Shown here: piece after piece, positions 1 through 64,000 of the stretch
Numbering within the stretch: position 1 is the first letter of the stretch
Layout of the letters: each line of letters begins with the position of its first letter
Assembly (NCBI GenBank): GCA_031291305.1
Contig: JARLJH010000019.1
Coordinates: 42,048-106,047 of the forward strand
Reading direction: 5' to 3'
Length of the DNA: 64,000 nt
Source of the DNA: Rhodoferax sp.
Lineage (GTDB): Bacteria; Pseudomonadota; Gammaproteobacteria; Burkholderiales; Burkholderiaceae_C
The notes under the pieces: model-generated
Database searches by the model: none
What the model was told of the DNA's origin: nothing
What the model saw: only the letters and a program-made list of their open reading frames with translations
Made by a program: the position numbers and the translations under genes

Positions 1-1468
1 AATAGGTGTACACCGCACCGATGTTGATCGGGCTCTTGGTGGTTTGGTTGTTGGTTTGCGGCTCGTGCTGGTAGTCGTTACCGTCAAGCTCCAGTTTGAC
101 CGTCCAGGGGGTGTTGGGCGCATGCCATTGCACGCCACCAAACAAGGCCGTGGGGCCATGAAACATGGCTGAGGTGTTGACCGTGCCGCCCGTTCCCGTA
201 TTGTTAACTGGTCGTGTGCTAAACGATGAACCGAACACAGACAATGGATTCTTGATATTGCCACGCGCCCCAAGATAACCCCAACCCATACCCAGGCTGG
301 CGTCCCAATTGCCCCAGCGTTTGCTGGCCACCAGATATTCGCCAGAAAAAAGTCCGGTGCCGCCAATGTCCCGCAGACCCAAGGCCACTTGAGGCAAGCT
401 GTTGGTTTCTTCGCGCAGGCGCAACTTCACATCAATGGATTTGTCTTTGTAGGTCTGATTGCCAGCAATATCCGGGCCGTAAAGCCGGTTGGAAACATCG
501 GTGTACCGGAAACCAAACTCAAACCAGTCCAGCGGCTGCATCATGACCGTGCCACGGGTGTAGGGTGCCACCCGGCTCATCTGCAAGCGAACATCGCCTG
601 CAGGTGCCATGCGGGCCGTGGGCGTTTGCAGTAAGCCTATTTCGCCCCAATCACTGGCGGTGAGCTTGCTCTCACTGGAGGCAACGCCGCTGGCCGCTGG
701 CACCAGTGAGGCTTGCGCTACAGGCAGCGCCGTATCGGTATCCAAGGGGGGTGGCTGGGTGGCTAAAAAACGGGCCAAGTTGTCTGAGAGACTGTTGGGC
801 AGTTTGGCTGCGCGGCTTGGGGCCCAGATCCATGCGCCGGGCGCGGGCTCGTCTTGTGGTTCAGTGTTCCACGTTGCCACGCCAAAGCGGCGGGTGCGGC
901 CATCAGGCTCCGCAATCCACGCCCAATCCACGCTGTCACCAGCAACCTGACAGGCACGCAAATAATCTTGAATCAGCGCGCCAGAAACGTGCACTGCATT
1001 GCATGGCTTGGCTGACGCGCCCAACACGGTCACGGTACGTGGTCGGGCATACAAAATGACGCTCTGCCGGTCAGACAGCACCGGGTCTTGTGCCGGGGAA
1101 CCTTGTAGCCATCTGGCATCAGAATTTGCCAACGTAACACGGCCCGTCAAGGGCAAGGCGCGCAGCCAGTCGACCAAATGGTCCTTGTCAGCTGCCGTCA
1201 TGGCAATGGCTGGGTCTGAGCGCAGTGCATCAAACACGGCCTGGCGCAGCCGCGATTGCGGCGCACGCTCAGCCTCTACGCGCCATTGCAGGACGCTGGT
1301 ATCTGCCGTGGCACCCGCGTTACGCAGCACCCAGTCGCTAAGCCTCTCACCAGGAATGATGGGGGCTTGCAAGGGGAAGGCTGGCGCCTCGGCGCTGGAT
1401 GCAGCGTTTGCCCAAACTGCCCAAACCAGCACCAGCGCGCGCGCCAGTAAAGTGCGATCAGGTTTCAA
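1..1468 (-). CDS. GfcC-YjbH fusion, exopolysaccharide outer-membrane protein (partial, runs off left edge)
   Basis: Reading the minus strand from a TTG at 1468 gives one open frame to the window edge, about 489 residues with no stop. It begins with a signal peptide (MKPDRTLLARALVLVWAVWA, then NAASSA). Residues about 30-200 look like a periplasmic GfcC/YjbG capsule protein (RTVTVLGAS motif). From about residue 270 the start of a YjbH/GfcD outer-membrane lipoprotein-type domain follows (GEIGLLQTPTARMAPAGDVR, later DWFEFGFRYTDVSNRLYGPD). In E. coli these are two genes. The TTG overlaps the stop of the upstream gfcB-like gene, which suggests translational coupling; there is no good Shine-Dalgarno sequence. 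Because it lacks an ATG and a stop in the window it is easily missed. Role in export of an exopolysaccharide is inferred from the family and from its neighbours. Confidence 0.8.
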   Translation of the reverse strand, partial: MKPDRTLLARALVLVWAVWANAASSAEAPAFPLQAPIIPGERLSDWVLRNAGATADTSVLQWRVEAERAPQSRLRQAVFDALRSDPAIAMTAADKDHLVDWLRALPLTGRVTLANSDARWLQGSPAQDPVLSDRQSVILYARPRTVTVLGASAKPCNAVHVSGALIQDYLRACQVAGDSVDWAWIAEPDGRTRRFGVATWNTEPQDEPAPGAWIWAPSRAAKLPNSLSDNLARFLATQPPPLDTDTALPVAQASLVPAASGVASSESKLTASDWGEIGLLQTPTARMAPAGDVRLQMSRVAPYTRGTVMMQPLDWFEFGFRYTDVSNRLYGPDIAGNQTYKDKSIDVKLRLREETNSLPQVALGLRDIGGTGLFSGEYLVASKRWGNWDASLGMGWGYLGARGNIKNPLSVFGSSFSTRPVNNTGTGGTVNTSAMFHGPTALFGGVQWHAPNTPWTVKLELDGNDYQHEPQTNNQTTKSPINIGAVYTY

Positions 1469-2169
1469 AGAGCTGCTTTCTGAATCGGCCAGCGCTGCAA
1501 ATTCAGGCACAGCTGTTTGCTTAAACACTGGTAGGAGTACGCCACACGGTATTTACCATCAACTTTCTCCAGCGCGTACCATGAATCAGGTAAGCCGGGC
1601 TGCGCGCTCGACGACGACTCACGAACCCACTCGTAGCTTTTGGCAACATCCGACGGTAACGAGGTCGGCAACACAATGGACGGTACTCCATCTACCCGTG
1701 ACGAGGTGAGCTGGTCGGCAAGGTCATACCGGTAACCGGGCATTTCATCGCGAACACGCGTGAACGTGTATGAAGCTTGCCGCAAACCGTCCCAGGTTGG
1801 CGGTGCAGTTGTGAAGCGCACCGATTGCCAGTCCACTTCAAGTCCGGAAGTTCCAACAATTCGGCCATTCTGGGTCTTGATGACCTCATGTTTGGCGCTG
1901 TACCACACCTCTATATCGCCCTGGGCATCATGGTCAACATAACCCAACACCAGCAACGCTGGTGATACCCCCGGCACATTCACTCGCAGATAGTGAAAGG
2001 ATGGATTGAGTGTTGAACTGGCAATGGCGTCGTCACCAGCGCCAAACTGCTCTTTGATAATCGCGCGGCTAACGTCTGACAACAGGGTGCCGGAACTACA
2101 ACCCGCCAACGCCACAGACGCTACGACCAACAAAAAAATTCGGCAACGCGACAGTAGATGTTTTTGCAA
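1465..2169 (-). CDS. YjbF/GfcB family lipoprotein
   Basis: A 234-residue lipoprotein. The N-terminus MQKHLLSRCRIFLLVVASVA followed by LAGC is a type II signal peptide with the lipobox Cys near residue 23. The rest matches the GfcB/YjbF family of group 4 capsule and yjb exopolysaccharide operons (known for the family: periplasmic or outer-membrane lipoprotein needed for polymer export). It lies between a gfcA/yjbE-like small gene and the GfcC-YjbH fusion, the same order as gfcABCD. The start is a TTG at 2169 with no visible ribosome binding site; it follows a terminator-like hairpin by only eight bases, so expression may be attenuated or coupled to something not seen here. Confidence 0.82.
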   Translation of the reverse strand: MQKHLLSRCRIFLLVVASVALAGCSSGTLLSDVSRAIIKEQFGAGDDAIASSTLNPSFHYLRVNVPGVSPALLVLGYVDHDAQGDIEVWYSAKHEVIKTQNGRIVGTSGLEVDWQSVRFTTAPPTWDGLRQASYTFTRVRDEMPGYRYDLADQLTSSRVDGVPSIVLPTSLPSDVAKSYEWVRESSSSAQPGLPDSWYALEKVDGKYRVAYSYQCLSKQLCLNLQRWPIQKAAL

Positions 2170-2177
2170 AATACAAA

Positions 2178-2203
2178 AGAAAAGCGCCCGCAGGCGCTTT
2201 TCT
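2178..2203 (-). terminator. Hairpin between the gfcA-like gene and gfcB (terminator or attenuator)
   Basis: Perfect 11-bp stem (AGAAAAGCGCC / GGCGCTTTTCT) with a CGCA loop. On the minus strand it is followed by a T-rich run (CTTTTGTATTTTG) that reaches into the gfcB start codon. It would end most transcripts of the small upstream gene and let a fraction read through into gfcB and the fusion gene. The flanking A and T tracts make it usable on either strand. Confidence 0.75.
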
Positions 2204-2216
2204 AAATCATCAACGT

Positions 2217-2459
2217 TCAGTGTGCCGTTGTACCAGTTGTACCCGTTGTGCTGTCATTGCTTGCAGCAATTGCGGCGCCAGCGACTGCTGCGCCAATAAG
2301 CACCGTAGAGGCGGTCAAGCCACCCAAAGCACCCCCAGTTGCTGCCGCAGCACCTGCACCAGTACCCGCTGCCGCCGGTGCGGCTGCAGGCGCGGTTTGT
2401 GCAAAAGCTTGTGAAGAGACGGCCAGAGCCAAGGCTGCAAAAGTCAAAGCAATTTTCAT
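2217..2459 (-). CDS. GfcA/YjbE-like small secreted protein
   Basis: 80 residues. Start taken at ATG 2459, preceded by GAAAGGGA at a good distance; an upstream in-frame ATG at 2501 would add 14 residues before the signal peptide and is unlikely. Signal peptide MKIALTFAALALAVSSQAFA, then an Ala/Pro/Gly-rich stretch, a hydrophobic segment (STVLIGAAVAGAAIAASND) and a Thr-rich tail (TTGTTGTT). E. coli YjbE and GfcA have the same make-up, including AASND or similar and a Thr tail, although such low-complexity sequences prove little alone. The position just before gfcB supports the call. Function is unknown even in the family. Confidence 0.7.
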   Translation of the reverse strand: MKIALTFAALALAVSSQAFAQTAPAAAPAAAGTGAGAAAATGGALGGLTASTVLIGAAVAGAAIAASNDSTTGTTGTTAH

Positions 2460-2546
2460 AAAGTCCCTTTCAAAAAATAAATTACCGCCCGAATTTAACA
2501 CAGCGTGGCGAATTTCCTGTTACAGGCACGACACAGTTGTTGTAAA

Positions 2547-3284
2547 TCACCCCATATGCAAACCGCCATTCACTGAGAACTCGGCACCCGTGGCGTAGCC
2601 ACCTTCATCAGAGGCCAGCCAAGCAATGATGGAGGCAATTTCCGAGGGTTCACCCAAACGCTTGACCGGCACCGTGCCAATGATCTTGTCGAGCACTTCC
2701 TGGCGGATGGCTTTGACCATGTCGGTGCCAATATATCCGGGGCTGACGGTGTTGACCGTGACGCCCTTGGTAGCCAGCTCCTGCGCCAGCGCCATGCTGA
2801 AGCCGTGCATGCCAGCCTTGGCGGCAGAGTAATTGGTTTGCCCGGCCTGCCCCTTGACGCCGTTCACCGACGAGATGTTGATGATGCGGCCCCAGCCTTT
2901 TTCAACCATGTCGCCCACCACCTGCTTGGTGACGTTGAACATGGAGTTGAGGTTGGTTTCGATCACTGCATCCCAGTCTTCACGGGTCATTTTCAAGAAC
3001 ATGCGGTCACGGGTGATACCGGCGTTGTTCACCAGCAGGTCAATGCTGCCGTGTTCGGCCTTAGCCTTGGTGAAGGCCGCCACAGTGGAGTCCCAGTCAC
3101 CCACATTGCCAGCGGAGGCATAAAAGGTGAAGCCCAGTGCCGCCTGCTCGGCCAGCCACTTGGCGTAATCACGCGTCGGGCCACAGCCCGCGATGACGGT
3201 AAATCCTTCTTTGCTCAGACGTTGGCAGATAGCGGTACCAATCCCGCCCATACCCCCGGTGACATACGCTACTTTTTGACTCAT
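2547..3284 (-). CDS. phaB: Acetoacetyl-CoA reductase (NADPH), PHB synthesis
   Basis: 245 residues, full length for PhaB. It is a short-chain dehydrogenase: TGGMGGIG cofactor motif at the N-terminus, NNAG near residue 88, catalytic Ser (INISSVNG) and YxxxK (YSAAK). The SPGYIGTDMV segment and the GGLHMG C-terminus are typical of PhaB. It reduces acetoacetyl-CoA to (R)-3-hydroxybutyryl-CoA, the monomer used by the synthase. It is the last gene of a phaC-phaA-phaB operon on the minus strand, 48 bp after phaA, with its own strong ribosome binding site (AAAGAGGAG). Confidence 0.97.
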   Translation of the reverse strand: MSQKVAYVTGGMGGIGTAICQRLSKEGFTVIAGCGPTRDYAKWLAEQAALGFTFYASAGNVGDWDSTVAAFTKAKAEHGSIDLLVNNAGITRDRMFLKMTREDWDAVIETNLNSMFNVTKQVVGDMVEKGWGRIINISSVNGVKGQAGQTNYSAAKAGMHGFSMALAQELATKGVTVNTVSPGYIGTDMVKAIRQEVLDKIIGTVPVKRLGEPSEIASIIAWLASDEGGYATGAEFSVNGGLHMG

Positions 3285-3332
3285 TTCTGGCTCCTCTTTG
3301 TAAATTATCGAAATTTGATTATGCGTGGCCGA

Positions 3333-4511
3333 TCAGCGTTCCAGAGCAAGGGAAACCCCCATACCGCCACCAATACACAGCGCCGCCAAGCCCTTCTTGG
3401 CGTTGCGACGTTGCATTTCGTGCAGCAGGGTCACCAAAATGCGGCAACCGGACGCACCGATGGGGTGGCCGATGGCAATGGCGCCGCCATTGACGTTGAC
3501 TTTGGACGGGTCCACTTCCAGCTGCAGGTTCACCGCGCAAGCCTGCGCGGCAAAAGCTTCATTCAACTCAAACAGGTCCACGTCCTGCACATTCCAGCCA
3601 GCACGTGCCAAAGCCTTGCGCGATGCAGGCACCGGACCCAGGCCCATTTGTGCCGGGTCCAGACCACTGGTGCCAAAGGCGGCAATGCGTGCCAGCGGGG
3701 TCAGGCCCAGGGCAGCAGCCTTTTTGGCGGTCATGACAACCACGGCAGCTGCGCCGTCGTTGATGCCGGACGCGTTGCCAGCAGTCACCGAACCCGCCTT
3801 GTCAAATGCGGGGCGCAAACCTGCCAAGGCTTCGGCATTGGTCTTGCGGTTCAAGAACTCGTCAGTATCAAAAACAACCGGGTCACCCTTGCGCTGGGGG
3901 ATGTTCACACCGACGATTTCGTCCTTGAACTTGCCAGCATCCTGTGCTGCAGCCGCTTTTTGCTGGCTGGCCAAGGCCAGCGCGTCTTGCATGTCGCGGG
4001 TGATGCTGCAGGCTTTGGCCACGTTTTCAGCGGTGATGCCCATGTGGTAGTTGTTGTACACGTCCCACAGGCCGTCAACGATCATGGAGTCAATCATCTT
4101 CCAGTCGCCCATGCGCTGGCCGTCACGGCTGCCCTGCAACACGTGGGGGCTGGCGCTCATGTTTTCCTGGCCACCGGCGATGACGATGTCGCTGTCACCC
4201 CAGGCCACCGCCTGCGCGGCCAACATGACCGACTTCAGCCCCGAGCCGCACACGGCATTGATGGTCAGTGCCGGGGTTTCCATGGCCAAACCAGCCTTGA
4301 GCGTGGCCTGGCGTGCCGGGTTCTGGCCTGCACCTGCAGCCAGCACTTGGCCCATGATGACTTCACCAATTTGGTCGGGGGACAGTTTGGCGCGTGCCAT
4401 GACCTCACGGATGACGATGCTGCCCAATTCTGTGGCAGCCATCTTGGCCAACGAGCCACCAAACTTGCCCACTGCTGTACGCGCTGCCGAAACGATAACG
4501 ATGTCTTCCAT
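3333..4511 (-). CDS. phaA: Acetyl-CoA acetyltransferase (beta-ketothiolase), PHB synthesis
   Basis: 392 residues. Thiolase with the acylated Cys in [11 protein letters not shown] (about residue 88), the His of [14 protein letters not shown] and the second Cys in ALCIGGGMG near the C-terminus. It condenses two acetyl-CoA to acetoacetyl-CoA. It lies between phaC and phaB, 42 bp after phaC, with an ACAGGAGACA ribosome binding site. The operon context makes PhaA (biosynthetic thiolase) the best name rather than a degradative FadA or AtoB. Confidence 0.96.
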
Positions 4512-4553
4512 GTTGTCTCCTGTTGTTGAATGAAAAAGTGAGGTACTAAAAAA

Positions 4554-6278
4554 TCAAGCCTTGGCCAGCACGTAGCGGCCGGGCGCGGGTTCGATGGCCT
4601 TGTATTTACCCTTGCCATAAGTCTTGGGCGCAGCAACTTCCTTGCCAGCCTGGGTGGCCAACCAGGTGGACCAGTCCGTCCACCAGCTACCTGGATGCTC
4701 CACAGCGCCTTCCAACCACTGGGCGTGTGTCTTGGGCAGCTTGCCGTCTTCACGAATCCAGTGGCTGCGCTTGTTTTTGGCAGGCGGGTTGATCACCCCT
4801 GCAATGTGGCCGGAAGCGCCCATGACAAAACGCTTTTTGCCCGGCAGAAACTGGGTGGACGCATAGGCGCCGCCAATCGGCACGATGTGGTCCTCGCGCG
4901 AGCCGTAGATGTACACCGGGATGTCCACCAGGCCCAGATCGACCTTTTCACCACACACGGTGGCTTTGCCGGGTTTGGTGAGGTTGTTTTCCAGATAGGT
5001 ATTGCGCAGATACCAGGCGTAAAACGGGCCTGGCAAATTGGTACTGTCGCTGTTCCAGTACAGCAGGTCAAACGCTGGCGGGGTTTCGCCCTTGAGGTAG
5101 TTGCCCACCACGTAGTTCCAGACTAGGTCGTTGGGGCGCAAAAAGCTGAAGGTGCTGGCCAGATCGCCGCCCTTCATCAGGCCGCCGTTGCCCATTTCCT
5201 GCTCGCGGTATTTGACAAAACCTTCGTCGATGAACACGTCCAGCACGCCCGTGTCGGCAAAATCCAGCATCGAGGTGAGGAAGGTGGCACTGGCCACCGG
5301 CTTGTCACCGCGCGCGGCCAGCACCGCCAAGGCGGTGCCGAGCATGGTGCCGCCCACGCAGAAGCCCAGCGCGTTGATGGTCTTGGAACCGGAAATTTCT
5401 TGCGTGACCTTGATGGCCTTGATGACGGCATGCTCAATGAAATCATCCCAAGTGGCTTGCGCCATGGATGCATCCGGGTTGCGCCAGCTCACCAGAAAGG
5501 TGCGGTGACCTTGCGCCACCGCCTGGCGCACCAGGGAGTTTTCCGGCTGCAGGTCAAGGATGTAAAACTTGTTGATGCTTGGCGGCACCATCAGGAATGG
5601 CTTTTCATACACCTTGGCGGTCAGCGGCTTGTACTCGATGAGCTGGAAGTAATCGTTCTCGAACACCACGGCACCTTCGGTGGTGGCGACGTTTTTGCCG
5701 ACATGAAACAGGCTCTCGTCGGTCATCGAAATGTGGCCTTGCTGCATGTCATGCAACAGGTTTTGCAGGCCCTTGCTGATGCTCTCGCCCTTGGTGTCAA
5801 GCGCCAACTTCTGGGCTTCAGCATTGGTAGCCAGAAAATTGCTGGGCGCGGCAGCGGCGGTGAGTTGCTCAACCGTGAAGCGGATGCGGGCACGGGTTTT
5901 TTCGTCGGTATCAACGGCTTCAGCCATTTTGGTGAGGGTCTTGGCGTTGAGCAAATAGGCCGCAGCGGTAAAAGCCGCCATCGGGTTGGCGGCCCAGGCC
6001 GGGTCCGAAAACCGCTTGTCCTTCAGCTCGTAAGCACCTTTGAGGCTTTCGCTCCACAGCTCGGTAGCGTCTTGCATGAACTGCTGCTGCAAGGCTTGCA
6101 TTTTTTCAGGGGAAAAAGACATCTTGGGCGGCTGCACCGTAGGTGCCATGAGCTTGGCACCGGCCTGGCCCAAATCCATGTTTTTGAACGAAGCGAAGGC
6201 GTTGGTCCAAGTGTCGGTCATGGTTTGCTGGAACTGCTGAGCCGTTTGCAGCCACTGTTGCTGTGCATCATCTTTCAT
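4554..6278 (-). CDS. phaC: Class I poly(3-hydroxyalkanoate) synthase
   Basis: 574 residues, the size of class I PhaC. The lipase-like box is GFCVGGT at about residue 310, with the nucleophilic Cys replacing the Ser of true lipases; catalytic Asp and His are in the REDHIVP and ASGHIAGVINPP segments. It polymerises (R)-3-hydroxybutyryl-CoA on the granule surface. First gene of phaCAB; a GGGTAACC ribosome binding site precedes the ATG. The promoter must lie in the 104 bp shared with the divergent small membrane protein gene. Confidence 0.97.
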   Translation of the reverse strand: MKDDAQQQWLQTAQQFQQTMTDTWTNAFASFKNMDLGQAGAKLMAPTVQPPKMSFSPEKMQALQQQFMQDATELWSESLKGAYELKDKRFSDPAWAANPMAAFTAAAYLLNAKTLTKMAEAVDTDEKTRARIRFTVEQLTAAAAPSNFLATNAEAQKLALDTKGESISKGLQNLLHDMQQGHISMTDESLFHVGKNVATTEGAVVFENDYFQLIEYKPLTAKVYEKPFLMVPPSINKFYILDLQPENSLVRQAVAQGHRTFLVSWRNPDASMAQATWDDFIEHAVIKAIKVTQEISGSKTINALGFCVGGTMLGTALAVLAARGDKPVASATFLTSMLDFADTGVLDVFIDEGFVKYREQEMGNGGLMKGGDLASTFSFLRPNDLVWNYVVGNYLKGETPPAFDLLYWNSDSTNLPGPFYAWYLRNTYLENNLTKPGKATVCGEKVDLGLVDIPVYIYGSREDHIVPIGGAYASTQFLPGKKRFVMGASGHIAGVINPPAKNKRSHWIREDGKLPKTHAQWLEGAVEHPGSWWTDWSTWLATQAGKEVAAPKTYGKGKYKAIEPAPGRYVLAKA

Positions 6279-6382
6279 TGGTTACCCTTTTTTAGCCTGA
6301 TGTATGTCAAACCTCTAGTATGCTGGACGAATACATTCGAAAAGCTGACAAGCAAATCATAAGTATTCAAAAAGACTATTTC

Positions 6383-6691
6383 ATGTACATCGTTCCTATT
6401 GCCTGGCTGTATGTTGCACTGATGATGGCGGTGGCCGAGGCCACCAACAGCAACGGCACCGTGTTGGGTGCCATCATCACTTTCTTGCTTTACGGCCTGC
6501 TGCCGATCACGCTGGTGGTGTATGTCATGGGAACACCCGCACGCAGACGCGCCATCAAGGCCAAAGAACAGGCTGAATTAGCGGCTGCCCGGGCGGCGGC
6601 AGGCTTGGCGGCTGACGTGTCAAGCGTCGCGCCAGATGCTGACAGCCAGACGGCCGCTGACGCGGTCTCTGCGGTGCGAAAAGAAGCGTGA
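6383..6691 (+). CDS. Small membrane protein of unknown function
   Basis: 102 residues if translated from ATG 6383 (MYIVPIAWLYVALMMAVAEA), my preferred start because the hydrophobic segment then starts the protein; an in-frame ATG at 6320 would add 21 mostly polar residues. Two transmembrane segments are visible (residues about 1-20 and 28-48), followed by GTPARRRAIKAKEQ and an Ala-rich tail. I recall similar proteins as conserved in Burkholderiales without known function. It is divergent from phaC, and its last 72 bp overlap the 3' end of pgeF on the other strand. Confidence 0.7.
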   Translation: MYIVPIAWLYVALMMAVAEATNSNGTVLGAIITFLLYGLLPITLVVYVMGTPARRRAIKAKEQAELAAARAAAGLAADVSSVAPDADSQTAADAVSAVRKEA

Positions 6692-7393
6692 CGACTGTGC
6701 AAAGGTGCACCAGTCTGCACTGCCATCGTTGCCAAAAACCTGTGTGACGCCCAGTGCAGCCAGCCGCTGACGCGCCAAACCCGCCAGGTTAGCCAGCCAT
6801 TTGCCGCCAGCCAATGGCTCGAACATGGTCGTCGCCTGCGCGTCGTGCGCCACAAACGCTGTGCGCACTTCGTCGCCAACCTCAAACGCCTGGGGACCGA
6901 TGCACGGGCCTAACCATGCTATGACATGTGTATCTAATTGCCCTTTATCTATAAGGGCTAGAGCACTAAAACGCTTACAAGTTTCTTCCAGAATGCCTGC
7001 GCCGCTTAACCCAGCCAAGCCACGCCAACCGGCATGGGCGGCGGCCACCCAGCGCCCGTCCACAGAGGCAAACAGAACCGGCAGGCAGTCTGCCACCATG
7101 ATGGTGCAGGCCAGTCCGGGCTGATTGGTCAAACAGGCGTCGGCCACGCTGGCGTGCGGTGTGGCTGCGTCCAGCTGCAGCACTTGCGTGCCGTGTACCT
7201 GGTTCAAAAACACGGGCTGCGCGCCGATGGCTTGCTGAAACATCGCCCGGTTGGTAGCCACATGCGCTGGATCGTCACCCACGTGGTCGCCCAGATTCAG
7301 GCTGTCATAGGGCGCAGTGGAGACCCCACCAGCGCGCGTACTGCATACCGCGTGCACGCCCGCCGGAGCGGGCCAGTCAGCTTGGATCAACAT
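6620..7393 (-). CDS. pgeF: Purine nucleoside phosphorylase / laccase-domain protein YfiH family
   Basis: 257 residues of the multi-copper-like DUF152/YfiH family, described as purine nucleoside phosphorylases or editing factors for peptidoglycan amino acids (PgeF). Zinc ligands are visible: NQVHGTQV, ADCLPVLF and AAHAGWRG. Between the GAGILEETCKRF and HVIAWLGPCIGPQ blocks there is an extra stretch (residues about 140-155, ALALIDKGQLDT) coded by a copy of the dispersed repeat at 6928-6975; both sides of the family signature remain in frame. It follows ycaO by 68 bp on the same strand and may be co-transcribed. Confidence 0.9.
   Translation of the reverse strand: MLIQADWPAPAGVHAVCSTRAGGVSTAPYDSLNLGDHVGDDPAHVATNRAMFQQAIGAQPVFLNQVHGTQVLQLDAATPHASVADACLTNQPGLACTIMVADCLPVLFASVDGRWVAAAHAGWRGLAGLSGAGILEETCKRFSALALIDKGQLDTHVIAWLGPCIGPQAFEVGDEVRTAFVAHDAQATTMFEPLAGGKWLANLAGLARQRLAALGVTQVFGNDGSADWCTFAQSSRFFSHRRDRVSGRLAVSIWRDA
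6928..6975 (+). repeat. Dispersed repeat inside pgeF, in frame
   Basis: Contains TTGCCCTTTATCTATAAG followed by GGCTAGAGC, closely matching the intergenic copy at 58361 (TTGCCCTTTGTTTACGGG then GGCTAGAGGCC). In the pgeF reading direction it encodes ALALIDKGQLDT. Confidence 0.8.
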
Positions 7394-7461
7394 ACCCTGC
7401 TCGCTCTTTACTCATGGTTTTTTTGAACTGGCATCACTGCCGCGCCGCGCCCACCAGCATC

Positions 7462-9192
7462 TCAAGCATGGGCTGCGTGCACCTTGTCATAAGCTTGCAG
7501 CAGCCTGTGATGCATTTCGCAGCCCTCCAGCGCCAGACCCGGCGCGCTCAGGCCCATGAAGCGGTCTTCCTGCATGATGAGGGCATGCGCCTGCGCCAGC
7601 GGACCGGCACCATACAACAATTCCAACGCATCCAGATACGGCCCGCTATCGCCCATGTCGGCCAGATGGATCAGGTTTTGAATGCAGGCGTAGACCGGCT
7701 TGCGCTGCGGGTTGAGCTGGTCAAAGTTCAGAATCCACTCGCAGCCTTCGAGCGTGGCGGCTTCGTCCCCAATGGCCAGGGCCAGCAGGGTTTTGAGTTC
7801 ACCCAGGCGCAGATCGGCCCAGAACGAGCCCGCATCGGCCGCCAGACCGATCAGCGCAGGCACCGGACGGTGGTCGGCCAGATTTGATTCATTCAGGGTT
7901 TCCAGCAAATCCGTGCACTCTTCGTCATCCAGATCGCTCAGGTTCAGGATGGCTTCACGGATCGGGTTGGCGATGCTGTTGTTCTCGAACTCCAGGTCGT
8001 CAATCGGGTAAATCTCGGACAGGCCGGGTACCAGGATGCGGCAAGCGTACACGCCCAGGTGGGTGAAATCGGCCACATAAATGTCATGACCATCCGCGTG
8101 CAGGCGCTGCACACACCAGGCGTAGTCTTCAGCCGTGGTGGTGCTGAAGTTCCAGTCGGCAAACTCAAAATCGGGCTGGTTACCCAGGAACTTCCAGTGG
8201 ATCACGCCGCTGGAATCGACAAAATGGATCTCGATGTTGGTGGAACTGGCGGTTTCTTCCAGGTCAAAACCCGGTGCCGGAAAGCCCGACAACGCATCCA
8301 GCGCGCGGCCTTGCAGCAGTTCGGTTAGCGCGCGCTCCAATGCCACTTCAAAACGCGGGTGCGCGCCAAAGCTGGCAAAACAGCCCTGGTCCTGCGGGTT
8401 CAGCAGGGTCACATTCATCACCGGGTATTGACCACCCAGCGACGCGTCCTTCACCAGAATACCAAAACCCGCCTCACGCAAAGCGGCGATACCCCGTGCC
8501 ACCCTTGGATAACGCGCTATCACTTCTTCAGGCACATCGGGCAGGCAAATGCCTTCGCTGATGATGCGCGCCTTGACGGATCGCTCAAAAATCTCGGACA
8601 GCGCCTGGGCCCGCGCTTCCATCGGTGTGTTGCCAGCCGACATGCCGTTGCTGACATACAGGTTGCCGATGATGTTGACCGGGAAGTAAACGGTGGCGCC
8701 GTCGCGCTCGCGTACATAGGGGATGGCGCAGATGCCGCGCTCATCATTGCCCGAGTTGAAATCGACTAGGCTATCAGCCTCTACCGTGCCCTGCGGGTTG
8801 TACAGCGCCTGCAACTCGGGGGTCAGCAAGGTGGCGGGCCACTCACCGTCCTCGGGCACAGCAAACCAGCGCTCTTGCGGGTAGTGCACAAAGTCGCGGT
8901 TGGCCACGTCCGGGCCGAGGTAAAAATGCGTCCAGAAATAATTGGTGGACAAGCGCTCAAAAAACTCGCCCAGCGCACTGGCCAGGCAGGCCAGGCGGCT
9001 GGCGCCCTTGCCGTTGGTGAACAGCAGCGGGCAGTCGCGGTCGCGAATATGGACCGACCAGATGCCGTCCACCGGGTTGAGCCAGCTACGTTCTTCGATA
9101 TGAAAGCCCAAAGCCTGCAGCTTGCCTTGCAGCGTGCTGATGGTGGATTCGAGGGCGGCGTCTTTGCCGGGAATAAAGGTGGTGTTATGCAT
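7462..9192 (-). CDS. ycaO: YcaO, accessory factor for ribosomal protein S12 methylthiolation
   Basis: 576 residues. Strong family match by eye to E. coli YcaO: TFIPGKDAALE at the start, SWLNPVDGIWSVHIRDRDCP, FTNGKGAS, ASALGEFFERLSTNYF, NIIGNLYVSNGMSAGNT, ASFGAHP and TELLQGR. YcaO-family ATP-binding residues lie in these blocks; the C-terminal third is the TPR-like extension seen in the E. coli type. E. coli YcaO assists RimO in modifying S12. I place the start at ATG 9192 because the match begins there; the open frame continues 26 codons upstream without similarity. Confidence 0.93.
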   Translation of the reverse strand: MHNTTFIPGKDAALESTISTLQGKLQALGFHIEERSWLNPVDGIWSVHIRDRDCPLLFTNGKGASRLACLASALGEFFERLSTNYFWTHFYLGPDVANRDFVHYPQERWFAVPEDGEWPATLLTPELQALYNPQGTVEADSLVDFNSGNDERGICAIPYVRERDGATVYFPVNIIGNLYVSNGMSAGNTPMEARAQALSEIFERSVKARIISEGICLPDVPEEVIARYPRVARGIAALREAGFGILVKDASLGGQYPVMNVTLLNPQDQGCFASFGAHPRFEVALERALTELLQGRALDALSGFPAPGFDLEETASSTNIEIHFVDSSGVIHWKFLGNQPDFEFADWNFSTTTAEDYAWCVQRLHADGHDIYVADFTHLGVYACRILVPGLSEIYPIDDLEFENNSIANPIREAILNLSDLDDEECTDLLETLNESNLADHRPVPALIGLAADAGSFWADLRLGELKTLLALAIGDEAATLEGCEWILNFDQLNPQRKPVYACIQNLIHLADMGDSGPYLDALELLYGAGPLAQAHALIMQEDRFMGLSAPGLALEGCEMHHRLLQAYDKVHAAHA

Positions 9193-9295
9193 CTTTGCAG
9201 CATAACAGCCGCGAGGCTTCTTGTTTGACCCTGCCCCCTGCGTTCCAGCGCCTCGCCCCCTAGAATCCATGTCATGATCATGCCACAGATTTACA

Positions 9296-9347
9296 TAAAA
9301 TGTGCCTATAGCCCTTGTTTTACATAGGCTTACAGCTATATTTTTTG
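9296..9347 (-). repeat. Dispersed repeat copy, intergenic
   Basis: CCTATAGCCC then TTACAGCTATATTTTTT, the reverse orientation of the family, between ycaO and the monooxygenase gene and ending 40 bp before its start. Confidence 0.7.
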
Positions 9348-9386
9348 AATCACCCGAACCACCACCTTCGCCAACAAGGAGACACC

Positions 9387-9689
9387 ATGATTCTTGAACT
9401 TGCCGACTTCTCCATCCTGCCCAACCAGAACGCCGCTTTTGAGGAAGCCATCAAACGCGGCATCAAGACGGTGATTGCGCGTTCCGAAGGTTTTGAGGGC
9501 TTCAAGCTCAACCGCTGCATCGAGAACTCCGAACGCTATGTGCTGCAAATCTTCTGGACGACGCTGGAAGATCACACCGTGGGGTTTCGCGAATCGCCCG
9601 CGTTTGGTCAATGGCGCGCCATCGTCGGCCCGTTTTTCGCCAGCCCACCGGTGGTGCAGCACTTTGACCTGGTCGCCAAATCGGCTTGA
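9387..9689 (+). CDS. Antibiotic biosynthesis monooxygenase (ABM) family protein
   Basis: 100 residues, a single dimeric alpha-beta barrel domain of the ABM type: a start like MILELADFSILPNQ, the central GFEGFKLNRCIENSERYVLQ and the end EDHTVGFRESPAFGQWRA, WRAIVGPFF. Start at ATG 9387 behind CAAGGAGACACC. Family members act as small monooxygenases or have no known substrate. The next gene, 44 bp downstream on the same strand, is an FAH-family hydrolase, so a role in aromatic or quinone degradation is possible but not shown. Confidence 0.85.
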   Translation: MILELADFSILPNQNAAFEEAIKRGIKTVIARSEGFEGFKLNRCIENSERYVLQIFWTTLEDHTVGFRESPAFGQWRAIVGPFFASPPVVQHFDLVAKSA

Positions 9690-9733
9690 AGCCGCAGGCA
9701 ACCCATTTCAGACCTTTTGAAAGGAGCCTTGCC

Positions 9734-10432
9734 ATGTCCCATTTCGTCTTTGACCCCGCGCCTGTGGTGTCTGTGCCCGTGGTGGGCGCGGATGAACAAT
9801 TTCCTGTGCATCGCATTTATTGCGTCGGCCGCAATTACGCCGAGCATGCCCAGGAGATGGGCCACACCGGGCGTGAGCCGCCGTTTTTCTTCATGAAACC
9901 CGCCGATGCGGTGGTGGTGTGCCCGCCGGGCCAGATCACCGCCCTGCCCTACCCCAGCCTGACGGCCAACCTGCACCACGAAATTGAATTGGTGGTAGCC
10001 ATCGGCGTGAGAGGCAAAAGCATCCCGGTTGACCAGGCGCTCTGGCATGTCTTCGGCTATGCCGTGGGCCTGGACATGACCCGGCGCGACCTGCAGAACG
10101 ACATGAAAAAACAGGGGCGCCCGTGGTGCATTGGCAAAGGTTTTGACCACTCAGCGCCCATCGGCATGATCACGCCAGCGTCTGCCATTCCCAACATTGA
10201 ACAGGCGGACATTGACCTGCAAGTCAACGGCAAACCGCGCCAGCATGGCCAGATCAGTCAATTGATCTGGAATGTGGCTGAAACCATCGCGCAACTGTCT
10301 GCAGCCTGGGAGCTGCAGCCCGGTGACCTGATTTACACCGGCACGCCCGCTGGGGTTGGGCCTGTGGTGACAGGAGATGTGTTGCAGGGCAACGTGACCG
10401 GACTCAAACCCATTGCAGCCCAAGTAGTTTGA
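9734..10432 (+). CDS. Fumarylacetoacetate hydrolase family protein, fumarylpyruvate hydrolase-like
   Basis: 232 residues from ATG 9734 behind GAAAGGAGCC. FAH fold: RIYCVGRNYAEHAQEMGH, PPFFFMKPADAV, metal-binding acids in HHEIELVVAIG, GLDMTRRDLQ, and YTGTPAGVGPV near the C-terminus. The size and N-terminal layout are like NagK-type fumarylpyruvate hydrolases of gentisate pathways, which cleave a carbon-carbon bond of a diketo acid with a divalent metal. No gentisate genes are nearby, so the substrate stays open. Confidence 0.85.
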   Translation: MSHFVFDPAPVVSVPVVGADEQFPVHRIYCVGRNYAEHAQEMGHTGREPPFFFMKPADAVVVCPPGQITALPYPSLTANLHHEIELVVAIGVRGKSIPVDQALWHVFGYAVGLDMTRRDLQNDMKKQGRPWCIGKGFDHSAPIGMITPASAIPNIEQADIDLQVNGKPRQHGQISQLIWNVAETIAQLSAAWELQPGDLIYTGTPAGVGPVVTGDVLQGNVTGLKPIAAQVV

Positions 10433-10466
10433 GGTGCATCAGCGGTTTCAAATTACACTGGGCGGC

Positions 10467-11012
10467 ATGCAACGCCCCCCCATCAAACACTGCAAAAACT
10501 GCGGCCATGCCGTGGTGTACCGCCTGCCCGATGACGGTGACACCAAGGAGCGCGCCGTCTGCCCAGTATGCAATACCGTGCACTATGAAAACCCGCTGAC
10601 GGTGGTCGGCACGATCCCCGCCTGGGGCGACAAGGTGCTGCTGTGCAAACGCAACATCGAGCCGCGCTTTGGCAAGTGGACGCTGCCTGCGGGTTTCATG
10701 GAACTCAACGAAACTGTGGCCGAAGGTGCCGCCCGTGAAACCACCGAAGAAGCTGGTGCGCAGTTTGAGATGGGCGAGTTTTTCTCACTGGTGAACATTG
10801 CACGAGTCGGCCAGGTACACCTGTTCTACCGCGCCCAGCTGCTCAGCGACCAGTTTGATCCCGGCTTTGAAACCCAGGAGGCACGCCTGTTCACCGAAGA
10901 CGAGGTGCCTTGGGACGAGATCGCCTTTCGCACCGTGGGCGAAACCCTGAAGCGCTACTTTGCGGACCGAAGCAAGGGACAGTTTGGCATCCATGTCTTT
11001 GATATCACCTGA
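10467..11012 (+). CDS. Nudix hydrolase with N-terminal zinc ribbon
   Basis: 181 residues from ATG 10467 (an ATG at 10434 would add 11 residues). A zinc ribbon (CKNCG ... CPVCN) opens the protein, followed by the Nudix box in the segment GFMELNETVAEGAARETTEE and then AGA (GX5EX7REUXEE pattern complete). It resembles NudC-type or ADP-ribose-type Nudix proteins that hydrolyse nucleoside diphosphate derivatives. It follows the FAH-family gene by 34 bp and may be in the same transcript. Confidence 0.9.
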   Translation: MQRPPIKHCKNCGHAVVYRLPDDGDTKERAVCPVCNTVHYENPLTVVGTIPAWGDKVLLCKRNIEPRFGKWTLPAGFMELNETVAEGAARETTEEAGAQFEMGEFFSLVNIARVGQVHLFYRAQLLSDQFDPGFETQEARLFTEDEVPWDEIAFRTVGETLKRYFADRSKGQFGIHVFDIT

Positions 11013-11114
11013 ACTTCAGGCCGTTCTGGTCATCTGGTTTTTCCGCGCTGGCGACTTTTTTGTAACCAGCGTGCTCGACGACCCGGCTTGGCTGGCCTTC
11101 ATGTTTTGCTGATG

Positions 11115-11163
11115 TTTTCAGGCGCTAGCCCCCGTCCACTAAGCGCCTACAGCTATTATTTTT
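11115..11163 (-). repeat. Dispersed repeat copy just upstream of the exonuclease gene
   Basis: GGCGCTAGCCCCCG then GCCTACAGCTATTATTTTT; ends nine bases before the ATG at 11172. Confidence 0.75.
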
Positions 11164-11171
11164 AAGCCCCC

Positions 11172-12587
11172 ATGCTGCCCTGCTACGTCCTGCTGGACCT
11201 GGAAACCACTGGTGGTAACGCGGTGCGCGATCGCGTCACCGAGATCGCCGCCGTGCGCGTCGAGCACGGCGTAGAAGTGGCACGCTGGAGCACGCTGGTC
11301 AACCCCGGCGTCACTATCTCCGGCTTTATCGAGCAACTCACCGGCATCAGCAACGCCATGGTGGCCGATGCACCGACGTTTGACGAAGTTGGCCACCAAC
11401 TGCTGAAGTTGCTGGACGGCGCGGTGCTGGTGGCGCACAACGTGCGTTTTGACCACGGCTTTTTGCAAAACGAGTTTGCCCGCATGGACGTGACACTGCG
11501 CACCAAGACCTTATGCACGGTGCGCCTGTCGCGCCTGCTGTACCCCGGCGTCAAGGGCCACGGGCTGGACGCCATCATGCAGCGCCACGGTATCAGCACC
11601 GCGTCACGCCATCGCGCCATGGGCGACGTGCAAGTCATGCAAACCTGGCTGGCACAAGTCACCCAACAGTTTGGCCCTGAGCACCTGCAACGTCAGGCGC
11701 AGGTGCTGCTGCAAGGCAGCGCCGCCCTGCCGCCTCAGCTCGACACCAACGTGGCCGACATCCCCGAAGGCCCGGGCGTGTACCTTTTTTACGGCGAGAA
11801 CAGCTTGCCGATTTACGTGGGCAAAAGTGTCAAGCTGCGCAGCCGGGTGATGTCGCACTTTCAGGCCAGTAGCCGCGAGCCACGCGAGATGCGCATCGCC
11901 CAGGAGATTCGCCGCATTGAGTGGATCGAGACGGCGGGTGAGCTGGGTGCATTGCTGCTGGAGGCCCGGCTGGTCAAGCAACACCAGCCCCTGCACAACC
12001 GCCAGCTGCGCCGCGAAAGCAATCTGTGCGCCTGGCGGCTTGACGCAAACCCGAACGCCCGGCCACTGCTGACCCTGGTGCGCGGCGCTGAACTGAGCCC
12101 GCAGCAGTTTGGCAACCTGTACGGCCCATACCGCTCCAAAAACCAAGCCATCAGCCATCTGCGCGAACTGGCTGAGCAACACGGCCTGTGCCTGCAAGCA
12201 TTGGGGCTGGAGTCGGGCAAAGGCCGCTGTTTTGCGCATCAGATTGGTCATTGCAAAGGCGTGTGCTGCGGCGGAGAAGCGCCCGAGCGCCATCACCTGC
12301 GGCTGCAAGTGGCGTTGGTGGCCGACAAACTGCGCGTGTGGCCGTTTGCCGGGCCGGTGGGGCTGCGTGAACTCAACCCGAACACTGGGCAGGCCGACAT
12401 CCACCTCTTTGACCAGTGGTGCCATCTGGCCACGGTGCGCAGCGACCAGGAACTGGCCGAGGCCCTGCAAACCCGCTCTGAAGTGCTGGCGTTTGATCTG
12501 GACAGCTACCGGCTGGCGCTGAAATACCTAATGCCACCGGGCAAATCGGGCACGTCACTGGTGGAGTTGGCGCTTCAATTCACATAG
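11172..12587 (+). CDS. DnaQ-like 3'-5' exonuclease fused to a GIY-YIG nuclease domain
   Basis: 471 residues. Residues about 1-170 are a DEDDh exonuclease like DNA polymerase III epsilon: LLDLETTGG, AHNVRFDHGFL and RHRAMGDV supply the acidic residues and His. Residues about 195-290 are a GIY-YIG domain of the UvrC/Cho type (GPGVYLFYGENSLPIYVGKS, LRSRVMSHF, and the catalytic Glu in LLLEARLVK). A C-terminal part with CFAHQIGHCKGVCCG, like the Cys-rich stretch of Cho, follows. The combination is known in proteobacteria and is thought to act in DNA repair. Its ribosome binding site is poor. Confidence 0.9.
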   Translation: MLPCYVLLDLETTGGNAVRDRVTEIAAVRVEHGVEVARWSTLVNPGVTISGFIEQLTGISNAMVADAPTFDEVGHQLLKLLDGAVLVAHNVRFDHGFLQNEFARMDVTLRTKTLCTVRLSRLLYPGVKGHGLDAIMQRHGISTASRHRAMGDVQVMQTWLAQVTQQFGPEHLQRQAQVLLQGSAALPPQLDTNVADIPEGPGVYLFYGENSLPIYVGKSVKLRSRVMSHFQASSREPREMRIAQEIRRIEWIETAGELGALLLEARLVKQHQPLHNRQLRRESNLCAWRLDANPNARPLLTLVRGAELSPQQFGNLYGPYRSKNQAISHLRELAEQHGLCLQALGLESGKGRCFAHQIGHCKGVCCGGEAPERHHLRLQVALVADKLRVWPFAGPVGLRELNPNTGQADIHLFDQWCHLATVRSDQELAEALQTRSEVLAFDLDSYRLALKYLMPPGKSGTSLVELALQFT

Positions 12588-12823
12588 AGAATACCCAACT
12601 AGCCCAGTTAATACAAGGATAAGTTGCTGTGTATTTCATAGCGTCCAAACACCCTACCATTTCAGGCAAGAGCCACACCTCCTGATGCGTTCATCACGTT
12701 CAGCCAACCGGTTCCTTGTTTGCCACGGTGTGCCAGCTTGATAGGGCATGTAATATTTGCTTCGACTTCAGGAGCAATTTGCACAATATATTCAAGGGCT
12801 AGAGGCGGGAATCGTCTATAAAG
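12588..12823. other. Intergenic stretch with two degenerate repeat remnants
   Basis: No gene seen. An ACTAGCCCAG block at about 12598-12607 and GGGCTAGAGGC at about 12795-12806, each in AT-rich surroundings, look like decayed copies of the dispersed repeat. The stretch is more AT-rich than its left neighbour. Confidence 0.4.
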
Positions 12824-14593
12824 ATGAAAACAATGCGCAACGAAAGTTACTCTCCAATCCTCAGCTCACTCGCCATTGCTGACTACCGTAGCTTTGGTGC
12901 AGAACCTCAGTATTTCCCGCAATTTTCCAAAATCAATATCCTGATTGGCCAGAACAATTGCGGGAAATCCAATGTGCTGCGATTCATCCATGATTGGCTG
13001 GCCCGGATCCAACAACACCCGCGACCAACCTTAACCCACCATGACCGGCATTTGCCGTCCGGCGGAATTGGACTGCAGTATGGAATACTTCCTCCGTACT
13101 TTGATAATGAAAAGATAGATATCGAAGCCCTATGCGGACATTTTCAAATCGAGAGAAGTTCACACTATCAATTCACACTGAATGCTCTTTTTACCGAACG
13201 ATTGAAACTTGGCAATGTTGTCAATGCACCTTGGTTTATTTTTGCAGAGGACGGCAAACTTCAGGATTCCACTTGGAAAAACGCTTTCAAGACTATCTCG
13301 GATCATGATCTGCACAATTTGTGGCAACACCTAACCCAACAAAGCGGCGGTTCAAGAGAGCAGCACTGGATACCTCAAACACTCCAAAGACTCTCACCAT
13401 CGATCCCACCATTCACCTGCCACCTCATTCCAGCCATCCGAAAAATTGGCTCCAAAGGCAGTTCCTCAGAGGAATTCAGTGGCGAGGGCCTCATCGAACG
13501 GCTGGCAAAGCTTCAAAATCCGCCGGCAGTCGAGCAACAGAGCAAAAAACTCTTCAAAAAAATCGGCGACTTCCTCCGCACGGTCACCGACAACAACAGC
13601 GCGGAAATTGAAATCCCCTACGACCGGGACACGATTCTTGTGCACATGGATGGCAAAACATTGCCTCTGGATTCCCTGGGCTCTGGCATCCATGAGGTGA
13701 TCATCCTGGCGGCCGCAGCAACAGTGCTGGATAACTGTGTCATTTGTATGGAAGAGCCCGAATTGCATCTGAACCCGATTCTTCAAAAGAAATTAGTGCG
13801 TTATTTGCAGGCGAATACGTCCAACCAGTATTTCATCACCTCGCACTCCGCCGCCTTGATGGACACGCCCGAAGCCGAGGTGTATCACATCACATTGCAC
13901 AACGGCGCGTCGCTGGTTGAACGGGTCACCTCCGACAAACAACGCTCAATGGTTTGCGAAGACCTTGGCTACCACCCCTCTGACCTGCTGCAAACCAACT
14001 GCGTCATCTGGGTCGAGGGGCCGTCAGACCGCATTTACCTGAACTGGTGGATCACGGCCATGGATGCTGAATTGGTAGAGGGCATCCACTACAGCATCAT
14101 GTTTTACGGCGGTCGCCTTGCCTCTCACCTGAGTGGTGGCGATCCAGGTGAATTCGTGGACGACTTTATCTCCTTACGGCGGCTCAACCGCAGAGGCGTC
14201 ATTCTGATTGACAGCGACAGGCCGAGAAAAGGTGCTGCGCTAAACAGTACCAAATCGAGGCTTCGCGATGAATTCGACTCAGGCCCAGGGCATGCATGGA
14301 TTACCGAAGGCCGGGAGATCGAAAACTACTTGGAACCTGAACTGCTGAAGAAAACCATCACGGCGGTGCACCCGAACATGCCGATTGCCACTGAATTCGA
14401 CAAGTACGACAACACACTAACGGTCAAAAATCGCAAAGGGGAGACAACCCAGGCATCCAAAGTGAAAGTCGCAAGCTCAATCATCAGTTCGGGAAGCCCC
14501 AACCTGGATCGTTTTAACCTGCGCATGCAGGTGAATAAGCTTGTGGCTTTTATCCAGGAATCCAATCCCGTTGTAACAGCGGCCATGCAATGA
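12824..14593 (+). CDS. OLD-family ATP-dependent endonuclease (AAA ATPase plus TOPRIM)
   Basis: 589 residues. N-terminal SMC/RecF-like ATPase: Walker A in NILIGQNNCGKSNVLRF (about residues 38-54), a signature-like LDSLGSGIHEV segment and Walker B in VICMEEPELHLNP. A TOPRIM nuclease domain follows (VIWVEGPSDRIYL Glu motif near residue 395, LIDSDRPR acidic motif near 465). Class 1 OLD proteins such as phage P2 Old and GajA of Gabija act in phage defence or DNA processing. No GajB-like helicase or other defence gene is beside it, so it would be a stand-alone OLD. Its codon use is visibly more AT-rich than its neighbours, which suggests transfer. Confidence 0.85.
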   Translation: MKTMRNESYSPILSSLAIADYRSFGAEPQYFPQFSKINILIGQNNCGKSNVLRFIHDWLARIQQHPRPTLTHHDRHLPSGGIGLQYGILPPYFDNEKIDIEALCGHFQIERSSHYQFTLNALFTERLKLGNVVNAPWFIFAEDGKLQDSTWKNAFKTISDHDLHNLWQHLTQQSGGSREQHWIPQTLQRLSPSIPPFTCHLIPAIRKIGSKGSSSEEFSGEGLIERLAKLQNPPAVEQQSKKLFKKIGDFLRTVTDNNSAEIEIPYDRDTILVHMDGKTLPLDSLGSGIHEVIILAAAATVLDNCVICMEEPELHLNPILQKKLVRYLQANTSNQYFITSHSAALMDTPEAEVYHITLHNGASLVERVTSDKQRSMVCEDLGYHPSDLLQTNCVIWVEGPSDRIYLNWWITAMDAELVEGIHYSIMFYGGRLASHLSGGDPGEFVDDFISLRRLNRRGVILIDSDRPRKGAALNSTKSRLRDEFDSGPGHAWITEGREIENYLEPELLKKTITAVHPNMPIATEFDKYDNTLTVKNRKGETTQASKVKVASSIISSGSPNLDRFNLRMQVNKLVAFIQESNPVVTAAMQ

Positions 14594-14624
14594 ACTACAG
14601 ACGGCGACTACAACCACGCAAGCC

Positions 14625-14948
14625 ATGAATCTCCTCTTCATCTGCAGCAAAAACCAATGGCGCAGCCCAACGGCCGAGCAGGTCTGGCGCAGGCAGCCGG
14701 GTTTCAGCGTGCGCTCTGCGGGCACCAGCCCGGCGGCGCGGCACCCGGTGTCCAGCGCCGACCTGGCCTGGGCCGATGTGATTTTTGCGATGGAAGAAAA
14801 GCACAAGTCACGTTTGCTGGCCGAGCACCGCAGCGTGATCGCTGGCAAACCCATTCACGTGCTCGATATTCCCGATGACTACCGCTACATGGACCCGGAG
14901 CTGGTGGAGCAGTTGCAAGCTGCAGTGAGTGGAATTCTTGGGCTGTAG
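14625..14948 (+). CDS. Small low-molecular-weight protein tyrosine phosphatase-like protein
   Basis: 107 residues. The N-terminus MNLLFICSKNQWRSPTAE holds the phosphatase P-loop C-X5-R-S (CSKNQWRS), and an acid-containing loop (DIPDDYRYMDPEL) is near the C-terminus. The protein is shorter than classical LMW phosphatases (about 150). Substrate unknown. A deleted copy of this gene is present at 19672-19748. Confidence 0.8.
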   Translation: MNLLFICSKNQWRSPTAEQVWRRQPGFSVRSAGTSPAARHPVSSADLAWADVIFAMEEKHKSRLLAEHRSVIAGKPIHVLDIPDDYRYMDPELVEQLQAAVSGILGL

Positions 14949-15000
14949 TTCTGCAGACCACGCCAGAAGGACTTGCCAAAGCATGACAAACATCATAGAA

Positions 15001-15050
15001 AATTAGGCTATAGCCCAGGTAAACACTTGACTTCTAGCTATATATTCAAA
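15001..15050 (-). repeat. Dispersed repeat copy, downstream of the phosphatase gene
   Basis: GGCTATAGCCCAGGTAAA then TTCTAGCTATATATT. It starts 52 bp after the phosphatase stop, the same distance as the copy after the deleted phosphatase gene near 19801. Confidence 0.7.
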
Positions 15051-15151
15051 AGTTTTACAACTTGGAAGCTTCCAGCAATACGCATTCCCCTGGTGTGCTG
15101 ATCGCGCTCAGTCAGCACATTCATTGACCACTCCCAACATAAGGATCCCCC

Positions 15152-16192
15152 ATGAAAGCCGTCGTTTACGAAGCCTTTTCTGCGCCACCGCAACTGCAGA
15201 ATGTCCCCGACCCGACGCCAGAATCGCACGGTGTCGTCGTCAAGGTGATGGCCACCGGCGTCTGCCGCAGCGACTGGCACGGCTGGGTCGGGCATGACAC
15301 GGACATCGTGCTGCCCCATGTGCCCGGCCATGAGCTGGCTGGCATCATCGAAGCGGTGGGCAAAGACGTGACGCGCTGGAAGATTGGCGACCGGGTGACG
15401 GTGCCGTTTGTGGCCGGCTGCGGTGCCTGCCCCGAATGCCACAGCGGCAACCACCAGGTCTGCGACCACCAGTTTCAACCCGGCTTCACCCACTGGGGCT
15501 CGTTCGCCCAGTACGTGGGCATCCACAAGGCCGACATCAACCTGGTGCGCCTGCCCGAGACATTGGACTTCGCCACCGCCGCCAGCCTGGGCTGTCGCTT
15601 TGTCACCTCATTTCGCGCCGTGGTCGATCAGGGCAAAGTGTCTGCCGGGCAATGGGTGGCGGTGCACGGCTGCGGCGGTGTAGGTCTGTCGGCCATCATG
15701 ATCGCCAACGCGATCGGGGCCAATGTGGTGGCCATCGACATTTCAGACGAGAAGCTGGCCCTGGCCAAGGCCTTGGGCGCGGTCGCCACGGTGAACGCCA
15801 CGCAGGTCGCCAATGTGGTGGAAGCCGTCACCACCATCACCCAAGGCGGTGCCCATGTGTCGCTGGACGCTCTGGGCCACCCCACAACCTGTTTCAACTC
15901 CATCAGCAACCTGCGCAAGCGCGGCAAACACATTCAGGTCGGACTGATGCTGGCCGAGAACAGCACACCGGCCATCCCGATGAGCAAAGTCATCGGCCAC
16001 GAGCTAGAAATCCTGGGGAGCCACGGCATGCAGGCGCACCGCTATGGCGCGATGATGGCGATGCTGCAAACCGGCAAGTTGGCGCCAGAAAAACTGATTG
16101 GCAAAACCATCAGCCTGGAGCAGTCCATCGCCGCGCTGATGGGGATGGACAAGTTTGAGGCGACGGGGGTGACGGTGATCACGGAGTTTTGA
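15152..16192 (+). CDS. Zinc-dependent alcohol dehydrogenase (MDR family)
   Basis: 346 residues, start behind AAGGATCCCCC. Medium-chain dehydrogenase: catalytic zinc ligands in [10 protein letters not shown] and PGHELAG, four-Cys structural zinc loop [15 protein letters not shown], and a Rossmann motif [12 protein letters not shown] around residue 174. It oxidises an alcohol or reduces an aldehyde with a nicotinamide cofactor; the substrate cannot be told from sequence. It stands alone. Confidence 0.92.
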
Positions 16193-16381
16193 CGTTGAAC
16201 GTTGGCCACCTTGGTCCACAGTCTGTTGTCGCCGCCCTCATTTGACCAACCACGCCAATTTTGGCCCTGAGGCGCGCGCGTGGTGCATTTAGTTCAACCA
16301 TCCCCTTGGCTGGCCCGAGTTTTACTTAATTCATTCTTGCAACATCAGCTTTGGGAGTGGCGGCACGGGCGACCTCTGCCT

Positions 16382-18610
16382 TCAAGGCGCCGACTCTGGC
16401 AGGATCCGCCTTGGCCCTTTGGCTTTGTCGGCTTCAGCTTTCAACGCATCTGCTCTGGCCGCGCTGGCCTTGGCCTCCTTGGCTCTCTCAGCTGCGGCCT
16501 TCGCACCCGCAGCATCGTTTGATTGGGCCTTGGCAGCCTCATCTCTGGCCCTGTTGGCTTTGGCGGCATCGGCTTTGTCACGTTCAGCTTTTGCGGCTGC
16601 AGCCCGTGATTGTTCAGCTTTTTGGGCATCTGCTCTGGCCGCACTGGCCTTGGCCTCGTTAACTTTGTCAGCGTTTGCCTTCTCAGCAGCAGCCCTGATC
16701 ACGTCGGCCTTGGCCGCATCCTCTCTGGCCCAGTTGGCTTTGGCGGCATCGGCTTTGTCACGTTCGGCTTTTGCGGCGGCAGCCCGTGATTGTTCAGCTT
16801 TTTGGGCATCTGCTCTGGCCGCGCTGGCTTTGGCCTCGTTGGCTTTGTCAGCGCCAATCTTTCCATCAGGGATTTGAGGTGCTGGTGTTCTTGCCCGATC
16901 CTTTGTCGCTGGCAATGCTTTCACGGCGTCTGTTTTGGGAGTCTCTGACTGCACGGGCGGGGCATTGGCCTTATCTGCCTTGCGATCACTTGGCGACCTT
17001 CCCTTCGGGGCGACGGGAGGTGGGGCGGCCGTAGGCGTGTTCACCTTGGCAATCGGCACCACAGTCACATTGCGAACTGAGTCTGATTGGGTTCTGAACT
17101 TGAGTTGCTTGCGTTGCTGATCATCGATGGGTGTGCCTGGTTTTTCAGCGAGTTGCGATTGCTGGGCGACAAATCCGAGCGCAGGCGCAGGCGGCGCAGT
17201 TCGGGCAACGATGTGACGCTCATGGCTTGGCGGTTTTGAGCGAGCATCCGGTGCGCCACCATGAACGCTCTGCAACGTTGGCGCGAATGCGGCGACATGC
17301 GTCGCCGTAGCGCGGTTTGCTTCATCTTTGGAAACGGCCACCGCATGCTTTGACACTGGCTGCGACTCGGTAAATGCCCGCGTGGGCACAGCCACAACTG
17401 CACCTGGTATGCGTTGATTGACATAGACCACCTTGGTCACATTGACAACCGTGCTGTTGGTTTGGGTGACGCGTGTGTTGTAAACGTTGGTAATGGTCGT
17501 TGAAGGAATCACCGTATTGCTGCGGTTCACCCTGTCAAAGTAACCCCGGCTGACCGGATATGCAGGTTGATAGACCTCACGTGGGGCCAGCGGAAACCAG
17601 CCTACAGCACCGCCACCATCGCCCACCGATACCGCTCCCTGAAAATTCTTCCCACCCAGAAAGACAACCAAGGCGGGGGCATACACGGCCTGTTCACGCC
17701 GTGGACCGGGTATCCAACACCATGAGCCACCGACATGTGCCCAGCGACCATAGTGCGACACAGCGTATCCCCAGGGTTCATCGGCAACCCAGCTCCAGCC
17801 CCATGGGTCAATCCACGCCCAATGACCGTCGCGATAAGGCGTCCAGCCAGATGGAACTCGATGGGGCCGCCAAACGTTGCCGTAACTTGGGTCAGAACGC
17901 CAAGACCCGTAGGCATCCAGATCTTCATACCCGACCACGTCGTAAGACACATAGCGCGCTGCATCCGAGTTGGCAAAGCTTCGGTCGCGATCGTGAGACC
18001 AGCGATCCAAATCATCATCAAACTGTGCAGACACAGCTTCATAGTCAGATAAGTTCGTGCCGTAAAAGCGATAGCCCTGACCTGCTTGGACCAAATAAGA
18101 GGCGCCGTCGCCATAAACCTGCGCCTGCCCGAGTTGTACCGCCACCAGAGTCGCATCGCCGCTAGGATCCACATCAATGCGGTAGTCGCCCGCTTGGCTA
18201 AGCGAAAAGGAGAGGTTGGGGGTATCCACCTCAAAACTTTGATGAGGCCCCATCTGGCGGACCCGGATTTTCAATGCGCCTTGCGAAAGCTGGATCTGGG
18301 TGATCGTGTCATCCAGATTGATGATCATGATGTCAGTGCTTGCACCCAAACGAATTGCGGCTCCACCGACCTGCAGTTCGGCGCGTGAATCGGTGTCTGT
18401 CCATAGGCGATCTCCCGTAGTCAGTGGCCGATTCAGTGCGGCTTGTACCCAGTCAACATCTCCCGCCGGTGAAAAACTCACCGATCCGTCGATGTAGCCC
18501 AGTCGCGCAACACGTGCCGACGGATCAGCGTGTGCACCACTGACGGCAAATAGCAGTATCAGGCCAGCCATAAAAGCGGTGAATCTGCTCTTGAAATGAT
18601 TTACCGGCAT
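16382..18610 (-). CDS. Secreted FecR-domain / DUF6600-type protein with Ala/Lys-rich repeat tail
   Basis: 742 residues from ATG 18610 behind AAGGGGAG. Signal peptide (KSRFTAFMAGLILLFAVSGA, then HA). Residues about 30-170 look like a FecR sensor-type domain (RVARLGYIDGSVSFSPAGD, GDRLWTDTDSRAELQVGG). A Trp/Tyr-rich DUF6600-like part follows (GVWRPHRVPSGWTPYRDGHW style, DEPWGYAVSHYGRW). From about residue 570 the chain is Ala/Lys/Asp/Glu-rich and likely a long helix, with a 60-residue unit repeated twice. The stop comes early: one frame over, the Ala/Lys-rich pattern goes on (KADPARVGALKAEVARAA and on) to a TAA at 16326. Function unknown; probably periplasmic or envelope-bound. Confidence 0.8.
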   Translation of the reverse strand: MPVNHFKSRFTAFMAGLILLFAVSGAHADPSARVARLGYIDGSVSFSPAGDVDWVQAALNRPLTTGDRLWTDTDSRAELQVGGAAIRLGASTDIMIINLDDTITQIQLSQGALKIRVRQMGPHQSFEVDTPNLSFSLSQAGDYRIDVDPSGDATLVAVQLGQAQVYGDGASYLVQAGQGYRFYGTNLSDYEAVSAQFDDDLDRWSHDRDRSFANSDAARYVSYDVVGYEDLDAYGSWRSDPSYGNVWRPHRVPSGWTPYRDGHWAWIDPWGWSWVADEPWGYAVSHYGRWAHVGGSWCWIPGPRREQAVYAPALVVFLGGKNFQGAVSVGDGGGAVGWFPLAPREVYQPAYPVSRGYFDRVNRSNTVIPSTTITNVYNTRVTQTNSTVVNVTKVVYVNQRIPGAVVAVPTRAFTESQPVSKHAVAVSKDEANRATATHVAAFAPTLQSVHGGAPDARSKPPSHERHIVARTAPPAPALGFVAQQSQLAEKPGTPIDDQQRKQLKFRTQSDSVRNVTVVPIAKVNTPTAAPPPVAPKGRSPSDRKADKANAPPVQSETPKTDAVKALPATKDRARTPAPQIPDGKIGADKANEAKASAARADAQKAEQSRAAAAKAERDKADAAKANWAREDAAKADVIRAAAEKANADKVNEAKASAARADAQKAEQSRAAAAKAERDKADAAKANRARDEAAKAQSNDAAGAKAAAERAKEAKASAARADALKAEADKAKGPRRILPESAP
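16558..16852. repeat. Two copies of a 180-bp period coding repeat
   Basis: 16558-16672 and 16738-16852 are nearly identical over 115 bp (five or so differences), giving a 180-bp period inside the tail of the FecR-domain gene. The unit encodes AKASAARADAQKAEQSRAAA then AKAERDKADAAKAN. Confidence 0.9.
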
Positions 18611-18775
18611 CACGACTCCCCTTAAATTGGACAGCAGGTCAGTACCGGTACAACAAGCTCCATTGGTTTCTGCCTGCCTCGTACGGCAATTCAGCGGCAA
18701 GAATAAATGCCTGGGCCAATACGTTCTGTACGCCACCGGACAAACTGTCATCATTGCCTGTCCGGATCACCAAAG

Positions 18776-19519
18776 TCAATGGCGACCACCATGGTGACCA
18801 CCACCTGCACCACCACCCTTACCACCGCTGGATCCAGCGGCGCCGCCAGAAGTACCAGCGTGATCTCCCTCCGATTTGCCCATGCCCGCCGAATGTGTTT
18901 CTGCGGTCATCGTGCCCATCACGGCAGAGCGGTCAGTCTGCAGCGTCTGCCGCGCGGCGGCTAAAGCAACTTTGTCGGCAGCCACTGCTGTGGAGGCCGA
19001 CAGGGCAGCCGTTCGGTCGGTGGACAGTTGCTTTCTGGCGGCCTCCAGGGCAGCTTTGTCTGTCGCCAACGCTGTGGTGTCGCCAGCTGTCATGTCCGCC
19101 TTGACTTTCGCTGCTGCGGCGTCCACCGCCGCCTTGTCTGCGGTGATGGTTGCAGTGGACAAAGCAGCTGTTACATCTGCTTTCAGTTGCGCTTGGTCAG
19201 CCTTGAGGGCCAGACGGTCTGCGCTCAGGAAAGTCTTTGCCGCAGTCTCAAGGGCTTCCTGATCGGTTTTCAACTGTGTTCGTGCTGCTTGTAAGGCGGC
19301 CACATCTGCCGTGACGGGCGTTCCAGCGGCCTTATCGGCTTTCAATGCGGCCATGGCCGCCTGGAGTGCGGCGAGGTCATTTTGAACCTGTGTTTGCGCC
19401 GCAGCTACTTCAGGGGGCAGTGACGTGGTTGACGGAACGCTGGCAGTTTGGGCATTGGCACCGACCATAAAGACGGTCAAGATAGCTGCGGCTAATGTGG
19501 TACGTTTGATGGATTGCAT
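18776..19519 (-). CDS. Secreted Ala-rich coiled-coil protein with Gly/His tail
   Basis: 247 residues from ATG 19519 behind AGAGGAAT. Signal peptide MQSIKRTTLAAAILTVFMVG then ANAQ. The body (residues about 35-200) is almost entirely Ala, Leu, Lys, Asp, Thr with repeated units such as ADKAALEAARKQLSTDRTA and is likely one long helix or coiled coil. The tail is GGGAGGGHHGGRH with an upstream HSAGMGKSEGDHAG, possibly metal-binding. I do not recognise a family. It lies 165 bp upstream of, and on the same strand as, the FecR-domain gene, whose tail has the same composition. Confidence 0.7.
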   Translation of the reverse strand: MQSIKRTTLAAAILTVFMVGANAQTASVPSTTSLPPEVAAAQTQVQNDLAALQAAMAALKADKAAGTPVTADVAALQAARTQLKTDQEALETAAKTFLSADRLALKADQAQLKADVTAALSTATITADKAAVDAAAAKVKADMTAGDTTALATDKAALEAARKQLSTDRTAALSASTAVAADKVALAAARQTLQTDRSAVMGTMTAETHSAGMGKSEGDHAGTSGGAAGSSGGKGGGAGGGHHGGRH

Positions 19520-19671
19520 TGGATTCCTCTGGTTAAAAACGGGGTGAGCAAATCCTATGTTCACTAAGTAACTCGCGGGTAAATCTTGGGCCTACTAATT
19601 GCAACAGTTCGTATCACTGCCTTGAGCGTTAATTCGAAAATGCCTCGTGCCGCAAAGGTCTCACGCGCCCC

Positions 19672-19748
19672 ATGAACATCCTCTTCATCTGCAGCAAAAA
19701 CCAGTGGCGCAGTTGCAGGCTTGCGTGGGTGGGATTCTTGGGTTGTAG
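19672..19748 (+). pseudogene. Remnant of the small phosphatase gene (internal deletion)
   Basis: The first 41 bases match the start of the phosphatase gene at 14625 with three differences (ATGAACATCCTCTTCATC and on). The last 36 match its end, including the stop (ATTCTTGGGTTGTAG against ATTCTTGGGCTGTAG). About 245 bp in between are missing. In the full gene both break points carry CAG, so a deletion between short direct repeats is likely. The reading frame is shifted and the product would be about 25 residues. Confidence 0.85.
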
Positions 19749-19800
19749 TTTGGCTGGCTGCGTAAGCAGTGTCTGGTCACGCCATTTGCGGATTTATTGA

Positions 19801-19857
19801 CAAAATCAGCTTCTAGCCCAGGAATCAACTGGGTTATCTACTACGCAAATAGTAGCG
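19801..19857 (-). repeat. Dispersed repeat copy downstream of the phosphatase remnant
   Basis: CTTCTAGCCCAGGAATCA then AACTGGGTTATCTACTACGC and AAATAGTAGC. It lies 52 bp after the remnant's stop. Confidence 0.6.
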
Positions 19858-19994
19858 ATATCACGCTTCAATTGCACCAACCCAAAGCCGCGCGTTGCCC
19901 CCTCATTGCCGCGCCAGATGGAGCGCGGAGGCAAATGCCGCCGATGCTGGGCAAAACCCTAATACCGTCCAGTCAAGGGTTTATCCCTATAAAA

Positions 19995-20018
19995 GCAAAC
20001 GTTTGCGCAAACGTTTGC
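19995..20018. promoter_or_regulatory. Doubled LacI-type operator before rbsB
   Basis: The 12-base palindrome GCAAACGTTTGC occurs twice with no gap. The motif is the type bound by LacI-family repressors of the PurR/RbsR group, and the rbsR gene is in the operon it would control. A -10-like TAGAAT at 20024-20029 lies just after it, so a bound repressor would block the promoter. Confidence 0.85.
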
Positions 20019-20127
20019 AGCCCTAGAATGTGCTGCGAAGATGTCAAAAATGGCACTCAACCCCATTTGCCGTCTTCCCTGGGTTAGAGACCGATAGCTT
20101 GTGATAACAATTTAAGGAGTTCCTCTC

Positions 20128-21081
20128 ATGAAATTTACCCGCCGCGCCGTTCAATCCGCGATTGCCCTTAGTTTGCTGGGGGGGCTGTTTGCCACACCCA
20201 GCTTTGCGCAAGAAAAACCCAAAGTTGCTCTGGTGATGAAGTCACTGGCCAACGAGTTCTTCCGCACCATGGAAGACGGTGCCAAGGCCCACAACAAGGC
20301 CAATGCTTCCAAATACATCCTGGTCTCCAACGGCATCAAGAACGAGACTGACACAGCCGCACAGATTCGCATGGTGGAGCAGATGATTGCCCAAAAGGCC
20401 AATGCCATCGTGATTGCCCCGGCTGACTCCAAGGCTCTGGTGCCGGTGCTCAAGACCGCCATCGACAAAGGCATTCTGGTCGTCAACATTGACAACAAGC
20501 TCGATGCCGATGCGCAAAAAGAAAAAGGCATTCAGATTCCGTTTGCCGGTCCTGACAACCGTGCTGGCGCGAAGCTCGTAGGTGACTACCTGGCCAAATC
20601 CCTCAAGTCGGGCGACAAGGTGGGCATCATTGAAGGGGTCTCCACCACCTTCAACGCCCAGCAGCGTACCCTGGGGTTCGAGGATGCCATGAAGGCCGCT
20701 GGCGTCACCGTGGTCGGTGTGCAGTCGGGCAACTGGGAAATCGACAAGGGCAACACCGTGGCCTCCGGCATGTTGCGTGAGCATCCTGATCTGAAAGCCT
20801 TGCTGGCTGGCAATGACAACATGGCGCTGGGCGCAGTCGCTGCGGTCAAGGCCGCGGGTAAAACCGGCCAGGTGCAAGTGGTGGGTTACGACAACATTGG
20901 CGCCGTGAAGCCGATGCTCAAAGACGGTCGCATGCTGGCCACGGCAGACCAGTTTGGTGCCAAACAAGCGGTGTTCGGCATCGAGATTGCGCTGAAAGCC
21001 CTGAGCGAAAAGAAGAAACAGTCAGAAATGCCTGAGGCCATTCAAACCGACGTGGTGCTGGTGACCAAGGACAGCAAGTAA
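20128..21081 (+). CDS. rbsB: Ribose ABC transporter, periplasmic binding protein
   Basis: 317 residues, start behind AAGGAGTTCC. Signal peptide (FTRRAVQSAIALSLLGGLFA, then TPSFA). Periplasmic binding protein of the sugar type: VALVMKSLANEFFRTMEDGA, APADSKALVPVL, VNIDNKLDADA, LLAGNDNMALGAVAAVKAAG, VVGYDNIGAVKPML. First gene of rbsB-rbsA-rbsC-rbsR-rbsK-rbsD. Ribose is inferred from the linked ribokinase and ribose pyranase. Confidence 0.93.
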   Translation: MKFTRRAVQSAIALSLLGGLFATPSFAQEKPKVALVMKSLANEFFRTMEDGAKAHNKANASKYILVSNGIKNETDTAAQIRMVEQMIAQKANAIVIAPADSKALVPVLKTAIDKGILVVNIDNKLDADAQKEKGIQIPFAGPDNRAGAKLVGDYLAKSLKSGDKVGIIEGVSTTFNAQQRTLGFEDAMKAAGVTVVGVQSGNWEIDKGNTVASGMLREHPDLKALLAGNDNMALGAVAAVKAAGKTGQVQVVGYDNIGAVKPMLKDGRMLATADQFGAKQAVFGIEIALKALSEKKKQSEMPEAIQTDVVLVTKDSK

Positions 21082-21101
21082 GCAGATGTTGTAGTTGGTG
21101 T

Positions 21102-21152
21102 GCCAAGCGGCCGACTGGTGTGAAACTCCCCGCTAGTCGGCACCCGCTTGGC
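21102..21152 (+). promoter_or_regulatory. Large hairpin between rbsB and rbsA
   Basis: GCCAAGCGG (21102-21110) pairs with CCGCTTGGC (21144-21152), and inside it CCGACT (21111-21116) pairs with AGTCGG (21135-21140), leaving a 3-nt bulge. No T-run follows. Such hairpins after a binding-protein gene usually protect the upstream mRNA and lower expression of the transporter genes. Confidence 0.7.
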
Positions 21153-21199
21153 GTGCAAATCACTCGCCACTTTCTTTGAAACCTGAACGGGCTCAAGCC

Positions 21200-22765
21200 A
21201 TGCCGCTACCCCTTGCCACTCACGAGGCTGTCCTGACGATCACGGGCGTAGGCAAAACCTACGTCGCGCCAGTACTGCAGGATGTCAGCTTGAACCTGCA
21301 TCCCGGCGAGGTGCTGGCCCTGACGGGCGAAAACGGCGCTGGCAAAAGCACCCTGGCCAAGATCATTTGCGGGCTTGAGTCGCCCAGCCAGGGCACGATG
21401 ACGCTGGCCGGTCAGGCTTTTACCCCGTCTTCGCGGCGCCATGCCGAGAGTTTGGGGGTGCGTATGGTGATGCAGGAACTCAGCCTGATCCCCACGCTGA
21501 CTGTGGCTGAAAACCTGCAGCTGGTCGACATGCCAAACCGCGGCAGATGGCAGGCCAACTGGATTGACCGCGACCGCCTCCATGCGCTGGCGGCGCAGCA
21601 ACTCGCCAAGGTGGGCATTCAGTCCATCAACCCGGATATGTTGGTTTCGGAACTGGGTATCGGGCAACAGCAAATGGTGGAGATTGCCCGTAACCTGCAG
21701 GACGACACCCGCGTGTTGATTCTGGACGAGCCCACGGCGATGCTCACCCCCAGCGAAACGAACCATCTGTTTGAGCAGATTGCACGGCTCACCGCTCAGG
21801 GTGTGGCCATTATTTATGTGTCGCACCGGCTGGAGGAACTCAAAGCCATGGCGGACACTCTGGCGGTTTTACGCGATGGCAAGTTGATCAAGGTGTGCCC
21901 GGTCGACAGCGTCACGGAGGACGGCATCATTCAGCTGATGGTGGGGCATTCGGTCTCACAAGACCTGGACCGGCCACGTCGGCCACGCGGTAATCTGCTA
22001 CTGAGTGCCAAAAACATGGGCCGTGGCAAGTTGATCAAGGACATCAGTCTGGATCTGTATGCAGGCGAGGTGCTGGGCCTGGCCGGGCTGGTGGGCAGTG
22101 GGCGAACCGAAGTGGTTCGGCTGCTGTTTGGTGCCGATCCATCCGAGCATGGCGAGATCACGGTATTCCACAACGCCCCAGATCAGCCGGTGCGTGCCAA
22201 AGTCAAAAAATGGGCCTCACCAAAGGCGGCGATCTCCGCCGGTGTGGGGCTGATCACGGAAGACAGAAAGTCTCAGGGCCTGCTGTTAACCCAATCCATT
22301 CGTGTGAACACCACCTTGAGTGATGTTCGCGCCGTTTCCAAAGTCGGCTGGCTACAGCGGGCACGCGAAAACAAGGTGGTGCAGGCTTTAATCGAGCGAC
22401 TCTCCGTGCGCTGCAACTCCATGGAGCAGCCCGTGGGGACCCTGAGCGGCGGCAATCAGCAAAAGGTGATCGTGTCGCGCTGGCTGCACCGCAACTGCGA
22501 TGTGCTGTTGCTGGATGAACCCACCCGTGGGGTAGATGTCGGGGCCAGGGCCGATATCTATGCCGAGCTGGAGCAAATGGCGCAGTCTGGCAAAGCTCTG
22601 CTCATGGTGTCCAGCGACCTGCGTGAACTGATGCAGATGGCCGACCGCATTGGTGTCATGAGCAACGGCCGATTGGTCAACATCTTCGAACGCGGGCAGT
22701 GGAGCGAAAAGTCGTTGCTGGCAGCCGCCTTCAATGACACCAGCTCGGCGCCCGTGTCGGCCTGA
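21200..22765 (+). CDS. rbsA: Ribose ABC transporter, double ATPase
   Basis: 521 residues from ATG 21200; an in-frame TTG at 21176 would add 8 residues. Two ABC cassettes in one chain: Walker A GENGAGKS near residue 42, Walker B LILDEPTAML, then in the second half a degenerate P-loop GLVGSGRTEV, signature LSGGNQQK and Walker B LLLDEPTRGVDVGA. This is the RbsA/MglA pattern. It powers import of ribose with RbsB and RbsC. Confidence 0.93.
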   Translation: MPLPLATHEAVLTITGVGKTYVAPVLQDVSLNLHPGEVLALTGENGAGKSTLAKIICGLESPSQGTMTLAGQAFTPSSRRHAESLGVRMVMQELSLIPTLTVAENLQLVDMPNRGRWQANWIDRDRLHALAAQQLAKVGIQSINPDMLVSELGIGQQQMVEIARNLQDDTRVLILDEPTAMLTPSETNHLFEQIARLTAQGVAIIYVSHRLEELKAMADTLAVLRDGKLIKVCPVDSVTEDGIIQLMVGHSVSQDLDRPRRPRGNLLLSAKNMGRGKLIKDISLDLYAGEVLGLAGLVGSGRTEVVRLLFGADPSEHGEITVFHNAPDQPVRAKVKKWASPKAAISAGVGLITEDRKSQGLLLTQSIRVNTTLSDVRAVSKVGWLQRARENKVVQALIERLSVRCNSMEQPVGTLSGGNQQKVIVSRWLHRNCDVLLLDEPTRGVDVGARADIYAELEQMAQSGKALLMVSSDLRELMQMADRIGVMSNGRLVNIFERGQWSEKSLLAAAFNDTSSAPVSA

Positions 22766-22806
22766 AGCCTATTTGCCTATTCCCCCATTCATTACTTGAT
22801 GCGCTT

Positions 22807-23781
22807 ATGACTACCTCACAGAAACAAGCCGCCATTGGTTCCTCTCGCGGCCAACTGGGCACCTACCTTGGGCTGATGGCCGTCCTGCTTGGCATGGTGA
22901 TTCTCTTTGGCAGCTTGAGCGAATACTTTTTCAGCGCGGACACCTTTTTGGCAATTGCCAATGAAATCCCGGCGCTGCTGGTGATGGCGGTGGGCATGAC
23001 CTTTGTGCTGATCATTGCTGGCATTGATCTATCCGTCGGCTCGGTGCTGGCCTTGTCGGGCGCGGCGGCTGCCAACTCCATCCTGCAATGGCATTGGGGC
23101 GCCCTACCGGCATCGCTGTTGGGATTGGTGGTCGGCTTGGCCTGCGGCGCGTTGACGGGCTGGATTTCCGTGGCCTGGCGACTGCCGTCTTTCATCGTAT
23201 CGCTGGGCATGCTGGAGGCGGTTCGCGGTGCGGCCTATGTCGCCACCGACTCACGCACCCAGTACGTGGGTGATGCCATGGCGGGCTTGGCGGTGCCCTG
23301 GCTGGCCGGTATTTCAACGGCATTTTTCATTGCCGTGGCCTTGGTGGTGGTGGCACAGATTGTGCTCACCAAAACCGTGTTCGGCCGCTATGTGGTCGGC
23401 ATTGGCACCAACGAAGAAGCCATGCGTCTGGCGGGCATCAACACCAACCCCATTCGGGTAGCCGTGTTTGCTGCGACGGGTTTGTTAGCAGGTTTGGCAG
23501 GCCTGATGCAGTCAGCCCGCCTGGAAGCGGCAGACCCGAATTCGGGCACCGGCATTGAACTGCAGGTGATTGCTGCAGTGGTGATCGGTGGCACCAGCTT
23601 GATGGGCGGCCGCGGCTCGGTGATCAACACCTTTTTTGGTGTGCTGATCATTGCGGTGTTGGAGGCTGGCCTGGCGCAAATTGGTGTCAGTGACCCGAGC
23701 AAACGCATCATCACCGGCTGTGTCATCGTGGTGGCGGTGATCATTGATACGCTGCGTCAAAAACGCAGCGCCAAAGTCTAG
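22807..23781 (+). CDS. rbsC: Ribose ABC transporter, permease
   Basis: 324 residues with eight to ten hydrophobic segments. Family motifs include FVLIIAGIDLSVGSVLALSG and GRYVVGIGTNEEAMRLAGIN, with GTGIELQVIAAVVIGGTSLMGGRGS near the C-terminus (written here in parts: GTGIELQVIAAVVIGG, TSLMGGRGS). Inner-membrane part of the ribose importer. The next gene, rbsR, starts 20 bp later. Confidence 0.93.
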   Translation: MTTSQKQAAIGSSRGQLGTYLGLMAVLLGMVILFGSLSEYFFSADTFLAIANEIPALLVMAVGMTFVLIIAGIDLSVGSVLALSGAAAANSILQWHWGALPASLLGLVVGLACGALTGWISVAWRLPSFIVSLGMLEAVRGAAYVATDSRTQYVGDAMAGLAVPWLAGISTAFFIAVALVVVAQIVLTKTVFGRYVVGIGTNEEAMRLAGINTNPIRVAVFAATGLLAGLAGLMQSARLEAADPNSGTGIELQVIAAVVIGGTSLMGGRGSVINTFFGVLIIAVLEAGLAQIGVSDPSKRIITGCVIVVAVIIDTLRQKRSAKV

Positions 23782-23800
23782 AAAAGAAAAGTTAACGCAG

Positions 23801-24805
23801 ATGGCCTCCATCAAAGACGTGGCCCTCAAGGCCCAGGTTTCAACCACCACCGTGTCACACGTGGTGAACGGCACACGCTTTGTTAGCGACAAGGTGCGCG
23901 CCGAAGTGGAAGCGGCCATTCGTGAGTTGGGCTACGTGCCCAGTGCCGTGGCACGCAGCCTGAAAAGCAACACCACCAAGACGATTGGCATGTTGATCCC
24001 CAACTGCTCCAACCCCTACTTCGCCGAAATTGTGCGCAGTGTGGAAGACCACTGCTTTGGTGCCGGCTACACATTGATTCTCTGCAACACGGACGATGAC
24101 CCCCATCGGCAAGGTGTCTACCTCCAAGTGCTGTCTGAGAAACGCATCGACGGCATGATCATCATCTCCACCGGGGAGGACGAGGGTTTGTTGCGCATGC
24201 TGCAAGGCCTGCCCATTCCAACGGTGTTGCTGGACCGTGAAATTGACGAGGCCCACTGTGACTTGGTGGAGACCGCCCACTTGCAAGGTGGCATGCTGGC
24301 AACCCAGCATCTCATTGACCTGGGCCACCGGCGCATTGCTTGCCTGTCAGGCCCGGCTGATTTAACCCCCAGCGCCCAGCGGATTGAGGGCTGGCGCACG
24401 GCCTTGGCCCAAAGTGGCTTGACGGCACAAGCGCAGGATTTGTTGTGGCACAGCGACTTTACAAGCCAGGGCGGCTTTACCGCCATGCAAGCCATCCTGG
24501 CCTCACCCCAGCCCCCCACAGCGGTTTTTGTGTGCAATGACCTGATGTGTATTGGTGCGCTCAGCGCGGCCCATGAAGCAGGTGTGCGGGTGCCCCAAGA
24601 TATATCCTTGATCGGGTTTGATGACATTGAACTGGCACGGTTTGCCAGCCCTGCCCTGACCACCATTGCACAGCCCAAACACCGCATCGGCGTTGCCGCC
24701 GTCGACATGCTGCTGGAGCGCATTCAGGGTGGCCGGGTGCAGGCCCGACAAGTGCTGTTCCAGCCCGCACTCGTGGTTCGACATTCAACCGCAGGAGTCA
24801 CTTGA
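23801..24805 (+). CDS. rbsR: LacI-family repressor of the ribose operon
   Basis: 334 residues from ATG 23801; the longer frame from 23744 overlaps rbsC and has no sense. N-terminal helix-turn-helix MASIKDVALKAQVSTTTVSH then VVNGTRFVSDKVRAEVEAAI; the rest is a periplasmic-binding-protein-like ligand domain (TIGMLIPNCSNPYFAEIVRS, GFDDIELARFASPALTTI). It most likely binds the doubled palindrome at 19995-20018 and releases it when ribose is present. An in-operon repressor implies autoregulation. Confidence 0.92.
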   Translation: MASIKDVALKAQVSTTTVSHVVNGTRFVSDKVRAEVEAAIRELGYVPSAVARSLKSNTTKTIGMLIPNCSNPYFAEIVRSVEDHCFGAGYTLILCNTDDDPHRQGVYLQVLSEKRIDGMIIISTGEDEGLLRMLQGLPIPTVLLDREIDEAHCDLVETAHLQGGMLATQHLIDLGHRRIACLSGPADLTPSAQRIEGWRTALAQSGLTAQAQDLLWHSDFTSQGGFTAMQAILASPQPPTAVFVCNDLMCIGALSAAHEAGVRVPQDISLIGFDDIELARFASPALTTIAQPKHRIGVAAVDMLLERIQGGRVQARQVLFQPALVVRHSTAGVT

Positions 24806-24807
24806 CC

Positions 24808-25752
24808 ATGACAGACTCACCACCCACCGTGGTTTGCCTAGGTAGCTTGAACATGGACCTGGTGCTGCAGGTGCAGCGCGTGCCTGCTGAAGGCGAAACC
24901 GTTCAAGGCGAAACCATTCGCTATGTGCCCGGTGGCAAGGGTGCCAACCAGGCGGTGAGCTGTGCCCGCCAGGGGGCTCGTGTCAGCATGATCGGCCGGG
25001 TTGGCCCGGATCACCATGGCACAACCCTGTGCGACGCACTGGCACAAGACGGTATTGACGTTCGCAACGTGGCGACAGACCCCCATGAGCCCACCGGCGT
25101 AGCGCTGGTGATGGTCGAGGCCACGGGTTTGAACCGCATCGTGGTCATTGCCGGTGCCAACGGGAAGGTCCAACTCGACGAGGCACAGCTCGCACATTGC
25201 CTGAGCGGTGCGCAATTCCTCGTCATGCAGTTTGAAGTGCCGATGGCGCAAGTGTTGCTGGCAGCCCAGGTGGCGCGGCGGCTGGGTTGCAAAGTCGTAC
25301 TAAACCCTTCCCCCGCCAAGCCCATGCCCGAGGCCCTGTGGTCGCTGGTGGACGTGATGATCGTCAACGAAACCGAAGCCCATTTTTTAACCGGCATGTC
25401 GCCTGATACCGATCCCCAGGTTGCCGCAGAGGTCGGGCGGCAACTGCGCGCCAATGGCGTATCCCAAGCGGTGGTCACCTTGGGGGCGCTCGGTGCCGTC
25501 GCTACGGACAGCAGCGGCAGCACCTACCACCCGGCCCCGCACGTGCAGGTGGTGGACACCACGGCGGCGGGCGATACCTTCTTGGGAGTCGTCACCGTCG
25601 CACTGGCCAGACAACAGAGCCTGAGCGCCAGTGTTGACCTGGGCATTCGGGCATCAACCCTGTGTGTGCAAACCCTGGGCGCGCAGCCGTCGATACCGAC
25701 TCTGGCCCAGACCCTGAGAAATACCGCTGTTCCTGCTTGGAGCCATTTATGA
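24808..25752 (+). CDS. rbsK: Ribokinase
   Basis: 314 residues from ATG 24808 behind GCAGGAGTCAC; a TTG at 24802 is less likely. PfkB-family sugar kinase: LGSLNMDLVLQVQRVPAEGE, VPGGKGANQAVSCARQGA, VVLNPSPAKPMPE, and the catalytic DTTAAGDTFLGVV near residue 251 with the Asp base. It converts D-ribose to ribose 5-phosphate. It starts two bases after the rbsR stop and its own stop overlaps the rbsD start. Confidence 0.94.
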   Translation: MTDSPPTVVCLGSLNMDLVLQVQRVPAEGETVQGETIRYVPGGKGANQAVSCARQGARVSMIGRVGPDHHGTTLCDALAQDGIDVRNVATDPHEPTGVALVMVEATGLNRIVVIAGANGKVQLDEAQLAHCLSGAQFLVMQFEVPMAQVLLAAQVARRLGCKVVLNPSPAKPMPEALWSLVDVMIVNETEAHFLTGMSPDTDPQVAAEVGRQLRANGVSQAVVTLGALGAVATDSSGSTYHPAPHVQVVDTTAAGDTFLGVVTVALARQQSLSASVDLGIRASTLCVQTLGAQPSIPTLAQTLRNTAVPAWSHL

Positions 25753-26153
25753 AACGCCATTTGCTATTGAACGCTGAACTCTCACAGGTGATCGCCTCCA
25801 TGGGGCATGGCGACATGCTGGTGCTGGGGGATGCCGGTCTGCCCATTCCGGTAGGCCCCAACGCGCCCCAACGTATCGACCTGGCCGTGTGTCCGGGCAC
25901 CCCACACCTGGCCGATGTGTTGCGAGCGGTGTTGTCTGAGTTGCAGGTTCAAAGCACGGTGATCGCCACCGAAGCTTTGGAGGGAGACCGCCACGAGCCG
26001 CCCGCCTGGTACAGCACGCAAATCGATCTGGCACCCCGAACGGTGAGTCACGACGAGTTCAAAAAAATCTGCGGCACCGCCCGCGCCATGGTGCGCACCG
26101 GTGAATGCACCCCCTATGCCAACATCATTCTGGTGGCGGGGGTGACGTTTTGA
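25749..26153 (+). CDS. rbsD: D-ribose pyranase
   Basis: 134 residues from ATG 25749, whose ATGA overlaps the rbsK stop. Full RbsD family: MKRHLLLNAELSQVIASMGH with the catalytic His at residue 20, GDAGLPIPVGP, RIDLAVCPGTP and the C-terminal RTGECTPYANIILVAGV. It interconverts pyranose and furanose forms of ribose so that the kinase gets its substrate. Last gene of the operon; in E. coli rbsD is first. Confidence 0.95.
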   Translation: MKRHLLLNAELSQVIASMGHGDMLVLGDAGLPIPVGPNAPQRIDLAVCPGTPHLADVLRAVLSELQVQSTVIATEALEGDRHEPPAWYSTQIDLAPRTVSHDEFKKICGTARAMVRTGECTPYANIILVAGVTF

Positions 26154-26232
26154 AGCGGGCAGCCTAAGCCACAGCTCAGCGAGATCAGTAACACCATTGG
26201 CGTGATGGCGCTGGTTTTGGAGGATTCATAAC

Positions 26233-26287
26233 AAAGTCACCCTCTAGTCATTGAATTACCTTGGCATGCAGCTATATATCAAGTAGC
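26233..26287 (-). repeat. Dispersed repeat copy after the ribose operon
   Basis: CACCCTCTAGTCATTGAA then CATGCAGCTATATATC. It lies in the 233-bp gap between rbsD and the broken nuclease gene. Confidence 0.65.
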
Positions 26288-26386
26288 ACCCCAACACCTC
26301 AATAGACCCACCCCGCAGCGTCTCATCCGCCAGGATGGTGTGAAATATGATCAAGGCTTCTCTCCCCCATGGATGCGGCCAGAACC

Positions 26387-27558
26387 ATGAGCAAAACGAC
26401 GCCACCCTATTCCACCCCCAGCCCTGTGGCGCAAAAGGCACCAACCTTGCCCGCAGGCTATGGTGATGTTTGCAGCGGCATTGTTGAACTGCTCAACGCC
26501 GCAAGACAGGCTGCCGCCCGCAACGTCAATGCGCTGATGACGGCCAGCTACTGGGAGATTGGCCATCGCATCGTGCAGGCCGAGCAGAAAGGCAAACGCC
26601 GTACGGGGTATGGCGAACAGTTGATGGAGCGATAGTCGCTGGACTTGACGGCGCAGTTTGGGCGGGGGTTTTCTATCCGCAATCTTGAGCAGATGCGCCT
26701 GTTTTACCTGACATGGGCAATTCCGCTGACAGTGTCTGCGCAATCTCAAAAGCAGTTGACGACAGCTGCATCAAAGAAATCGCAGACGGTGTCTGCGCCA
26801 TTGGGCTGGATTGAACTCGCGCAAGCCTTCCCCCTGCCATGGTCAGCCTACGTGCGTCTGCTGTCGGTCAAAGACGACCACGCCCGCCACTTTTACGAAA
26901 CCGAGGCCTTGCGCGGCGGCTGGAGCGTGCGCCAGTTGGACCGCCAGATTGGCAGCCAGTTTTACGAGCACACCGCCTTGTCCAAAAACAAGACGGCCAT
27001 GTTGACCAAAGGCGCTGTGGCCAAGCCAGAAGATGCGATCACCCCGGACGAAGCCGTCAAAGACCCCTACGTGCTGGAGTTCTTGAACCTCAAGGACGAG
27101 TATTCCGAAAGCCAGCTTGAAGAAGCCCTGATCCAGCGCCTGGAAGACTTTCTGCTGGAGCTGGGCGGCGACTTCACCTTTGTGGGTCGGCAACGCCGCC
27201 TGCGCATTGACCAAACCTGGTACGCGTTGACCTGCTGCTATTTCACCGCCGCTTGCGCTGCCTGGTCATCATCGACCTGAAGCTCAGCAGCCTCACCCAT
27301 GCCGATGTGGGCCAGATGCACATGTATTGCAATTACGCCAAGGAAAACTGGACACTGCCCGATGAAAACCCGCCCGTTGGCCTGATCCTGTGCGCCGACA
27401 AAGGCCACGCCTTGGCCCGCTACGCGCTGGACGGACTGCCCAACAAGATCATGGCGGCGAACTACAAAACGGTGCAGCCTGATGCCGAGGTGTTGCAACA
27501 GGAGTTGGAGAAAACCCGGCTGATGCTGGAGGGGCTCGGCGTGGGGCGAAGGAAATAG
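26387..27558 (+). pseudogene. Broken PDDEXK nuclease (YhcG / DUF1016 type)
   Basis: A DUF1016/YhcG-type gene with two lesions. From ATG 26387 the frame reads VNALMTASYWEIGHRIVQAE then GYGEQLMER and hits TAG at 26633-26635 where the family has Leu (a one-base change from TTG). It goes on in the same frame (SLDLTAQFGRGFSIRNLEQM) to about 27225, where one base is missing after TGGTAC. Restoring it gives WYRVDLLLFHRRLRCLVIID then LKL in the next frame, which runs to TAG at 27556. The PDDEXK-type core (ELGGDFTFVGRQ, IIDLKL) is otherwise well kept, so the damage is recent. An internal deletion in the mid-part cannot be excluded. Confidence 0.88.
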
Positions 27559-27570
27559 AGTTTGCGAAGG

Positions 27571-27624
27571 AAATATGCCTGTAGCCCAGGTAAATTGGGG
27601 GTATGTAGCTGTAAACAATGTAGC
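27571..27624 (-). repeat. Dispersed repeat copy
   Basis: ATGCCTGTAGCCCAGGTAAA then GTATGTAGCTGTAAAC, in the gap between the broken nuclease gene and the convergent EEP-family gene. Confidence 0.65.
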
Positions 27625-27705
27625 ACCATAACATCCCAGGTGACGCACAACACACCCTCATTCGCCGCCAACGTCTCCCCCCAGCACTGTGATTGGTCCG
27701 CCAAG

Positions 27706-28425
27706 TTAGCCGATACGTTCCAGCTCAAACACCATGGGCATGTGATCGCTTTCTTCCAGCCAGTCAGCTACGGCACCAACCTCAACGTGTTGCACAGCCC
27801 ATTGCGCCCCAGCAAATCCGTAGTCGATGTGGTACGGCTTTTCTGGCTTGCGGTGCAAATAGAAGGTGGGTTGCAATTCCTGACCCTGCCTCTCAGAAAA
27901 GTGCCGGTGATAGCAGCTCTGCAGTCCTAGGTCTTCCAGCTCACGTACCACGTCCGAGTGATTCCACCATCGATCCCATTCGTCCCACTTCACATTGCTG
28001 TTCAAGTCACCCACCAGCATGGCGCCTGGGTGCCTCAGAAACTCACTATGCTTTTGCAAAAACTTCCAAAGCTGCCCGATGTACTGAAAATTTGGCGAAT
28101 TGGCTTGTTTGGTCCAGGTGGCAAGCAAAGGCCAGTCTCCGTCCACCAGGCAGGGCAGGAACAGTTCCAAGGGACTCAGATCCATGGGAGCGGCCTGTAG
28201 CGTTAATTCGCTGGTTGAGAAAACGCCGATACCCTTGTGCTTGCTGGTACCTGTCCAGAGATGGTTGGCACACCAAGCCTGGTACGCTGCATCTTTGACT
28301 TGGTCTGGGTCTTCGCATTCTTGGACAACGTAGACATCGGCCTTCAACGTGGCAAGCCTCCCCCATTTCTTGCGAAGAGCGCCATTGCAGTTCCACGTCG
28401 CAATGCGAAGTGATTTTTTGTTCAA
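27706..28425 (-). CDS. Endonuclease/exonuclease/phosphatase (EEP) family protein
   Basis: 239 residues, TTG start at 28425 with GGGGGATT seven bases upstream. EEP fold with the metal and catalytic residues in order: WNCNGA near residue 12, QECEDP near 36, GDLNSN near 145 and SDHMPM near 230. Family members cleave phosphodiesters in nucleic acids or small phosphates; which applies here is not visible. It points toward the broken nuclease gene and has no other partner. Confidence 0.85.
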   Translation of the reverse strand: MNKKSLRIATWNCNGALRKKWGRLATLKADVYVVQECEDPDQVKDAAYQAWCANHLWTGTSKHKGIGVFSTSELTLQAAPMDLSPLELFLPCLVDGDWPLLATWTKQANSPNFQYIGQLWKFLQKHSEFLRHPGAMLVGDLNSNVKWDEWDRWWNHSDVVRELEDLGLQSCYHRHFSERQGQELQPTFYLHRKPEKPYHIDYGFAGAQWAVQHVEVGAVADWLEESDHMPMVFELERIG

Positions 28426-28560
28426 TCCAATCCCCCGAATTACTTGCCGTCGTCAAAACCAAGTCTAGCTTCTTCATGTCATGAAGAGTGAGGATGCAAA
28501 GCTTTAGAGGCCAAGTAGCCATCCGAATCTGTCCACGCCATCACAGCCAAACATTTGCAT

Positions 28561-28616
28561 AACAAATTACCCTATAGACCATGAATCACCTGGGCATACA
28601 GCTATTACAAAAATAG
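28561..28616 (-). repeat. Dispersed repeat copy
   Basis: TTACCCTATAGACCATGAAT then GGCATACAGCTATTACAAAA. It ends six bases before the stop of the carbamoylase gene. Confidence 0.65.
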
Positions 28617-28621
28617 CATTC

Positions 28622-29587
28622 TCAGCCCTCAACCGCCCCACCCCACAGCGTCCCATCCGCCGCCAGCGTCTCCCCCTTGCGCTGCGTGATCAGCCCATAG
28701 GCCTGCGGCTGGCGGTGCAGATCAAAGTTGAAAGTGGTGCGTTTGTAGACGGCGCAAAAGTCCAGATCACAGCGGGCAATGGCCATCTCATCGCCCTTGG
28801 TCAGGCAGCGCGCCACCACCTCACCCGACGGGGCGACGATGCAGCTGCCGCCGATGCTGTCCACGCCCTCTTCCATACCCGCCTTGGCCACGCCCACGAC
28901 CCAGGTGCCGTTGTGGTAGGCCCCGGCTTGCAACGAGAGCTGGTTATGAAACAGGGACAGGTCGTCATGCTGCGGTGCGGGGGCGTTGTGCACCGGGGTG
29001 TTGTAGCCGATCAGCACCATCTCCACGCCTTGCAGGCCCATCACGCGGTAGGTTTCGGCCCAGCGGCGGTCGTTGCAGATGGCCATGCCCAGGATGCCGC
29101 CGAAGGCTTGGGTCACCTCCCAGCCCGTACCGGGGGTGAAGTAGCGTTTTTCCAGGTGCTGAAAGCGCCGCCAGGGTTCGTGCTCTTTGTGGCCGGGCAG
29201 GTGCACCTTGCGGTATTTGGCGACGATCTGGCCGCTGCCGTCGACCAGGATGGAGGTGTTGTAGCGCACCTCGCCCGTGGCTTCTTGCGCCAGCTCGGCG
29301 TAGCCCAGGTAGAAGCCCACGCCTAATTCTTTGCCCAAGTCGAACAGCGGCTGCGTGGCGGCGTTGGGCATGCTGCGCTCGAAGAAGCTGTTGATCTCGG
29401 CCTCGTCCTCGATGTACCAGCGTGGGAAGAAGGTGGTGAGCGCCAGCTCGGGGAAGACGATGAGTTGCGCACCCACAGCGTGGGCTTGGCGCATGAGTTC
29501 ACACAGGCGGGCCACCACCTGGGTGCGGGTGTCTGCGCGTTGGATGGGGCCGAGTTGGCCGAGGGCGACGTTGAGGTAGCGTGGCAT
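28622..29587 (-). CDS. N-carbamoyl-D-amino acid hydrolase (nitrilase superfamily)
   Basis: 321 residues. Nitrilase-type Glu-Lys-Cys triad: Glu in VFPELALTTFFPRWY (about residue 46), Lys in KYRKVHLPG and Cys in GMAICNDRRW (about residue 172). The N-terminus and the NDRRWAETYRVMGLQG and YNTPVHNAPAPQHD segments are those of D-carbamoylases, which release CO2 and ammonia from N-carbamoyl-D-amino acids. It follows the M20-type hydrolase gene by 19 bp in a minus-strand operon that starts with the ammonia-lyase. No hydantoinase gene is nearby. Confidence 0.88.
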   Translation of the reverse strand: MPRYLNVALGQLGPIQRADTRTQVVARLCELMRQAHAVGAQLIVFPELALTTFFPRWYIEDEAEINSFFERSMPNAATQPLFDLGKELGVGFYLGYAELAQEATGEVRYNTSILVDGSGQIVAKYRKVHLPGHKEHEPWRRFQHLEKRYFTPGTGWEVTQAFGGILGMAICNDRRWAETYRVMGLQGVEMVLIGYNTPVHNAPAPQHDDLSLFHNQLSLQAGAYHNGTWVVGVAKAGMEEGVDSIGGSCIVAPSGEVVARCLTKGDEMAIARCDLDFCAVYKRTTFNFDLHRQPQAYGLITQRKGETLAADGTLWGGAVEG

Positions 29588-29606
29588 AGAAGGTGAAAGG
29601 TAGAAG

Positions 29607-30842
29607 TTAGAAAGATCGGTTGGCCAGCGCCAGCACCACTTGCAGCAGCACTTGTGCGCCGCGTTGCAGGTCGGCGGGTTCGGTGTGCTCGCGCACGTTG
29701 TGGCTCAGGCCGCCGACGCTGGGCACAAAGATCATGGCGCTGGGGCAAACGCGGGCCAGCATTTGCGCGTCATGCCCTGCGCCGCTGGGCATGCGCTGGT
29801 AGCTGCAGCCAAGGGTCTGGGTTTGCCGCTCGACCAGGTTCACCACTGCGGGGTCAAAGGCCACCGGCTCGAAGCGGGCCAGTGTGCGGTGGGTGATACG
29901 CGCCCCCTCGGCCTGGGCGGCTTGCTGGGCGTAGGCGTGCAGCTCGCGCTCGGCCTGCGCCAGCGCGGCGCTGTCGGTGTTGCGCAGGTCGACGGTGAAC
30001 ACGGCCTTTTGCGCGATGACGTTGACCAGGTTCGGGCTGAGCCGCAGCGCGCCCACGGTGGCCAGTTGGCGGCCACCCAGTCGCTGGCTCAGCTCTCGCA
30101 CATACACGGTCACTTGTGCGGCGACCAGCGCGGCATCATGGCGCAGCGCCATGGGTGTGGTACCGGCGTGATTGGATTGGCCTTCCACGGTGAACTCGGT
30201 CCACGAGATGCCTTGCACGCCTTCGACCACGCCGATTTGCAGGCCCATTTGCTCCAACACCGGGCCTTGCTCGATGTGCAGCTCCACATAGCTGTCCACC
30301 ACCGGCGCACCGACCGGGGCCGAGCCCTGGTAGCCGATGCGTTGCAGCTCCGCCTGCACCGACGCGCCATCGGCATCGCAGGTGGCCAGCGCGTCGTCTA
30401 GTGGTAGTCCACCCACATAGACCAGGCTGCCCATCATGTCCGGCTGAAAGCGTGCGCCTTCTTCGTTGGTGAACACCGCCACGGCCAGTGGGCGGCGAGT
30501 TGGCAGGCCTGCCTCGCGCAACGTGGCGATCACTTCCAGGCCAGACAGCACGCCGTAGTTGCCGTCATACAGGCCACCGGTGCGCACGGTGTCGATGTGG
30601 GAGCCCATCATCACCGGGGGCAAGTCCTCAGTGCCGGGCGTTATGCCGACGATGTTGCCAATCGCATCGACCGTTACCTGCATGCCCAGCTCATGCATGC
30701 GTGCCACTGTCCAGTCGCGCCCCGCGCGGTCGGCATCGGTTAAAGCCAGCCGGTTGACACCGCCACCGGGCAAGGCACCAATCTGGCCCAAGGTTTGCAG
30801 GCTCTCCAGCAGGCGTGCGCCGTTGATCTGTGGCATGGTCAT
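29607..30842 (-). CDS. M20-family N-carbamoyl-L-amino acid hydrolase / allantoate amidohydrolase-type enzyme
   Basis: 411 residues. Binuclear metal site of the M20 amidase group: GSHIDTVRTGGLYDGNYGVL (His and Asp ligands), FTNEEGARF (Glu pair) and ELHIEQGPVLE, with the dimerisation-domain GQSNHAGTTPM and C-terminal SGAGHDAQ and GLSHNVREHT. Such enzymes hydrolyse N-carbamoyl-L-amino acids, ureidopropionate or allantoate. ATG 30842 overlaps the stop of the upstream lyase gene; ATG 30836 is an equal alternative. Exact substrate open. Confidence 0.87.
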   Translation of the reverse strand: MTMPQINGARLLESLQTLGQIGALPGGGVNRLALTDADRAGRDWTVARMHELGMQVTVDAIGNIVGITPGTEDLPPVMMGSHIDTVRTGGLYDGNYGVLSGLEVIATLREAGLPTRRPLAVAVFTNEEGARFQPDMMGSLVYVGGLPLDDALATCDADGASVQAELQRIGYQGSAPVGAPVVDSYVELHIEQGPVLEQMGLQIGVVEGVQGISWTEFTVEGQSNHAGTTPMALRHDAALVAAQVTVYVRELSQRLGGRQLATVGALRLSPNLVNVIAQKAVFTVDLRNTDSAALAQAERELHAYAQQAAQAEGARITHRTLARFEPVAFDPAVVNLVERQTQTLGCSYQRMPSGAGHDAQMLARVCPSAMIFVPSVGGLSHNVREHTEPADLQRGAQVLLQVVLALANRSF

Positions 30843-32071
30843 GAGCTTGCCCCGTCTGCCAAGACCTGGGCGGCGCTGCGGCCGATCAGTTGCTCATACA
30901 GCGCGGGGTCGGTGTCGCCCTCGCTGCCAAACAACAACACGCGGCTGTCCGGCCCCAGGCCAAGGGTAGCGCGGGCGGCGCTGTCTTGTGCAGTCAGCAG
31001 GGCCGCAACCAGACCGGCCACGGCCGATTCACCGGCCACGATCACCGGGTCACCGCCTTGCGGGCTGGCCAGCAGGCGCATGGCATCCACCGCTGCGGCA
31101 TCGGGGATGGTGCAAAAGGCATTGGCCCCGGTGGCCAGAATGTCCCAGGCCAGCAGAGAGACTTCGCCACAGGCCAGACCGGCCATCAGGGTGTCCAGAT
31201 CGCCTTTGACGGCGACCACCTCACCGGCCCGGGCGCTTTGCAGCAGGCAGTCGGCCTGCTGCGGCTCCACCACCACGAACACCGGGCGCTGCTCGGCGCT
31301 GCGCTCCCAGAAATAAGCACACACCGCCGCTGCAAAGCCGCCCACGCCCGCTTGCACGAAGACGTGCGTGGGCCACTGCTGCAAGGCGCTCACCGCCTCG
31401 TGCACCATGAGCTGGTAGCCCTGCATCACGTCGCGCGGCACGTCCATGTAGCCGGGGTAAGAGGTGTCAGAGATCACAAACCAACCATTGGCCTTGGCGT
31501 CGCGGTCGGCCTGCTGCACCGATTCGTCGTAATTGCCCGCCGTGCGCACCACCTGCGCGCCGTAGCGGGCAATGGCCTCTTTGCGCCCCTCGCTCACCGT
31601 GGCGTGGATGTAGATGACGCAGCGGCAGCCCAGCATTTGCGCGCCCCAGGCGACCGAGCGGCCATGGTTGCCGTCGGTGGCACAGGTGACGGTGATGTCG
31701 GCGCAGGCCTGGCGCAGCGCCAGGTCGTTTTGCAAATCAGTGTGGCTCACGGGGCGTTTCAGGCGCTGGCCCAGCTCACGGCACAGCAGGCGCGCTACGG
31801 CGTAGGCACCGCCCAGGCCCTTGAAGCTACCCAGGCCAAAGCGGCTGCCTTCGTCTTTGTAGTGGATGCTTGCCACACCTGCCATGCAGGCCAGTGCAGG
31901 CAAGGCGCACAGGCGGGTCACGGCGTAGCCGGGCCAGGTGCTGATAACGGTCTGCGCCTGCGCCAAGGCGCTTGCGCTGAGCAGGGTGCTGCGGTTTTCG
32001 CCATATGGCTCGGTAACCTGAAAGCGGGTGTTGGTTAGCAGGGTGAATGGGTGTTGCGTAACGGTTGTCAT
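30839..32071 (-). CDS. dpaL: Diaminopropionate ammonia-lyase
   Basis: 410 residues, PLP-dependent fold type II. The Schiff-base Lys is in GLGSFKGLGGAYA (about residue 80). TCATDGNHGRSVAWGAQMLG and the glycine-rich QAGVGGFAAAV segment are those of DpaL/YgeX, which converts 2,3-diaminopropionate to pyruvate and two ammonia. In E. coli ygeX also neighbours an M20 hydrolase (ygeY), as here. First gene of the three-gene operon, with the RpiR regulator upstream in the same direction. Confidence 0.9.
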   Translation of the reverse strand: MTTVTQHPFTLLTNTRFQVTEPYGENRSTLLSASALAQAQTVISTWPGYAVTRLCALPALACMAGVASIHYKDEGSRFGLGSFKGLGGAYAVARLLCRELGQRLKRPVSHTDLQNDLALRQACADITVTCATDGNHGRSVAWGAQMLGCRCVIYIHATVSEGRKEAIARYGAQVVRTAGNYDESVQQADRDAKANGWFVISDTSYPGYMDVPRDVMQGYQLMVHEAVSALQQWPTHVFVQAGVGGFAAAVCAYFWERSAEQRPVFVVVEPQQADCLLQSARAGEVVAVKGDLDTLMAGLACGEVSLLAWDILATGANAFCTIPDAAAVDAMRLLASPQGGDPVIVAGESAVAGLVAALLTAQDSAARATLGLGPDSRVLLFGSEGDTDPALYEQLIGRSAAQVLADGASS

Positions 32072-32094
32072 GAATGTGCGTGGCTTTATGGGAG

Positions 32095-32946
32095 TTAAAG
32101 AGAAGGTTCCAGGTCGTCCAGTTGCGCATGGACTTGTTCAATGGCGGCCATACGGGCACGGGCTTTTTTGGGCAGATGCGCCAGTGTGGTGGTGGCCAAG
32201 TAATTGATGAGGCTGATGGCGCCCACGTAGGAGTCAAAAATAGCTTCGCCCTGCGGCGGGCAGATGAACAGCGTCTGGGCGCGTGCCGCCAGTGCCGAGA
32301 CGCGTGCATCGCTGACCAGCACCAGTGCAGCACCGGCATCGCAGGCTATTGCAACCACCTGACTCAGTCGGCGCGTGCGGCGGCGAAAGTCCATGGCCAG
32401 CAGCACGTCACCACGCTGAATCTCAGCCAGCAGTTCGGCATCTTCACCCGCACCGTCGTTGAGTAGGTGCACTTCAGCGCGTACCTGTGACAGCAGAGCC
32501 TGGGCATAAAACGCGGCCATGTAGCCATTGCGGTAGCCCACCACCCAGACGCGGCGCGCGCCTGCCAGCAGCTTGGCGGCCTGCTGCACGCTTTGGTCTG
32601 ACACGGCATCCATCAGGGTTTGCAACTGCTGGGTGTCTTGGGCGATGTGCTGTTGCAGCGCGCTGCCGTGGGCGCCTTTCTGCGCCATGCGTGACAGTGG
32701 TGAGGGCTGGGCAACGCCATCGCGCAGGTGCTGGCGAAAGGCCTGAAAGTCGGCAAAACCCAGGCGCTTGAAGAAACGCGCCGTGCTGGCCTTGGAGACA
32801 TCGGCCAGTGCAGCAAGCTCGGTGGCACTGTAGGTGAGCGCATCTTTTTCATGCGCCAGCACCACGTCGGCCAGCTTACGCTCCACCAAGGACAACGACT
32901 CATAGTGAGCCTGAATGCGCTCGCGCAAGGTAAGGGTCTGGGTCAT
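32095..32946 (-). CDS. RpiR-family transcriptional regulator
   Basis: 283 residues from ATG 32946; an in-frame ATG at 32985 would add 13 residues. N-terminal HTH_6 domain (LRERIQAHYESLSLVERKLA, TELAALADVSKASTARFFKR) and a C-terminal SIS domain (RRVWVVGYRNGYMAAFYAQA, GDVLLAMDFRRRTRRLSQVV). RpiR members usually sense sugar phosphates or amino acid-related ligands. It stands between the catabolic operon and the divergent ABC transporter, so it likely controls one or both. Confidence 0.88.
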   Translation of the reverse strand: MTQTLTLRERIQAHYESLSLVERKLADVVLAHEKDALTYSATELAALADVSKASTARFFKRLGFADFQAFRQHLRDGVAQPSPLSRMAQKGAHGSALQQHIAQDTQQLQTLMDAVSDQSVQQAAKLLAGARRVWVVGYRNGYMAAFYAQALLSQVRAEVHLLNDGAGEDAELLAEIQRGDVLLAMDFRRRTRRLSQVVAIACDAGAALVLVSDARVSALAARAQTLFICPPQGEAIFDSYVGAISLINYLATTTLAHLPKKARARMAAIEQVHAQLDDLEPSL

Positions 32947-33003
32947 GACAAGGCGGCCGATTTGTTTTGGTGCCGACATCCCCAAAACGGGGCGTCCGCA
33001 CCA

Positions 33004-33055
33004 ACAAGAAACCTATTTTTCATATATATCCATACAAGAAACAATATTTTCATAT
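33004..33055. promoter_or_regulatory. Direct repeat with GAAA-N6-TTTC palindromes, probable RpiR operator
   Basis: Two 22-bp copies, 33004-33025 and 33034-33055, match at about 19 positions and are 30 bp apart (about three helix turns). Each holds GAAA-N6-TTTC. They lie between rpiR and the transporter genes and upstream of the sigma-54 promoter. Confidence 0.6.
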
Positions 33056-33099
33056 TGTCCACGATCTGTTTGCAAGGGCAATGCCAAGAAGAAAACAGG

Positions 33100-33114
33100 T
33101 GGCACACATCTTGC
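33100..33114 (+). promoter_or_regulatory. Sigma-54 promoter for the amino acid transporter operon
   Basis: TGGCACACATCTTGC matches the -24/-12 consensus TGGCAC-N5-TTGC exactly in motif and spacing. Transcription would start near 33126, about 32 bp before the ATG at 33158. It implies nitrogen control through NtrC or a similar activator; no activator site is obvious. Confidence 0.8.
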
Positions 33115-33157
33115 GCAAGGCTTGGCGTGTCCCACTTATCTTGAACAGGAAACCTCC

Positions 33158-33955
33158 ATGAAATTCAAAATGCTTTCTACGTTGGCTGGTGTGTTTGCCA
33201 GTGCCGTTTTGTCTGTGGCCACACCGGCCCATGCGACTGATGACTCGCTGACCTCCATCTTGGCCAAGAAGTCGATCGCCCTGGGGGTGGCAACCGACTT
33301 TGCGCCCTACGGCTACATGGGTTCCGACTTCAAACTAACCGGTGTGGACGTGGCCACGGCCCAGTTGATTGCCGACAAGCTGGGCGTGAAGGCTGACTTT
33401 GTGCCCGTGAGCACCCCCAACCGCATTCCCTACCTACAAACCAAGAAAATTGACCTGATCGTCTCGGCTCTGGGCAAAAACCCCGAGCGCGCCAAGGTGA
33501 TCGACTTCAGCATTGCCTACGCGCCCTTCTTCCAAGCAGTGTTTGGCCCCAAATCGCTGAGCATCAAGAGTTTTGACGATCTGGCGGGGAAAACCATTGC
33601 GGTGACACGCGGCACCATTCAGGACGACGTGCTGCAAAAAGTGGCCCCGCCCTCGCTGAAGATCCAGCGCTTTGAAGACGATGCCACCACGATTGCCGCC
33701 TTCATCTCGCAGCAAACCCAGTTAGTGGCCACCGGTGCCGCCGTGGCCGCTGCTGCCGTGCAGAAAAACCCGCAAGCCCAGGCTGAATACAAACTTCTAC
33801 TGAAAGATTCGCCTTGCTTTATCGGTGTGCGCAAGGGTGAAACCGAGTTGTTGAACAAGGTGAATGAGATTCTGCGCGCCGCCAAGGCCGATGGCACGCT
33901 GGAGAAATACTCGCAAAAGTGGCTGGGCCGCGATACCGGCGTGCTACCTGAATAA
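33158..33955 (+). CDS. Polar amino acid ABC transporter, periplasmic binding protein
   Basis: 265 residues from ATG 33158 behind CAGGAAACC. Signal peptide MKFKMLSTLAGVFASAVLSV then ATPAHA. SBP_bac_3 family: IALGVATDFAPYGYMGSDFK, GVDVATAQLIADKLGVKADF, IDLIVSALGKNPERAKVIDF. First gene of a four-gene importer. The ligand is not clear; the adjacent catabolic genes suggest diaminopropionate, a carbamoyl amino acid or a related nitrogen source. Confidence 0.88.
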   Translation: MKFKMLSTLAGVFASAVLSVATPAHATDDSLTSILAKKSIALGVATDFAPYGYMGSDFKLTGVDVATAQLIADKLGVKADFVPVSTPNRIPYLQTKKIDLIVSALGKNPERAKVIDFSIAYAPFFQAVFGPKSLSIKSFDDLAGKTIAVTRGTIQDDVLQKVAPPSLKIQRFEDDATTIAAFISQQTQLVATGAAVAAAAVQKNPQAQAEYKLLLKDSPCFIGVRKGETELLNKVNEILRAAKADGTLEKYSQKWLGRDTGVLPE

Positions 33956-33991
33956 GCCACCGCAGCCCGCGCACCACAGCATTGAATCGCC

Positions 33992-34654
33992 ATGATTGAA
34001 TTTGACTTTGGCACCGTACTGGCCCAGTGGCCCATGCTGCTGCACGGGCTGATTCTGACGGTGGAGCTAACCGTCATCTCAGCCGTGCTGGGTGCGCTGG
34101 TGGGTACGGCCTGTGCCTGGGCGCGCCTGCATGGTGGTCCCATCCTGAAACGGGTGGTGGGCGGCTATGTGGAGCTGGTGCGCAACACCCCCTTCATCAT
34201 CCAGCTGTTCTTCATCTTTTTTGGCCTGCCTTCACTGGGGCTGCGCCTGTCGGTCGAGGTGGCCTGCATTCTGTCCATGGTGCTCAATCTGGGTGCCTAC
34301 GCCTGCGAAATCGTGCGCGCTGGTCTGCAAGCCACCCCCAAGGGTCAGTTGGAAGCGGCCATGAGTTTGGCGCTGACACCTTGGCAAACCTTCTCGCGGG
34401 TGGTGCTGCCACCCGCGCTGGCACGCATCTGGCCCGCGTTGGTGAGCCAGATCATCATCGTCATGCTGGGCTCGGCGGTGTGTGGGCAAATCTCAGCCGA
34501 AGAGTTGTCGCAGGCGGCCAATTTGATCGCCAGCCGCACCTTCCGCAATTTCGAGTCCTACATCATCGTCACGGCGGTTTATCTGCTGCTGGCGATTGCG
34601 CTGCGCCAGTTGCTGTACTGGGTGGGACCGCGGTTTATTTTTTCCCGCCGTTAA
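33992..34654 (+). CDS. Amino acid ABC transporter permease 1
   Basis: 220 residues with about five membrane segments. HisM/GlnP-type signature: LVRNTPFIIQLFFIFFGLPS, the EAA loop EIVRAGLQATPKGQLEAAMS, and LPPALARIWPALVSQ. It pairs with the next gene as a heterodimeric channel. Starts 36 bp after the binding-protein gene. Confidence 0.9.
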   Translation: MIEFDFGTVLAQWPMLLHGLILTVELTVISAVLGALVGTACAWARLHGGPILKRVVGGYVELVRNTPFIIQLFFIFFGLPSLGLRLSVEVACILSMVLNLGAYACEIVRAGLQATPKGQLEAAMSLALTPWQTFSRVVLPPALARIWPALVSQIIIVMLGSAVCGQISAEELSQAANLIASRTFRNFESYIIVTAVYLLLAIALRQLLYWVGPRFIFSRR

Positions 34655-34675
34655 CCGGTACAGAGGCACCCTACC

Positions 34676-35320
34676 ATGGTTCAGTTTTCACTCTGGGACA
34701 TCTTGACCTTTCTGCTGGGCGCACTGCGCTGGACGGTGGCACTGTCGCTGATCGCTTTCATCGGCGGCGGGCTGGCCGGGCTGGGCCTGCTGTTGCTGCG
34801 CTTTACCAAGCTGCGCGGCGTGGGCACAGCCGTGGCTTGGTATGTGCAAATCTTCCAAGGCACACCGCTGCTGATGCAGCTGTTTTTGGTGTACTTTGGC
34901 CTGGCGCTGCTGGGCATGGACACCTCGCCGCTGGTGGCCGCAGCCATCTGCCTCACGCTGTACGCCAGTGCCTACCTGACCGAGATCTGGCGCGGCTGCG
35001 TCAACGCTATTCCCAAGGGACAGTGGGAGGCCTCCACCAGCCTGGCGCTAAGCTACACACAGCAGATGCGGTATGTGATCTTGCCGCAGGCGCTGCGCTT
35101 GGGCATTGCACCCACGGTGGGTTTTCTGGTGCAGATCATCAAGGGCACAGCGCTGGCTTCCGTCATTGGCTTTGTCGAGCTAACCAAGGCCGGGCAGATG
35201 ATTTCCAACGCCACCTACCAACCGTTCATGGCCTACACCTTTGTCGGCCTTTTGTACTTTGCCCTGTGCTACCCACTGTCGTGGTGGAGCCAGCGGCTGG
35301 AAAACCGCCGTTTGGCCTGA
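34676..35320 (+). CDS. Amino acid ABC transporter permease 2
   Basis: 214 residues, about five membrane segments. Same family as its upstream neighbour: IFQGTPLLMQLFLVYFGLAL, the EAA loop EIWRGCVNAIPKGQWEASTS and LPQALRLGIAPTVGFLVQII. 21 bp after permease 1 and 3 bp before the ATPase gene. Confidence 0.9.
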   Translation: MVQFSLWDILTFLLGALRWTVALSLIAFIGGGLAGLGLLLLRFTKLRGVGTAVAWYVQIFQGTPLLMQLFLVYFGLALLGMDTSPLVAAAICLTLYASAYLTEIWRGCVNAIPKGQWEASTSLALSYTQQMRYVILPQALRLGIAPTVGFLVQIIKGTALASVIGFVELTKAGQMISNATYQPFMAYTFVGLLYFALCYPLSWWSQRLENRRLA

Positions 35321-35323
35321 TCT

Positions 35324-36085
35324 ATGACTGACACATCAACAACTCCCCCGTTTGCGCTGGTTGACATTCGAGGCCTGCACAAGAGTTTTGGCCCCACCGA
35401 AGTGCTCAAAGGCATTGACCTGCAAGTAGGCCGCAAAGAAGTGGTCTGCATCATCGGCAAGAGTGGCTCGGGCAAGAGCACGCTACTGCGCTGCATCAAC
35501 GGTTTGGAAACCTTTGAGCGCGGCAGCCTGTCGGTGGACGGCCAGGCGCTGCAGCATGGAGACGCCAACGCCATGCGCGAGCTGCGCCAGCAAGTCGGCA
35601 TGATTTTTCAGAGCTTCAACCTGTTCCCGCACCTGAGCGCCGGGCGCAATGTGATGCTGGCACCGACCCTGGTCAAGGACCTTCCCAAGGAAGATGCGCG
35701 GACGCGCGCCCAGGCGCTGCTGGAGCGCGTGGGATTGGGGCATTTGTTTGATCGCATGCCTGACCAACTCTCTGGCGGGCAGCAGCAGCGCGTGGCCATT
35801 GCCCGTGCACTGGCGATGGATCCGACGGTGCTGCTGTGCGACGAAATCACCTCGGCGCTGGACCCGGAGTTGGTGGGAGAAGTGTTGCAAGTGGTGGAGA
35901 TGCTGGCCAATGAAGGCATGACGCTGATTCTTGTCACGCACGAAATGGCCTTTGCCCGCAAAGTGAGCGACCGCGTGGTGTTCATGCACCAAGGGCTGAT
36001 TCACGAGGCCGGCACACCGGACGAGATCTTCAAAACCCCCCAAACCCGGGAGTTGCAACAGTTTTTGTCGTCAGTGCGAGACTGA
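35324..36085 (+). CDS. Amino acid ABC transporter ATPase
   Basis: 253 residues, GlnQ/HisP type. Walker [21 protein letters not shown] near residue 46, Q-loop [13 protein letters not shown], signature [17 protein letters not shown], Walker [20 protein letters not shown]-loop LVTHEMAFA. It drives the importer coded by the three genes before it. Only 29 bp separate it from the convergent diguanylate cyclase gene. Confidence 0.93.
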
Positions 36086-36114
36086 GCCTTGGCCATTCAT
36101 TGGCCCAGATTCAG

Positions 36115-37311
36115 TTAGGACAGAGCTTCAGAACATACGATCTGATTACGGCCTTGCGCTTTAGCACTGTAAAGCGCGGCGTCAGCACGCGCCATGGCGT
36201 TCTCGGCTGTGTCCCCTCTGCAGTATTGGGTTACGCCGATAGAGACTGTCAACTTGAAGTGTTTGTCACCGACAGCGATATCCGCCTCAGCCACTTGGGC
36301 TCTGATTCTTTCCAGGCAGACCAGACCTACCGACATGTCGGTGTCAGTGAGCAACACCACAAACTCCTCGCCCCCCCAGCGTGCCAGCGTGTCATTTCCA
36401 CGAATCGCACCTTGTACCAATGAGGCAAAAGCCTGCAGGGCGCGGTCTCCTCCGTGGTGTCCATAGCTATCGTTGATCTGCTTGAAATGGTCAATATCGA
36501 TAATCGCGAACAGCAGGGGCAAGGATGTTCGGTCAGCACGCTGCACCTCATCACGCATTTTTTCCAACATGAAGCGACGATTGGCTGTGCCTGTCAGTTC
36601 ATCACGCGTGGCTATTTGTTGTATCTTGTCGAATGCCAACGCCAACTGGTTTTTTTGCTTGCGCATGTACGCGCTCATTTGCTGAAGTCGCCAGGTTAGA
36701 ACGGTGGTGGCCGACAAAACGACAAACACCATGAAGATATACGCCGCGAAAAGCTCAACGGGTTCATCCGTCGACAAATGCCGCAGCGCGTAGCCTGCGG
36801 CCACACCAAACAGAATCAGCCCGTACAGCGCTACAAACACCACCTGACGCATTGATAAGCCAAACATGCCAAACATCAAAATCACTGACAAGATGGGCAA
36901 AGTCACACCACGGCCGTGGCCCGCAATATCAAACGCTGCGGCATTACAGGCAATGGCATAGAGCATTTGTACAAATGCCAGCGATGGGTCTGCCATGCGT
37001 AAAGAAAAGCCGCTACGGATCAGTACATAGATCACCACCAGCCCGCCGCAGGAAAAAGCCGCCCAAGTGTCGACATCTCCCATGTTTTCAATACCGACTG
37101 TCCGCATGAAATAAAGCACACCAACACTGGCCAACATCAGCAATGTAGCTAGCAAGAATTGAGTGGTGCGAATGCGCATGGCCTTACCCGTGCCCAGCAC
37201 ATGATCCACGCCACGTTGGCAACAACCCCACAAAGTATTGATGTCTTTGTCTCCGATAACACTCACAATAAATCCAAGGGACTTGGAAGGCATGTCACTA
37301 AAAATGGACAT
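36115..37311 (-). CDS. Membrane-bound diguanylate cyclase (GGDEF)
   Basis: 398 residues from ATG 37311; a GTG at 37326 and an ATG at 37293 are equally possible since none has a clear ribosome binding site. About six membrane segments (residues about 45-215), a short linker helix and a C-terminal GGDEF domain: RDELTGTANRR, FAIIDIDHFKQINDSYGHHG, and an intact active site RWGGEEFVVLL. It should make cyclic di-GMP. An RxxD inhibitory site is not obvious. Confidence 0.9.
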   Translation of the reverse strand: MSIFSDMPSKSLGFIVSVIGDKDINTLWGCCQRGVDHVLGTGKAMRIRTTQFLLATLLMLASVGVLYFMRTVGIENMGDVDTWAAFSCGGLVVIYVLIRSGFSLRMADPSLAFVQMLYAIACNAAAFDIAGHGRGVTLPILSVILMFGMFGLSMRQVVFVALYGLILFGVAAGYALRHLSTDEPVELFAAYIFMVFVVLSATTVLTWRLQQMSAYMRKQKNQLALAFDKIQQIATRDELTGTANRRFMLEKMRDEVQRADRTSLPLLFAIIDIDHFKQINDSYGHHGGDRALQAFASLVQGAIRGNDTLARWGGEEFVVLLTDTDMSVGLVCLERIRAQVAEADIAVGDKHFKLTVSIGVTQYCRGDTAENAMARADAALYSAKAQGRNQIVCSEALS

Positions 37312-37373
37312 TTGTATGCATGACACCTGCCAACCAGCCGTACTTATGAATCCGGCATTTTCTGGGAGTATAT

Positions 37374-37431
37374 GAAATTTCGATGCCTAGCCCCCGTGAT
37401 GCATGAATAGCTAGCTATATATTGCATAGCT
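37374..37431 (-). repeat. Dispersed repeat copy upstream of the diguanylate cyclase gene
   Basis: CGATGCCTAGCCCCCGTGAT then TAGCTAGCTATATATTGC. The 484 bp from 37312 to 37795 otherwise hold only the tRNA terminator; I see no supported gene there. Confidence 0.65.
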
Positions 37432-37756
37432 TTAGGGAGACTCAGACAAATGAAGCCGACAAGGCGTCATCCTCACTGCGCCATCGTTTCCAAATGAATA
37501 ATGCATTGGCACCAATAGCGTTTAACCTCATAGTGCACTTGATCTGTTACGTCATTGCTTCGGGCGCTCTTGAGCAAGATATACATCGTCTGGAAAGCAT
37601 CGACTAGATGGTGCATTCAGTTTAGATTGGCACCGTTAGCCAGTAGCGATTGACGAATGCGAAACTGTAATAAAAAATGCTTTAAAAGCATATTTCACCG
37701 TATCCTGATTGATCAGTCTATTGGTGGGATCAGCAAATTTTCAAGCCCTAGAAATA

Positions 37757-37792
37757 AAAAAACCCTAAGTAGATCAACTACTTAGGGTTTTT
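37757..37792 (-). terminator. Terminator after the tRNA cluster
   Basis: AAAAACCCTAAGTAG pairs with CTACTTAGGGTTTTT around a five-base loop. It is 4 bp past the CCA end of tRNA-Asp on the minus strand; the A and T flanks let it work in both directions. Confidence 0.9.
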
Positions 37793-37795
37793 ATT

Positions 37796-37872
37796 TGGCG
37801 GAGCGGACGGGACTCGAACCCGCGACCCCCGGCGTGACAGGCCGGTATTCTAACCAACTGAACTACCACTCC
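37796..37872 (-). tRNA. tRNA-Asp (GTC)
   Basis: 77 nt including an encoded CCA. Anticodon GTC in GGCCTGTCACGCC, T-loop GGGTTCGAGTCCC, D-loop AGTTCAGTTGGTTAGAA. The acceptor stem has a T-G wobble at the fifth pair. Third in a transcript Ala-Glu-Asp. Confidence 0.97.
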
Positions 37873-37961
37873 TGGTAGCTAACGTTTACTCTTTCGAGCC
37901 AAGTCATTTATTCTAGCGAATAAACCGTTACCGACTTGCGCCTCATTATCTTTCGATAACT

Positions 37962-38037
37962 TGGCGACCCCACGGGGATTCGAACCCCGGTACTCACCGT
38001 GAAAGGGTGATGTCCTAGGCCTCTAGACGATGGGGTC
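37962..38037 (-). tRNA. tRNA-Glu (TTC)
   Basis: 76 nt including CCA. Anticodon TTC in CACCCTTTCACGGTG, T-loop GGGGTTCGAATCCCC, acceptor stem GACCCCA / TGGGGTC. It lies next to gltX, the gene of the enzyme that charges it. Confidence 0.97.
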
Positions 38038-38075
38038 AAAACCTTTTGGACTTGCCAATCAACACTTTGGAAACT

Positions 38076-38151
<76 letters not shown>

Positions 38152-38215
38152 TAAACCACAACGCAACTCTTTCAAGTTGCTCGTAATTTCCAAGCCTCAA
38201 ATTATAGCGTGAATA

Positions 38216-39601
38216 TTAGACTAGCTGCAAGCGCTCAATAACTTTTTCGCGATCAAACAGCACCAGCATGGCATCGAGCGACGGTGTGTGGGCTGTACCA
38301 GCTACCAAAACACGTACTGGCATTGCCAAGTGTGGCATCTTCAGGCCGCAAGCAACCAGTACTTCTTTGATGGCGGCAGCAATGCCAGCTTTATCCCAAA
38401 CACAGTTCGCCAGTTTTTCAGACAGCATTGCCAGCGCCGGCTTGATCGCCTCGGTGACATGCTGGGCGCGCTCCGCAACCGGCACAGTCACATCAGCGTA
38501 AAAAACGGCTGCCCAGTCTGCCAGCGCCACGGTGGTGTCGCAGCGATCCTTGAACAAAGTGCACATGCCAATCACGCGGTCATCGCCGGTGATGCCACGC
38601 TTTTGCAACTGCGCCTGCACCAGCGGTGCCAACACCTCGTCTGCCGTGATCTTGATGTGCTGGGCATTCACCCAGCGCAGCTTGGCTTCGTCAAACTGCG
38701 CCGCACTCTTACCCAGGTGATCCAGGTTGAACCACTCCAAAAATTGGGTACGGCTGAAAATTTCATCATCACCATGGCTCCAGCCCAAACGCGCCAGATA
38801 GTTCACCATGGCATCAGGCAGATAACCCTCATCGCGGTATTGGGTGACTGGCTTGGCACCGTTACGCTTGCTCATTTTTTCACCCTGCTCATTGAGCACG
38901 GTGGGCAAATGGGCGTACACCGGATGTTCTTTACCCAAGGCCTTGAAGATATTGATCTGGCGCGGCGTGTTGTTCACGTGATCATCACCGCGAATCACAT
39001 GCGTGATAGCCATGTCCATGTCATCCACCACCACGCAGAAGTTATAGGTTGGTGTGCCGTCCGGGCGAGCAATCACCAAGTCATCCAACTCATCATTGCT
39101 GATTTCGATGCGGCCCTTGACCTTGTCTTCCCACACCACCGAACCAGTCTGGGGATTTTTGAAGCGCAACACCGGCTGCACACCTGCGGGAATGGGCGGC
39201 AAGACCTTGCCTTCAGCGGGTCGCCAGGTGCCGTCGTAACGAGGTTTCTCTTTGGCCACAGTCTGGCGCTCACGCAACGCATCAAGTTCGGCCATGCTCA
39301 TGTAGCAGGGGTAGACGTGTCCGGCGGCCACCATCTCGGCCAACACGGTTTTGTAGCGATCCATACGCTGCATCTGGTAGAACGGGCCTTCGTCATGGTC
39401 CAGACCCAACCAGGCCATGCCTTCAAGGATGACGTCTACCGCAGCTTGGCTGGATCGCTCGACATCGGTGTCTTCAATGCGCAAGATAAAGTCGCCACCG
39501 GTGGAACGCGCAAACGCCCAAGGGTACAGGGCCGAACGGATATTGCCCAGGTGGATGAAACCAGTGGGCGATGGTGCAAATCGGGTACGAGTTTTGTTCA
39601 T
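38216..39601 (-). CDS. gltX: Glutamyl-tRNA synthetase
   Basis: 461 residues, class I synthetase. HIGH-type motif in [15 protein letters not shown] near residue 12 and KMSK motif in GEKMSKRNG near residue 245; [11 protein letters not shown] and [13 protein letters not shown] are typical of GluRS. It charges tRNA-Glu. Its ATG overlaps the metZ stop, so the two are coupled, and the tRNA cluster follows on the same strand. Confidence 0.96.
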
Positions 39602-40824
39602 TTCAAGGTATCGAGGCCGCGCAAAAGATCGGTCTTCAAGTCATTAATATGTTCCAGACCCACGGCAAGGCGGATCAGGTTTTGGCTGATGCCAGCAGCT
39701 TGGCGCTGCTCTTCTGTCAGGCGTCCATGCGAAGTACTGGCGGGTTGGGTGATGATTGTTTTCACATCCCCCAGATTGGTGGCAATGGACATGAGTTGGG
39801 TCGCGTCCAGCACATGGAATGCCCGCTGGCGGGCCTGCTCAGGCGAGCTTGCTTTCACTTCAAAGGACACCACTGCCCCACCCAGCCCAACACCAGTGGC
39901 GGCTTGCTGGTGCATGGCCAGTGTGTGCTGGGGATGGCTGGGTAATGCCGGGTAGAAGACACGCTGCACCATCGGGTGAGATTCCAGAAAGCGCGCCATC
40001 TCCATCGCTCGGGCCGATTGAGCCTCCATGCGAATGCCCAGCGTCTCCATACCCTTCAAAACCACCCAGGCATTGAAAGGCGACAGCGTCAGGCCACCCG
40101 ACTTCATGAACGGAATAAATGCGTCGCGCGCCATCTGCTCGGTGCAGCACAAAGCACCAGCGATCACCCTTCCCTGCCCGTCAAGGTATTTGGTACCGGA
40201 GTGGATGACAAAGTCTGCCCCGAAACGCACCGGTTTTTGCAGCGCAGGCGAGCAAAAGCAGTTGTCCACAGCCAGCTTGGCCCCAGCATTGTGTGCAATG
40301 TCAGCAAGCGCCTGGATGTCGCACACCTCGGTCAGCGGATTGGTAGGCGTTTCGGCAAACAGCAGTTTGGTATTGGGCTGAATGGCAGCGCGCCACTGCA
40401 CCAGATCGGTTTGAGACACAAACGTGCTCTCAACCCCAAAGCGCTTGAGCTCGGTACCGATGAGCTTCAAGGTGGAGCCAAATACCGAGCGCGAACACAC
40501 CACATGATCACCCGCCTTGAGGGTAGACATGCAGAGCAAAAGAATGGCGGACATACCGCTGCCCGTGCCAATGCAAGCCTCCATCTCCTCCAGCGCGGCC
40601 AAGCGCTTTTCCATGCTAGTCACGGTAGGGTTGGAAAAGCGCGAATAGGTGTAGCCATCCTCCTCACCCGAAAAGCGACGCGCAGAAGTTTGTGCATCGG
40701 GCTGGGTGAAGCAGGAAGTGAGGTACAGCGCCTCGGAATTCTCTCCATACTGGCTTTTGTCGACGGCCATGCGCACCGCCAACGTGTCGGTATGCATATC
40801 TGAAGGAAGTGATTTCAAGGTCAT
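39598..40824 (-). CDS. metZ: O-succinylhomoserine sulfhydrylase
   Basis: 408 residues of the Cys/Met metabolism PLP family. PLP Lys in [18 protein letters not shown] (about residue 210); [20 protein letters not shown] and [12 protein letters not shown] are family blocks. The GQGRVIAG version, rather than GHSDV, points to MetZ, which makes homocysteine directly from O-succinylhomoserine and sulfide. The purF-metZ order is common in Burkholderiales. Confidence 0.92.
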
Positions 40825-40836
40825 GGTCAGCCCGCT

Positions 40837-42336
40837 TCAATCTTCGTGGTTAGGCAAAGCCAGACGTGAGTTGTCGTCCTCGCCCTCGTCGCCGCCAACC
40901 CGGCTGGCACCCAAGCGGGCAATGTCCTCTGCCGTGATATCACCGGTGACATAGACGCCGTCGAAACACGACGCATCAAACTCTTTGATCGTCGTGTTGA
41001 GCGCGCCAACCGCCTTTTTCATGGCATCCACATCCTGGTAAATCAGCGCATCGCAGCCAATGATTTCGCGGATTTGTTCCACCGTGCGGTTGTGCGCCAC
41101 CAGTTCTTGCGGTGTCGGCATGTCAATGCCATAGACATTGGGATAACGCACGGGCGGCGCGGCGCTGGCCATGTAGACCTTGCGGGCACCGGCATCACGC
41201 GCCATCTGCACAATCTCGCGACTGGTGGTGCCTCGCACGATGGAATCATCAACCAGCAACACGTTGCGGCCTTTGAACTCGCTGGCGATCACATTGAGCT
41301 TTTGGCGCACTGACTTTTTGCGCACCGACTGCCCTGGCATGATGAAGGTGCGGCCCACATAGCGGTTTTTCACAAACCCTTCGCGATACGGCAGACCCAG
41401 CAGTTGCGCGAGTTGCGCGGCGCTGGGACGACTCGATTCGGGGATGGGAATAACCACATCAATTTCGTTCGGCGGCACGGTGGAGATCACCCGCTTGGCA
41501 AGTGTTTCCCCCAGATTCAGTCGCGCCTGATACACCGATATGCCGTCAAGTACCGAATCGGGCCGGGCCAGATAGACAAATTCAAAAATACACGGATTCA
41601 GTACCGGGGCGTCGGCGCACTGCTGGGCGTGAATATTGCCCTGCAAGTCGATGAACACTGCCTCACCGGGCGCCACGTTGCGCTCAAACTTGTGTGAGGT
41701 GCCTTCCAGCGCCACCGATTCGCTGGCCAGCATCCAGGTCTCGTCAGTACGGCCAACGCACAATGGCCGGATGCCGTGCGGGTCGCGAAAGGCCAGAATG
41801 CCGTGACCGGCAATCAGTGCAATCACCGCATAGGAACCCCGAATACGACGGTGCACCTTGCGCACGGCATCAAACACATCTCCTGGGGTCAGCGGCAGAC
41901 CGCGCGTGGTGGCTTCAATCTCATGCGCCAGCACATTGAGCAACACCTCGGAGTCGCTCTCGGTGTTGATATGGCGGTGGTCGGCGTTGAACAACTCTGC
42001 CTTGAGCGCCTGCGCGTTGGTCAGGTTGCCGTTGTGCACCAGCACAATGCCAAACGGGGCGTTGACGTAAAACGGTTGGGCTTCTTCCTCGCTGAAGGCA
42101 TTACCCGCCGTCGGATAACGCACCTGCCCCAAACCGCAATTTCCCGGCAACGAGCGCATGTTGCGCGTGCGAAACACATCGCGCACCATGCCCTTGGCCT
42201 TGTGCATGAAGAACTTGCGTTCTTGCTGCGTCACGATGCCCGCTGCATCCTGTCCACGGTGCTGCAATAGCAGCAACGCGTCATAAATCAGCTGGTTAAC
42301 CGGCGACTGGCTGACAACACCTACGATTCCACACAT
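40837..42336 (-). CDS. purF: Amidophosphoribosyltransferase
   Basis: 499 residues. N-terminal glutaminase with Cys2 as nucleophile (MCGIVGVVSQSPVNQLIYDA) and HRGQDAAGI. The phosphoribosyltransferase motif is VLLVDDSIVRGTTSREIVQM near residue 365. First step of purine synthesis. Lies between cvpA and metZ as in other Burkholderiales and in E. coli (cvpA-purF). Confidence 0.97.
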   Translation of the reverse strand: MCGIVGVVSQSPVNQLIYDALLLLQHRGQDAAGIVTQQERKFFMHKAKGMVRDVFRTRNMRSLPGNCGLGQVRYPTAGNAFSEEEAQPFYVNAPFGIVLVHNGNLTNAQALKAELFNADHRHINTESDSEVLLNVLAHEIEATTRGLPLTPGDVFDAVRKVHRRIRGSYAVIALIAGHGILAFRDPHGIRPLCVGRTDETWMLASESVALEGTSHKFERNVAPGEAVFIDLQGNIHAQQCADAPVLNPCIFEFVYLARPDSVLDGISVYQARLNLGETLAKRVISTVPPNEIDVVIPIPESSRPSAAQLAQLLGLPYREGFVKNRYVGRTFIMPGQSVRKKSVRQKLNVIASEFKGRNVLLVDDSIVRGTTSREIVQMARDAGARKVYMASAAPPVRYPNVYGIDMPTPQELVAHNRTVEQIREIIGCDALIYQDVDAMKKAVGALNTTIKEFDASCFDGVYVTGDITAEDIARLGASRVGGDEGEDDNSRLALPNHED

Positions 42337-42364
42337 TTAGATTTCCTGGTTATTCAACGACGTT

Positions 42365-42853
42365 TCAAGCTGGCAAGAACCTGTCCAGATCATGCGGCAG
42401 CACGGGCTTCAGGTCTTTGAGAACACCCATAGACACACCCACGCCCGTGGACTCATGCCAAGCGGCACTGTCTTTCACAGGCGTCATGTGCAACACCACC
42501 GTGGCCAACAACAACAACAAAATTCCGCGCGACACGCCAAACAGCGCTCCCAATGCACGGTCCACCGGACTCAAGCCCACCGCTGCGGTGAGCTTCTTGA
42601 TCAACACCACCACCAAACCACCCAACACGATGACGGCGACAAAAACAACCACAAACCCAGCGGCGTAGCGTAGCGGCTCGCTGGCCGTGCTCATGGGCAG
42701 GTAGTGCGCAGCATCCAGTGCCAGCCACCGTGCCAGCACAAAAGCCAGAACCCAGTTAACCAACGACAACACTTCATAGACCAGACCGCGCCAGGCACCC
42801 AGCACCATCGACAACAGCAACACCGCGGCAAACATCCAATCCAACGCAGACAT
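42365..42853 (-). CDS. cvpA: CvpA family membrane protein
   Basis: 162 residues from ATG 42853 (a TTG two codons upstream is also open). Four hydrophobic segments; start SALDWMFAAVLLLSMVLGAW then RGLVYEVLSLVNW, and LSPVDRALGALFGVSRGILL near the middle. CvpA is known from E. coli as needed for colicin V production and is encoded before purF there too. Confidence 0.92.
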   Translation of the reverse strand: MSALDWMFAAVLLLSMVLGAWRGLVYEVLSLVNWVLAFVLARWLALDAAHYLPMSTASEPLRYAAGFVVVFVAVIVLGGLVVVLIKKLTAAVGLSPVDRALGALFGVSRGILLLLLATVVLHMTPVKDSAAWHESTGVGVSMGVLKDLKPVLPHDLDRFLPA

Positions 42854-42872
42854 GGTCAACAGTCCAACAAAC

Positions 42873-43730
42873 CTACAGCGTGAGCAACGCGGCAGGCAAA
42901 TTCAGCTTTTTGATCTTTTCAGCCGCCTTCTCAGCCTCAGCTTTGGAAGCAAACGGGCCTATCCGTACGCGGATACGCTTGCCGTCCTTGGTGTCAACCG
43001 CCTGGGCATAGGTTTTGAGACCTGCATGCTCAAGTTTCAAACGCACCTCATGAGCGTGGGCGTTGTCGGCATAGGCTCCGACCTGCACAATAAACCGGCC
43101 ATCTGGCGCGGATGCAGCAGGTTTGACCGCAGGCACTTTGGATGCGTCGACTTTGGTCATCTTGGGCGGATTGACCTTGCCATCCAGCAAGGCTTGCGCC
43201 CGGTTGGCGTCAGATTTGGCGGTGGAAACAGGTACTGGAGCGGCTACGGGCGGCGCCTTAACCGGCGCTTTTGGAACGACAGCGCTGATTTCGGGCTTAG
43301 TCGGCTGAGGGGACTCAGTAACTATTGTATTAGTAGCTTTCTGCCCTTTATCTACGGGGGCTGAGGCCTTATTTCCTTCAGCCTTTTTGTCGATCGACAC
43401 AGGCGGCGAAGCCGCAGCTGGTGTGTCGACAGAAGGCGCAGAAGTTACGCTGGATGCCGATGCAGATGCCACTGCCGCCTTGACGCCGGTGTCAGGCATC
43501 ACCAGTGGTGGCACCTTGTTTTTGTCCGGGATGCTGATGGGTGTATCAACAGCGATGGGTCTCGGCTGTTTGTCAAACAGCATCGGCAGGCCAACGACAC
43601 CGACCAGCACCAGCACCGTCGCCCCGGCCAGACGGTATTTGGCCCGCTGGCGAATGGCTTCGATGCTTTGTGGTTGCGCGGGCGCTCTGGCGGATTCATC
43701 AGCGCCCTTGCGAAACTTGAAAAAAGCCAT
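42873..43730 (-). CDS. SPOR-domain protein (DedD-like)
   Basis: 285 residues. Short cytoplasmic part, one membrane anchor (YRLAGATVLVLVGVVGLPML, about residues 32-51), a long Ala/Pro/Lys-rich periplasmic linker and a C-terminal SPOR domain (FIVQVGAYADNAHAHEVRLK, IRVRIGPFASKAEAEKAAEK) that binds denuded glycan at the division site. The linker part at residues about 118-134 (ASAPVDKGQKATNTIV) is coded by a copy of the dispersed repeat at 43329-43375. Position between folC and cvpA is usual for Burkholderiales. Confidence 0.92.
   Translation of the reverse strand: MAFFKFRKGADESARAPAQPQSIEAIRQRAKYRLAGATVLVLVGVVGLPMLFDKQPRPIAVDTPISIPDKNKVPPLVMPDTGVKAAVASASASSVTSAPSVDTPAAASPPVSIDKKAEGNKASAPVDKGQKATNTIVTESPQPTKPEISAVVPKAPVKAPPVAAPVPVSTAKSDANRAQALLDGKVNPPKMTKVDASKVPAVKPAASAPDGRFIVQVGAYADNAHAHEVRLKLEHAGLKTYAQAVDTKDGKRIRVRIGPFASKAEAEKAAEKIKKLNLPAALLTL
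43329..43375 (+). repeat. Dispersed repeat inside the SPOR protein gene, in frame
   Basis: TAGTAGCTTTCTGCCCTTTA then TCTACGGGGGCTGAGGCC, nearly the same as the intergenic copy at 58361 (AGCTGCTTGCCCTTTGTTTA then CGGGGGCTAGAGGCC). Confidence 0.88.
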
Positions 43731-43749
43731 GCTGGTATGAGGTGGTGAA

Positions 43750-45066
43750 TCAGGAGGTTGGCAGATGCTTGGCCGACAGCCGGGGCGAGCCGTCCTTGAG
43801 AACGCTGCCCACGGTGTAAAACGACCCGAAGACGACGATTCTATCAGCGGGGTCTGCGCCTACCAGGGCGGCTTGCAGCGCCGATTCGGGGTCCGCATGG
43901 ACCGTGGCGGTAGCGTCTTTGCGCGTGTTGAGCGCCTGCCAGCGCTGCAACAAATCAGCGCCGGAGACGGCACGCGGTGTCGACAAATCGGTGAAATACC
44001 ACTTGTCAATGATCGGGTTGATGCGCGTCAGCATAGCCTGCAAATCCTTGTCGGCCATGGCGCCAAACACCGCGTGGGTTGTTGGAAAAAAGCCCATGGC
44101 ATCCAGGTTGGCGGTGAGCGCGGCCACGGCGTGCGGGTTGTGCGCCACGTCCAGCACCAAGGTGGGCTGGCCCGGCACGATCTGGAAGCGCCCGGGCAAT
44201 TCCACCGACAGCAAACCCGAACGAACCGCCTGCGCCGTCACCGGCAACTGCTCGCGCAACGCGGTAAGTGCCGCCAGCACGCCTGCGGCATTGACCAACT
44301 GGTTGGCGCCGCGCAACGACGGGTATGCCAACCCGGCATAACGCCTGCCGCGCCCGGCCCAGCCCCATTGCTGCTTGTCGCCCGACACGTTGAAATCGAC
44401 GCCGACGCGCCACAGGTCGGCCCCCACCTCCAACGCCCGATCCAGCACACTTTGCGGCGGCATCGGGTCGCTGACGATCACCGGCTTGCCGGTGCGCATG
44501 ATGCCGGCTTTCTCGTAACCAATGGCCTCGCGGTCTGGCCCCAGCAGAGCCATGTGGTCCAGATCCACACTGGTGATGATGGCGCAGTCGGGCTCGATGA
44601 TGTTGACCGCGTCGAGCCGACCGCCGAGGCCGACTTCCAGAATCACCACGTCAAGCGGCTGATGACGCATCACGTCCAGAATCGCCAACGTGGAGAATTC
44701 AAAATAAGTGAGCGAAATTACATCATCTTTTTGGCATCTAGCCCTTTCAACGTCTGCGAAAGCAGCTATCAATGACGCAGCATCGACAGGTGTGCCATTG
44801 AGGCGCAGGCGCTCTTCAAAATGCACCAGATGCGGCGACGTATAGACGGCGGTGCGGTAGCCCGCCTGCAGCAAAATCGCTTCAAGCATGGCGCAGGTGG
44901 AGCCTTTGCCATTGGTGCCTGCCACGGTGATCACCGGGCATTTCAAGGTAATGGCCATGCGCTGGGACACCGTGCGCACGCGCTCCAGCGTCAGATCGAT
45001 GGCCACCGGATGAAGTTGCTCGCAATAGGCAAGCCAGTCGTTGAGGGTTTGAAAGGTATGTGTCAT
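43750..45066 (-). CDS. folC: Dihydrofolate synthase / folylpolyglutamate synthase
   Basis: 438 residues from ATG 45066; the frame is open 27 codons further up but without family similarity. Mur-ligase fold: P-loop TVAGTNGKGSTCAMLEAILL near residue 48, YTSPHLVHFEERLRLNG, ILEVGLGGRLDAVNI, TSVDLDHMALLGPDREAIGY then EKAGI, and VLDVAHNPHA. At residues about 98-114 the loop before SLTYFEFSTLAI is coded by a copy of the dispersed repeat. The accD and trp genes that usually precede folC in this block are absent; a divergent yffB-type gene is there instead. Confidence 0.95.
   Translation of the reverse strand: MTHTFQTLNDWLAYCEQLHPVAIDLTLERVRTVSQRMAITLKCPVITVAGTNGKGSTCAMLEAILLQAGYRTAVYTSPHLVHFEERLRLNGTPVDAASLIAAFADVERARCQKDDVISLTYFEFSTLAILDVMRHQPLDVVILEVGLGGRLDAVNIIEPDCAIITSVDLDHMALLGPDREAIGYEKAGIMRTGKPVIVSDPMPPQSVLDRALEVGADLWRVGVDFNVSGDKQQWGWAGRGRRYAGLAYPSLRGANQLVNAAGVLAALTALREQLPVTAQAVRSGLLSVELPGRFQIVPGQPTLVLDVAHNPHAVAALTANLDAMGFFPTTHAVFGAMADKDLQAMLTRINPIIDKWYFTDLSTPRAVSGADLLQRWQALNTRKDATATVHADPESALQAALVGADPADRIVVFGSFYTVGSVLKDGSPRLSAKHLPTS
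44723..44772 (-). repeat. Dispersed repeat inside folC, in frame
   Basis: TTTTTGGCATCTAGCCCTTT and GCGAAAGCAGCTATCAA match the reverse of the family blocks (GGGCTAGAGGCC and TAGCTGCTT). In FolC it encodes AFADVERARCQKDDVI. Confidence 0.75.
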
Positions 45067-45136
45067 GGCAGCCCGAATTGTCGCGCAGATGGGCACACCA
45101 GGCAGGGTTAACCCGGTTAATGGCATCATGACGGGC

Positions 45137-45625
45137 ATGAAAACCACCTCTACCCCCTCCTCCGGCGTCGTCGTTTACGGTATTCCCAATTGCGACACCG
45201 TCAAGAAAGCCCGCACCTGGCTGACCGACCACGCCGTTGACTACACGTTTCACGATTTCAAAAAGCAGGGCGTACCTGCCGACCTGCTGCCGGGCTGGCT
45301 CGCGGCTGCGGGCTGGCAGACGCTGGTGAACCGCAAGGGCACGACCTGGCGCAAACTCGATGAAGCCACACGCCTGGGAGTGATCGACGACGCTTCCGCC
45401 ACCGCGCTGATGCTAGCCACCCCCAGCGTCATCAAGCGGCCTGTGGTGGTGTGGGGTGATGGTGGTGTCAGCGTGGGGTTTTCTGCTGAGGCGTTTGAAC
45501 CGGGATACAAACCGTTCGCGGCGATACCCGCAAGGCAGGGCCTTGGGGCAGCTTCCTCATACTGGAGTACCAGAAATCGTCAGCCGCCCCAAGGCCCTGC
45601 CTCGCTAGACGTTTGTGTGAGTTGA
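45137..45625 (+). CDS. ArsC/Spx-family reductase (YffB type)
   Basis: 162 residues from ATG 45137. Clearly of the YffB type: VVVYGIPNCDTVKKARTWLT, YTFHDFKKQG, LVNRKGTTWRKLDEATR, MLATPSVIKRPVVVWGDGG and VGFSAEAFE. The single N-terminal Cys (PNCDT) fits ArsC-like proteins that use glutathione. The last about 36 residues (from PFAAIPARQGLGAASSYW) are not family sequence; they are read from the hairpin at 45530-45605, so a normal C-terminus near residue 128 has been replaced or extended. Confidence 0.87.
   Translation: MKTTSTPSSGVVVYGIPNCDTVKKARTWLTDHAVDYTFHDFKKQGVPADLLPGWLAAAGWQTLVNRKGTTWRKLDEATRLGVIDDASATALMLATPSVIKRPVVVWGDGGVSVGFSAEAFEPGYKPFAAIPARQGLGAASSYWSTRNRQPPQGPASLDVCVS
45530..45605. 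repeat. Hairpin 1: 24-bp imperfect stem with the shared loop
   Basis: Arm 45530-45553 pairs with 45582-45605 at 22 of 24 positions; the central 17 bp (AGGCAGGGCCTTGGGGC) are perfect. The 28-nt loop holds TACTGGAGTACCAGAAATCG, the reverse complement of the loop of hairpin 2. It overlaps the 3' end of the yffB-type gene. Confidence 0.92.
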
Positions 45626-45703
45626 AAAATCGTGCTGTGCCACCGCGCAGGCGGAAACCGGACTTAGGTATCGTTCAACACCGTCCTCTGATCAACGGCG
45701 TCA

Positions 45704-45780
45704 GCGCAGTAGTCGGATAGGGCGACCCCCCGATTTCTGGTACCCCAGTATGAGGGGGTCGCCCTATCCGACTACTGCGC
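45704..45780. repeat. Hairpin 2: 27-bp perfect stem with the shared loop
   Basis: Arm 45704-45730 (GCGCAGTAGTCGGATAGGGC then GACCCCC) pairs perfectly with 45754-45780. The 23-nt loop at 45731-45753 (CGATTTCTGGTACCCCAGTA then TGA) differs in one base from the inverted loop of hairpin 1. Inside the loop CTGG and CCAG can pair. Lies 114 bp before ppnP. Confidence 0.95.
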
Positions 45781-45893
45781 GGCGATCACCTTAAATGCGA
45801 CCTGAGGCACTGAACCCGATGGGTCGCCGTACCAGTACAAGACACAAGCACCCCTAAAATCAGATACTTTCACCGTCCGAACCCCTCTGCACC

Positions 45894-46211
45894 ATGACCA
45901 CCACTCTTTTTGACGGCGTGACCGTCGCCACCCAAGCCAGCGTTTACTTTGACGGCAAATGCATCAGCCATGGCATCACCTTTGCCGACGGCACGAAAAA
46001 ATCGGTTGGCGTGGTGCTACCCGCCACCCTGACCTTCAACACCGGTGCGCCGGAAATCATGGAGTGCGTGGCTGGCGGTTGCGAGTACAAACTCAAGGGA
46101 ACCGATGCCTGGCTCAAGTCCGGCCCGGGCGACAAGTTCAGCATTCCCGGCAGTTCCAGCTTTGACATTCGCGTCACCGAGCCTTACCACTACATCTGTC
46201 ATTTCGGTTGA
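45894..46211 (+). CDS. ppnP: Pyrimidine/purine nucleoside phosphorylase
   Basis: 105 residues, a single small cupin of the PpnP/YaiE (DUF1255) family. Start TTTLFDGVTVATQASVYFDG, GVVLPATLTFNTGAPEIMEC, and the C-terminal GDKFSIPGSSSFDIRV, YHYICHFG. The E. coli protein splits several nucleosides to base and ribose 1-phosphate. The ribosome binding site is weak. Confidence 0.93.
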   Translation: MTTTLFDGVTVATQASVYFDGKCISHGITFADGTKKSVGVVLPATLTFNTGAPEIMECVAGGCEYKLKGTDAWLKSGPGDKFSIPGSSSFDIRVTEPYHYICHFG

Positions 46212-46229
46212 TTCACCGCCTATCTTCAT

Positions 46230-47621
<1,392 letters not shown>

Positions 47622-47666
47622 GACAGGATGCGCCAGGAAGGCGAATTTGCTATTTCTATTGAAGCG

Positions 47667-47701
47667 AGATAGGCCTGACCTGATGAGGGTTCAGGCCTTT
47701 T
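47667..47701 (+). terminator. Terminator after argG
   Basis: AGGCCTGACC and GGTTCAGGCCT form the stem, followed by TTTTTTGTTT. About 45 bp after the argG stop. Confidence 0.85.
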
Positions 47702-47835
47702 TTGTTTCAGAGTTTTTGGGCGTGCTTGTCTTCACAAATAGACGTGTGGAACGCCTGCTTTGGCAAGTACTTCCCCAACTCTCAATCCATCGGTCAGCTT
47801 TTTTTGCGATGAAACATGAATTCATGTTGGAAGCG

Positions 47836-48360
47836 TTAACCCCCAATGGCATCTTTCGCAGCACAGGCCGCCCATTGCGGCAAGTCGGGCATGGGGGCCT
47901 CGCCGGTTGAGACCTCAGGCGGTACTTCGAATTTTCGAAGCAATGCACCGTCCTCAATTCGGCGCAGCTCAAAGAGCTTCGGGGTTGCACCGTGCAGCAG
48001 CGCGCGCTTGAAGGCTACCGCCGTTCCGCCACGCTCGAAGCACCACCCAAAGGTGGCCTGATCTCCCGCAAATGCATGAAGTTGTCGGTGCGTGTCTAGG
48101 ACGATCACGGCAAGCGGTATGGGGTAAGACGCGCAGCAGTTCGGCGAGAGTGAGAGCCAGCCGACATACTGACCGTTGAGCGCAATCTTGGGCGACCGAA
48201 ATGCCACCTGATCATCTTGCTTTGGTGCAAGCCAAGACGACCCCGAGCGGTCGCGAATTTCCAGTTTCGAACCATTTTTCGCAAGGATAAAGGTCGAGAA
48301 CGGTGACTGCGCATACACAGAAAGCGAGATGAATGCCGCGAGTACAGCCAAGGATCGCAT
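47836..48360 (-). CDS. Secreted protein of unknown function
   Basis: 174 residues from ATG 48360 behind GAAAGGTAG. Signal peptide MRSLAVLAAFISLSVYAQ. Contains SPFSTFILAKNGSKLEIRDR, VAFRSPKIALNGQYVGWLSL, SPNCCASYPIP and VIVLDTHRQLHAFAGD, which looks like a small beta-rich domain with repeat-like strands. I do not recognise a family. It points toward the argG terminator. Confidence 0.65.
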   Translation of the reverse strand: MRSLAVLAAFISLSVYAQSPFSTFILAKNGSKLEIRDRSGSSWLAPKQDDQVAFRSPKIALNGQYVGWLSLSPNCCASYPIPLAVIVLDTHRQLHAFAGDQATFGWCFERGGTAVAFKRALLHGATPKLFELRRIEDGALLRKFEVPPEVSTGEAPMPDLPQWAACAAKDAIGG

Positions 48361-48390
48361 TTGGGGTCTACCTTTCAAAGCAACATCAAC

Positions 48391-48447
48391 TTTCAAGCCT
48401 TTTTGGCTTCTAGCCCAATTGGCTAAAAGGCTGACAGCTCTCATTTT
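48391..48447 (-). repeat. Dispersed repeat copy
   Basis: CCTTTTTGGCTTCTAGCCCA then AGGCTGACAGCTCTCATTTT, between the secreted protein gene and the epimerase-like gene. Confidence 0.7.
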
Positions 48448-48488
48448 AAAAGCAAATCCAGCTCAATACAAACGATGGCTTCAACCCA

Positions 48489-49460
48489 TTAACCCCGCCT
48501 TGGTCTGTTGCCGTTCAGATAATCCTCCGCAATCGGCTGCAAAGCCGATGCGACGATGCCCAGCGATGCCAAGCCTGGCAGACGACCGGTGGACACGTTG
48601 TCGAGCTTCATCGAATCCAGGTTGTCATCGCTCATCACCGGCTCGCCAGGTGCCAGGCCCATCAGCTTGACCTGAAGGCGCGCCGCCCAGTCAGGCAAGC
48701 CCAGCACTGGCCGACCAAAGCCGCCTCCAATGCCTGCCAGTTGTGCCGAGAGTTGCACCAGTTGTTTGAGCGTGAACACCTCGGGGCCCACCGCCTCGAT
48801 GATGCGGGGCGAATCGGCCTGACTGACCCCGGCCAGGCACTGCACCACCGCCGTTGCCACATCCTGCACCCACACCGGCTGGAAGCGCGCCTCGGCTCCG
48901 GCCAGCGGCATCACCGGAAAAATCGTTTGCAGCTTGGCAAAGACGTTGATGAATTTGTCTTCTGCGCCAAAGATCACGCTCGGGCGCAGGATGCTCAGGT
49001 CAAAGCCCGCTTTGCCGGTAGCCCCGGCGCCGCACGCGGCCTGTATCAGCACGGCTTCGCCCTCGCTCTTGGTGCGCAGGTACATCGACGGCAATTTTTC
49101 CGGCTGCAGGGCGTCAGCCCCCAGCGCACTGACATGCACCACTTGCTCAACCCCCTGGGTCAAGCAGGCTTTGGCAATCTTGCGTGGCAAGGCAACGTGG
49201 GTGTGCTCAAACGCTTCTTGTGTGCCGTGCAGGATGGCCACCAAATTGACCAGCGCGTCATGGCCCACCACTGCCTGCATCAGCGCAGCCTCGTCATGCA
49301 CATCAAGCTCCAGCACCGTCAGGCCGGGCAAATGCATGATGTGTTGCGCGTTGGCGCGCCGTCGTGTTGGCACCGTTACCGCACAGCCCTCACGCACCAG
49401 TTTTTCACACACATGGGCACCTACAAAGCCGGTACCGCCAAGCACAATGGTATTTTTCAT
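48489..49460 (-). CDS. NAD(P)-binding protein, NDUFA9/complex I-like SDR
   Basis: 323 residues from ATG 49460; the frame is open 17 codons more. Atypical short-chain dehydrogenase of the NDUFA9-like group: cofactor motif IVLGGTGFVGAHVCEKLV at the N-terminus, DALVNLVAIL, VVHVSALGAD, YLRTKSEGEAVL and LRPSVIFG. It lacks the usual Ser-Tyr-Lys triad order in part, as often in this group, so it may bind NAD(P) without classic catalysis. Role unknown; some relatives are linked to quinone or ubiquinone metabolism. Confidence 0.85.
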   Translation of the reverse strand: MKNTIVLGGTGFVGAHVCEKLVREGCAVTVPTRRRANAQHIMHLPGLTVLELDVHDEAALMQAVVGHDALVNLVAILHGTQEAFEHTHVALPRKIAKACLTQGVEQVVHVSALGADALQPEKLPSMYLRTKSEGEAVLIQAACGAGATGKAGFDLSILRPSVIFGAEDKFINVFAKLQTIFPVMPLAGAEARFQPVWVQDVATAVVQCLAGVSQADSPRIIEAVGPEVFTLKQLVQLSAQLAGIGGGFGRPVLGLPDWAARLQVKLMGLAPGEPVMSDDNLDSMKLDNVSTGRLPGLASLGIVASALQPIAEDYLNGNRPRRG

Positions 49461-49534
49461 GGGGCGATCATGCGCCACGAGCCCCCCTCTGCATAGATAA
49501 AAATTTGTCAACTTTTAATAAAAATAACAAAATT

Positions 49535-49563
49535 TGACATAATTTAACAAAATCGATAAAATT
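49535..49563 (+). promoter_or_regulatory. Strong sigma-70-type promoter before cheW
   Basis: TTGACA (49535-49540), 17 bp, TAAAAT (49558-49563), in a very AT-rich 90-bp stretch. Transcription would start near 49570, about 55 bp before the cheW ATG. Confidence 0.75.
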
Positions 49564-49624
49564 CAACCCTGCATGTTTATCAAACCTGATGAATACGGCA
49601 CAGATACGCCATAAAGGTGAATTC

Positions 49625-50149
49625 ATGAACCAAATAAGTGAGACAAGTGATCCTTCAGCACGAGCCGCTTCTGTGTTGAACGACACAACAGGCACCGAAA
49701 TCCGGGAATTTCTGGCATTCAAGCTGGGCAACGAAGAATACGGTATGGACATTCTGCAAGTGCAGGAGATACGTTCCTACGAGCGGCCCACCCGCTTGGC
49801 CAATGCGCCAGCCTTCATCAAGGGAATGATCAATTTACGGGGTGTGATCGTTCCTATTCTTGACATGCGCATCAAGTTCAACCTGGAGCAGGTCAACTAT
49901 GACGAGTTCACGGTGGTGATCGTCATCAACATCGGCAAGCAGATTTTTGGCTTGGTGGTGGATGGTGTGTCGGACGTAATTACCTTCACACCATCGCAAC
50001 TGCGACCGGTACCCTCCTTTTCAGCCGTCATTGACAGCGCCCATCTGCTGGCCATTGGTTCGCTGGAAAACCGCACGCTGATGTTGCTCGATATCGAAAA
50101 ACTCATGACCAGCGCCGACATGGGGTTGGTGTCCCAAATCGTTCACTAA
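49625..50149 (+). CDS. cheW: Chemotaxis coupling protein CheW
   Basis: 174 residues from ATG 49625 behind AAAGGTGAATTC; an ATG at 49589 is also open. CheW fold: [57 protein letters not shown] and [16 protein letters not shown]. It links the receptor coded 26 bp downstream to a CheA kinase that is not in the window. Confidence 0.94.
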
Positions 50150-50174
50150 GATAACTATTCAACTGGAAACCATC

Positions 50175-51920
50175 ATGAACACTATGACCGTACGTGCCAA
50201 ACTGACCTGGGCGTTTGGCGGCTTGGCCTTTCTGGTATTGCTCGTTGCGGGCATGGCCATCAAAACCCTTGGCAACGCCGAGGCGAATTTTGAAAATTAC
50301 GTCAATGGCATCAATGCCCGCGCTGAAGCCGCTCACGCGGTGCGCGAGGCCATTGATCTTCGTGCGGTAGCCGCTCGCAATCTGGTCTTGGTCACCAAAC
50401 CTGAAGATGTGGCTATTGAAAAAGAAGTTGAAACCAAAGCACAAGCAGCTGTGAAGACCAACTTGGCCAAGTTAAACCAGCTCGCGCAGGTACCGGGCGT
50501 GCCTGAAGAGGTGCGCCATTTGATTGCCGAGATCGACAAAGTCGAAACGGCCTATGAGCCTGTGGCCATCGGAATTGTTGACCTTGCTCTCAACAACAAG
50601 AAAGAGGAGGCCATCGTCAAAATCAATGACGAGTGCCGCCCCTTGCTGGCATCCCTGGTCAAAGTGTCCGACGAATACGCCAAGTTGACCCGCGAACGTT
50701 CCGAACAGATGGTCAAGGAGGCAGAAACCGAGTATTCGACGCAAAAAACCATCCTGATTCTGGGCTGTTTGATCGCACTGGCGGCTGCGGTGGTTGCGGG
50801 CATCGTTATCACGCGCAGCCTGACCAGCGCACTGGGTGCGGAGCCGTCCGAACTGAGCGATGCCGTCACGCGTGTCGCCAATGGTGATCTGACGACGCAG
50901 CTGAACGTGCGCAATGGCGACACTGCCAGTGTGATGGCTGCGGTGGACAGGATGCAGACGTCGCTGACGCGTGTGGTGTCGTCAGTGCGGCAAGGTGCGG
51001 AAAGCGTGTCAACCGCTTCTGCAGAAATCGCCTCGGGCAACAACGATTTGTCTTCCCGTACGGAGGAACAAGCCAGCGCTCTGGAAGAAACTGCGGCATC
51101 CATGGAACAACTCAGCGCCACGGTCAAACAAAATGCGGACAGCGCCCGCCAAGCCAACCAGTTGGCCATGAGCGCCAGCACCGTGGCTGTTCAAGGGGGT
51201 GAAGTGGTTAGCCAGGTGGTCGCAACCATGAAGGGTATCAACGAGTCATCACGCAAAATTGCCGACATCATCCAAGTCATTGACGGCATTGCCTTCCAAA
51301 CCAACATTCTGGCGCTCAACGCAGCGGTCGAGGCCGCAAGAGCTGGTGAACAGGGTCGTGGATTTGCGGTGGTTGCCAGCGAGGTGAGAACGCTGGCCGG
51401 ACGTTCGGCCGAAGCCGCCAAGGAAATCAAGGCACTGATCAATGCCAGTGTGGAACGGGTTGAGCAAGGCACCATGCTGGTTGACGAGGCAGGAAACACC
51501 ATGACCGAGGTGGTGACATCCATCAAACGGGTCACTGACCTCGTGGGTGAGATCAGTTCGGCCAGCACTGAACAGAGCCAGGGCGTGTCGCAGGTTGGGG
51601 AAGCCATCACGCAAATGGATCAGGTAACCCAGCAAAACGCTGCACTGGTCGAAGAAATGGCCGCTGCGGCCAGCAGTCTGCAAACACAGGCGGGCGATCT
51701 GGTGCAAACAGTGGCTGTATTCAAACTTGGTGGCAATGAAGCTACGCCTAGCATCGCGTTGTCAAAACCGACGGTGCGCGCGTCCAAAGTTGGCGCGCCA
51801 GCTTTGAAAAAAGGAGTTGAACGGCGCATCGGTGGCACCCCCAAAGCTGCGCCTGCCAAGCGTCTCCCCTCCAAAGAAACGACTGCCGCGAGTACAGAGG
51901 GCGATTGGGAAAGCTTTTGA
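50175..51920 (+). CDS. Methyl-accepting chemotaxis protein
   Basis: 581 residues. First membrane segment at about 12-30 ([20 protein letters not shown]), a periplasmic four-helix-bundle-type sensor (about 31-190), second membrane segment at about 192-215, HAMP, and a signalling domain with the invariant hairpin [20 protein letters not shown] and [17 protein letters not shown]. It ends in DWESF, close to the NWETF-type pentapeptide that tethers CheR/CheB, after an Ala/Pro/Lys-rich linker. Ligand unknown. Directly follows cheW. Confidence 0.95.
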
Positions 51921-51993
51921 CGGGGAGCCTATCGCTTCAATGGTAAATTGTCACTGCGTTAAACGACAGTAGATGGTCAAGGTTCACCAGCAC

Positions 51994-52614
51994 ATGCAAC
52001 AAGCTACCGTAGAAAAATCATTTTGTACCACCCGTGAGGCGGCGAACCTTCTTGGCGTCTCGGTGGGTACGGTACAGCTGTGGGTTGAAAGTGGCCTGCT
52101 GCAGGCCTGGAAAACTGCCGGGGGGCATCGCCGTGTGATGCGGGACTCTTTGGACAGCCTGTTGCATAAAAGGCCGCTCACAGCGCCGTCCGCCATTCAG
52201 CCTTCTGTGGAATCCAGGCACCTCAAAGTGCTGGTAGTGGAAGATGATGCCAATCTGCTGCGTCTGTACCAGGCAAATATGGCTGGCTGGCCCATGCGCC
52301 CCGAGGTCACCCTGACCGACAACGCGGTAAGCGCCTTGTTGGCCATGGGACGCAACTGTCCCGACTTGCTGGTGGCGGATCTTCAAATGCCGGACATGGA
52401 CGGTTTCAGCATGCTGCGTGTTTTGCGCGAAGCACCTGAATTTGCAAAAACCACCATTGTGATCGTGACAGGTCTGGACGCCGCAGAGATTGAATTGCGC
52501 GGTGGCATTCCAGCCGACATTGAAATTCTGCCAAAACCTATTCCATTTGACCGCCTGCGTGCCATTGCAGCAGGCATCGTCAATCAATGGCATTTGATGT
52601 TGCCTCCTGCCTGA
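51994..52614 (+). CDS. Excisionase-type HTH fused to a response-regulator receiver domain
   Basis: 206 residues from ATG 51994; ATG 51973 would add seven residues. Residues about 7-60 are a MerR/excisionase-like winged HTH (FCTTREAANLLGVSVGTVQL, WKTAGGHRR). Residues about 78-195 are a CheY-like receiver: VLVVEDDANLLRL acid pair, phospho-Asp in LLVADLQMPDMDGF, Thr in VIVTGLDA and Lys in ILPKPIP. The DNA-binding part before the receiver is the reverse of the usual order. Next to a receiver protein and a histidine kinase that may phosphorylate it. Confidence 0.88.
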   Translation: MQQATVEKSFCTTREAANLLGVSVGTVQLWVESGLLQAWKTAGGHRRVMRDSLDSLLHKRPLTAPSAIQPSVESRHLKVLVVEDDANLLRLYQANMAGWPMRPEVTLTDNAVSALLAMGRNCPDLLVADLQMPDMDGFSMLRVLREAPEFAKTTIVIVTGLDAAEIELRGGIPADIEILPKPIPFDRLRAIAAGIVNQWHLMLPPA

Positions 52615-52630
52615 GTGTTGAGAGATATTG

Positions 52631-52999
52631 ATGCCCTCAGTCCTGATTGTTGATGACCACCCAGTCATCCGTCGCCTACTCTCCGTGACCTTGGGAAATG
52701 ACTACGAGGTGCTTGAAGCGCAAGACGGTATCAGTGCTCTGGAGTCCATTCGCCTGCACCATCCACAAGTAGTTCTGCTCGACGTCATGATGCCCGGCAC
52801 CATGGATGGTTTACAGGTCCTCGAAGCCATCAAGGCAGACCCTCTGACAAGCGACATTCTTGTCGCCATGGTCAGTGCCCGTGGCCAAGCGGCAGACGCT
52901 GAAGATGCGCGCCAACGCGGCGCAGATGCCTATTTCATCAAACCCTTCAGTCCGCAACAAATACTTGCCTGGGTTCGCAACCAGTTACCCAGAAGGTAG
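52631..52999 (+). CDS. Stand-alone response-regulator receiver protein
   Basis: 122 residues from ATG 52631 behind GAGAGATATT. Only a receiver domain: IVDDHPVIRRL, phospho-Asp in VVLLDVMMPGTMDG, VSARG and Lys in FIKPFSP. 16 bp after the HTH-receiver gene and 48 bp before the kinase gene. It may act like CheY or as a relay between kinase and regulator. Confidence 0.9.
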   Translation: MPSVLIVDDHPVIRRLLSVTLGNDYEVLEAQDGISALESIRLHHPQVVLLDVMMPGTMDGLQVLEAIKADPLTSDILVAMVSARGQAADAEDARQRGADAYFIKPFSPQQILAWVRNQLPRR

Positions 53000-53047
53000 T
53001 TTGCGAAAGCCCATGGATGCCATCAAATCCATTTATCACCCGCTTGG

Positions 53048-55105
53048 ATGAAACACGCAGCCAGAGTTACCGCACCCCACGCCGTCAACAGCCAACACGC
53101 GCTCCTGGCCATCTGGATAGCCGCCATTGTGTTGATGTTGCTGACCTGGTGGCAGGTGTTTCATCTGGTCAGTGAAAGCCGCGTCCGGGAAATCACCTCC
53201 GCCGAGCGAGATCTGGCCAACATCACCCGGGTGAGCCAGGAACATGCCAGCCGCACGCTACGCAGTGCCGATCAGGTCATCCGCTTTGTCCAGTCCCGTT
53301 ATCTGGAGGTAGGTAATCGTTTGGACTTGAAAGACCTGACCGCCAAGGGCGTGATCGATGCTGAAATCTTCAACCAGGTGGGCATCATTGATCCGCACGG
53401 CATTTTGATCCTTTCCAACCGTCAGACGCATGGACGGCTGGATTTGTCAGATCGCGAACATTTCAGGGTCCATATCGCGGCTGACACGGGTCAACTGTTT
53501 GTCTCCAAACCCGTGATTGGGCGAACCGCCGGCAATCTGTCGATTCAATTGACCCGTCGCATTACCCGTGCGAACGGAGAATTTGCAGGCGTGGTGGTCG
53601 TGTCAATGGACCCAGGATATTTCACCCGGTTCTATGGCGACATCCAACTCGGTTCAAAAGGGCTGGCAGCGCTGTATGGTCTGGACGGCGTGGCGCGTGC
53701 ACGAAGAGTGGGGGACAAGGAGGACTTTGGTGTCAGTGCGCCGTCTGCGCTAATGTTTGCACGTATTGCCAAAGGTGAGGAATTTGGAACCTATACCAAC
53801 CGCTCTCCTGTTGACGGTATTGAGCGGCTTTACTATTACCGCAAGATCCCGCAATACCCTTTGGTGGTCACCGAGGGGCTTGACATGCAGGAGTTATTGA
53901 ATGATCACCGCAGTGACCGTAATGCATTGTTGTTGCAGGCCACGGTAGTCACGGTACTGATTCTGGCTTTGGCGGCAGCGCTTTCACGATATTTATTGCA
54001 AATCCGCCAAGCTATTGCCGAGCGGCAGTTTGCGCTAACCCAAACTCAGGATCGCACAGAGCAGCTCAATGCCATTTTTGTCTTGAGTCCGGATGGTTTT
54101 GTGGCCTTCGACCGCGAACGCCGCGTGAAGTATGTCAGCCCGGCATTTTTACAAATGATGGCACCAGGCCCGGTTCAAGTAGAGGGTTTTGATGAAACCG
54201 AATTTTCGGCATGGCTGAAGCAACGCTGCGAGTCAGAAACACCATTCGCAGGTCTTGCCGCACTGCGCTCGGAAGTCACTGCAGGCACGCCGGATGCGCA
54301 CCAACTGATCGAAATCAACCGCAACGGCAAGCGCATGCTGCAAGTCGGTTTACGTTGCAGTGAGTCCAGCACCGTCTCACAGATTCTGTATTTTCGTGAC
54401 GTGACACATGAAGCCGAAGTGGATCAGATGAAGAGCGAATTCCTCTCCACCGCCGCCCATGAACTGCGCACTCCCATGGCCAGCGTCTATGGATTTTCTG
54501 AAGTTTTACTGGCACAGGAGTTCGACGCGGCCACACAGCGTGAATTCCTGACCATCATTTACCAACAGTCCAAACTGATGTCCGAGATTCTGGATGAATT
54601 GCTGGATCTGGCCCGCATTGAGGCCCGACGCGGCAAGGACTTCCGCTACACCCGCGTTTGCCTGCAAGAGTTGGCCGCCGACGTTGTCAAGGCCTTCAAG
54701 CTGCCACCGAACCGGGCGCTGCCAGAGTTACTGACGCCCGAGCAACCGTTATACGTCATGGCCGATGCCGGCAAACTGCGCCAAGCCATCCTGAACGTGC
54801 TGTCAAACGCCTACAAATACTCACCTGAAGGTGGCACCGTGCGGATGGAAGTGGACGCCAAGGGAGTAGCCGACGTACCTGCCACGGTGTGCATTCATGT
54901 CACCGACCATGGCATGGGCATGACACAAAAACAGCTGGAGCGGGTCTGCGAGCGCTTCTACCGCGCTGACAATTCAGGCAGCATTCCAGGCACGGGCCTG
55001 GGCATGAGCATCGTCAAAGAGATCATTGAACTGCATGGCGGCCGGGTGACCTTGAGCAGCACCTTTGGACAGGGCACTCGGGTCAGTTTGATCCTGCCTG
55101 GTTAA
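53048..55105 (+). CDS. Membrane sensor histidine kinase
   Basis: 685 residues. Membrane segments at about 20-40 and 297-315 enclose a periplasmic Cache-type sensor (YLEVGNRLDLKDLTAKGVID, DLSDREHFRVHIAADTGQLF). A PAS domain follows (AIFVLSPDGFVAFDRERRVK), then the kinase core: H-box STAAHELRTPMASVYGFSEV near residue 478, N-box LRQAILNVLSNAYKYSPEGG, and ATP lids DHGMGMTQKQ and GTGLGMSIVKEII. Last of the cheW-to-kinase gene run; probable partner of one or both receiver proteins. Confidence 0.93.
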   Translation: MKHAARVTAPHAVNSQHALLAIWIAAIVLMLLTWWQVFHLVSESRVREITSAERDLANITRVSQEHASRTLRSADQVIRFVQSRYLEVGNRLDLKDLTAKGVIDAEIFNQVGIIDPHGILILSNRQTHGRLDLSDREHFRVHIAADTGQLFVSKPVIGRTAGNLSIQLTRRITRANGEFAGVVVVSMDPGYFTRFYGDIQLGSKGLAALYGLDGVARARRVGDKEDFGVSAPSALMFARIAKGEEFGTYTNRSPVDGIERLYYYRKIPQYPLVVTEGLDMQELLNDHRSDRNALLLQATVVTVLILALAAALSRYLLQIRQAIAERQFALTQTQDRTEQLNAIFVLSPDGFVAFDRERRVKYVSPAFLQMMAPGPVQVEGFDETEFSAWLKQRCESETPFAGLAALRSEVTAGTPDAHQLIEINRNGKRMLQVGLRCSESSTVSQILYFRDVTHEAEVDQMKSEFLSTAAHELRTPMASVYGFSEVLLAQEFDAATQREFLTIIYQQSKLMSEILDELLDLARIEARRGKDFRYTRVCLQELAADVVKAFKLPPNRALPELLTPEQPLYVMADAGKLRQAILNVLSNAYKYSPEGGTVRMEVDAKGVADVPATVCIHVTDHGMGMTQKQLERVCERFYRADNSGSIPGTGLGMSIVKEIIELHGGRVTLSSTFGQGTRVSLILPG

Positions 55106-55140
55106 GCGCAAGTTTGAGGGTCCTTGCGAGCGTCGCAGAC

Positions 55141-56232
55141 TCACACCACCACCGGCTCGGGCTCCAGGCGGATGCCAAAACGCTCATAAACGCTGGTCTG
55201 GATGGCTTTGGCCAGGGTCATGACCTCGCCTCCAGTGGCGCCGTCGCTGCCATCGACCGCGCCACGGTTCACCAGCACCAGTGCCTGCTTTTCATACACC
55301 CCCGCCTGCCCAACCGACTTGCCGCGCCAGCCGCAGGCGTCAATCAACCACCCTGCGGCCAGCTTGATGCTGCCGTCGGCCAGCGGGTAATAGACCACCT
55401 TGGGGTCACGACCAATGATGTCGGCACATTGCTCGGCGGTTACCGTCGGGTTTTTGAAGAAGCTGCCGACGTTGCCGATCACCGCCGGGTCAGGCAGCTT
55501 GGTGCGCCGGACCTCGCAGACCCAGTCAAACAACTGCTTTGCCGTCGGCTGGCTGATGCCGTTCTCGGCCATTTTTCTGTCGATGTCGGCGTAGCCCAGC
55601 ACCGGCTTCCAAAGCTTGGGTAGGGCAAAACGCACACGCAGGATCACCGCCCGGTCTTTAAGCCCTAGAGCCTTCTGGCCCTTGTCAGCATTGGATGAGC
55701 TGCTATGTTTAAAGATGGAATCGCGGTAGCCAAAGGCGCATTGGGCGGCGTTCAAGCTGAATATCTGGCCGGTCTGCAGGTCCATCGCATCGAGCGAGTC
55801 GAAGCGGTCTTGCAACTCCACACCGTAGGCGCCGATGTTCTGCACCGGGGATGCGCCCACGGTACCAGGAATCAGCGCCATGTTTTCCAGGCCGGGATAG
55901 CCTTGCACCAGCGTCCAGCTCACAAACTCGTGCCAGTTCTCACCCGCGCCAGCTTCCACAATGAAAGCTTTGTCTGTTTCACTAACCAGTTGGCGGCCCA
56001 TGATCTCGACCTTGAGCACCAGCGGCTTGACATCACCCGTCAGTACCACATTGCTACCTCCGCCAAGCACAAATTTGGGCTCTGTCGCCCAGTCCGGGTC
56101 GGCCAGCACGGCCAAGACGTCAGATTCGCTGGCGATACGCGCTAAGGCACTGGCTTTGGCAACGATGTGAAAGGTGTTAAAGGCCTGAAGCGGCACATTT
56201 TTCTGGACTAACATGGCGGGATTGTCGAACAT
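55141..56232 (-). CDS. murB: UDP-N-acetylenolpyruvoylglucosamine reductase
   Basis: 363 residues from ATG 56232 behind AGGGG (ATG 56214 is an alternative). Type I MurB flavoprotein: [65 protein letters not shown], and [17 protein letters not shown] with the catalytic Ser. A 15-residue stretch ([18 protein letters not shown]) after SIFKH is extra compared with the usual spacing to LRVRFALP and is read from a copy of the dispersed repeat at 55659-55710. It makes UDP-N-acetylmuramate. Divergent from yajQ. Confidence 0.95.
55659..55710 (+). repeat. Dispersed repeat inside murB, in frame (degenerate copy)
   Basis: TAAGCCCTAGAGCCTTCTGG then CCCTTGTCAGC and GAGCTGCTATGTTT. Read in the murB direction, the core aligns with the SPOR-gene copy: GACAAGGGCCAGAAGGCT against GATAAAGGGCAGAAAGCT. 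Confidence 0.65.
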
Positions 56233-56247
56233 TTAGCGAGAACCCCT

Positions 56248-56733
56248 ATGCCCTCTTTTGATACCGTTTGCGAAGCCAGCATGGTTGATGTGAAACATGC
56301 CGTGGAAAACACCGCCAAGGAAATTGGCACGCGTTTTGACTTCAAAGGCACATCCGCTGCCGTTGAACTCAAGGACAAGGAAATCACCCTGGTGGGTGAT
56401 GCCGACTTTCAGCTCACCCAGATCGAGGACATCCTGCGCAACAAGCTCACCAAGCGCAATGTGGATGTGCGTTTTCTGGACAAGGGTGACGTGCAAAAGA
56501 TGGGTGGCGACAAGGTCAAACAGATCATCAAGGTGCGCGACGGCATCGAGACCGAGCTGGGCAAGAAGATTCAACGCATCATCAAGGACAGCAAGATGAA
56601 GGTGCAGGCCGCCATTCAGGACGGCAAGCTGCGCGTCACCGGTGCCAAGCGCGACGATTTGCAGGCGGCAATGGCACTGATCAAAAAGGAAGTGCCCGAC
56701 ATGCCGCTGAGTTTTGACAACTTCCGCGATTGA
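56248..56733 (+). CDS. yajQ: YajQ-family protein (nucleotide / cyclic di-GMP binding)
   Basis: 161 residues, full length. [60 protein letters not shown] and [20 protein letters not shown] then LSFDNFRD are the family blocks. Homologues bind cyclic di-GMP and act with transcription factors. Starts 15 bp from the divergent murB start; the protease gene follows one base after its stop codon. Confidence 0.95.
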
Positions 56734-56734
56734 A

Positions 56735-57391
56735 ATGAAGGTTTGGCCTCTGCACGCCACGCTGGCCGCTGCTTGTCTGCTGTTGGCCGCGCAGCTTAGC
56801 TTCGCGCAAAGCGTGGCGCTAGCAGGCCTGCTGGGCAGCAAGGCGCTGGTGGTGATTGACGGCGGTCAGCCGCGCAGCCTGGCGGTTGGGGAATCACACC
56901 AAGGGGTCAAACTGGTCAGCCTGCAGGGCGATGAGGCCATGGTCGAGATGGGTGGTAAGCGCCAGTCGTTGCGATTGGGCGGCGCGCCAGCCAGCGTCGG
57001 CAGTTCAGGTGAGTCGGCTTCAGGTAAACAGATTGTTTTGAGTGCCGATTCGCGTGGCCACTTCATGACCCAGGGGCAGATCAATGGGCACAGCGCCTCG
57101 ATGATGATCGACACAGGCGCCTCCTTTGTCAGCCTGTCAGTGGCGCAAGCCGAGCAGTTTGGCCTCAATTACAAGCAAGGCCGCATGCAGGCCATGATCA
57201 CCGCCAACGGTGTGATCGGAAGTTGGCGTGTCAAACTGGCGAGCCTGCGCGTCGGCGACGTGTTGCTCTACGACATCGACGCCCTGGTTTCCAGTGGTGC
57301 CATGCCCTATGTCCTGTTGGGCAACAACTTTTTGGGGCGCTTCCAGATGAACCGTAACAATGACCAGATGGTGCTGGACAAGCGCTTCTAA
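56735..57391 (+). CDS. Retropepsin-like aspartic protease family protein
   Basis: 218 residues from ATG 56735, two bases after the yajQ stop. Signal peptide MKVWPLHATLAAACLLLAAQ then LSFA. C-terminal retroviral-type aspartic protease fold (TIGR02281-like): the active-site motif is SMMIDTGASFVSLS near residue 127, with VLLGNNFLGRFQM near the end. Probably periplasmic and active as a dimer. The substrate is unknown. Confidence 0.88.
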   Translation: MKVWPLHATLAAACLLLAAQLSFAQSVALAGLLGSKALVVIDGGQPRSLAVGESHQGVKLVSLQGDEAMVEMGGKRQSLRLGGAPASVGSSGESASGKQIVLSADSRGHFMTQGQINGHSASMMIDTGASFVSLSVAQAEQFGLNYKQGRMQAMITANGVIGSWRVKLASLRVGDVLLYDIDALVSSGAMPYVLLGNNFLGRFQMNRNNDQMVLDKRF

Positions 57392-57393
57392 GC

Positions 57394-58356
57394 ATGAGTT
57401 TGATTGTCAAAACTGAAGACGAGTACGAAGACCTGCTGGGTCTGTGGTCCGACCTGGAGTCCGGCTTGGCGGTGGTATTGACCCACCCCGACAGCGTGCA
57501 GGAATTTGCCCAACGCATTCACCAGTACGACCGTTGGCTGCAGGACTTGCTCAAGCAGGACACCGATGTCAGCCTGTACCTGCTGTTTCAACTGGCCACC
57601 AAATCGCCGGTAGGCTACAGCGCCTCGCACGCTCTGGTGTGTGGCGTGTTGTGCGACCTGATCGCCTCCGACTTTTCACTGCCACGCACTCAACGAGACA
57701 GCCTGGTACGCGCCGCGCTCACCATGAACGTGGCCATGACGGTGTTGCAGGATGAGATGGCCACCCAGCGCGGCCGCCCCACACGCGAGCAGCAAATCGC
57801 CATTAAGGAACACCCCGAAAAAGCTGTGCAGATACTCGAGAGCAAAGGCATCACCGACGCCTTGTGGCTGGACGTGGTGCGCAACCACCATGCGGAAGAC
57901 GTGTCGCACGAAGCCCTGATCATGCTGCCCGAGCCACGCCGCCTGGCGCACATTCTGCTGGTGGTGGACCGCTACGCTGCCATGATCAGCCCGCGCGAAT
58001 CGCGCGAGGGCCAAAGCGCCGCTGACTCGGCAAGCAAGCTGATCCAGGGCCAGACCGGGCACGGCGGAGTGGTTGGCCAGGCGCTGGTGCGTATCGTGGG
58101 CTTTTGCCCGCCCGGCACCTTTGTGCAGCTCGAAGACAGCCGCGTCGCCATCGTCACCCGTCGCACCAAGCTGCCCAACCAGCCCGCCGTCGTTGTGGTG
58201 ATAGACGAGCAAGGCAAACTTGCTCGCCCGCCAGTGCCGCACTCCACATCGGGCACGGGTGCTGGTATTGCATCGGCACTGCTGGCCTCGGCAGTGCGCG
58301 AACGCATCAACCACCATCTCATTTTGCAACTGGACGCCGCAACCGCAGATGCATAA
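57394..58356 (+). CDS. HD-GYP-like domain protein, degenerate
   Basis: 320 residues. Residues about 65-235 follow the HD-GYP layout: YSASHALVCGVLCDLIA, KEHPEKAVQILESKGI, VVRNHHAEDVS and ILLVVDRYAAMISPRESR. The HDxGK metal motif is replaced by MNVAMTVLQDEMA and no GYP is seen, so it is probably not an active cyclic di-GMP phosphodiesterase. N- and C-terminal parts are not recognised. It starts two bases after the protease stop. Confidence 0.78.
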   Translation: MSLIVKTEDEYEDLLGLWSDLESGLAVVLTHPDSVQEFAQRIHQYDRWLQDLLKQDTDVSLYLLFQLATKSPVGYSASHALVCGVLCDLIASDFSLPRTQRDSLVRAALTMNVAMTVLQDEMATQRGRPTREQQIAIKEHPEKAVQILESKGITDALWLDVVRNHHAEDVSHEALIMLPEPRRLAHILLVVDRYAAMISPRESREGQSAADSASKLIQGQTGHGGVVGQALVRIVGFCPPGTFVQLEDSRVAIVTRRTKLPNQPAVVVVIDEQGKLARPPVPHSTSGTGAGIASALLASAVRERINHHLILQLDAATADA

Positions 58357-58360
58357 TGAT

Positions 58361-58412
58361 CTTTTTTAATAGCTGCTTGCCCTTTGTTTACGGGGGCTAG
58401 AGGCCAATTTAA
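58361..58412 (+). repeat. Dispersed repeat copy forming the leader of the next gene
   Basis: TTTTTTAATAGCTGCTTGCC then CTTTGTTTACGGGGGCTAGA and GGCCAATTTAAT. It ends two bases before the ATG at 58415 and carries AGAGG at a suitable spacing. Best-kept copy in the window. Confidence 0.92.
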
Positions 58413-58414
58413 TC

Positions 58415-58924
58415 ATGAACTCTGAATCTGCCAACGCCTTACCCCACGAGCCACGACTGAACCGCGAACTGCGCGCCATGTTGCAAACCCAGCGCGTGGC
58501 CGCATTGGGCACGCTCAATAACGAGGGCAAGCCTTTTGTATCCATGGTGCCGTTTGCCATCGAACCGCAAACCGGTGCACTGATCATTCATGTCAGCCTG
58601 CTGGCCCCGCACACACGCAATCTGTTGTCTGACCCTGCGGTGTCGGTGATGGTGATGCAGTCCGAAATGCCTGGTGAGCCGGTGCATGCACTGCCACGGG
58701 TGTCGCTGGATGGCATCGCTGCCCGCCTACAGCCCGACAGCGCAAGCTGGCAGGCTGCCCGCAGCGCTTACCTGGGCCGTTTTCCCGACGCGCAAATCAT
58801 GACGGAGTTGGGCGATTTCAGCTTTGTGGCGATCACGGTGACGCAGGCGCGCCAGGTAGCCGGATTTGGCTCGGCCCGGCCGTTGGAGCCCGAAGACATC
58901 ACCAGCGTGCTCAAGCCGCGTTAA
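58415..58924 (+). CDS. Pyridoxamine 5'-phosphate oxidase-fold (HugZ-like) protein
   Basis: 169 residues. Split-barrel flavin-binding fold: LRAMLQTQRVAALGTLNNEG, KPFVSMVPFAIEPQTGALII, HVSLLAPHTRNLLSDPAVSV, and AAYLGRFPDAQIMTEL-like SAYLGRFPDAQIMTELGDF. HugZ-type members degrade haem; others reduce small substrates. Its 3' end overlaps the convergent amidotransferase gene by 4 bp. Confidence 0.85.
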   Translation: MNSESANALPHEPRLNRELRAMLQTQRVAALGTLNNEGKPFVSMVPFAIEPQTGALIIHVSLLAPHTRNLLSDPAVSVMVMQSEMPGEPVHALPRVSLDGIAARLQPDSASWQAARSAYLGRFPDAQIMTELGDFSFVAITVTQARQVAGFGSARPLEPEDITSVLKPR

Positions 58925-59649
58925 GCATCAGCCGTCTGTGCGGCAGACTGTCCTTCAATAAATGCCACCATCATGCGTGCCACGGCATCTCCGTCGTGGC
59001 CCTTGGCCAGGCTGTCGGTACACGACAGGTACTGCGCCTCGCCCAAAGTATCCCGGCGTTTGTCGAGGATAAAAGCGCTGTAGGCCTCCACAAACTCGGG
59101 ATGCGGCTGCACGCAAAACACCCGATCATCCACGGCAAATGCCGCCACCGGGCAAAACTCGCTGGTGGCCAATAAACGTGCGCCCTCGGGCAGGTCAAAC
59201 ACCTGGTCCTGATGGCTGGCCAGCAGTGCCACGTCGGTGCGGCCTTCGGCCTGCGGCATGTCAGGCTCCAGCCATTGGTAGGCCATGCGTCCGGCGCCCC
59301 AGCCTTGCGGTGCCCGGCCCACGCGCGCGCCCAGACACAAGGCGATCAACTGGTGGCCAAAACAAACGCCAACGAGCTTCTTTCCGGATTGCAGCAACTG
59401 CTCAACCTTCTCGCGCAGCACCAGCACCCAGGGCTCCTGAGAGAAAGAATCAGCGCGGCTGCCAGTCAACAGCACGGCGTCATAGGCGTCAAAGGACTCG
59501 GGGTACTCACCCTTGAACGTGTTGAAGATATCGAACTCGCCCGTTGCACCCGCATCGCGTAGCAGGCGCTCAAACATAGTGCCGTAGCCCTTGTAGGTCG
59601 GTTCGATGGCCGGGTCCAGATAATCGTTTTCAAGAATGCAGAGTTTCAT
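58921..59649 (-). CDS. Class I glutamine amidotransferase-like protein
   Basis: 242 residues. Nucleophile elbow VGVCFGHQLIALCLGARVGR with Cys near residue 95, and His-Glu pair in CVQPHPEFVEAY. TGSRADSFSQEPWVL is typical of the stand-alone group related to GMP synthase and gamma-glutamyl hydrolases. Substrate unknown. Its ATG overlaps the plsY stop, so it is probably translated with plsY. Confidence 0.88.
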   Translation of the reverse strand: MKLCILENDYLDPAIEPTYKGYGTMFERLLRDAGATGEFDIFNTFKGEYPESFDAYDAVLLTGSRADSFSQEPWVLVLREKVEQLLQSGKKLVGVCFGHQLIALCLGARVGRAPQGWGAGRMAYQWLEPDMPQAEGRTDVALLASHQDQVFDLPEGARLLATSEFCPVAAFAVDDRVFCVQPHPEFVEAYSAFILDKRRDTLGEAQYLSCTDSLAKGHDGDAVARMMVAFIEGQSAAQTADA

Positions 59650-60389
59650 GGTCGGTGTTTGTCCGAATGAGGTGGTTGGGGTTCAGTGGAATGGGCCAAT
59701 TTGCCGGACCGGCGATGCGAGTGGCCGCGACGCGCACCGTGGCTAGGTGCAGCAACTGGCGACTCAGCTTTTTTACCCAGCTTGGATTCGGTGCCCTTGA
59801 TCAGACGGTTGATGTTCTCGGCATGCCGATACAGCAGAAAAAGTGCCATCACCGTGATACCAAACGCCACGCTGGCATTCATGATCCAAAAGGTATCACC
59901 GGCCAGCACATACACCACCGGCGCCATGACAGCGGCAGTGATGGAGGCCAGTGACGAATAGCGAAAACCCAGCGCCATCAGCACCCAGATCAACAAAGTA
60001 GCCAGCCCCAGCCAGCCGCTCACACCCACCAGCACGCCCAACGCGGTAGCCACGCCTTTGCCGCCGACAAACCTGAAGAAAACCGGGTACAGATGCCCCA
60101 GGAAAGCCGCCAACCCGACCATGGCCAGCGTGCCGTCATGCAGCCCGAAGCGCGGGCCATAGCTGCCCACCAGCATCACGGGCAACCAGCCCTTGGCGGC
60201 ATCGAGCAGCAGCGTGATGATGGCCGCAGCCTTGGAGCCCGAGCGCAGCACATTCGTGGCACCCGGGTTTTTGCTGCCAAAGGTGCGCGGGTCATTCAAG
60301 CCCATCACGCGGCTGACAATCACCGCGAACGACAGCGATCCAATCAGATAGGCGGCAATCACGGCCAAAACTGGCCAAAAATTTTGCAT
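59646..60389 (-). CDS. plsY: Acyl-phosphate:glycerol-3-phosphate acyltransferase
   Basis: 247 residues from ATG 60389; the frame stays open 55 codons upstream but those lack PlsY similarity. Integral membrane enzyme: VLAVIAAYLIGSLSFAVIVS, RTFGSKNPGATNVLRSGSKA, FLGHLYPVFFRFVGGKGVAT and YRHAENINRLIKGTESKLG. First acylation in phospholipid synthesis. The last about 40 residues are a Ser/His/Arg-rich tail (SHGARRGHSHRRSGK) longer than usual. Confidence 0.94.
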   Translation of the reverse strand: MQNFWPVLAVIAAYLIGSLSFAVIVSRVMGLNDPRTFGSKNPGATNVLRSGSKAAAIITLLLDAAKGWLPVMLVGSYGPRFGLHDGTLAMVGLAAFLGHLYPVFFRFVGGKGVATALGVLVGVSGWLGLATLLIWVLMALGFRYSSLASITAAVMAPVVYVLAGDTFWIMNASVAFGITVMALFLLYRHAENINRLIKGTESKLGKKAESPVAAPSHGARRGHSHRRSGKLAHSTEPQPPHSDKHRP

Positions 60390-60694
60390 GGATTCCAAAA
60401 AACACTCCTGGCACCCGGCGTTGCGGGCTTGAAAAGAGCCATTTTGCCAGCCTGCGCCCGCCGTTCGTGCATAGACGCTTAACGTGAAAGAGAAATCACG
60501 ACGACTGAAATGACGTTTGATAGGGGTGGCGAAGACCCGAATGCCGTTTTTCACTCACTTTATTCAACGCATATGTTGTGTTTCAGGCTTCGCCCTTACC
60601 CTGGCAAGCCCGCCGCTATTACCCCGCCTCGCAGCGACGCAGTTGCTTTCGACGACAGGGCCGGGCTTACCCTGACACGGACTTCCAGTCCGCT
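60390..60694. other. Intergenic stretch without recognised gene
   Basis: About 305 bp between plsY and the U32 protein gene. CTTACCCTG occurs twice (60595 and 60666), and AAGCCCG (60606) faces CGGGCTT (60662), which may form a weak hairpin. No gene is supported. Confidence 0.4.
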
Positions 60695-62041
60695 CTACGA
60701 AGACAGGGTTTCGGGCGGGTTCACATAACGCGCCACAAACGCACCCACCGCGCTCTCGGGCAGCGGCAACCAGACGGTGTGACCACTTCCGGGTGCCACC
60801 GTCATGGCGGCGCCGTCCACGTTTTCCATCGCCGAGAGAAGCACATCAGCATTGCCCGCCGGGTGGATGATCTCCAGCCAGTCGCCCACCGCAAACCGGT
60901 TGCGAACATTCACTTGCATCAGACCACGGGCGGCATCGAACGCCACGGCGTCACCCACATACAGGCTGCGACCCGACTCGGAGTAACCACGCAGGTAGTT
61001 TTGTGTGGCCTCAGGGGTGTGACGCTGGAAGAAGCCGCTGGTGTAGCCCCGATTCGCCAAACCTTCGAGTTGCCCCAGCAGCGCCGGGTCCAGATCGCGC
61101 CCGGCCACGGCGTCGTCAATGGCGCGGCGGTAGCTCTGCACGGTGCGCGCCACGTAGTACGGGCTCTTGGTGCGGCCTTCGATCTTGAGTGAATCGACGC
61201 CGATCTCCACCAGGCGCTTGACGTGTTCAATGGCGCGAAGGTCCTTGCTGTTCATCACATAGGTGCCGTGCTCGTCTTCTTCGATCGGCATGTAGCTGCC
61301 TTCGCGCTGGCTTTCCTCGATCATGTAGACCTGATTGGCTTCAGGTGAGCGCTCAATCGCTTCCTGCTCGCGCTCGGCAGCGGCCTGCTGGGTCAGCACA
61401 TCGCCCGAGGCGTCGACCACACCTTTTTGCGTCTTGTAGTCCCAGCGGCAGGAGTTGGTGCAGCTACCCTGGTTGGCGTCGCGGTGGTTGAAGTAGCCCG
61501 ACAGCAGGCAACGGCCCGAGTAGGCGATGCACAGCGCGCCGTGCACAAACACCTCCAGCTCCATGTCCGGGCAGGCCTGGCGGATTTCTTCCACCTGGTC
61601 GAGCGACAACTCGCGCGAGAGGATGATGCGCTTCAAGCCCACCTTTTGCCAGAACTTCACCGCTGCCGAGTTGACGGTATTGGACTGCACCGAGAGGTGG
61701 ATTTCCATCTCGGGCCAGGTTTCGCGCACCATCATGATCAGGCCCGGGTCGGACATGATCATGGCGTCGGGCTTCAAGGCAATCACCGGTGCCATGTTGT
61801 CGATGTAATGCCTGATCTTGTTGCCATGCGGAAAGATGTTGCTCACCAGGAAAAACCTGGCACCCTTGGCGTGGGCGGTGTCAATGCCCTGTTTCAACAC
61901 GTCAATGTCGCCAAAGTCGTTGTTGCGCACGCGCAAGCTGTAGCGCGGCTGGCCGGCGTAGATGGCGGTCGCGCCAAAGGCCAGCGCGGTTTCCAGCATG
62001 GTCAGCGAGCCGGCCGGAGCCAATAGTTCAGGTATTTTCAT
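60695..62041 (-). CDS. trhP: U32-family protein, tRNA 5-hydroxyuridine synthesis (TrhP/YegQ-like)
   Basis: 448 residues from ATG 62041; ATG 62068 would add nine residues. Peptidase U32 family: MKIPELLAPAGSLTMLETAL, AIYAGQPRYSLRVRNNDF, RELSLDQVEEIRQACPDMEL, FVHGALCIAYSGRCLLSGYF and SCTNSCRWDY, giving the four-Cys cluster for an iron-sulfur centre. The size and C-terminal domain fit the YegQ/TrhP group, which hydroxylates U34 of some tRNAs. Confidence 0.9.
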   Translation of the reverse strand: MKIPELLAPAGSLTMLETALAFGATAIYAGQPRYSLRVRNNDFGDIDVLKQGIDTAHAKGARFFLVSNIFPHGNKIRHYIDNMAPVIALKPDAMIMSDPGLIMMVRETWPEMEIHLSVQSNTVNSAAVKFWQKVGLKRIILSRELSLDQVEEIRQACPDMELEVFVHGALCIAYSGRCLLSGYFNHRDANQGSCTNSCRWDYKTQKGVVDASGDVLTQQAAAEREQEAIERSPEANQVYMIEESQREGSYMPIEEDEHGTYVMNSKDLRAIEHVKRLVEIGVDSLKIEGRTKSPYYVARTVQSYRRAIDDAVAGRDLDPALLGQLEGLANRGYTSGFFQRHTPEATQNYLRGYSESGRSLYVGDAVAFDAARGLMQVNVRNRFAVGDWLEIIHPAGNADVLLSAMENVDGAAMTVAPGSGHTVWLPLPESAVGAFVARYVNPPETLSS

Positions 62042-62105
62042 GGTTGCGTTGTCTTTGAATGGGTTCACGGCATGCCATCAGGGCACGCCTTGTCGGCGCG
62101 ATAAA

Positions 62106-62167
62106 ACTATAAATTCAATAGCCACTTGCCAAGGAAATACCTGGGCTAAAGGCCATTTTTTTATAAA
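62106..62167 (+). repeat. Dispersed repeat copy between trhP and aroC
   Basis: TTCAATAGCCACTTGCCAAG then CCTGGGCTAAAGGCCATTTT. It almost touches the aroC stop at 62169. Confidence 0.75.
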
Positions 62168-62168
62168 T

Positions 62169-63263
62169 CTACACGTGTGCGGCAATAGGCGTGAGCACGT
62201 GCTGCACATCGCCGCACTGGGCACGGTTGCGTAGCGCGTGGTCCATAACCACCAGGGCCAGCATGGCCTCAAGTATCGGTGTGGCGCGAATGCCCACACA
62301 GGGGTCATGGCGGCCTTTGGTGACCACCTCGGTGCTGTTGCCGGCCATGTCAACCGACTCGCGCGGGGTCAGGATCGAGCTGGTGGGCTTGATGGCCACC
62401 GACACCTCCAGATCTTGCCCGCTGGTGATGCCGCCCAGCGTGCCACCGGCGTTGTTGCCCTTGAAACCGGATGGCGAGAGCGAGTCGCCATGCGTGCTGC
62501 CACGCTGCGCCACGCTGGCAAACCCAGCGCCAATTTCCACACCTTTGACGGCATTGACGCCCATCATGGCGTAGGCAATGTCAGCATCCATCTTGTCAAA
62601 CAGCGGCTCGCCCAGGCCCACGGGCACGTTGGAGGCACTCACGCGCAGGCGGGCGCCGCAGGAGTCGCCATCCTTGCGCAACGCAGCCATGTAGCCTTCC
62701 AACTTGGACACATCAGCCAACGGCGCAAAAAACGGATTGTTGGGCACATGCTCCCAAGACTCGAAGGCAACCGGCAGCTCACCTATTTGTGTCATGCAGC
62801 CGCGAAACGTGGTGCCATATTTTTCAAACAGCCACTTCTTGGCCACCGCACCGGCGGCCACCATGGGCGCGGTCAGGCGGGCACTGCTGCGGCCACCACC
62901 ACGTGGGTCTCGGATGCCGTATTTTTGAAAGTAGGCGTAGTCGGCGTGGCCAGGGCGAAAGGTCTGAACGATGTTGCCGTAATCTTTGCTGCGCTGATCG
63001 GTATTCTGGATCAGCAGGCAAATCGGTGTGCCGGTGGTTTTCCCCTCGTACACACCAGAGAGGATCTGCACCGCATCGGGTTCGTTGCGCTGCGTGACAA
63101 ATTTGCTGGTGCCGGGGCGGCGACGGTCCAGATCGGGCTGGATGTCGGCCTCGCTGAGTGACAGGCCCGGCGGGCAGCCGTCAATCACGCAGCCAATGGC
63201 CGGGCCGTGGGATTCACCAAAGTTGGTGACTGCGAATAAGGTTCCAAAGGTATTGCCGCTCAT
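62169..63263 (-). CDS. aroC: Chorismate synthase
   Basis: 364 residues. FMN-dependent last step of the shikimate pathway. Family blocks: [77 protein letters not shown] then [10 protein letters not shown], and [20 protein letters not shown]. Followed upstream (52 bp) by the CBS protein gene's end. Confidence 0.97.
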
Positions 63264-63314
63264 GGGACGCGATTATCCCTGAGCGACTAAGAAGGCGCGC
63301 AAGGCGCCTGAAAA

Positions 63315-63785
63315 CTACAGCGCAGGTGCCGCAGACGCGTCTTCGCCCTCGCCTTCAGGCCAGTCGTGGATATAGGCCTTGAGCATCTTGTTCTCGAAGT
63401 TCTGGCTGTCCACCACGGCACGCGCGACATCGTGAAAGCTGATCACGCCCATGAGCATCTTCTTGTCCATCACCGGCATGTAGCGGGCATGGCGGTCAAG
63501 CATCATGCGGCGCACTTCGTCCATGTCGGTTTCTGTGGTGCAAGTCAGTGGTGAGTCGTCCATGGCAGTTCGCACAGTGGTTGTGCCGATGTTGCCACCG
63601 GTTTTGACCAGAATGTTGGTCAGTTCCCGCACGGTGAGCATGCCAACCAAATCACCGTGCTCCATGACCACCAGCGAGCCAATGTCTCGCTCAGCCATCA
63701 GCTCCAGCGACTTGATCAACAGGTCAGACGGGGTCACCGTGTACAGGGTGCTGCCCTTGATGCGCAGAATATCGGCAACTTTCAT
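63315..63785 (-). CDS. CBS-domain pair protein
   Basis: 156 residues made of two CBS motifs (residues about 5-65, SLELMAERDIGSLVVMEHGD then LVGMLTVRELTN; and about 75-135, RRMMLDRHARYMPVMDKKML then MGVISFHDVARAVVD). Such pairs bind adenine nucleotides and sense energy state. A stand-alone member with a short acidic tail; partner unknown. Confidence 0.92.
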   Translation of the reverse strand: MKVADILRIKGSTLYTVTPSDLLIKSLELMAERDIGSLVVMEHGDLVGMLTVRELTNILVKTGGNIGTTTVRTAMDDSPLTCTTETDMDEVRRMMLDRHARYMPVMDKKMLMGVISFHDVARAVVDSQNFENKMLKAYIHDWPEGEGEDASAAPAL

Positions 63786-63979
63786 GATGTTCCTTGTCTG
63801 AAGGGGTTAAGGGGAGTTCGAGCGCGCCATCTTAATGGCAAAAATGCCTACGTCAACCAGCAGCCTTGTCCAATGAGGTATGAGCCTGAACGGTTTGCGT
63901 ATTTCCACCCAGGAGTGAGCCTGAGTCGACGAATTTACGGTTGAACTTGTTGCTTGATCATCCAAGGATGGTGATCAAT

Positions 63980-64000
63980 ATGGACGAGGCCAAACTGCGC
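63980..64000 (+). CDS. Possible start of a gene cut by the window edge
   Basis: ATGGACGAGGCCAAACTGCG (MDEAKLR) after AAGGATGGTGATCAAT, a fair ribosome binding site. The N-terminus reminds me of some integrase-type transposases, but seven residues cannot settle it. Confidence 0.3.

Follow-up and report, generated by a model that had tools for sequence, protein, structure and literature searches.

Copies of the motif in the window and in other genomes

The window, that is, the whole 64,000-nucleotide stretch of Rhodoferax sp. DNA that was analyzed, contains copies of a dispersed repeat that lie in the gaps between genes as well as inside genes. The copies were scored with a profile HMM trained on 30 copies from elsewhere in the genome, those of the window being excluded:

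6916–6980, + strand: copy inside pgeF (6620–7393, − strand), read in frame; E=1.1e-8
9290–9356, − strand: intergenic copy; E=6.4e-9
11111–11163, − strand: intergenic copy just upstream of the ORF at 11172, with a copy at the same place in several relatives (alignment); E=1.5e-4
12779–12822, + strand: weak intergenic copy before an AAA ATPase gene; E=2.6e-4
14994–15055, − strand: intergenic copy; E=2.8e-5
19792–19856, − strand: intergenic copy; E=1.6e-6
26231–26289, − strand: intergenic copy; E=7.6e-4 (1.3e-8 when the profile included it)
27562–27627, − strand: intergenic copy; E=6.5e-7
28554–28622, − strand: intergenic copy; E=2.8e-7
37371–37433, − strand: weak intergenic copy; E=0.010 (4.7e-5 when the profile included it)
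43316–43378, + strand: copy inside a SPOR-domain (FtsN/DedD-like) gene (42873–43730, − strand), in a low-complexity linker; E=1.5e-9
44727–44784, − strand: weak match inside folC; E=2.6e-4
46224–46286, + strand: copy directly upstream of argG (46278), orthologous copies seen; E=2.5e-9
48391–48457, − strand: gap copy beside 47836–48360; E=3.3e-7
58363–58418, + strand: strongest intergenic copy of the window, before a HutZ-like gene at 58415, orthologous copies seen; E=1.2e-13
62103–62167, + strand: intergenic copy downstream of aroC (62169–63263, − strand); E=8.0e-10

The first-pass annotation had named twelve intergenic copies, and every one of them was scored by this outside-trained profile, eleven at E<=7.6e-4 and one (37371–37433) at E=0.010; the profile added four others, in pgeF, the SPOR-domain gene, folC and one gap (12779–12822). 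Its count of four coding copies stood only in part: two are solid (PgeF and the SPOR-domain gene), one is weak (FolC), and no clear fourth was found. The likeness of the copies goes beyond chance: no match at E<0.01 (best 0.091) came from 20 order-2 Markov-shuffled versions of the window, and the best match in the reversed window had E=0.97. The blocks originally described (TAGCT, GCCC, GGGCTAGAGGCC and AT-rich ends, in either orientation) are correct. Conservation extends further than these, over about 66 bp, and takes in TTGCTAT on the left side and ATTTnnTTATA on the right side.

Some of these copies allow a closer description. That of pgeF is present in 16 of 30 Rhodoferax pgeF loci, the one in the window included (E<5e-4). 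The linker of the SPOR-domain gene varies in length among relatives. At the FolC match, the 10 genomes compared are colinear (one 1-residue gap), and therefore an insertion is ruled out there. The copy at 48391–48457 overlaps an ORF solely when the longest start (48444) is used.

The dispersed repeat is confirmed as real. It is a motif of about 50–66 bp with two-fold (dyad) symmetry and a consensus of about TTGCTATnnAATTnATAGCTnCTTGCCCTTnnTnnATAAGGGCTAGAGGCCnATTTnnTTATA. An 864 kb sample of the genome holds 106 copies, against none in reversed and Markov controls, and the window is denser than this sample, with 16 copies at E<=0.01 in 64 kb. About a quarter of the sample copies (25 of 106) lie within predicted genes, a split that is approximate, as is the gene finder behind it; pgeF was missed by this program, and its copy is additional. 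Genomes in Rhodoferax and elsewhere in the Comamonadaceae contain hundreds of copies, located both between genes and within essential ones. The earlier description of a dispersed near-palindromic repeat with copies inside essential genes is thereby borne out; the repeat is abundant in some Comamonadaceae and absent from some orthologues. A pattern scan of named genomes returned at least 110 stretches; among the 80 listed, many belong to Rhodoferax or other Comamonadaceae, and the single matches listed in unrelated phyla are at the level expected by chance for 15 fixed bases.

Like the motif, the beta-proteobacterial repeat element (BRE) is dispersed in Comamonadaceae and has some genic copies. 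However, according to PMC3110155, BRE is a unit of 75–91 bp with 69% GC in Bordetella that occurs in tandem arrays and reaches at most 29 copies (Polaromonas JS666), whereas the motif spans about 66 bp, has AT-rich ends and does not form a GC-rich unit of that size. No description of the motif was found in the open-access literature searched, and the accessible portions of PMC2755013 and PMC4053972 were irrelevant to it. An Rfam search of the window gave nothing above the gathering score except three tRNAs.

Length of orthologous sites

Rickettsia palindromic elements are insertions, and they occur as palindromic repeats both in gaps and, in frame, in protein genes. The motif shares with them its palindromic form and its presence in gaps and in frame within genes, and it had been proposed to be a non-autonomous inserting element of this kind. 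As a general rule, this proposal is not supported. The RlmI copy lies in a gap-free alignment over 9 genomes and the DapF copy in one over 10 genomes, both including the motif-free genomes G214 and G288; at the copy in an MBL-fold gene, the motif-free G288 is equal in length and the motif-free G214 is shorter. Thus, an in-frame insertion absent from orthologues was not found at RlmI and DapF (G214, G288) or at MBL (G288), whereas other gene copies are longer. Compared with the yccW protein 3c0k, RlmI again proves colinear (within 1 aa across the 48-bp core), and the MutS copy of G251 is within 2 aa of 5x9w. In G288, a genome nested beside G251 and G283, the motif has disappeared from RlmI, DapF and MBL while the length stayed the same; anchoring put the G288 RlmI site at +63 nt, contrary to the gap-free alignment, and this value is taken as an anchoring error. 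Among the 17 copies of the window's genome whose site was located in relatives, 10 have a counterpart of at least 15 bits, with no difference in length, in one relative or more (8 in at least two), and therefore many copies are old. At several gene copies, then, the motif is written into existing sequence and not inserted.

The overall picture is mixed, since other sites are longer than in motif-free relatives or homologues: ProA by about 25 aa, an M20 peptidase by 16 aa, PgeF by 4 to 10 aa and the TrpB tail by 18 nt. The gap adjacent to trpB is 47 nt shorter in G252 and G214, and several gaps are shorter by 27–91 nt in G251 or in G121 and G296. Judging from these lengths (about 12–90 nt), insertion may have taken place at such sites. 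At the shorter gaps (47 nt; 27–91 nt), the sequences are too diverged for target duplications to be read.

These sites bear on the reading that the motif is a palindromic, non-autonomous mobile element comparable to Rickettsia palindromic elements, REP/RAYT or a MITE, inserted long ago at many sites and now decaying, its different spellings (see below) being successive active families. We regard this as rather unlikely. Such an element would fit the sites of greater length (ProA, M20, PgeF, the TrpB tail, several gaps), the near-perfect palindromes among the copies (e.g., C2:75163–75199) and the patchy presence of the motif, whose GCCC/GGGC form was found in 35 of 89 congeneric genomes (the other form was counted there only in the window's genome, G121 and G214). 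On the other hand, the length is unchanged at RlmI and DapF, and at MBL for G288, and no target duplications stood out among the copies in an unsystematic look. Y1 (RAYT-type) transposases gave matches in 10 of 12 genomes, 9 of them over the cut-off, and across these 12 genomes there is no clear association with motif copy number. In keeping with the mobile reading, one copy lies just downstream of a Y1 transposase gene (L102), and the sole genomes without a Y1 match, G020 and G232, are motif-free by both patterns; however, G214 has four Y1 matches and neither exact form of the motif, and the motif-rich G148 has only a Y1 match below the cut-off. REP sequences are short imperfect palindromes in gaps with genome-specific variants, and the motif differs from them in being common in coding sequence and in having no clear Y1 transposase link.

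Spelling, orientation and gene context

Across 250 genomes of the family, the form TAGCTN4GCCC..GGGCTA and the symmetric form TAGCTN4GCGC..GCGCTA are mutually exclusive: 4 genomes have at least 10 exact matches to GCCC/GGGC and 27 have at least 10 to GCGC/GCGC, with at most one match to the other form in each. The third base of the left arm is G in 13 of 14 copies of G250, 9 of 9 of G312 and 8 of 8 of G121, compared with 3 of 71 in G251 and 1 of 16 in G283 (Fisher 1e-11 for G250 versus G251). The same split is seen at orthologous colinear sites (G in 6/6 for G250 and 5/5 for G312 versus 0/7 for both G251 and G283), so that orthologous sites are spelled in the dialect of their own genome. As exceptions, the left arms of G319 and G252 are mixed, and the right arm of G121 is GCGC in just 4 of the 8 copies found. 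Conservation of the core is inflated in these data, because the profile is biased to the spelling of its own genome and the orthologue table is limited to copies of at least 15 bits. At the PgeF site, the oddities GAGCAC and AAAA are common to genomes whose arms differ, a pattern that replacement of whole copies by a mobile element would not give.

The copies are balanced between strands (54/50), and their orientation to transcription (same/opposite) shows no clear bias, at 24/29 in the window's genome and 16/9 in G251. A run of + matches in G251 that had suggested a replication-strand bias was an artefact of the listing, since 20 stretches read showed mixed strands. Adjacent columns of the copy alignment co-vary strongly, and no Watson-Crick pair covariation was found among the 106 copies of the window's genome (highest z 3.0 over all column pairs). 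Given the lack of strand bias, of clear transcription bias and of pair covariation, the motif appears to act at the DNA rather than the RNA level. Convergent gaps are enriched, holding 18 of the 79 intergenic copies of this genome compared with 39 of 349 gaps. Of 24 gene copies, 18 are in one reading phase, a preference that is at least partly due to stop codons in the motif.

The inverted-repeat arms and the enrichment in convergent gaps are features that an RNA-level hairpin, serving as bidirectional terminator or mRNA stabiliser, would share. We nevertheless consider it most improbable, because about a quarter of the copies are inside genes, the orientation to transcription is inconsistent and base-pair covariation is absent among the 106 copies of one genome. 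The same enrichment would suit binding sites for an abundant protein of the chromosome (a nucleoid, segregation or domain organiser) kept by ordinary selection and co-evolving with the specificity of the protein. In agreement with this, the motif is a dyad whose half-sites change in concert from genome to genome; each half-site may be read separately, given that there is no pair covariation within a genome. This explanation is unlikely all the same: it requires strong selection at each of hundreds of sites, including coding sequence of essential genes, and the motif is lacking in some congeneric genomes (G214 has neither exact form). Moreover, the spacing of copies was no more even than random in the one 400 kb block tested, and there is no strand pattern along G251.

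A candidate DNA uptake tag

To our knowledge, sequence-tagged DNA uptake is established only in Neisseriaceae and Pasteurellaceae. The DNA uptake sequence (DUS) of Neisseriaceae occurs on both strands, and the USS of Pasteurellaceae has a core with AT-rich flanking blocks, accumulates in place and is not a dyad. The motif resembles the USS in its AT-rich flanks and in its proposed build-up in place, and differs in its core and its dyad. With the DUS it shares abundance, a genome-wide spelling with dialects, and genic copies; however, the DUS is a word of 10–12 bases with a CTG core, whereas the motif is a dyad of about 50–66 bp with AT-rich ends and unrelated letters. By inspection, the core letters of DUS and USS are absent from the motif consensus. 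As in the DUS class, the motif is over-represented genome-wide, on both strands and in coding and intergenic sequence, with one dialect per genome that differs between species (G319, G252 and G121 being exceptions). For the DUS, PMC3630211 reports many copies per genome with a genome-wide spelling and species dialects, gene copies limited by reading frame, and a transformation or recombination bias as the proposed cause.

On this comparison, the motif most resembles a DNA uptake tag of a new kind, a proposal prompted by the dialects of DNA uptake sequences together with the selective transformation reported, in the accessible text of PMC4212676, for two Comamonadaceae, Verminephrobacter eiseniae and Acidovorax temperans. 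No motif is given in that text, and the A. temperans result, "not shown" there, could reflect a homology requirement. Our main reading is that the motif has been built up and kept largely in place, the likely drive being biased DNA uptake and recombination, and we give it a probability of slightly under one half. A large dyad-symmetric recognition motif would act as double-stranded DNA, and copies would arise genome-wide in near-matching stretches by point changes, in some cases along with small indels, probably driven by a trans-acting DNA-binding function of changing specificity. Uptake in natural transformation would be biased by sequence and followed by homologous recombination: better-matching fragments would be taken up and would replace resident alleles, as with the DUS and USS, and the genome-specific spellings would be uptake dialects, acting as barriers to gene exchange between species.

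It is conceivable, though the odds are somewhat against it, that DNA uptake sequences of the Comamonadaceae form a lineage of their own, independent of the two established ones and the third of its kind, in which the 50–66 bp dyad would act as two half-sites, dialects would switch genome-wide through intermediates of broken symmetry (GCGC/GCGC to GCGC/GGGC to GCCC/GGGC), essential genes would be rewritten in place, and gene exchange would be partitioned between species. The motif offers a testable candidate tag for selective transformation in Comamonadaceae, and its dialects form a natural series inside a single genus and at individual orthologous sites. Should uptake prove not to be responsible, an explanation would still be needed for the strong molecular drive indicated by hundreds of sites that share their genome-specific base pairs, some of which were formed in essential genes with no insertion.

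Phage, plasmid and virus collections gave almost no matches, which is weak evidence because the queries used recover just 14–16, and 2, of the 106 copies of the window's genome. A ComEC gene is present in this genome; it does not discriminate, since ComEC was found in all 40 genomes tried, whether these are rich or poor in the motif. The lack of even spacing among the copies (one 400 kb block) and the length of the motif count against the uptake reading. The motif carries about 55 bits in profile-selected copies and is much longer than known uptake motifs.

Detection, abundance and structure of the repeat

The first-pass annotation listed 12 intergenic copies of the motif and mentioned four within genes. 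With a profile trained on 30 copies from the same genome, all located outside the window, the 12 intergenic copies were all found again; it also found copies in pgeF and a SPOR-domain gene, a weak one in folC, and one in a further gap. In 20 Markov shuffles of the window, this profile gave no match at E<0.01.

Motif copies found in the window by the outside-trained profile, other than the 12 listed intergenic copies
6916-6980, copy in pgeF
12779-12822, copy in a gap
43316-43378, copy in the SPOR-domain gene
44727-44784, weak copy in folC

The exact core TAGCTN{2,6}GCCCN{5,15}GGGCTA occurs 74 times across the genome (4.98 Mb in 69 contigs), versus 0 for the reversed pattern. A covariance model gave 1602 first-look candidates, and all 150 that were scored matched at E<=0.021. 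A refined profile detected 106 copies in an 864 kb sample (the window plus contigs C12 1-400k, C25 1-200k and C53 1-200k), with none in either the reversed or the order-2 Markov control, and extrapolation from this sample gives roughly 600 copies per genome. In the relative G251, 400 kb hold 59 copies (reversed control 0). Neither the motif letters in context nor a description of the repeat was found in the open-access literature searched. The GC-rich repeat BRE (PMC3110155) is different from it, and an Rfam search of the window returned three tRNAs and no other match.

The conserved stretch of about 66 bp consists, in order, of TTGCTAT, an AT block, ATAGCTnCTTGCCC, a variable middle, GGGCTAGAGGCC, and ATTT and TTATA. 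Its symmetry is two-fold, and the exact-pattern copy at C2:75163-75199 is a perfect palindrome around its own loop. Among the copies within the genome we found no Watson-Crick pair covariation beyond independence; neighbouring columns vary together as blocks. The strands are balanced (54/50), and in co-directional gaps copies lie with and against transcription about alike (24/29; 16/9 in G251). Convergent gaps are enriched, holding 18 of the 79 intergenic copies versus 39 of 349 gaps of at least 70 bp, and 17/44 copies versus 27/185 gaps in G251. These features speak for a putative double-stranded DNA site that is read as two half-sites, rather than for an RNA hairpin.

Predicted genes enclose 25 of the 106 copies and partially overlap two more; in G251, 13/59 are enclosed. 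The pgeF copy comes on top of the 25, as the gene finder did not call pgeF. Named from protein comparisons, or by eye in the case of TrpB, UvrD and the MBL-fold gene, the genes concerned include those for DapF, RlmI, ProA, TrpB (tail), a tRNA nucleotidyltransferase and a UvrD-type helicase (linker); G251 adds MutS and glutamate racemase. Of the gene copies at E<1e-4, 18/24 share one phase, an excess that arises partly because the other phases hold stop codons.

Formation and loss in place, and possible insertion

The first-pass annotation proposed a non-autonomous element still able to spread, behaving like Rickettsia palindromic elements. At several sites, lengths argue against this. Firstly, RlmI aligns without a gap over 104 columns in nine genomes, and DapF is gap-free in ten, the motif-free G214 and G288 being included both times; under different anchoring G288 RlmI appears 63 nt longer, yet the alignment itself is gap-free. 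Secondly, the motif-free G288 also aligns without a gap at the MBL-fold site, where G214 is shorter and an additional 48 nt adjoin the motif in G319. Furthermore, over the 48-bp core RlmI is colinear to within 1 aa with 3c0k (yccW), which we take to be an E. coli protein; beyond the core the two differ by 3 aa. The G251 MutS copy lies within 2 aa of 5x9w, presumably a Neisseria protein, and the G251 glutamate racemase copy departs in length from 3hfr and 2jfn by no more than 3-4 aa. Native sequence at colinear sites is partly motif-like already, for example GGCCATTT in DapF of G214. On the evidence of these alignments, the motif has evidently formed and been lost in place at some sites.

Insertion is possible at other sites, where length differs. 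ProA is about 25 aa longer than 4ghk, the M20 peptidase 16 aa longer than 3pfe, the tRNA nucleotidyltransferase about 6 aa longer than 1vfg, and PgeF 4-10 aa longer than in the motif-free G288, G302 and G293. Relative to G252/G214, the TrpB tail has 18 nt and the trpB-adjacent gap 47 nt extra. G251, G121 or G296 have 27-91 nt less in the gaps at C12:325863, C12:388647 and window position 9298; length is also variable at the weak site C25:97202. Compared with 8qzy, DapF has 11 aa more, though it is colinear across the genus; the pseudouridine-synthase copy fell outside the alignments.

Among 105 copies with usable flanks, 17 had an orthologous stretch in the compared sequences; at 10 of these, one or more relatives carry a copy of at least 15 bits with no difference in length, and at 8 this holds for at least two. 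The trio G251/G274/G283 shares 91-94% identity over about 2.5 kb, and most copies in the compared 20 kb lie at matching places. A tree of four proteins places G288 as sister to G251/G283. In G288 the motif is retained at four sites but missing from RlmI, DapF, MBL and PgeF, so these last four copies have been lost, three of them without length change. Over 47 colinear pairs at 10 sites, identity was 87% in core columns (inflated by the 15-bit cut on the relative's copy), 81% in flanks, and 74% and 54% in other motif columns.

Genome-specific spelling and its possible cause

The GCCC/GGGC form (TAGCTN4GCCC..GGGCTA) is present in 11 of 250 family genomes and the symmetric GCGC/GCGC form (TAGCTN4GCGC..GCGCTA) in 45, with up to 6 per genome in reversed-pattern controls of the latter. 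Genomes with at least 10 of one form (4 and 27, respectively) all have at most 1 of the other. Within the genus, GCCC/GGGC occurs in 35/89 genomes (1 to 187 matches each); GCGC/GCGC was counted there in the window's genome, G121 and G214.

Arm spelling by genome
GCCC/GGGC vs GCGC/GCGC: own genome 73 vs 1; congeneric G121 0 vs 103
GCCC/GGGC vs GCGC/GCGC: G178 31 vs 0; its congener G072 0 vs 38
Left-arm third base mostly or always G (counted over all copies found): G250 13/14, G312 9/9, G121 8/8, G296 3/3
Left-arm third base rarely G: G251 3/71, G283 1/16, G253 2/15, own genome 20/104
Left-arm third base mixed: G319 6/10, G252 3/6

The left-arm split is repeated at orthologous sites, and 4/8 copies in G121 have GCGC as their right arm. 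At pgeF the arms read GCGCTT..AAGCGC in G121, GCGC..GGGC in G250 and G312, and GCCC..GGGC in the window's genome and G251. Since the local oddities GAGCAC and AAAA are common to all five while the arms differ, the arms changed in place. Other genera have further symmetric spellings (G148 GCCCAGG..CCTGGGC, G099 GCCCAtg..caTGGGC).

Each genome has its own bases set in place at many loci, within genes too and on either strand, and such a genome-wide spelling needs a trans-acting cause. Sequence-biased DNA uptake, followed by recombination, would set such a spelling in each genome, and a motif resembling an uptake sequence, kept by this process, is our leading explanation, at a probability of roughly 0.47. 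The process is known to leave such a signature, as in the dialects of the Neisseriaceae DNA uptake sequence (PMC3630211). For two Comamonadaceae, PMC4212676 reports that DNA is bound selectively and that only DNA of the same species transforms, without giving a motif; there, the selectivity of A. temperans is given as data 'not shown' and may reflect a need for homology. ComEC is present in 40/40 genomes tested, which is permissive and non-discriminating. A motif copy at G148:C16:2333-2362 lies within a stretch matching the ComEC competence domain.

The chief rivals to biased uptake are sites of an abundant chromosomal protein and an old insertion family. Matches in mobile DNA were few (phage records 0/50,697, plasmids 1/72,556, viral contigs 1), but this carries little weight because the same queries recover no more than 14-16, and 2, of the genome's own 106 copies. 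These data, together with G214 not being colinear at the MBL site, slightly lowered our confidence in the uptake reading.

Other repeats and neighbouring features

One motif copy (L102:1124-1167) lies 7 bp past the end of a Y1 (RAYT-like) transposase gene; no wider association with such genes was found. In the window, an AAA ATPase gene (12824-14593) that weakly matches the retron Eco8 and Ec78 (PtuA) effectors is preceded by a gap carrying a motif copy; another copy lies at 14994-15055, after the next ORF. A 790-codon ORF (16382-18754) contains three overlapping 180-nt direct-repeat copies at 16433-16882. Beside a perfect 27-nt inverted repeat (GCGCAGTAGTCGGATAGGGCGACCCCC; 45704-45780, 23 nt between arms), more inverted repeats lie at 45530-45764.

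A second dispersed repeat of about 51-55 bp (G000:C25 ~88990-89045; L085:8993-9043) recurs in many places, mostly at 85-96% identity, in several of 10 Rhodoferax genomes searched, and forms tandem arrays with a 71-78 bp period in G250. Another repeat family, of about 230 bp (L085:13950-14180), partially matches many other places in these genomes. The stretch L066:6532-7233 (about 700 bp), which has many matches at 73-85% across the 10 searched genomes, is probably a multicopy protein domain.
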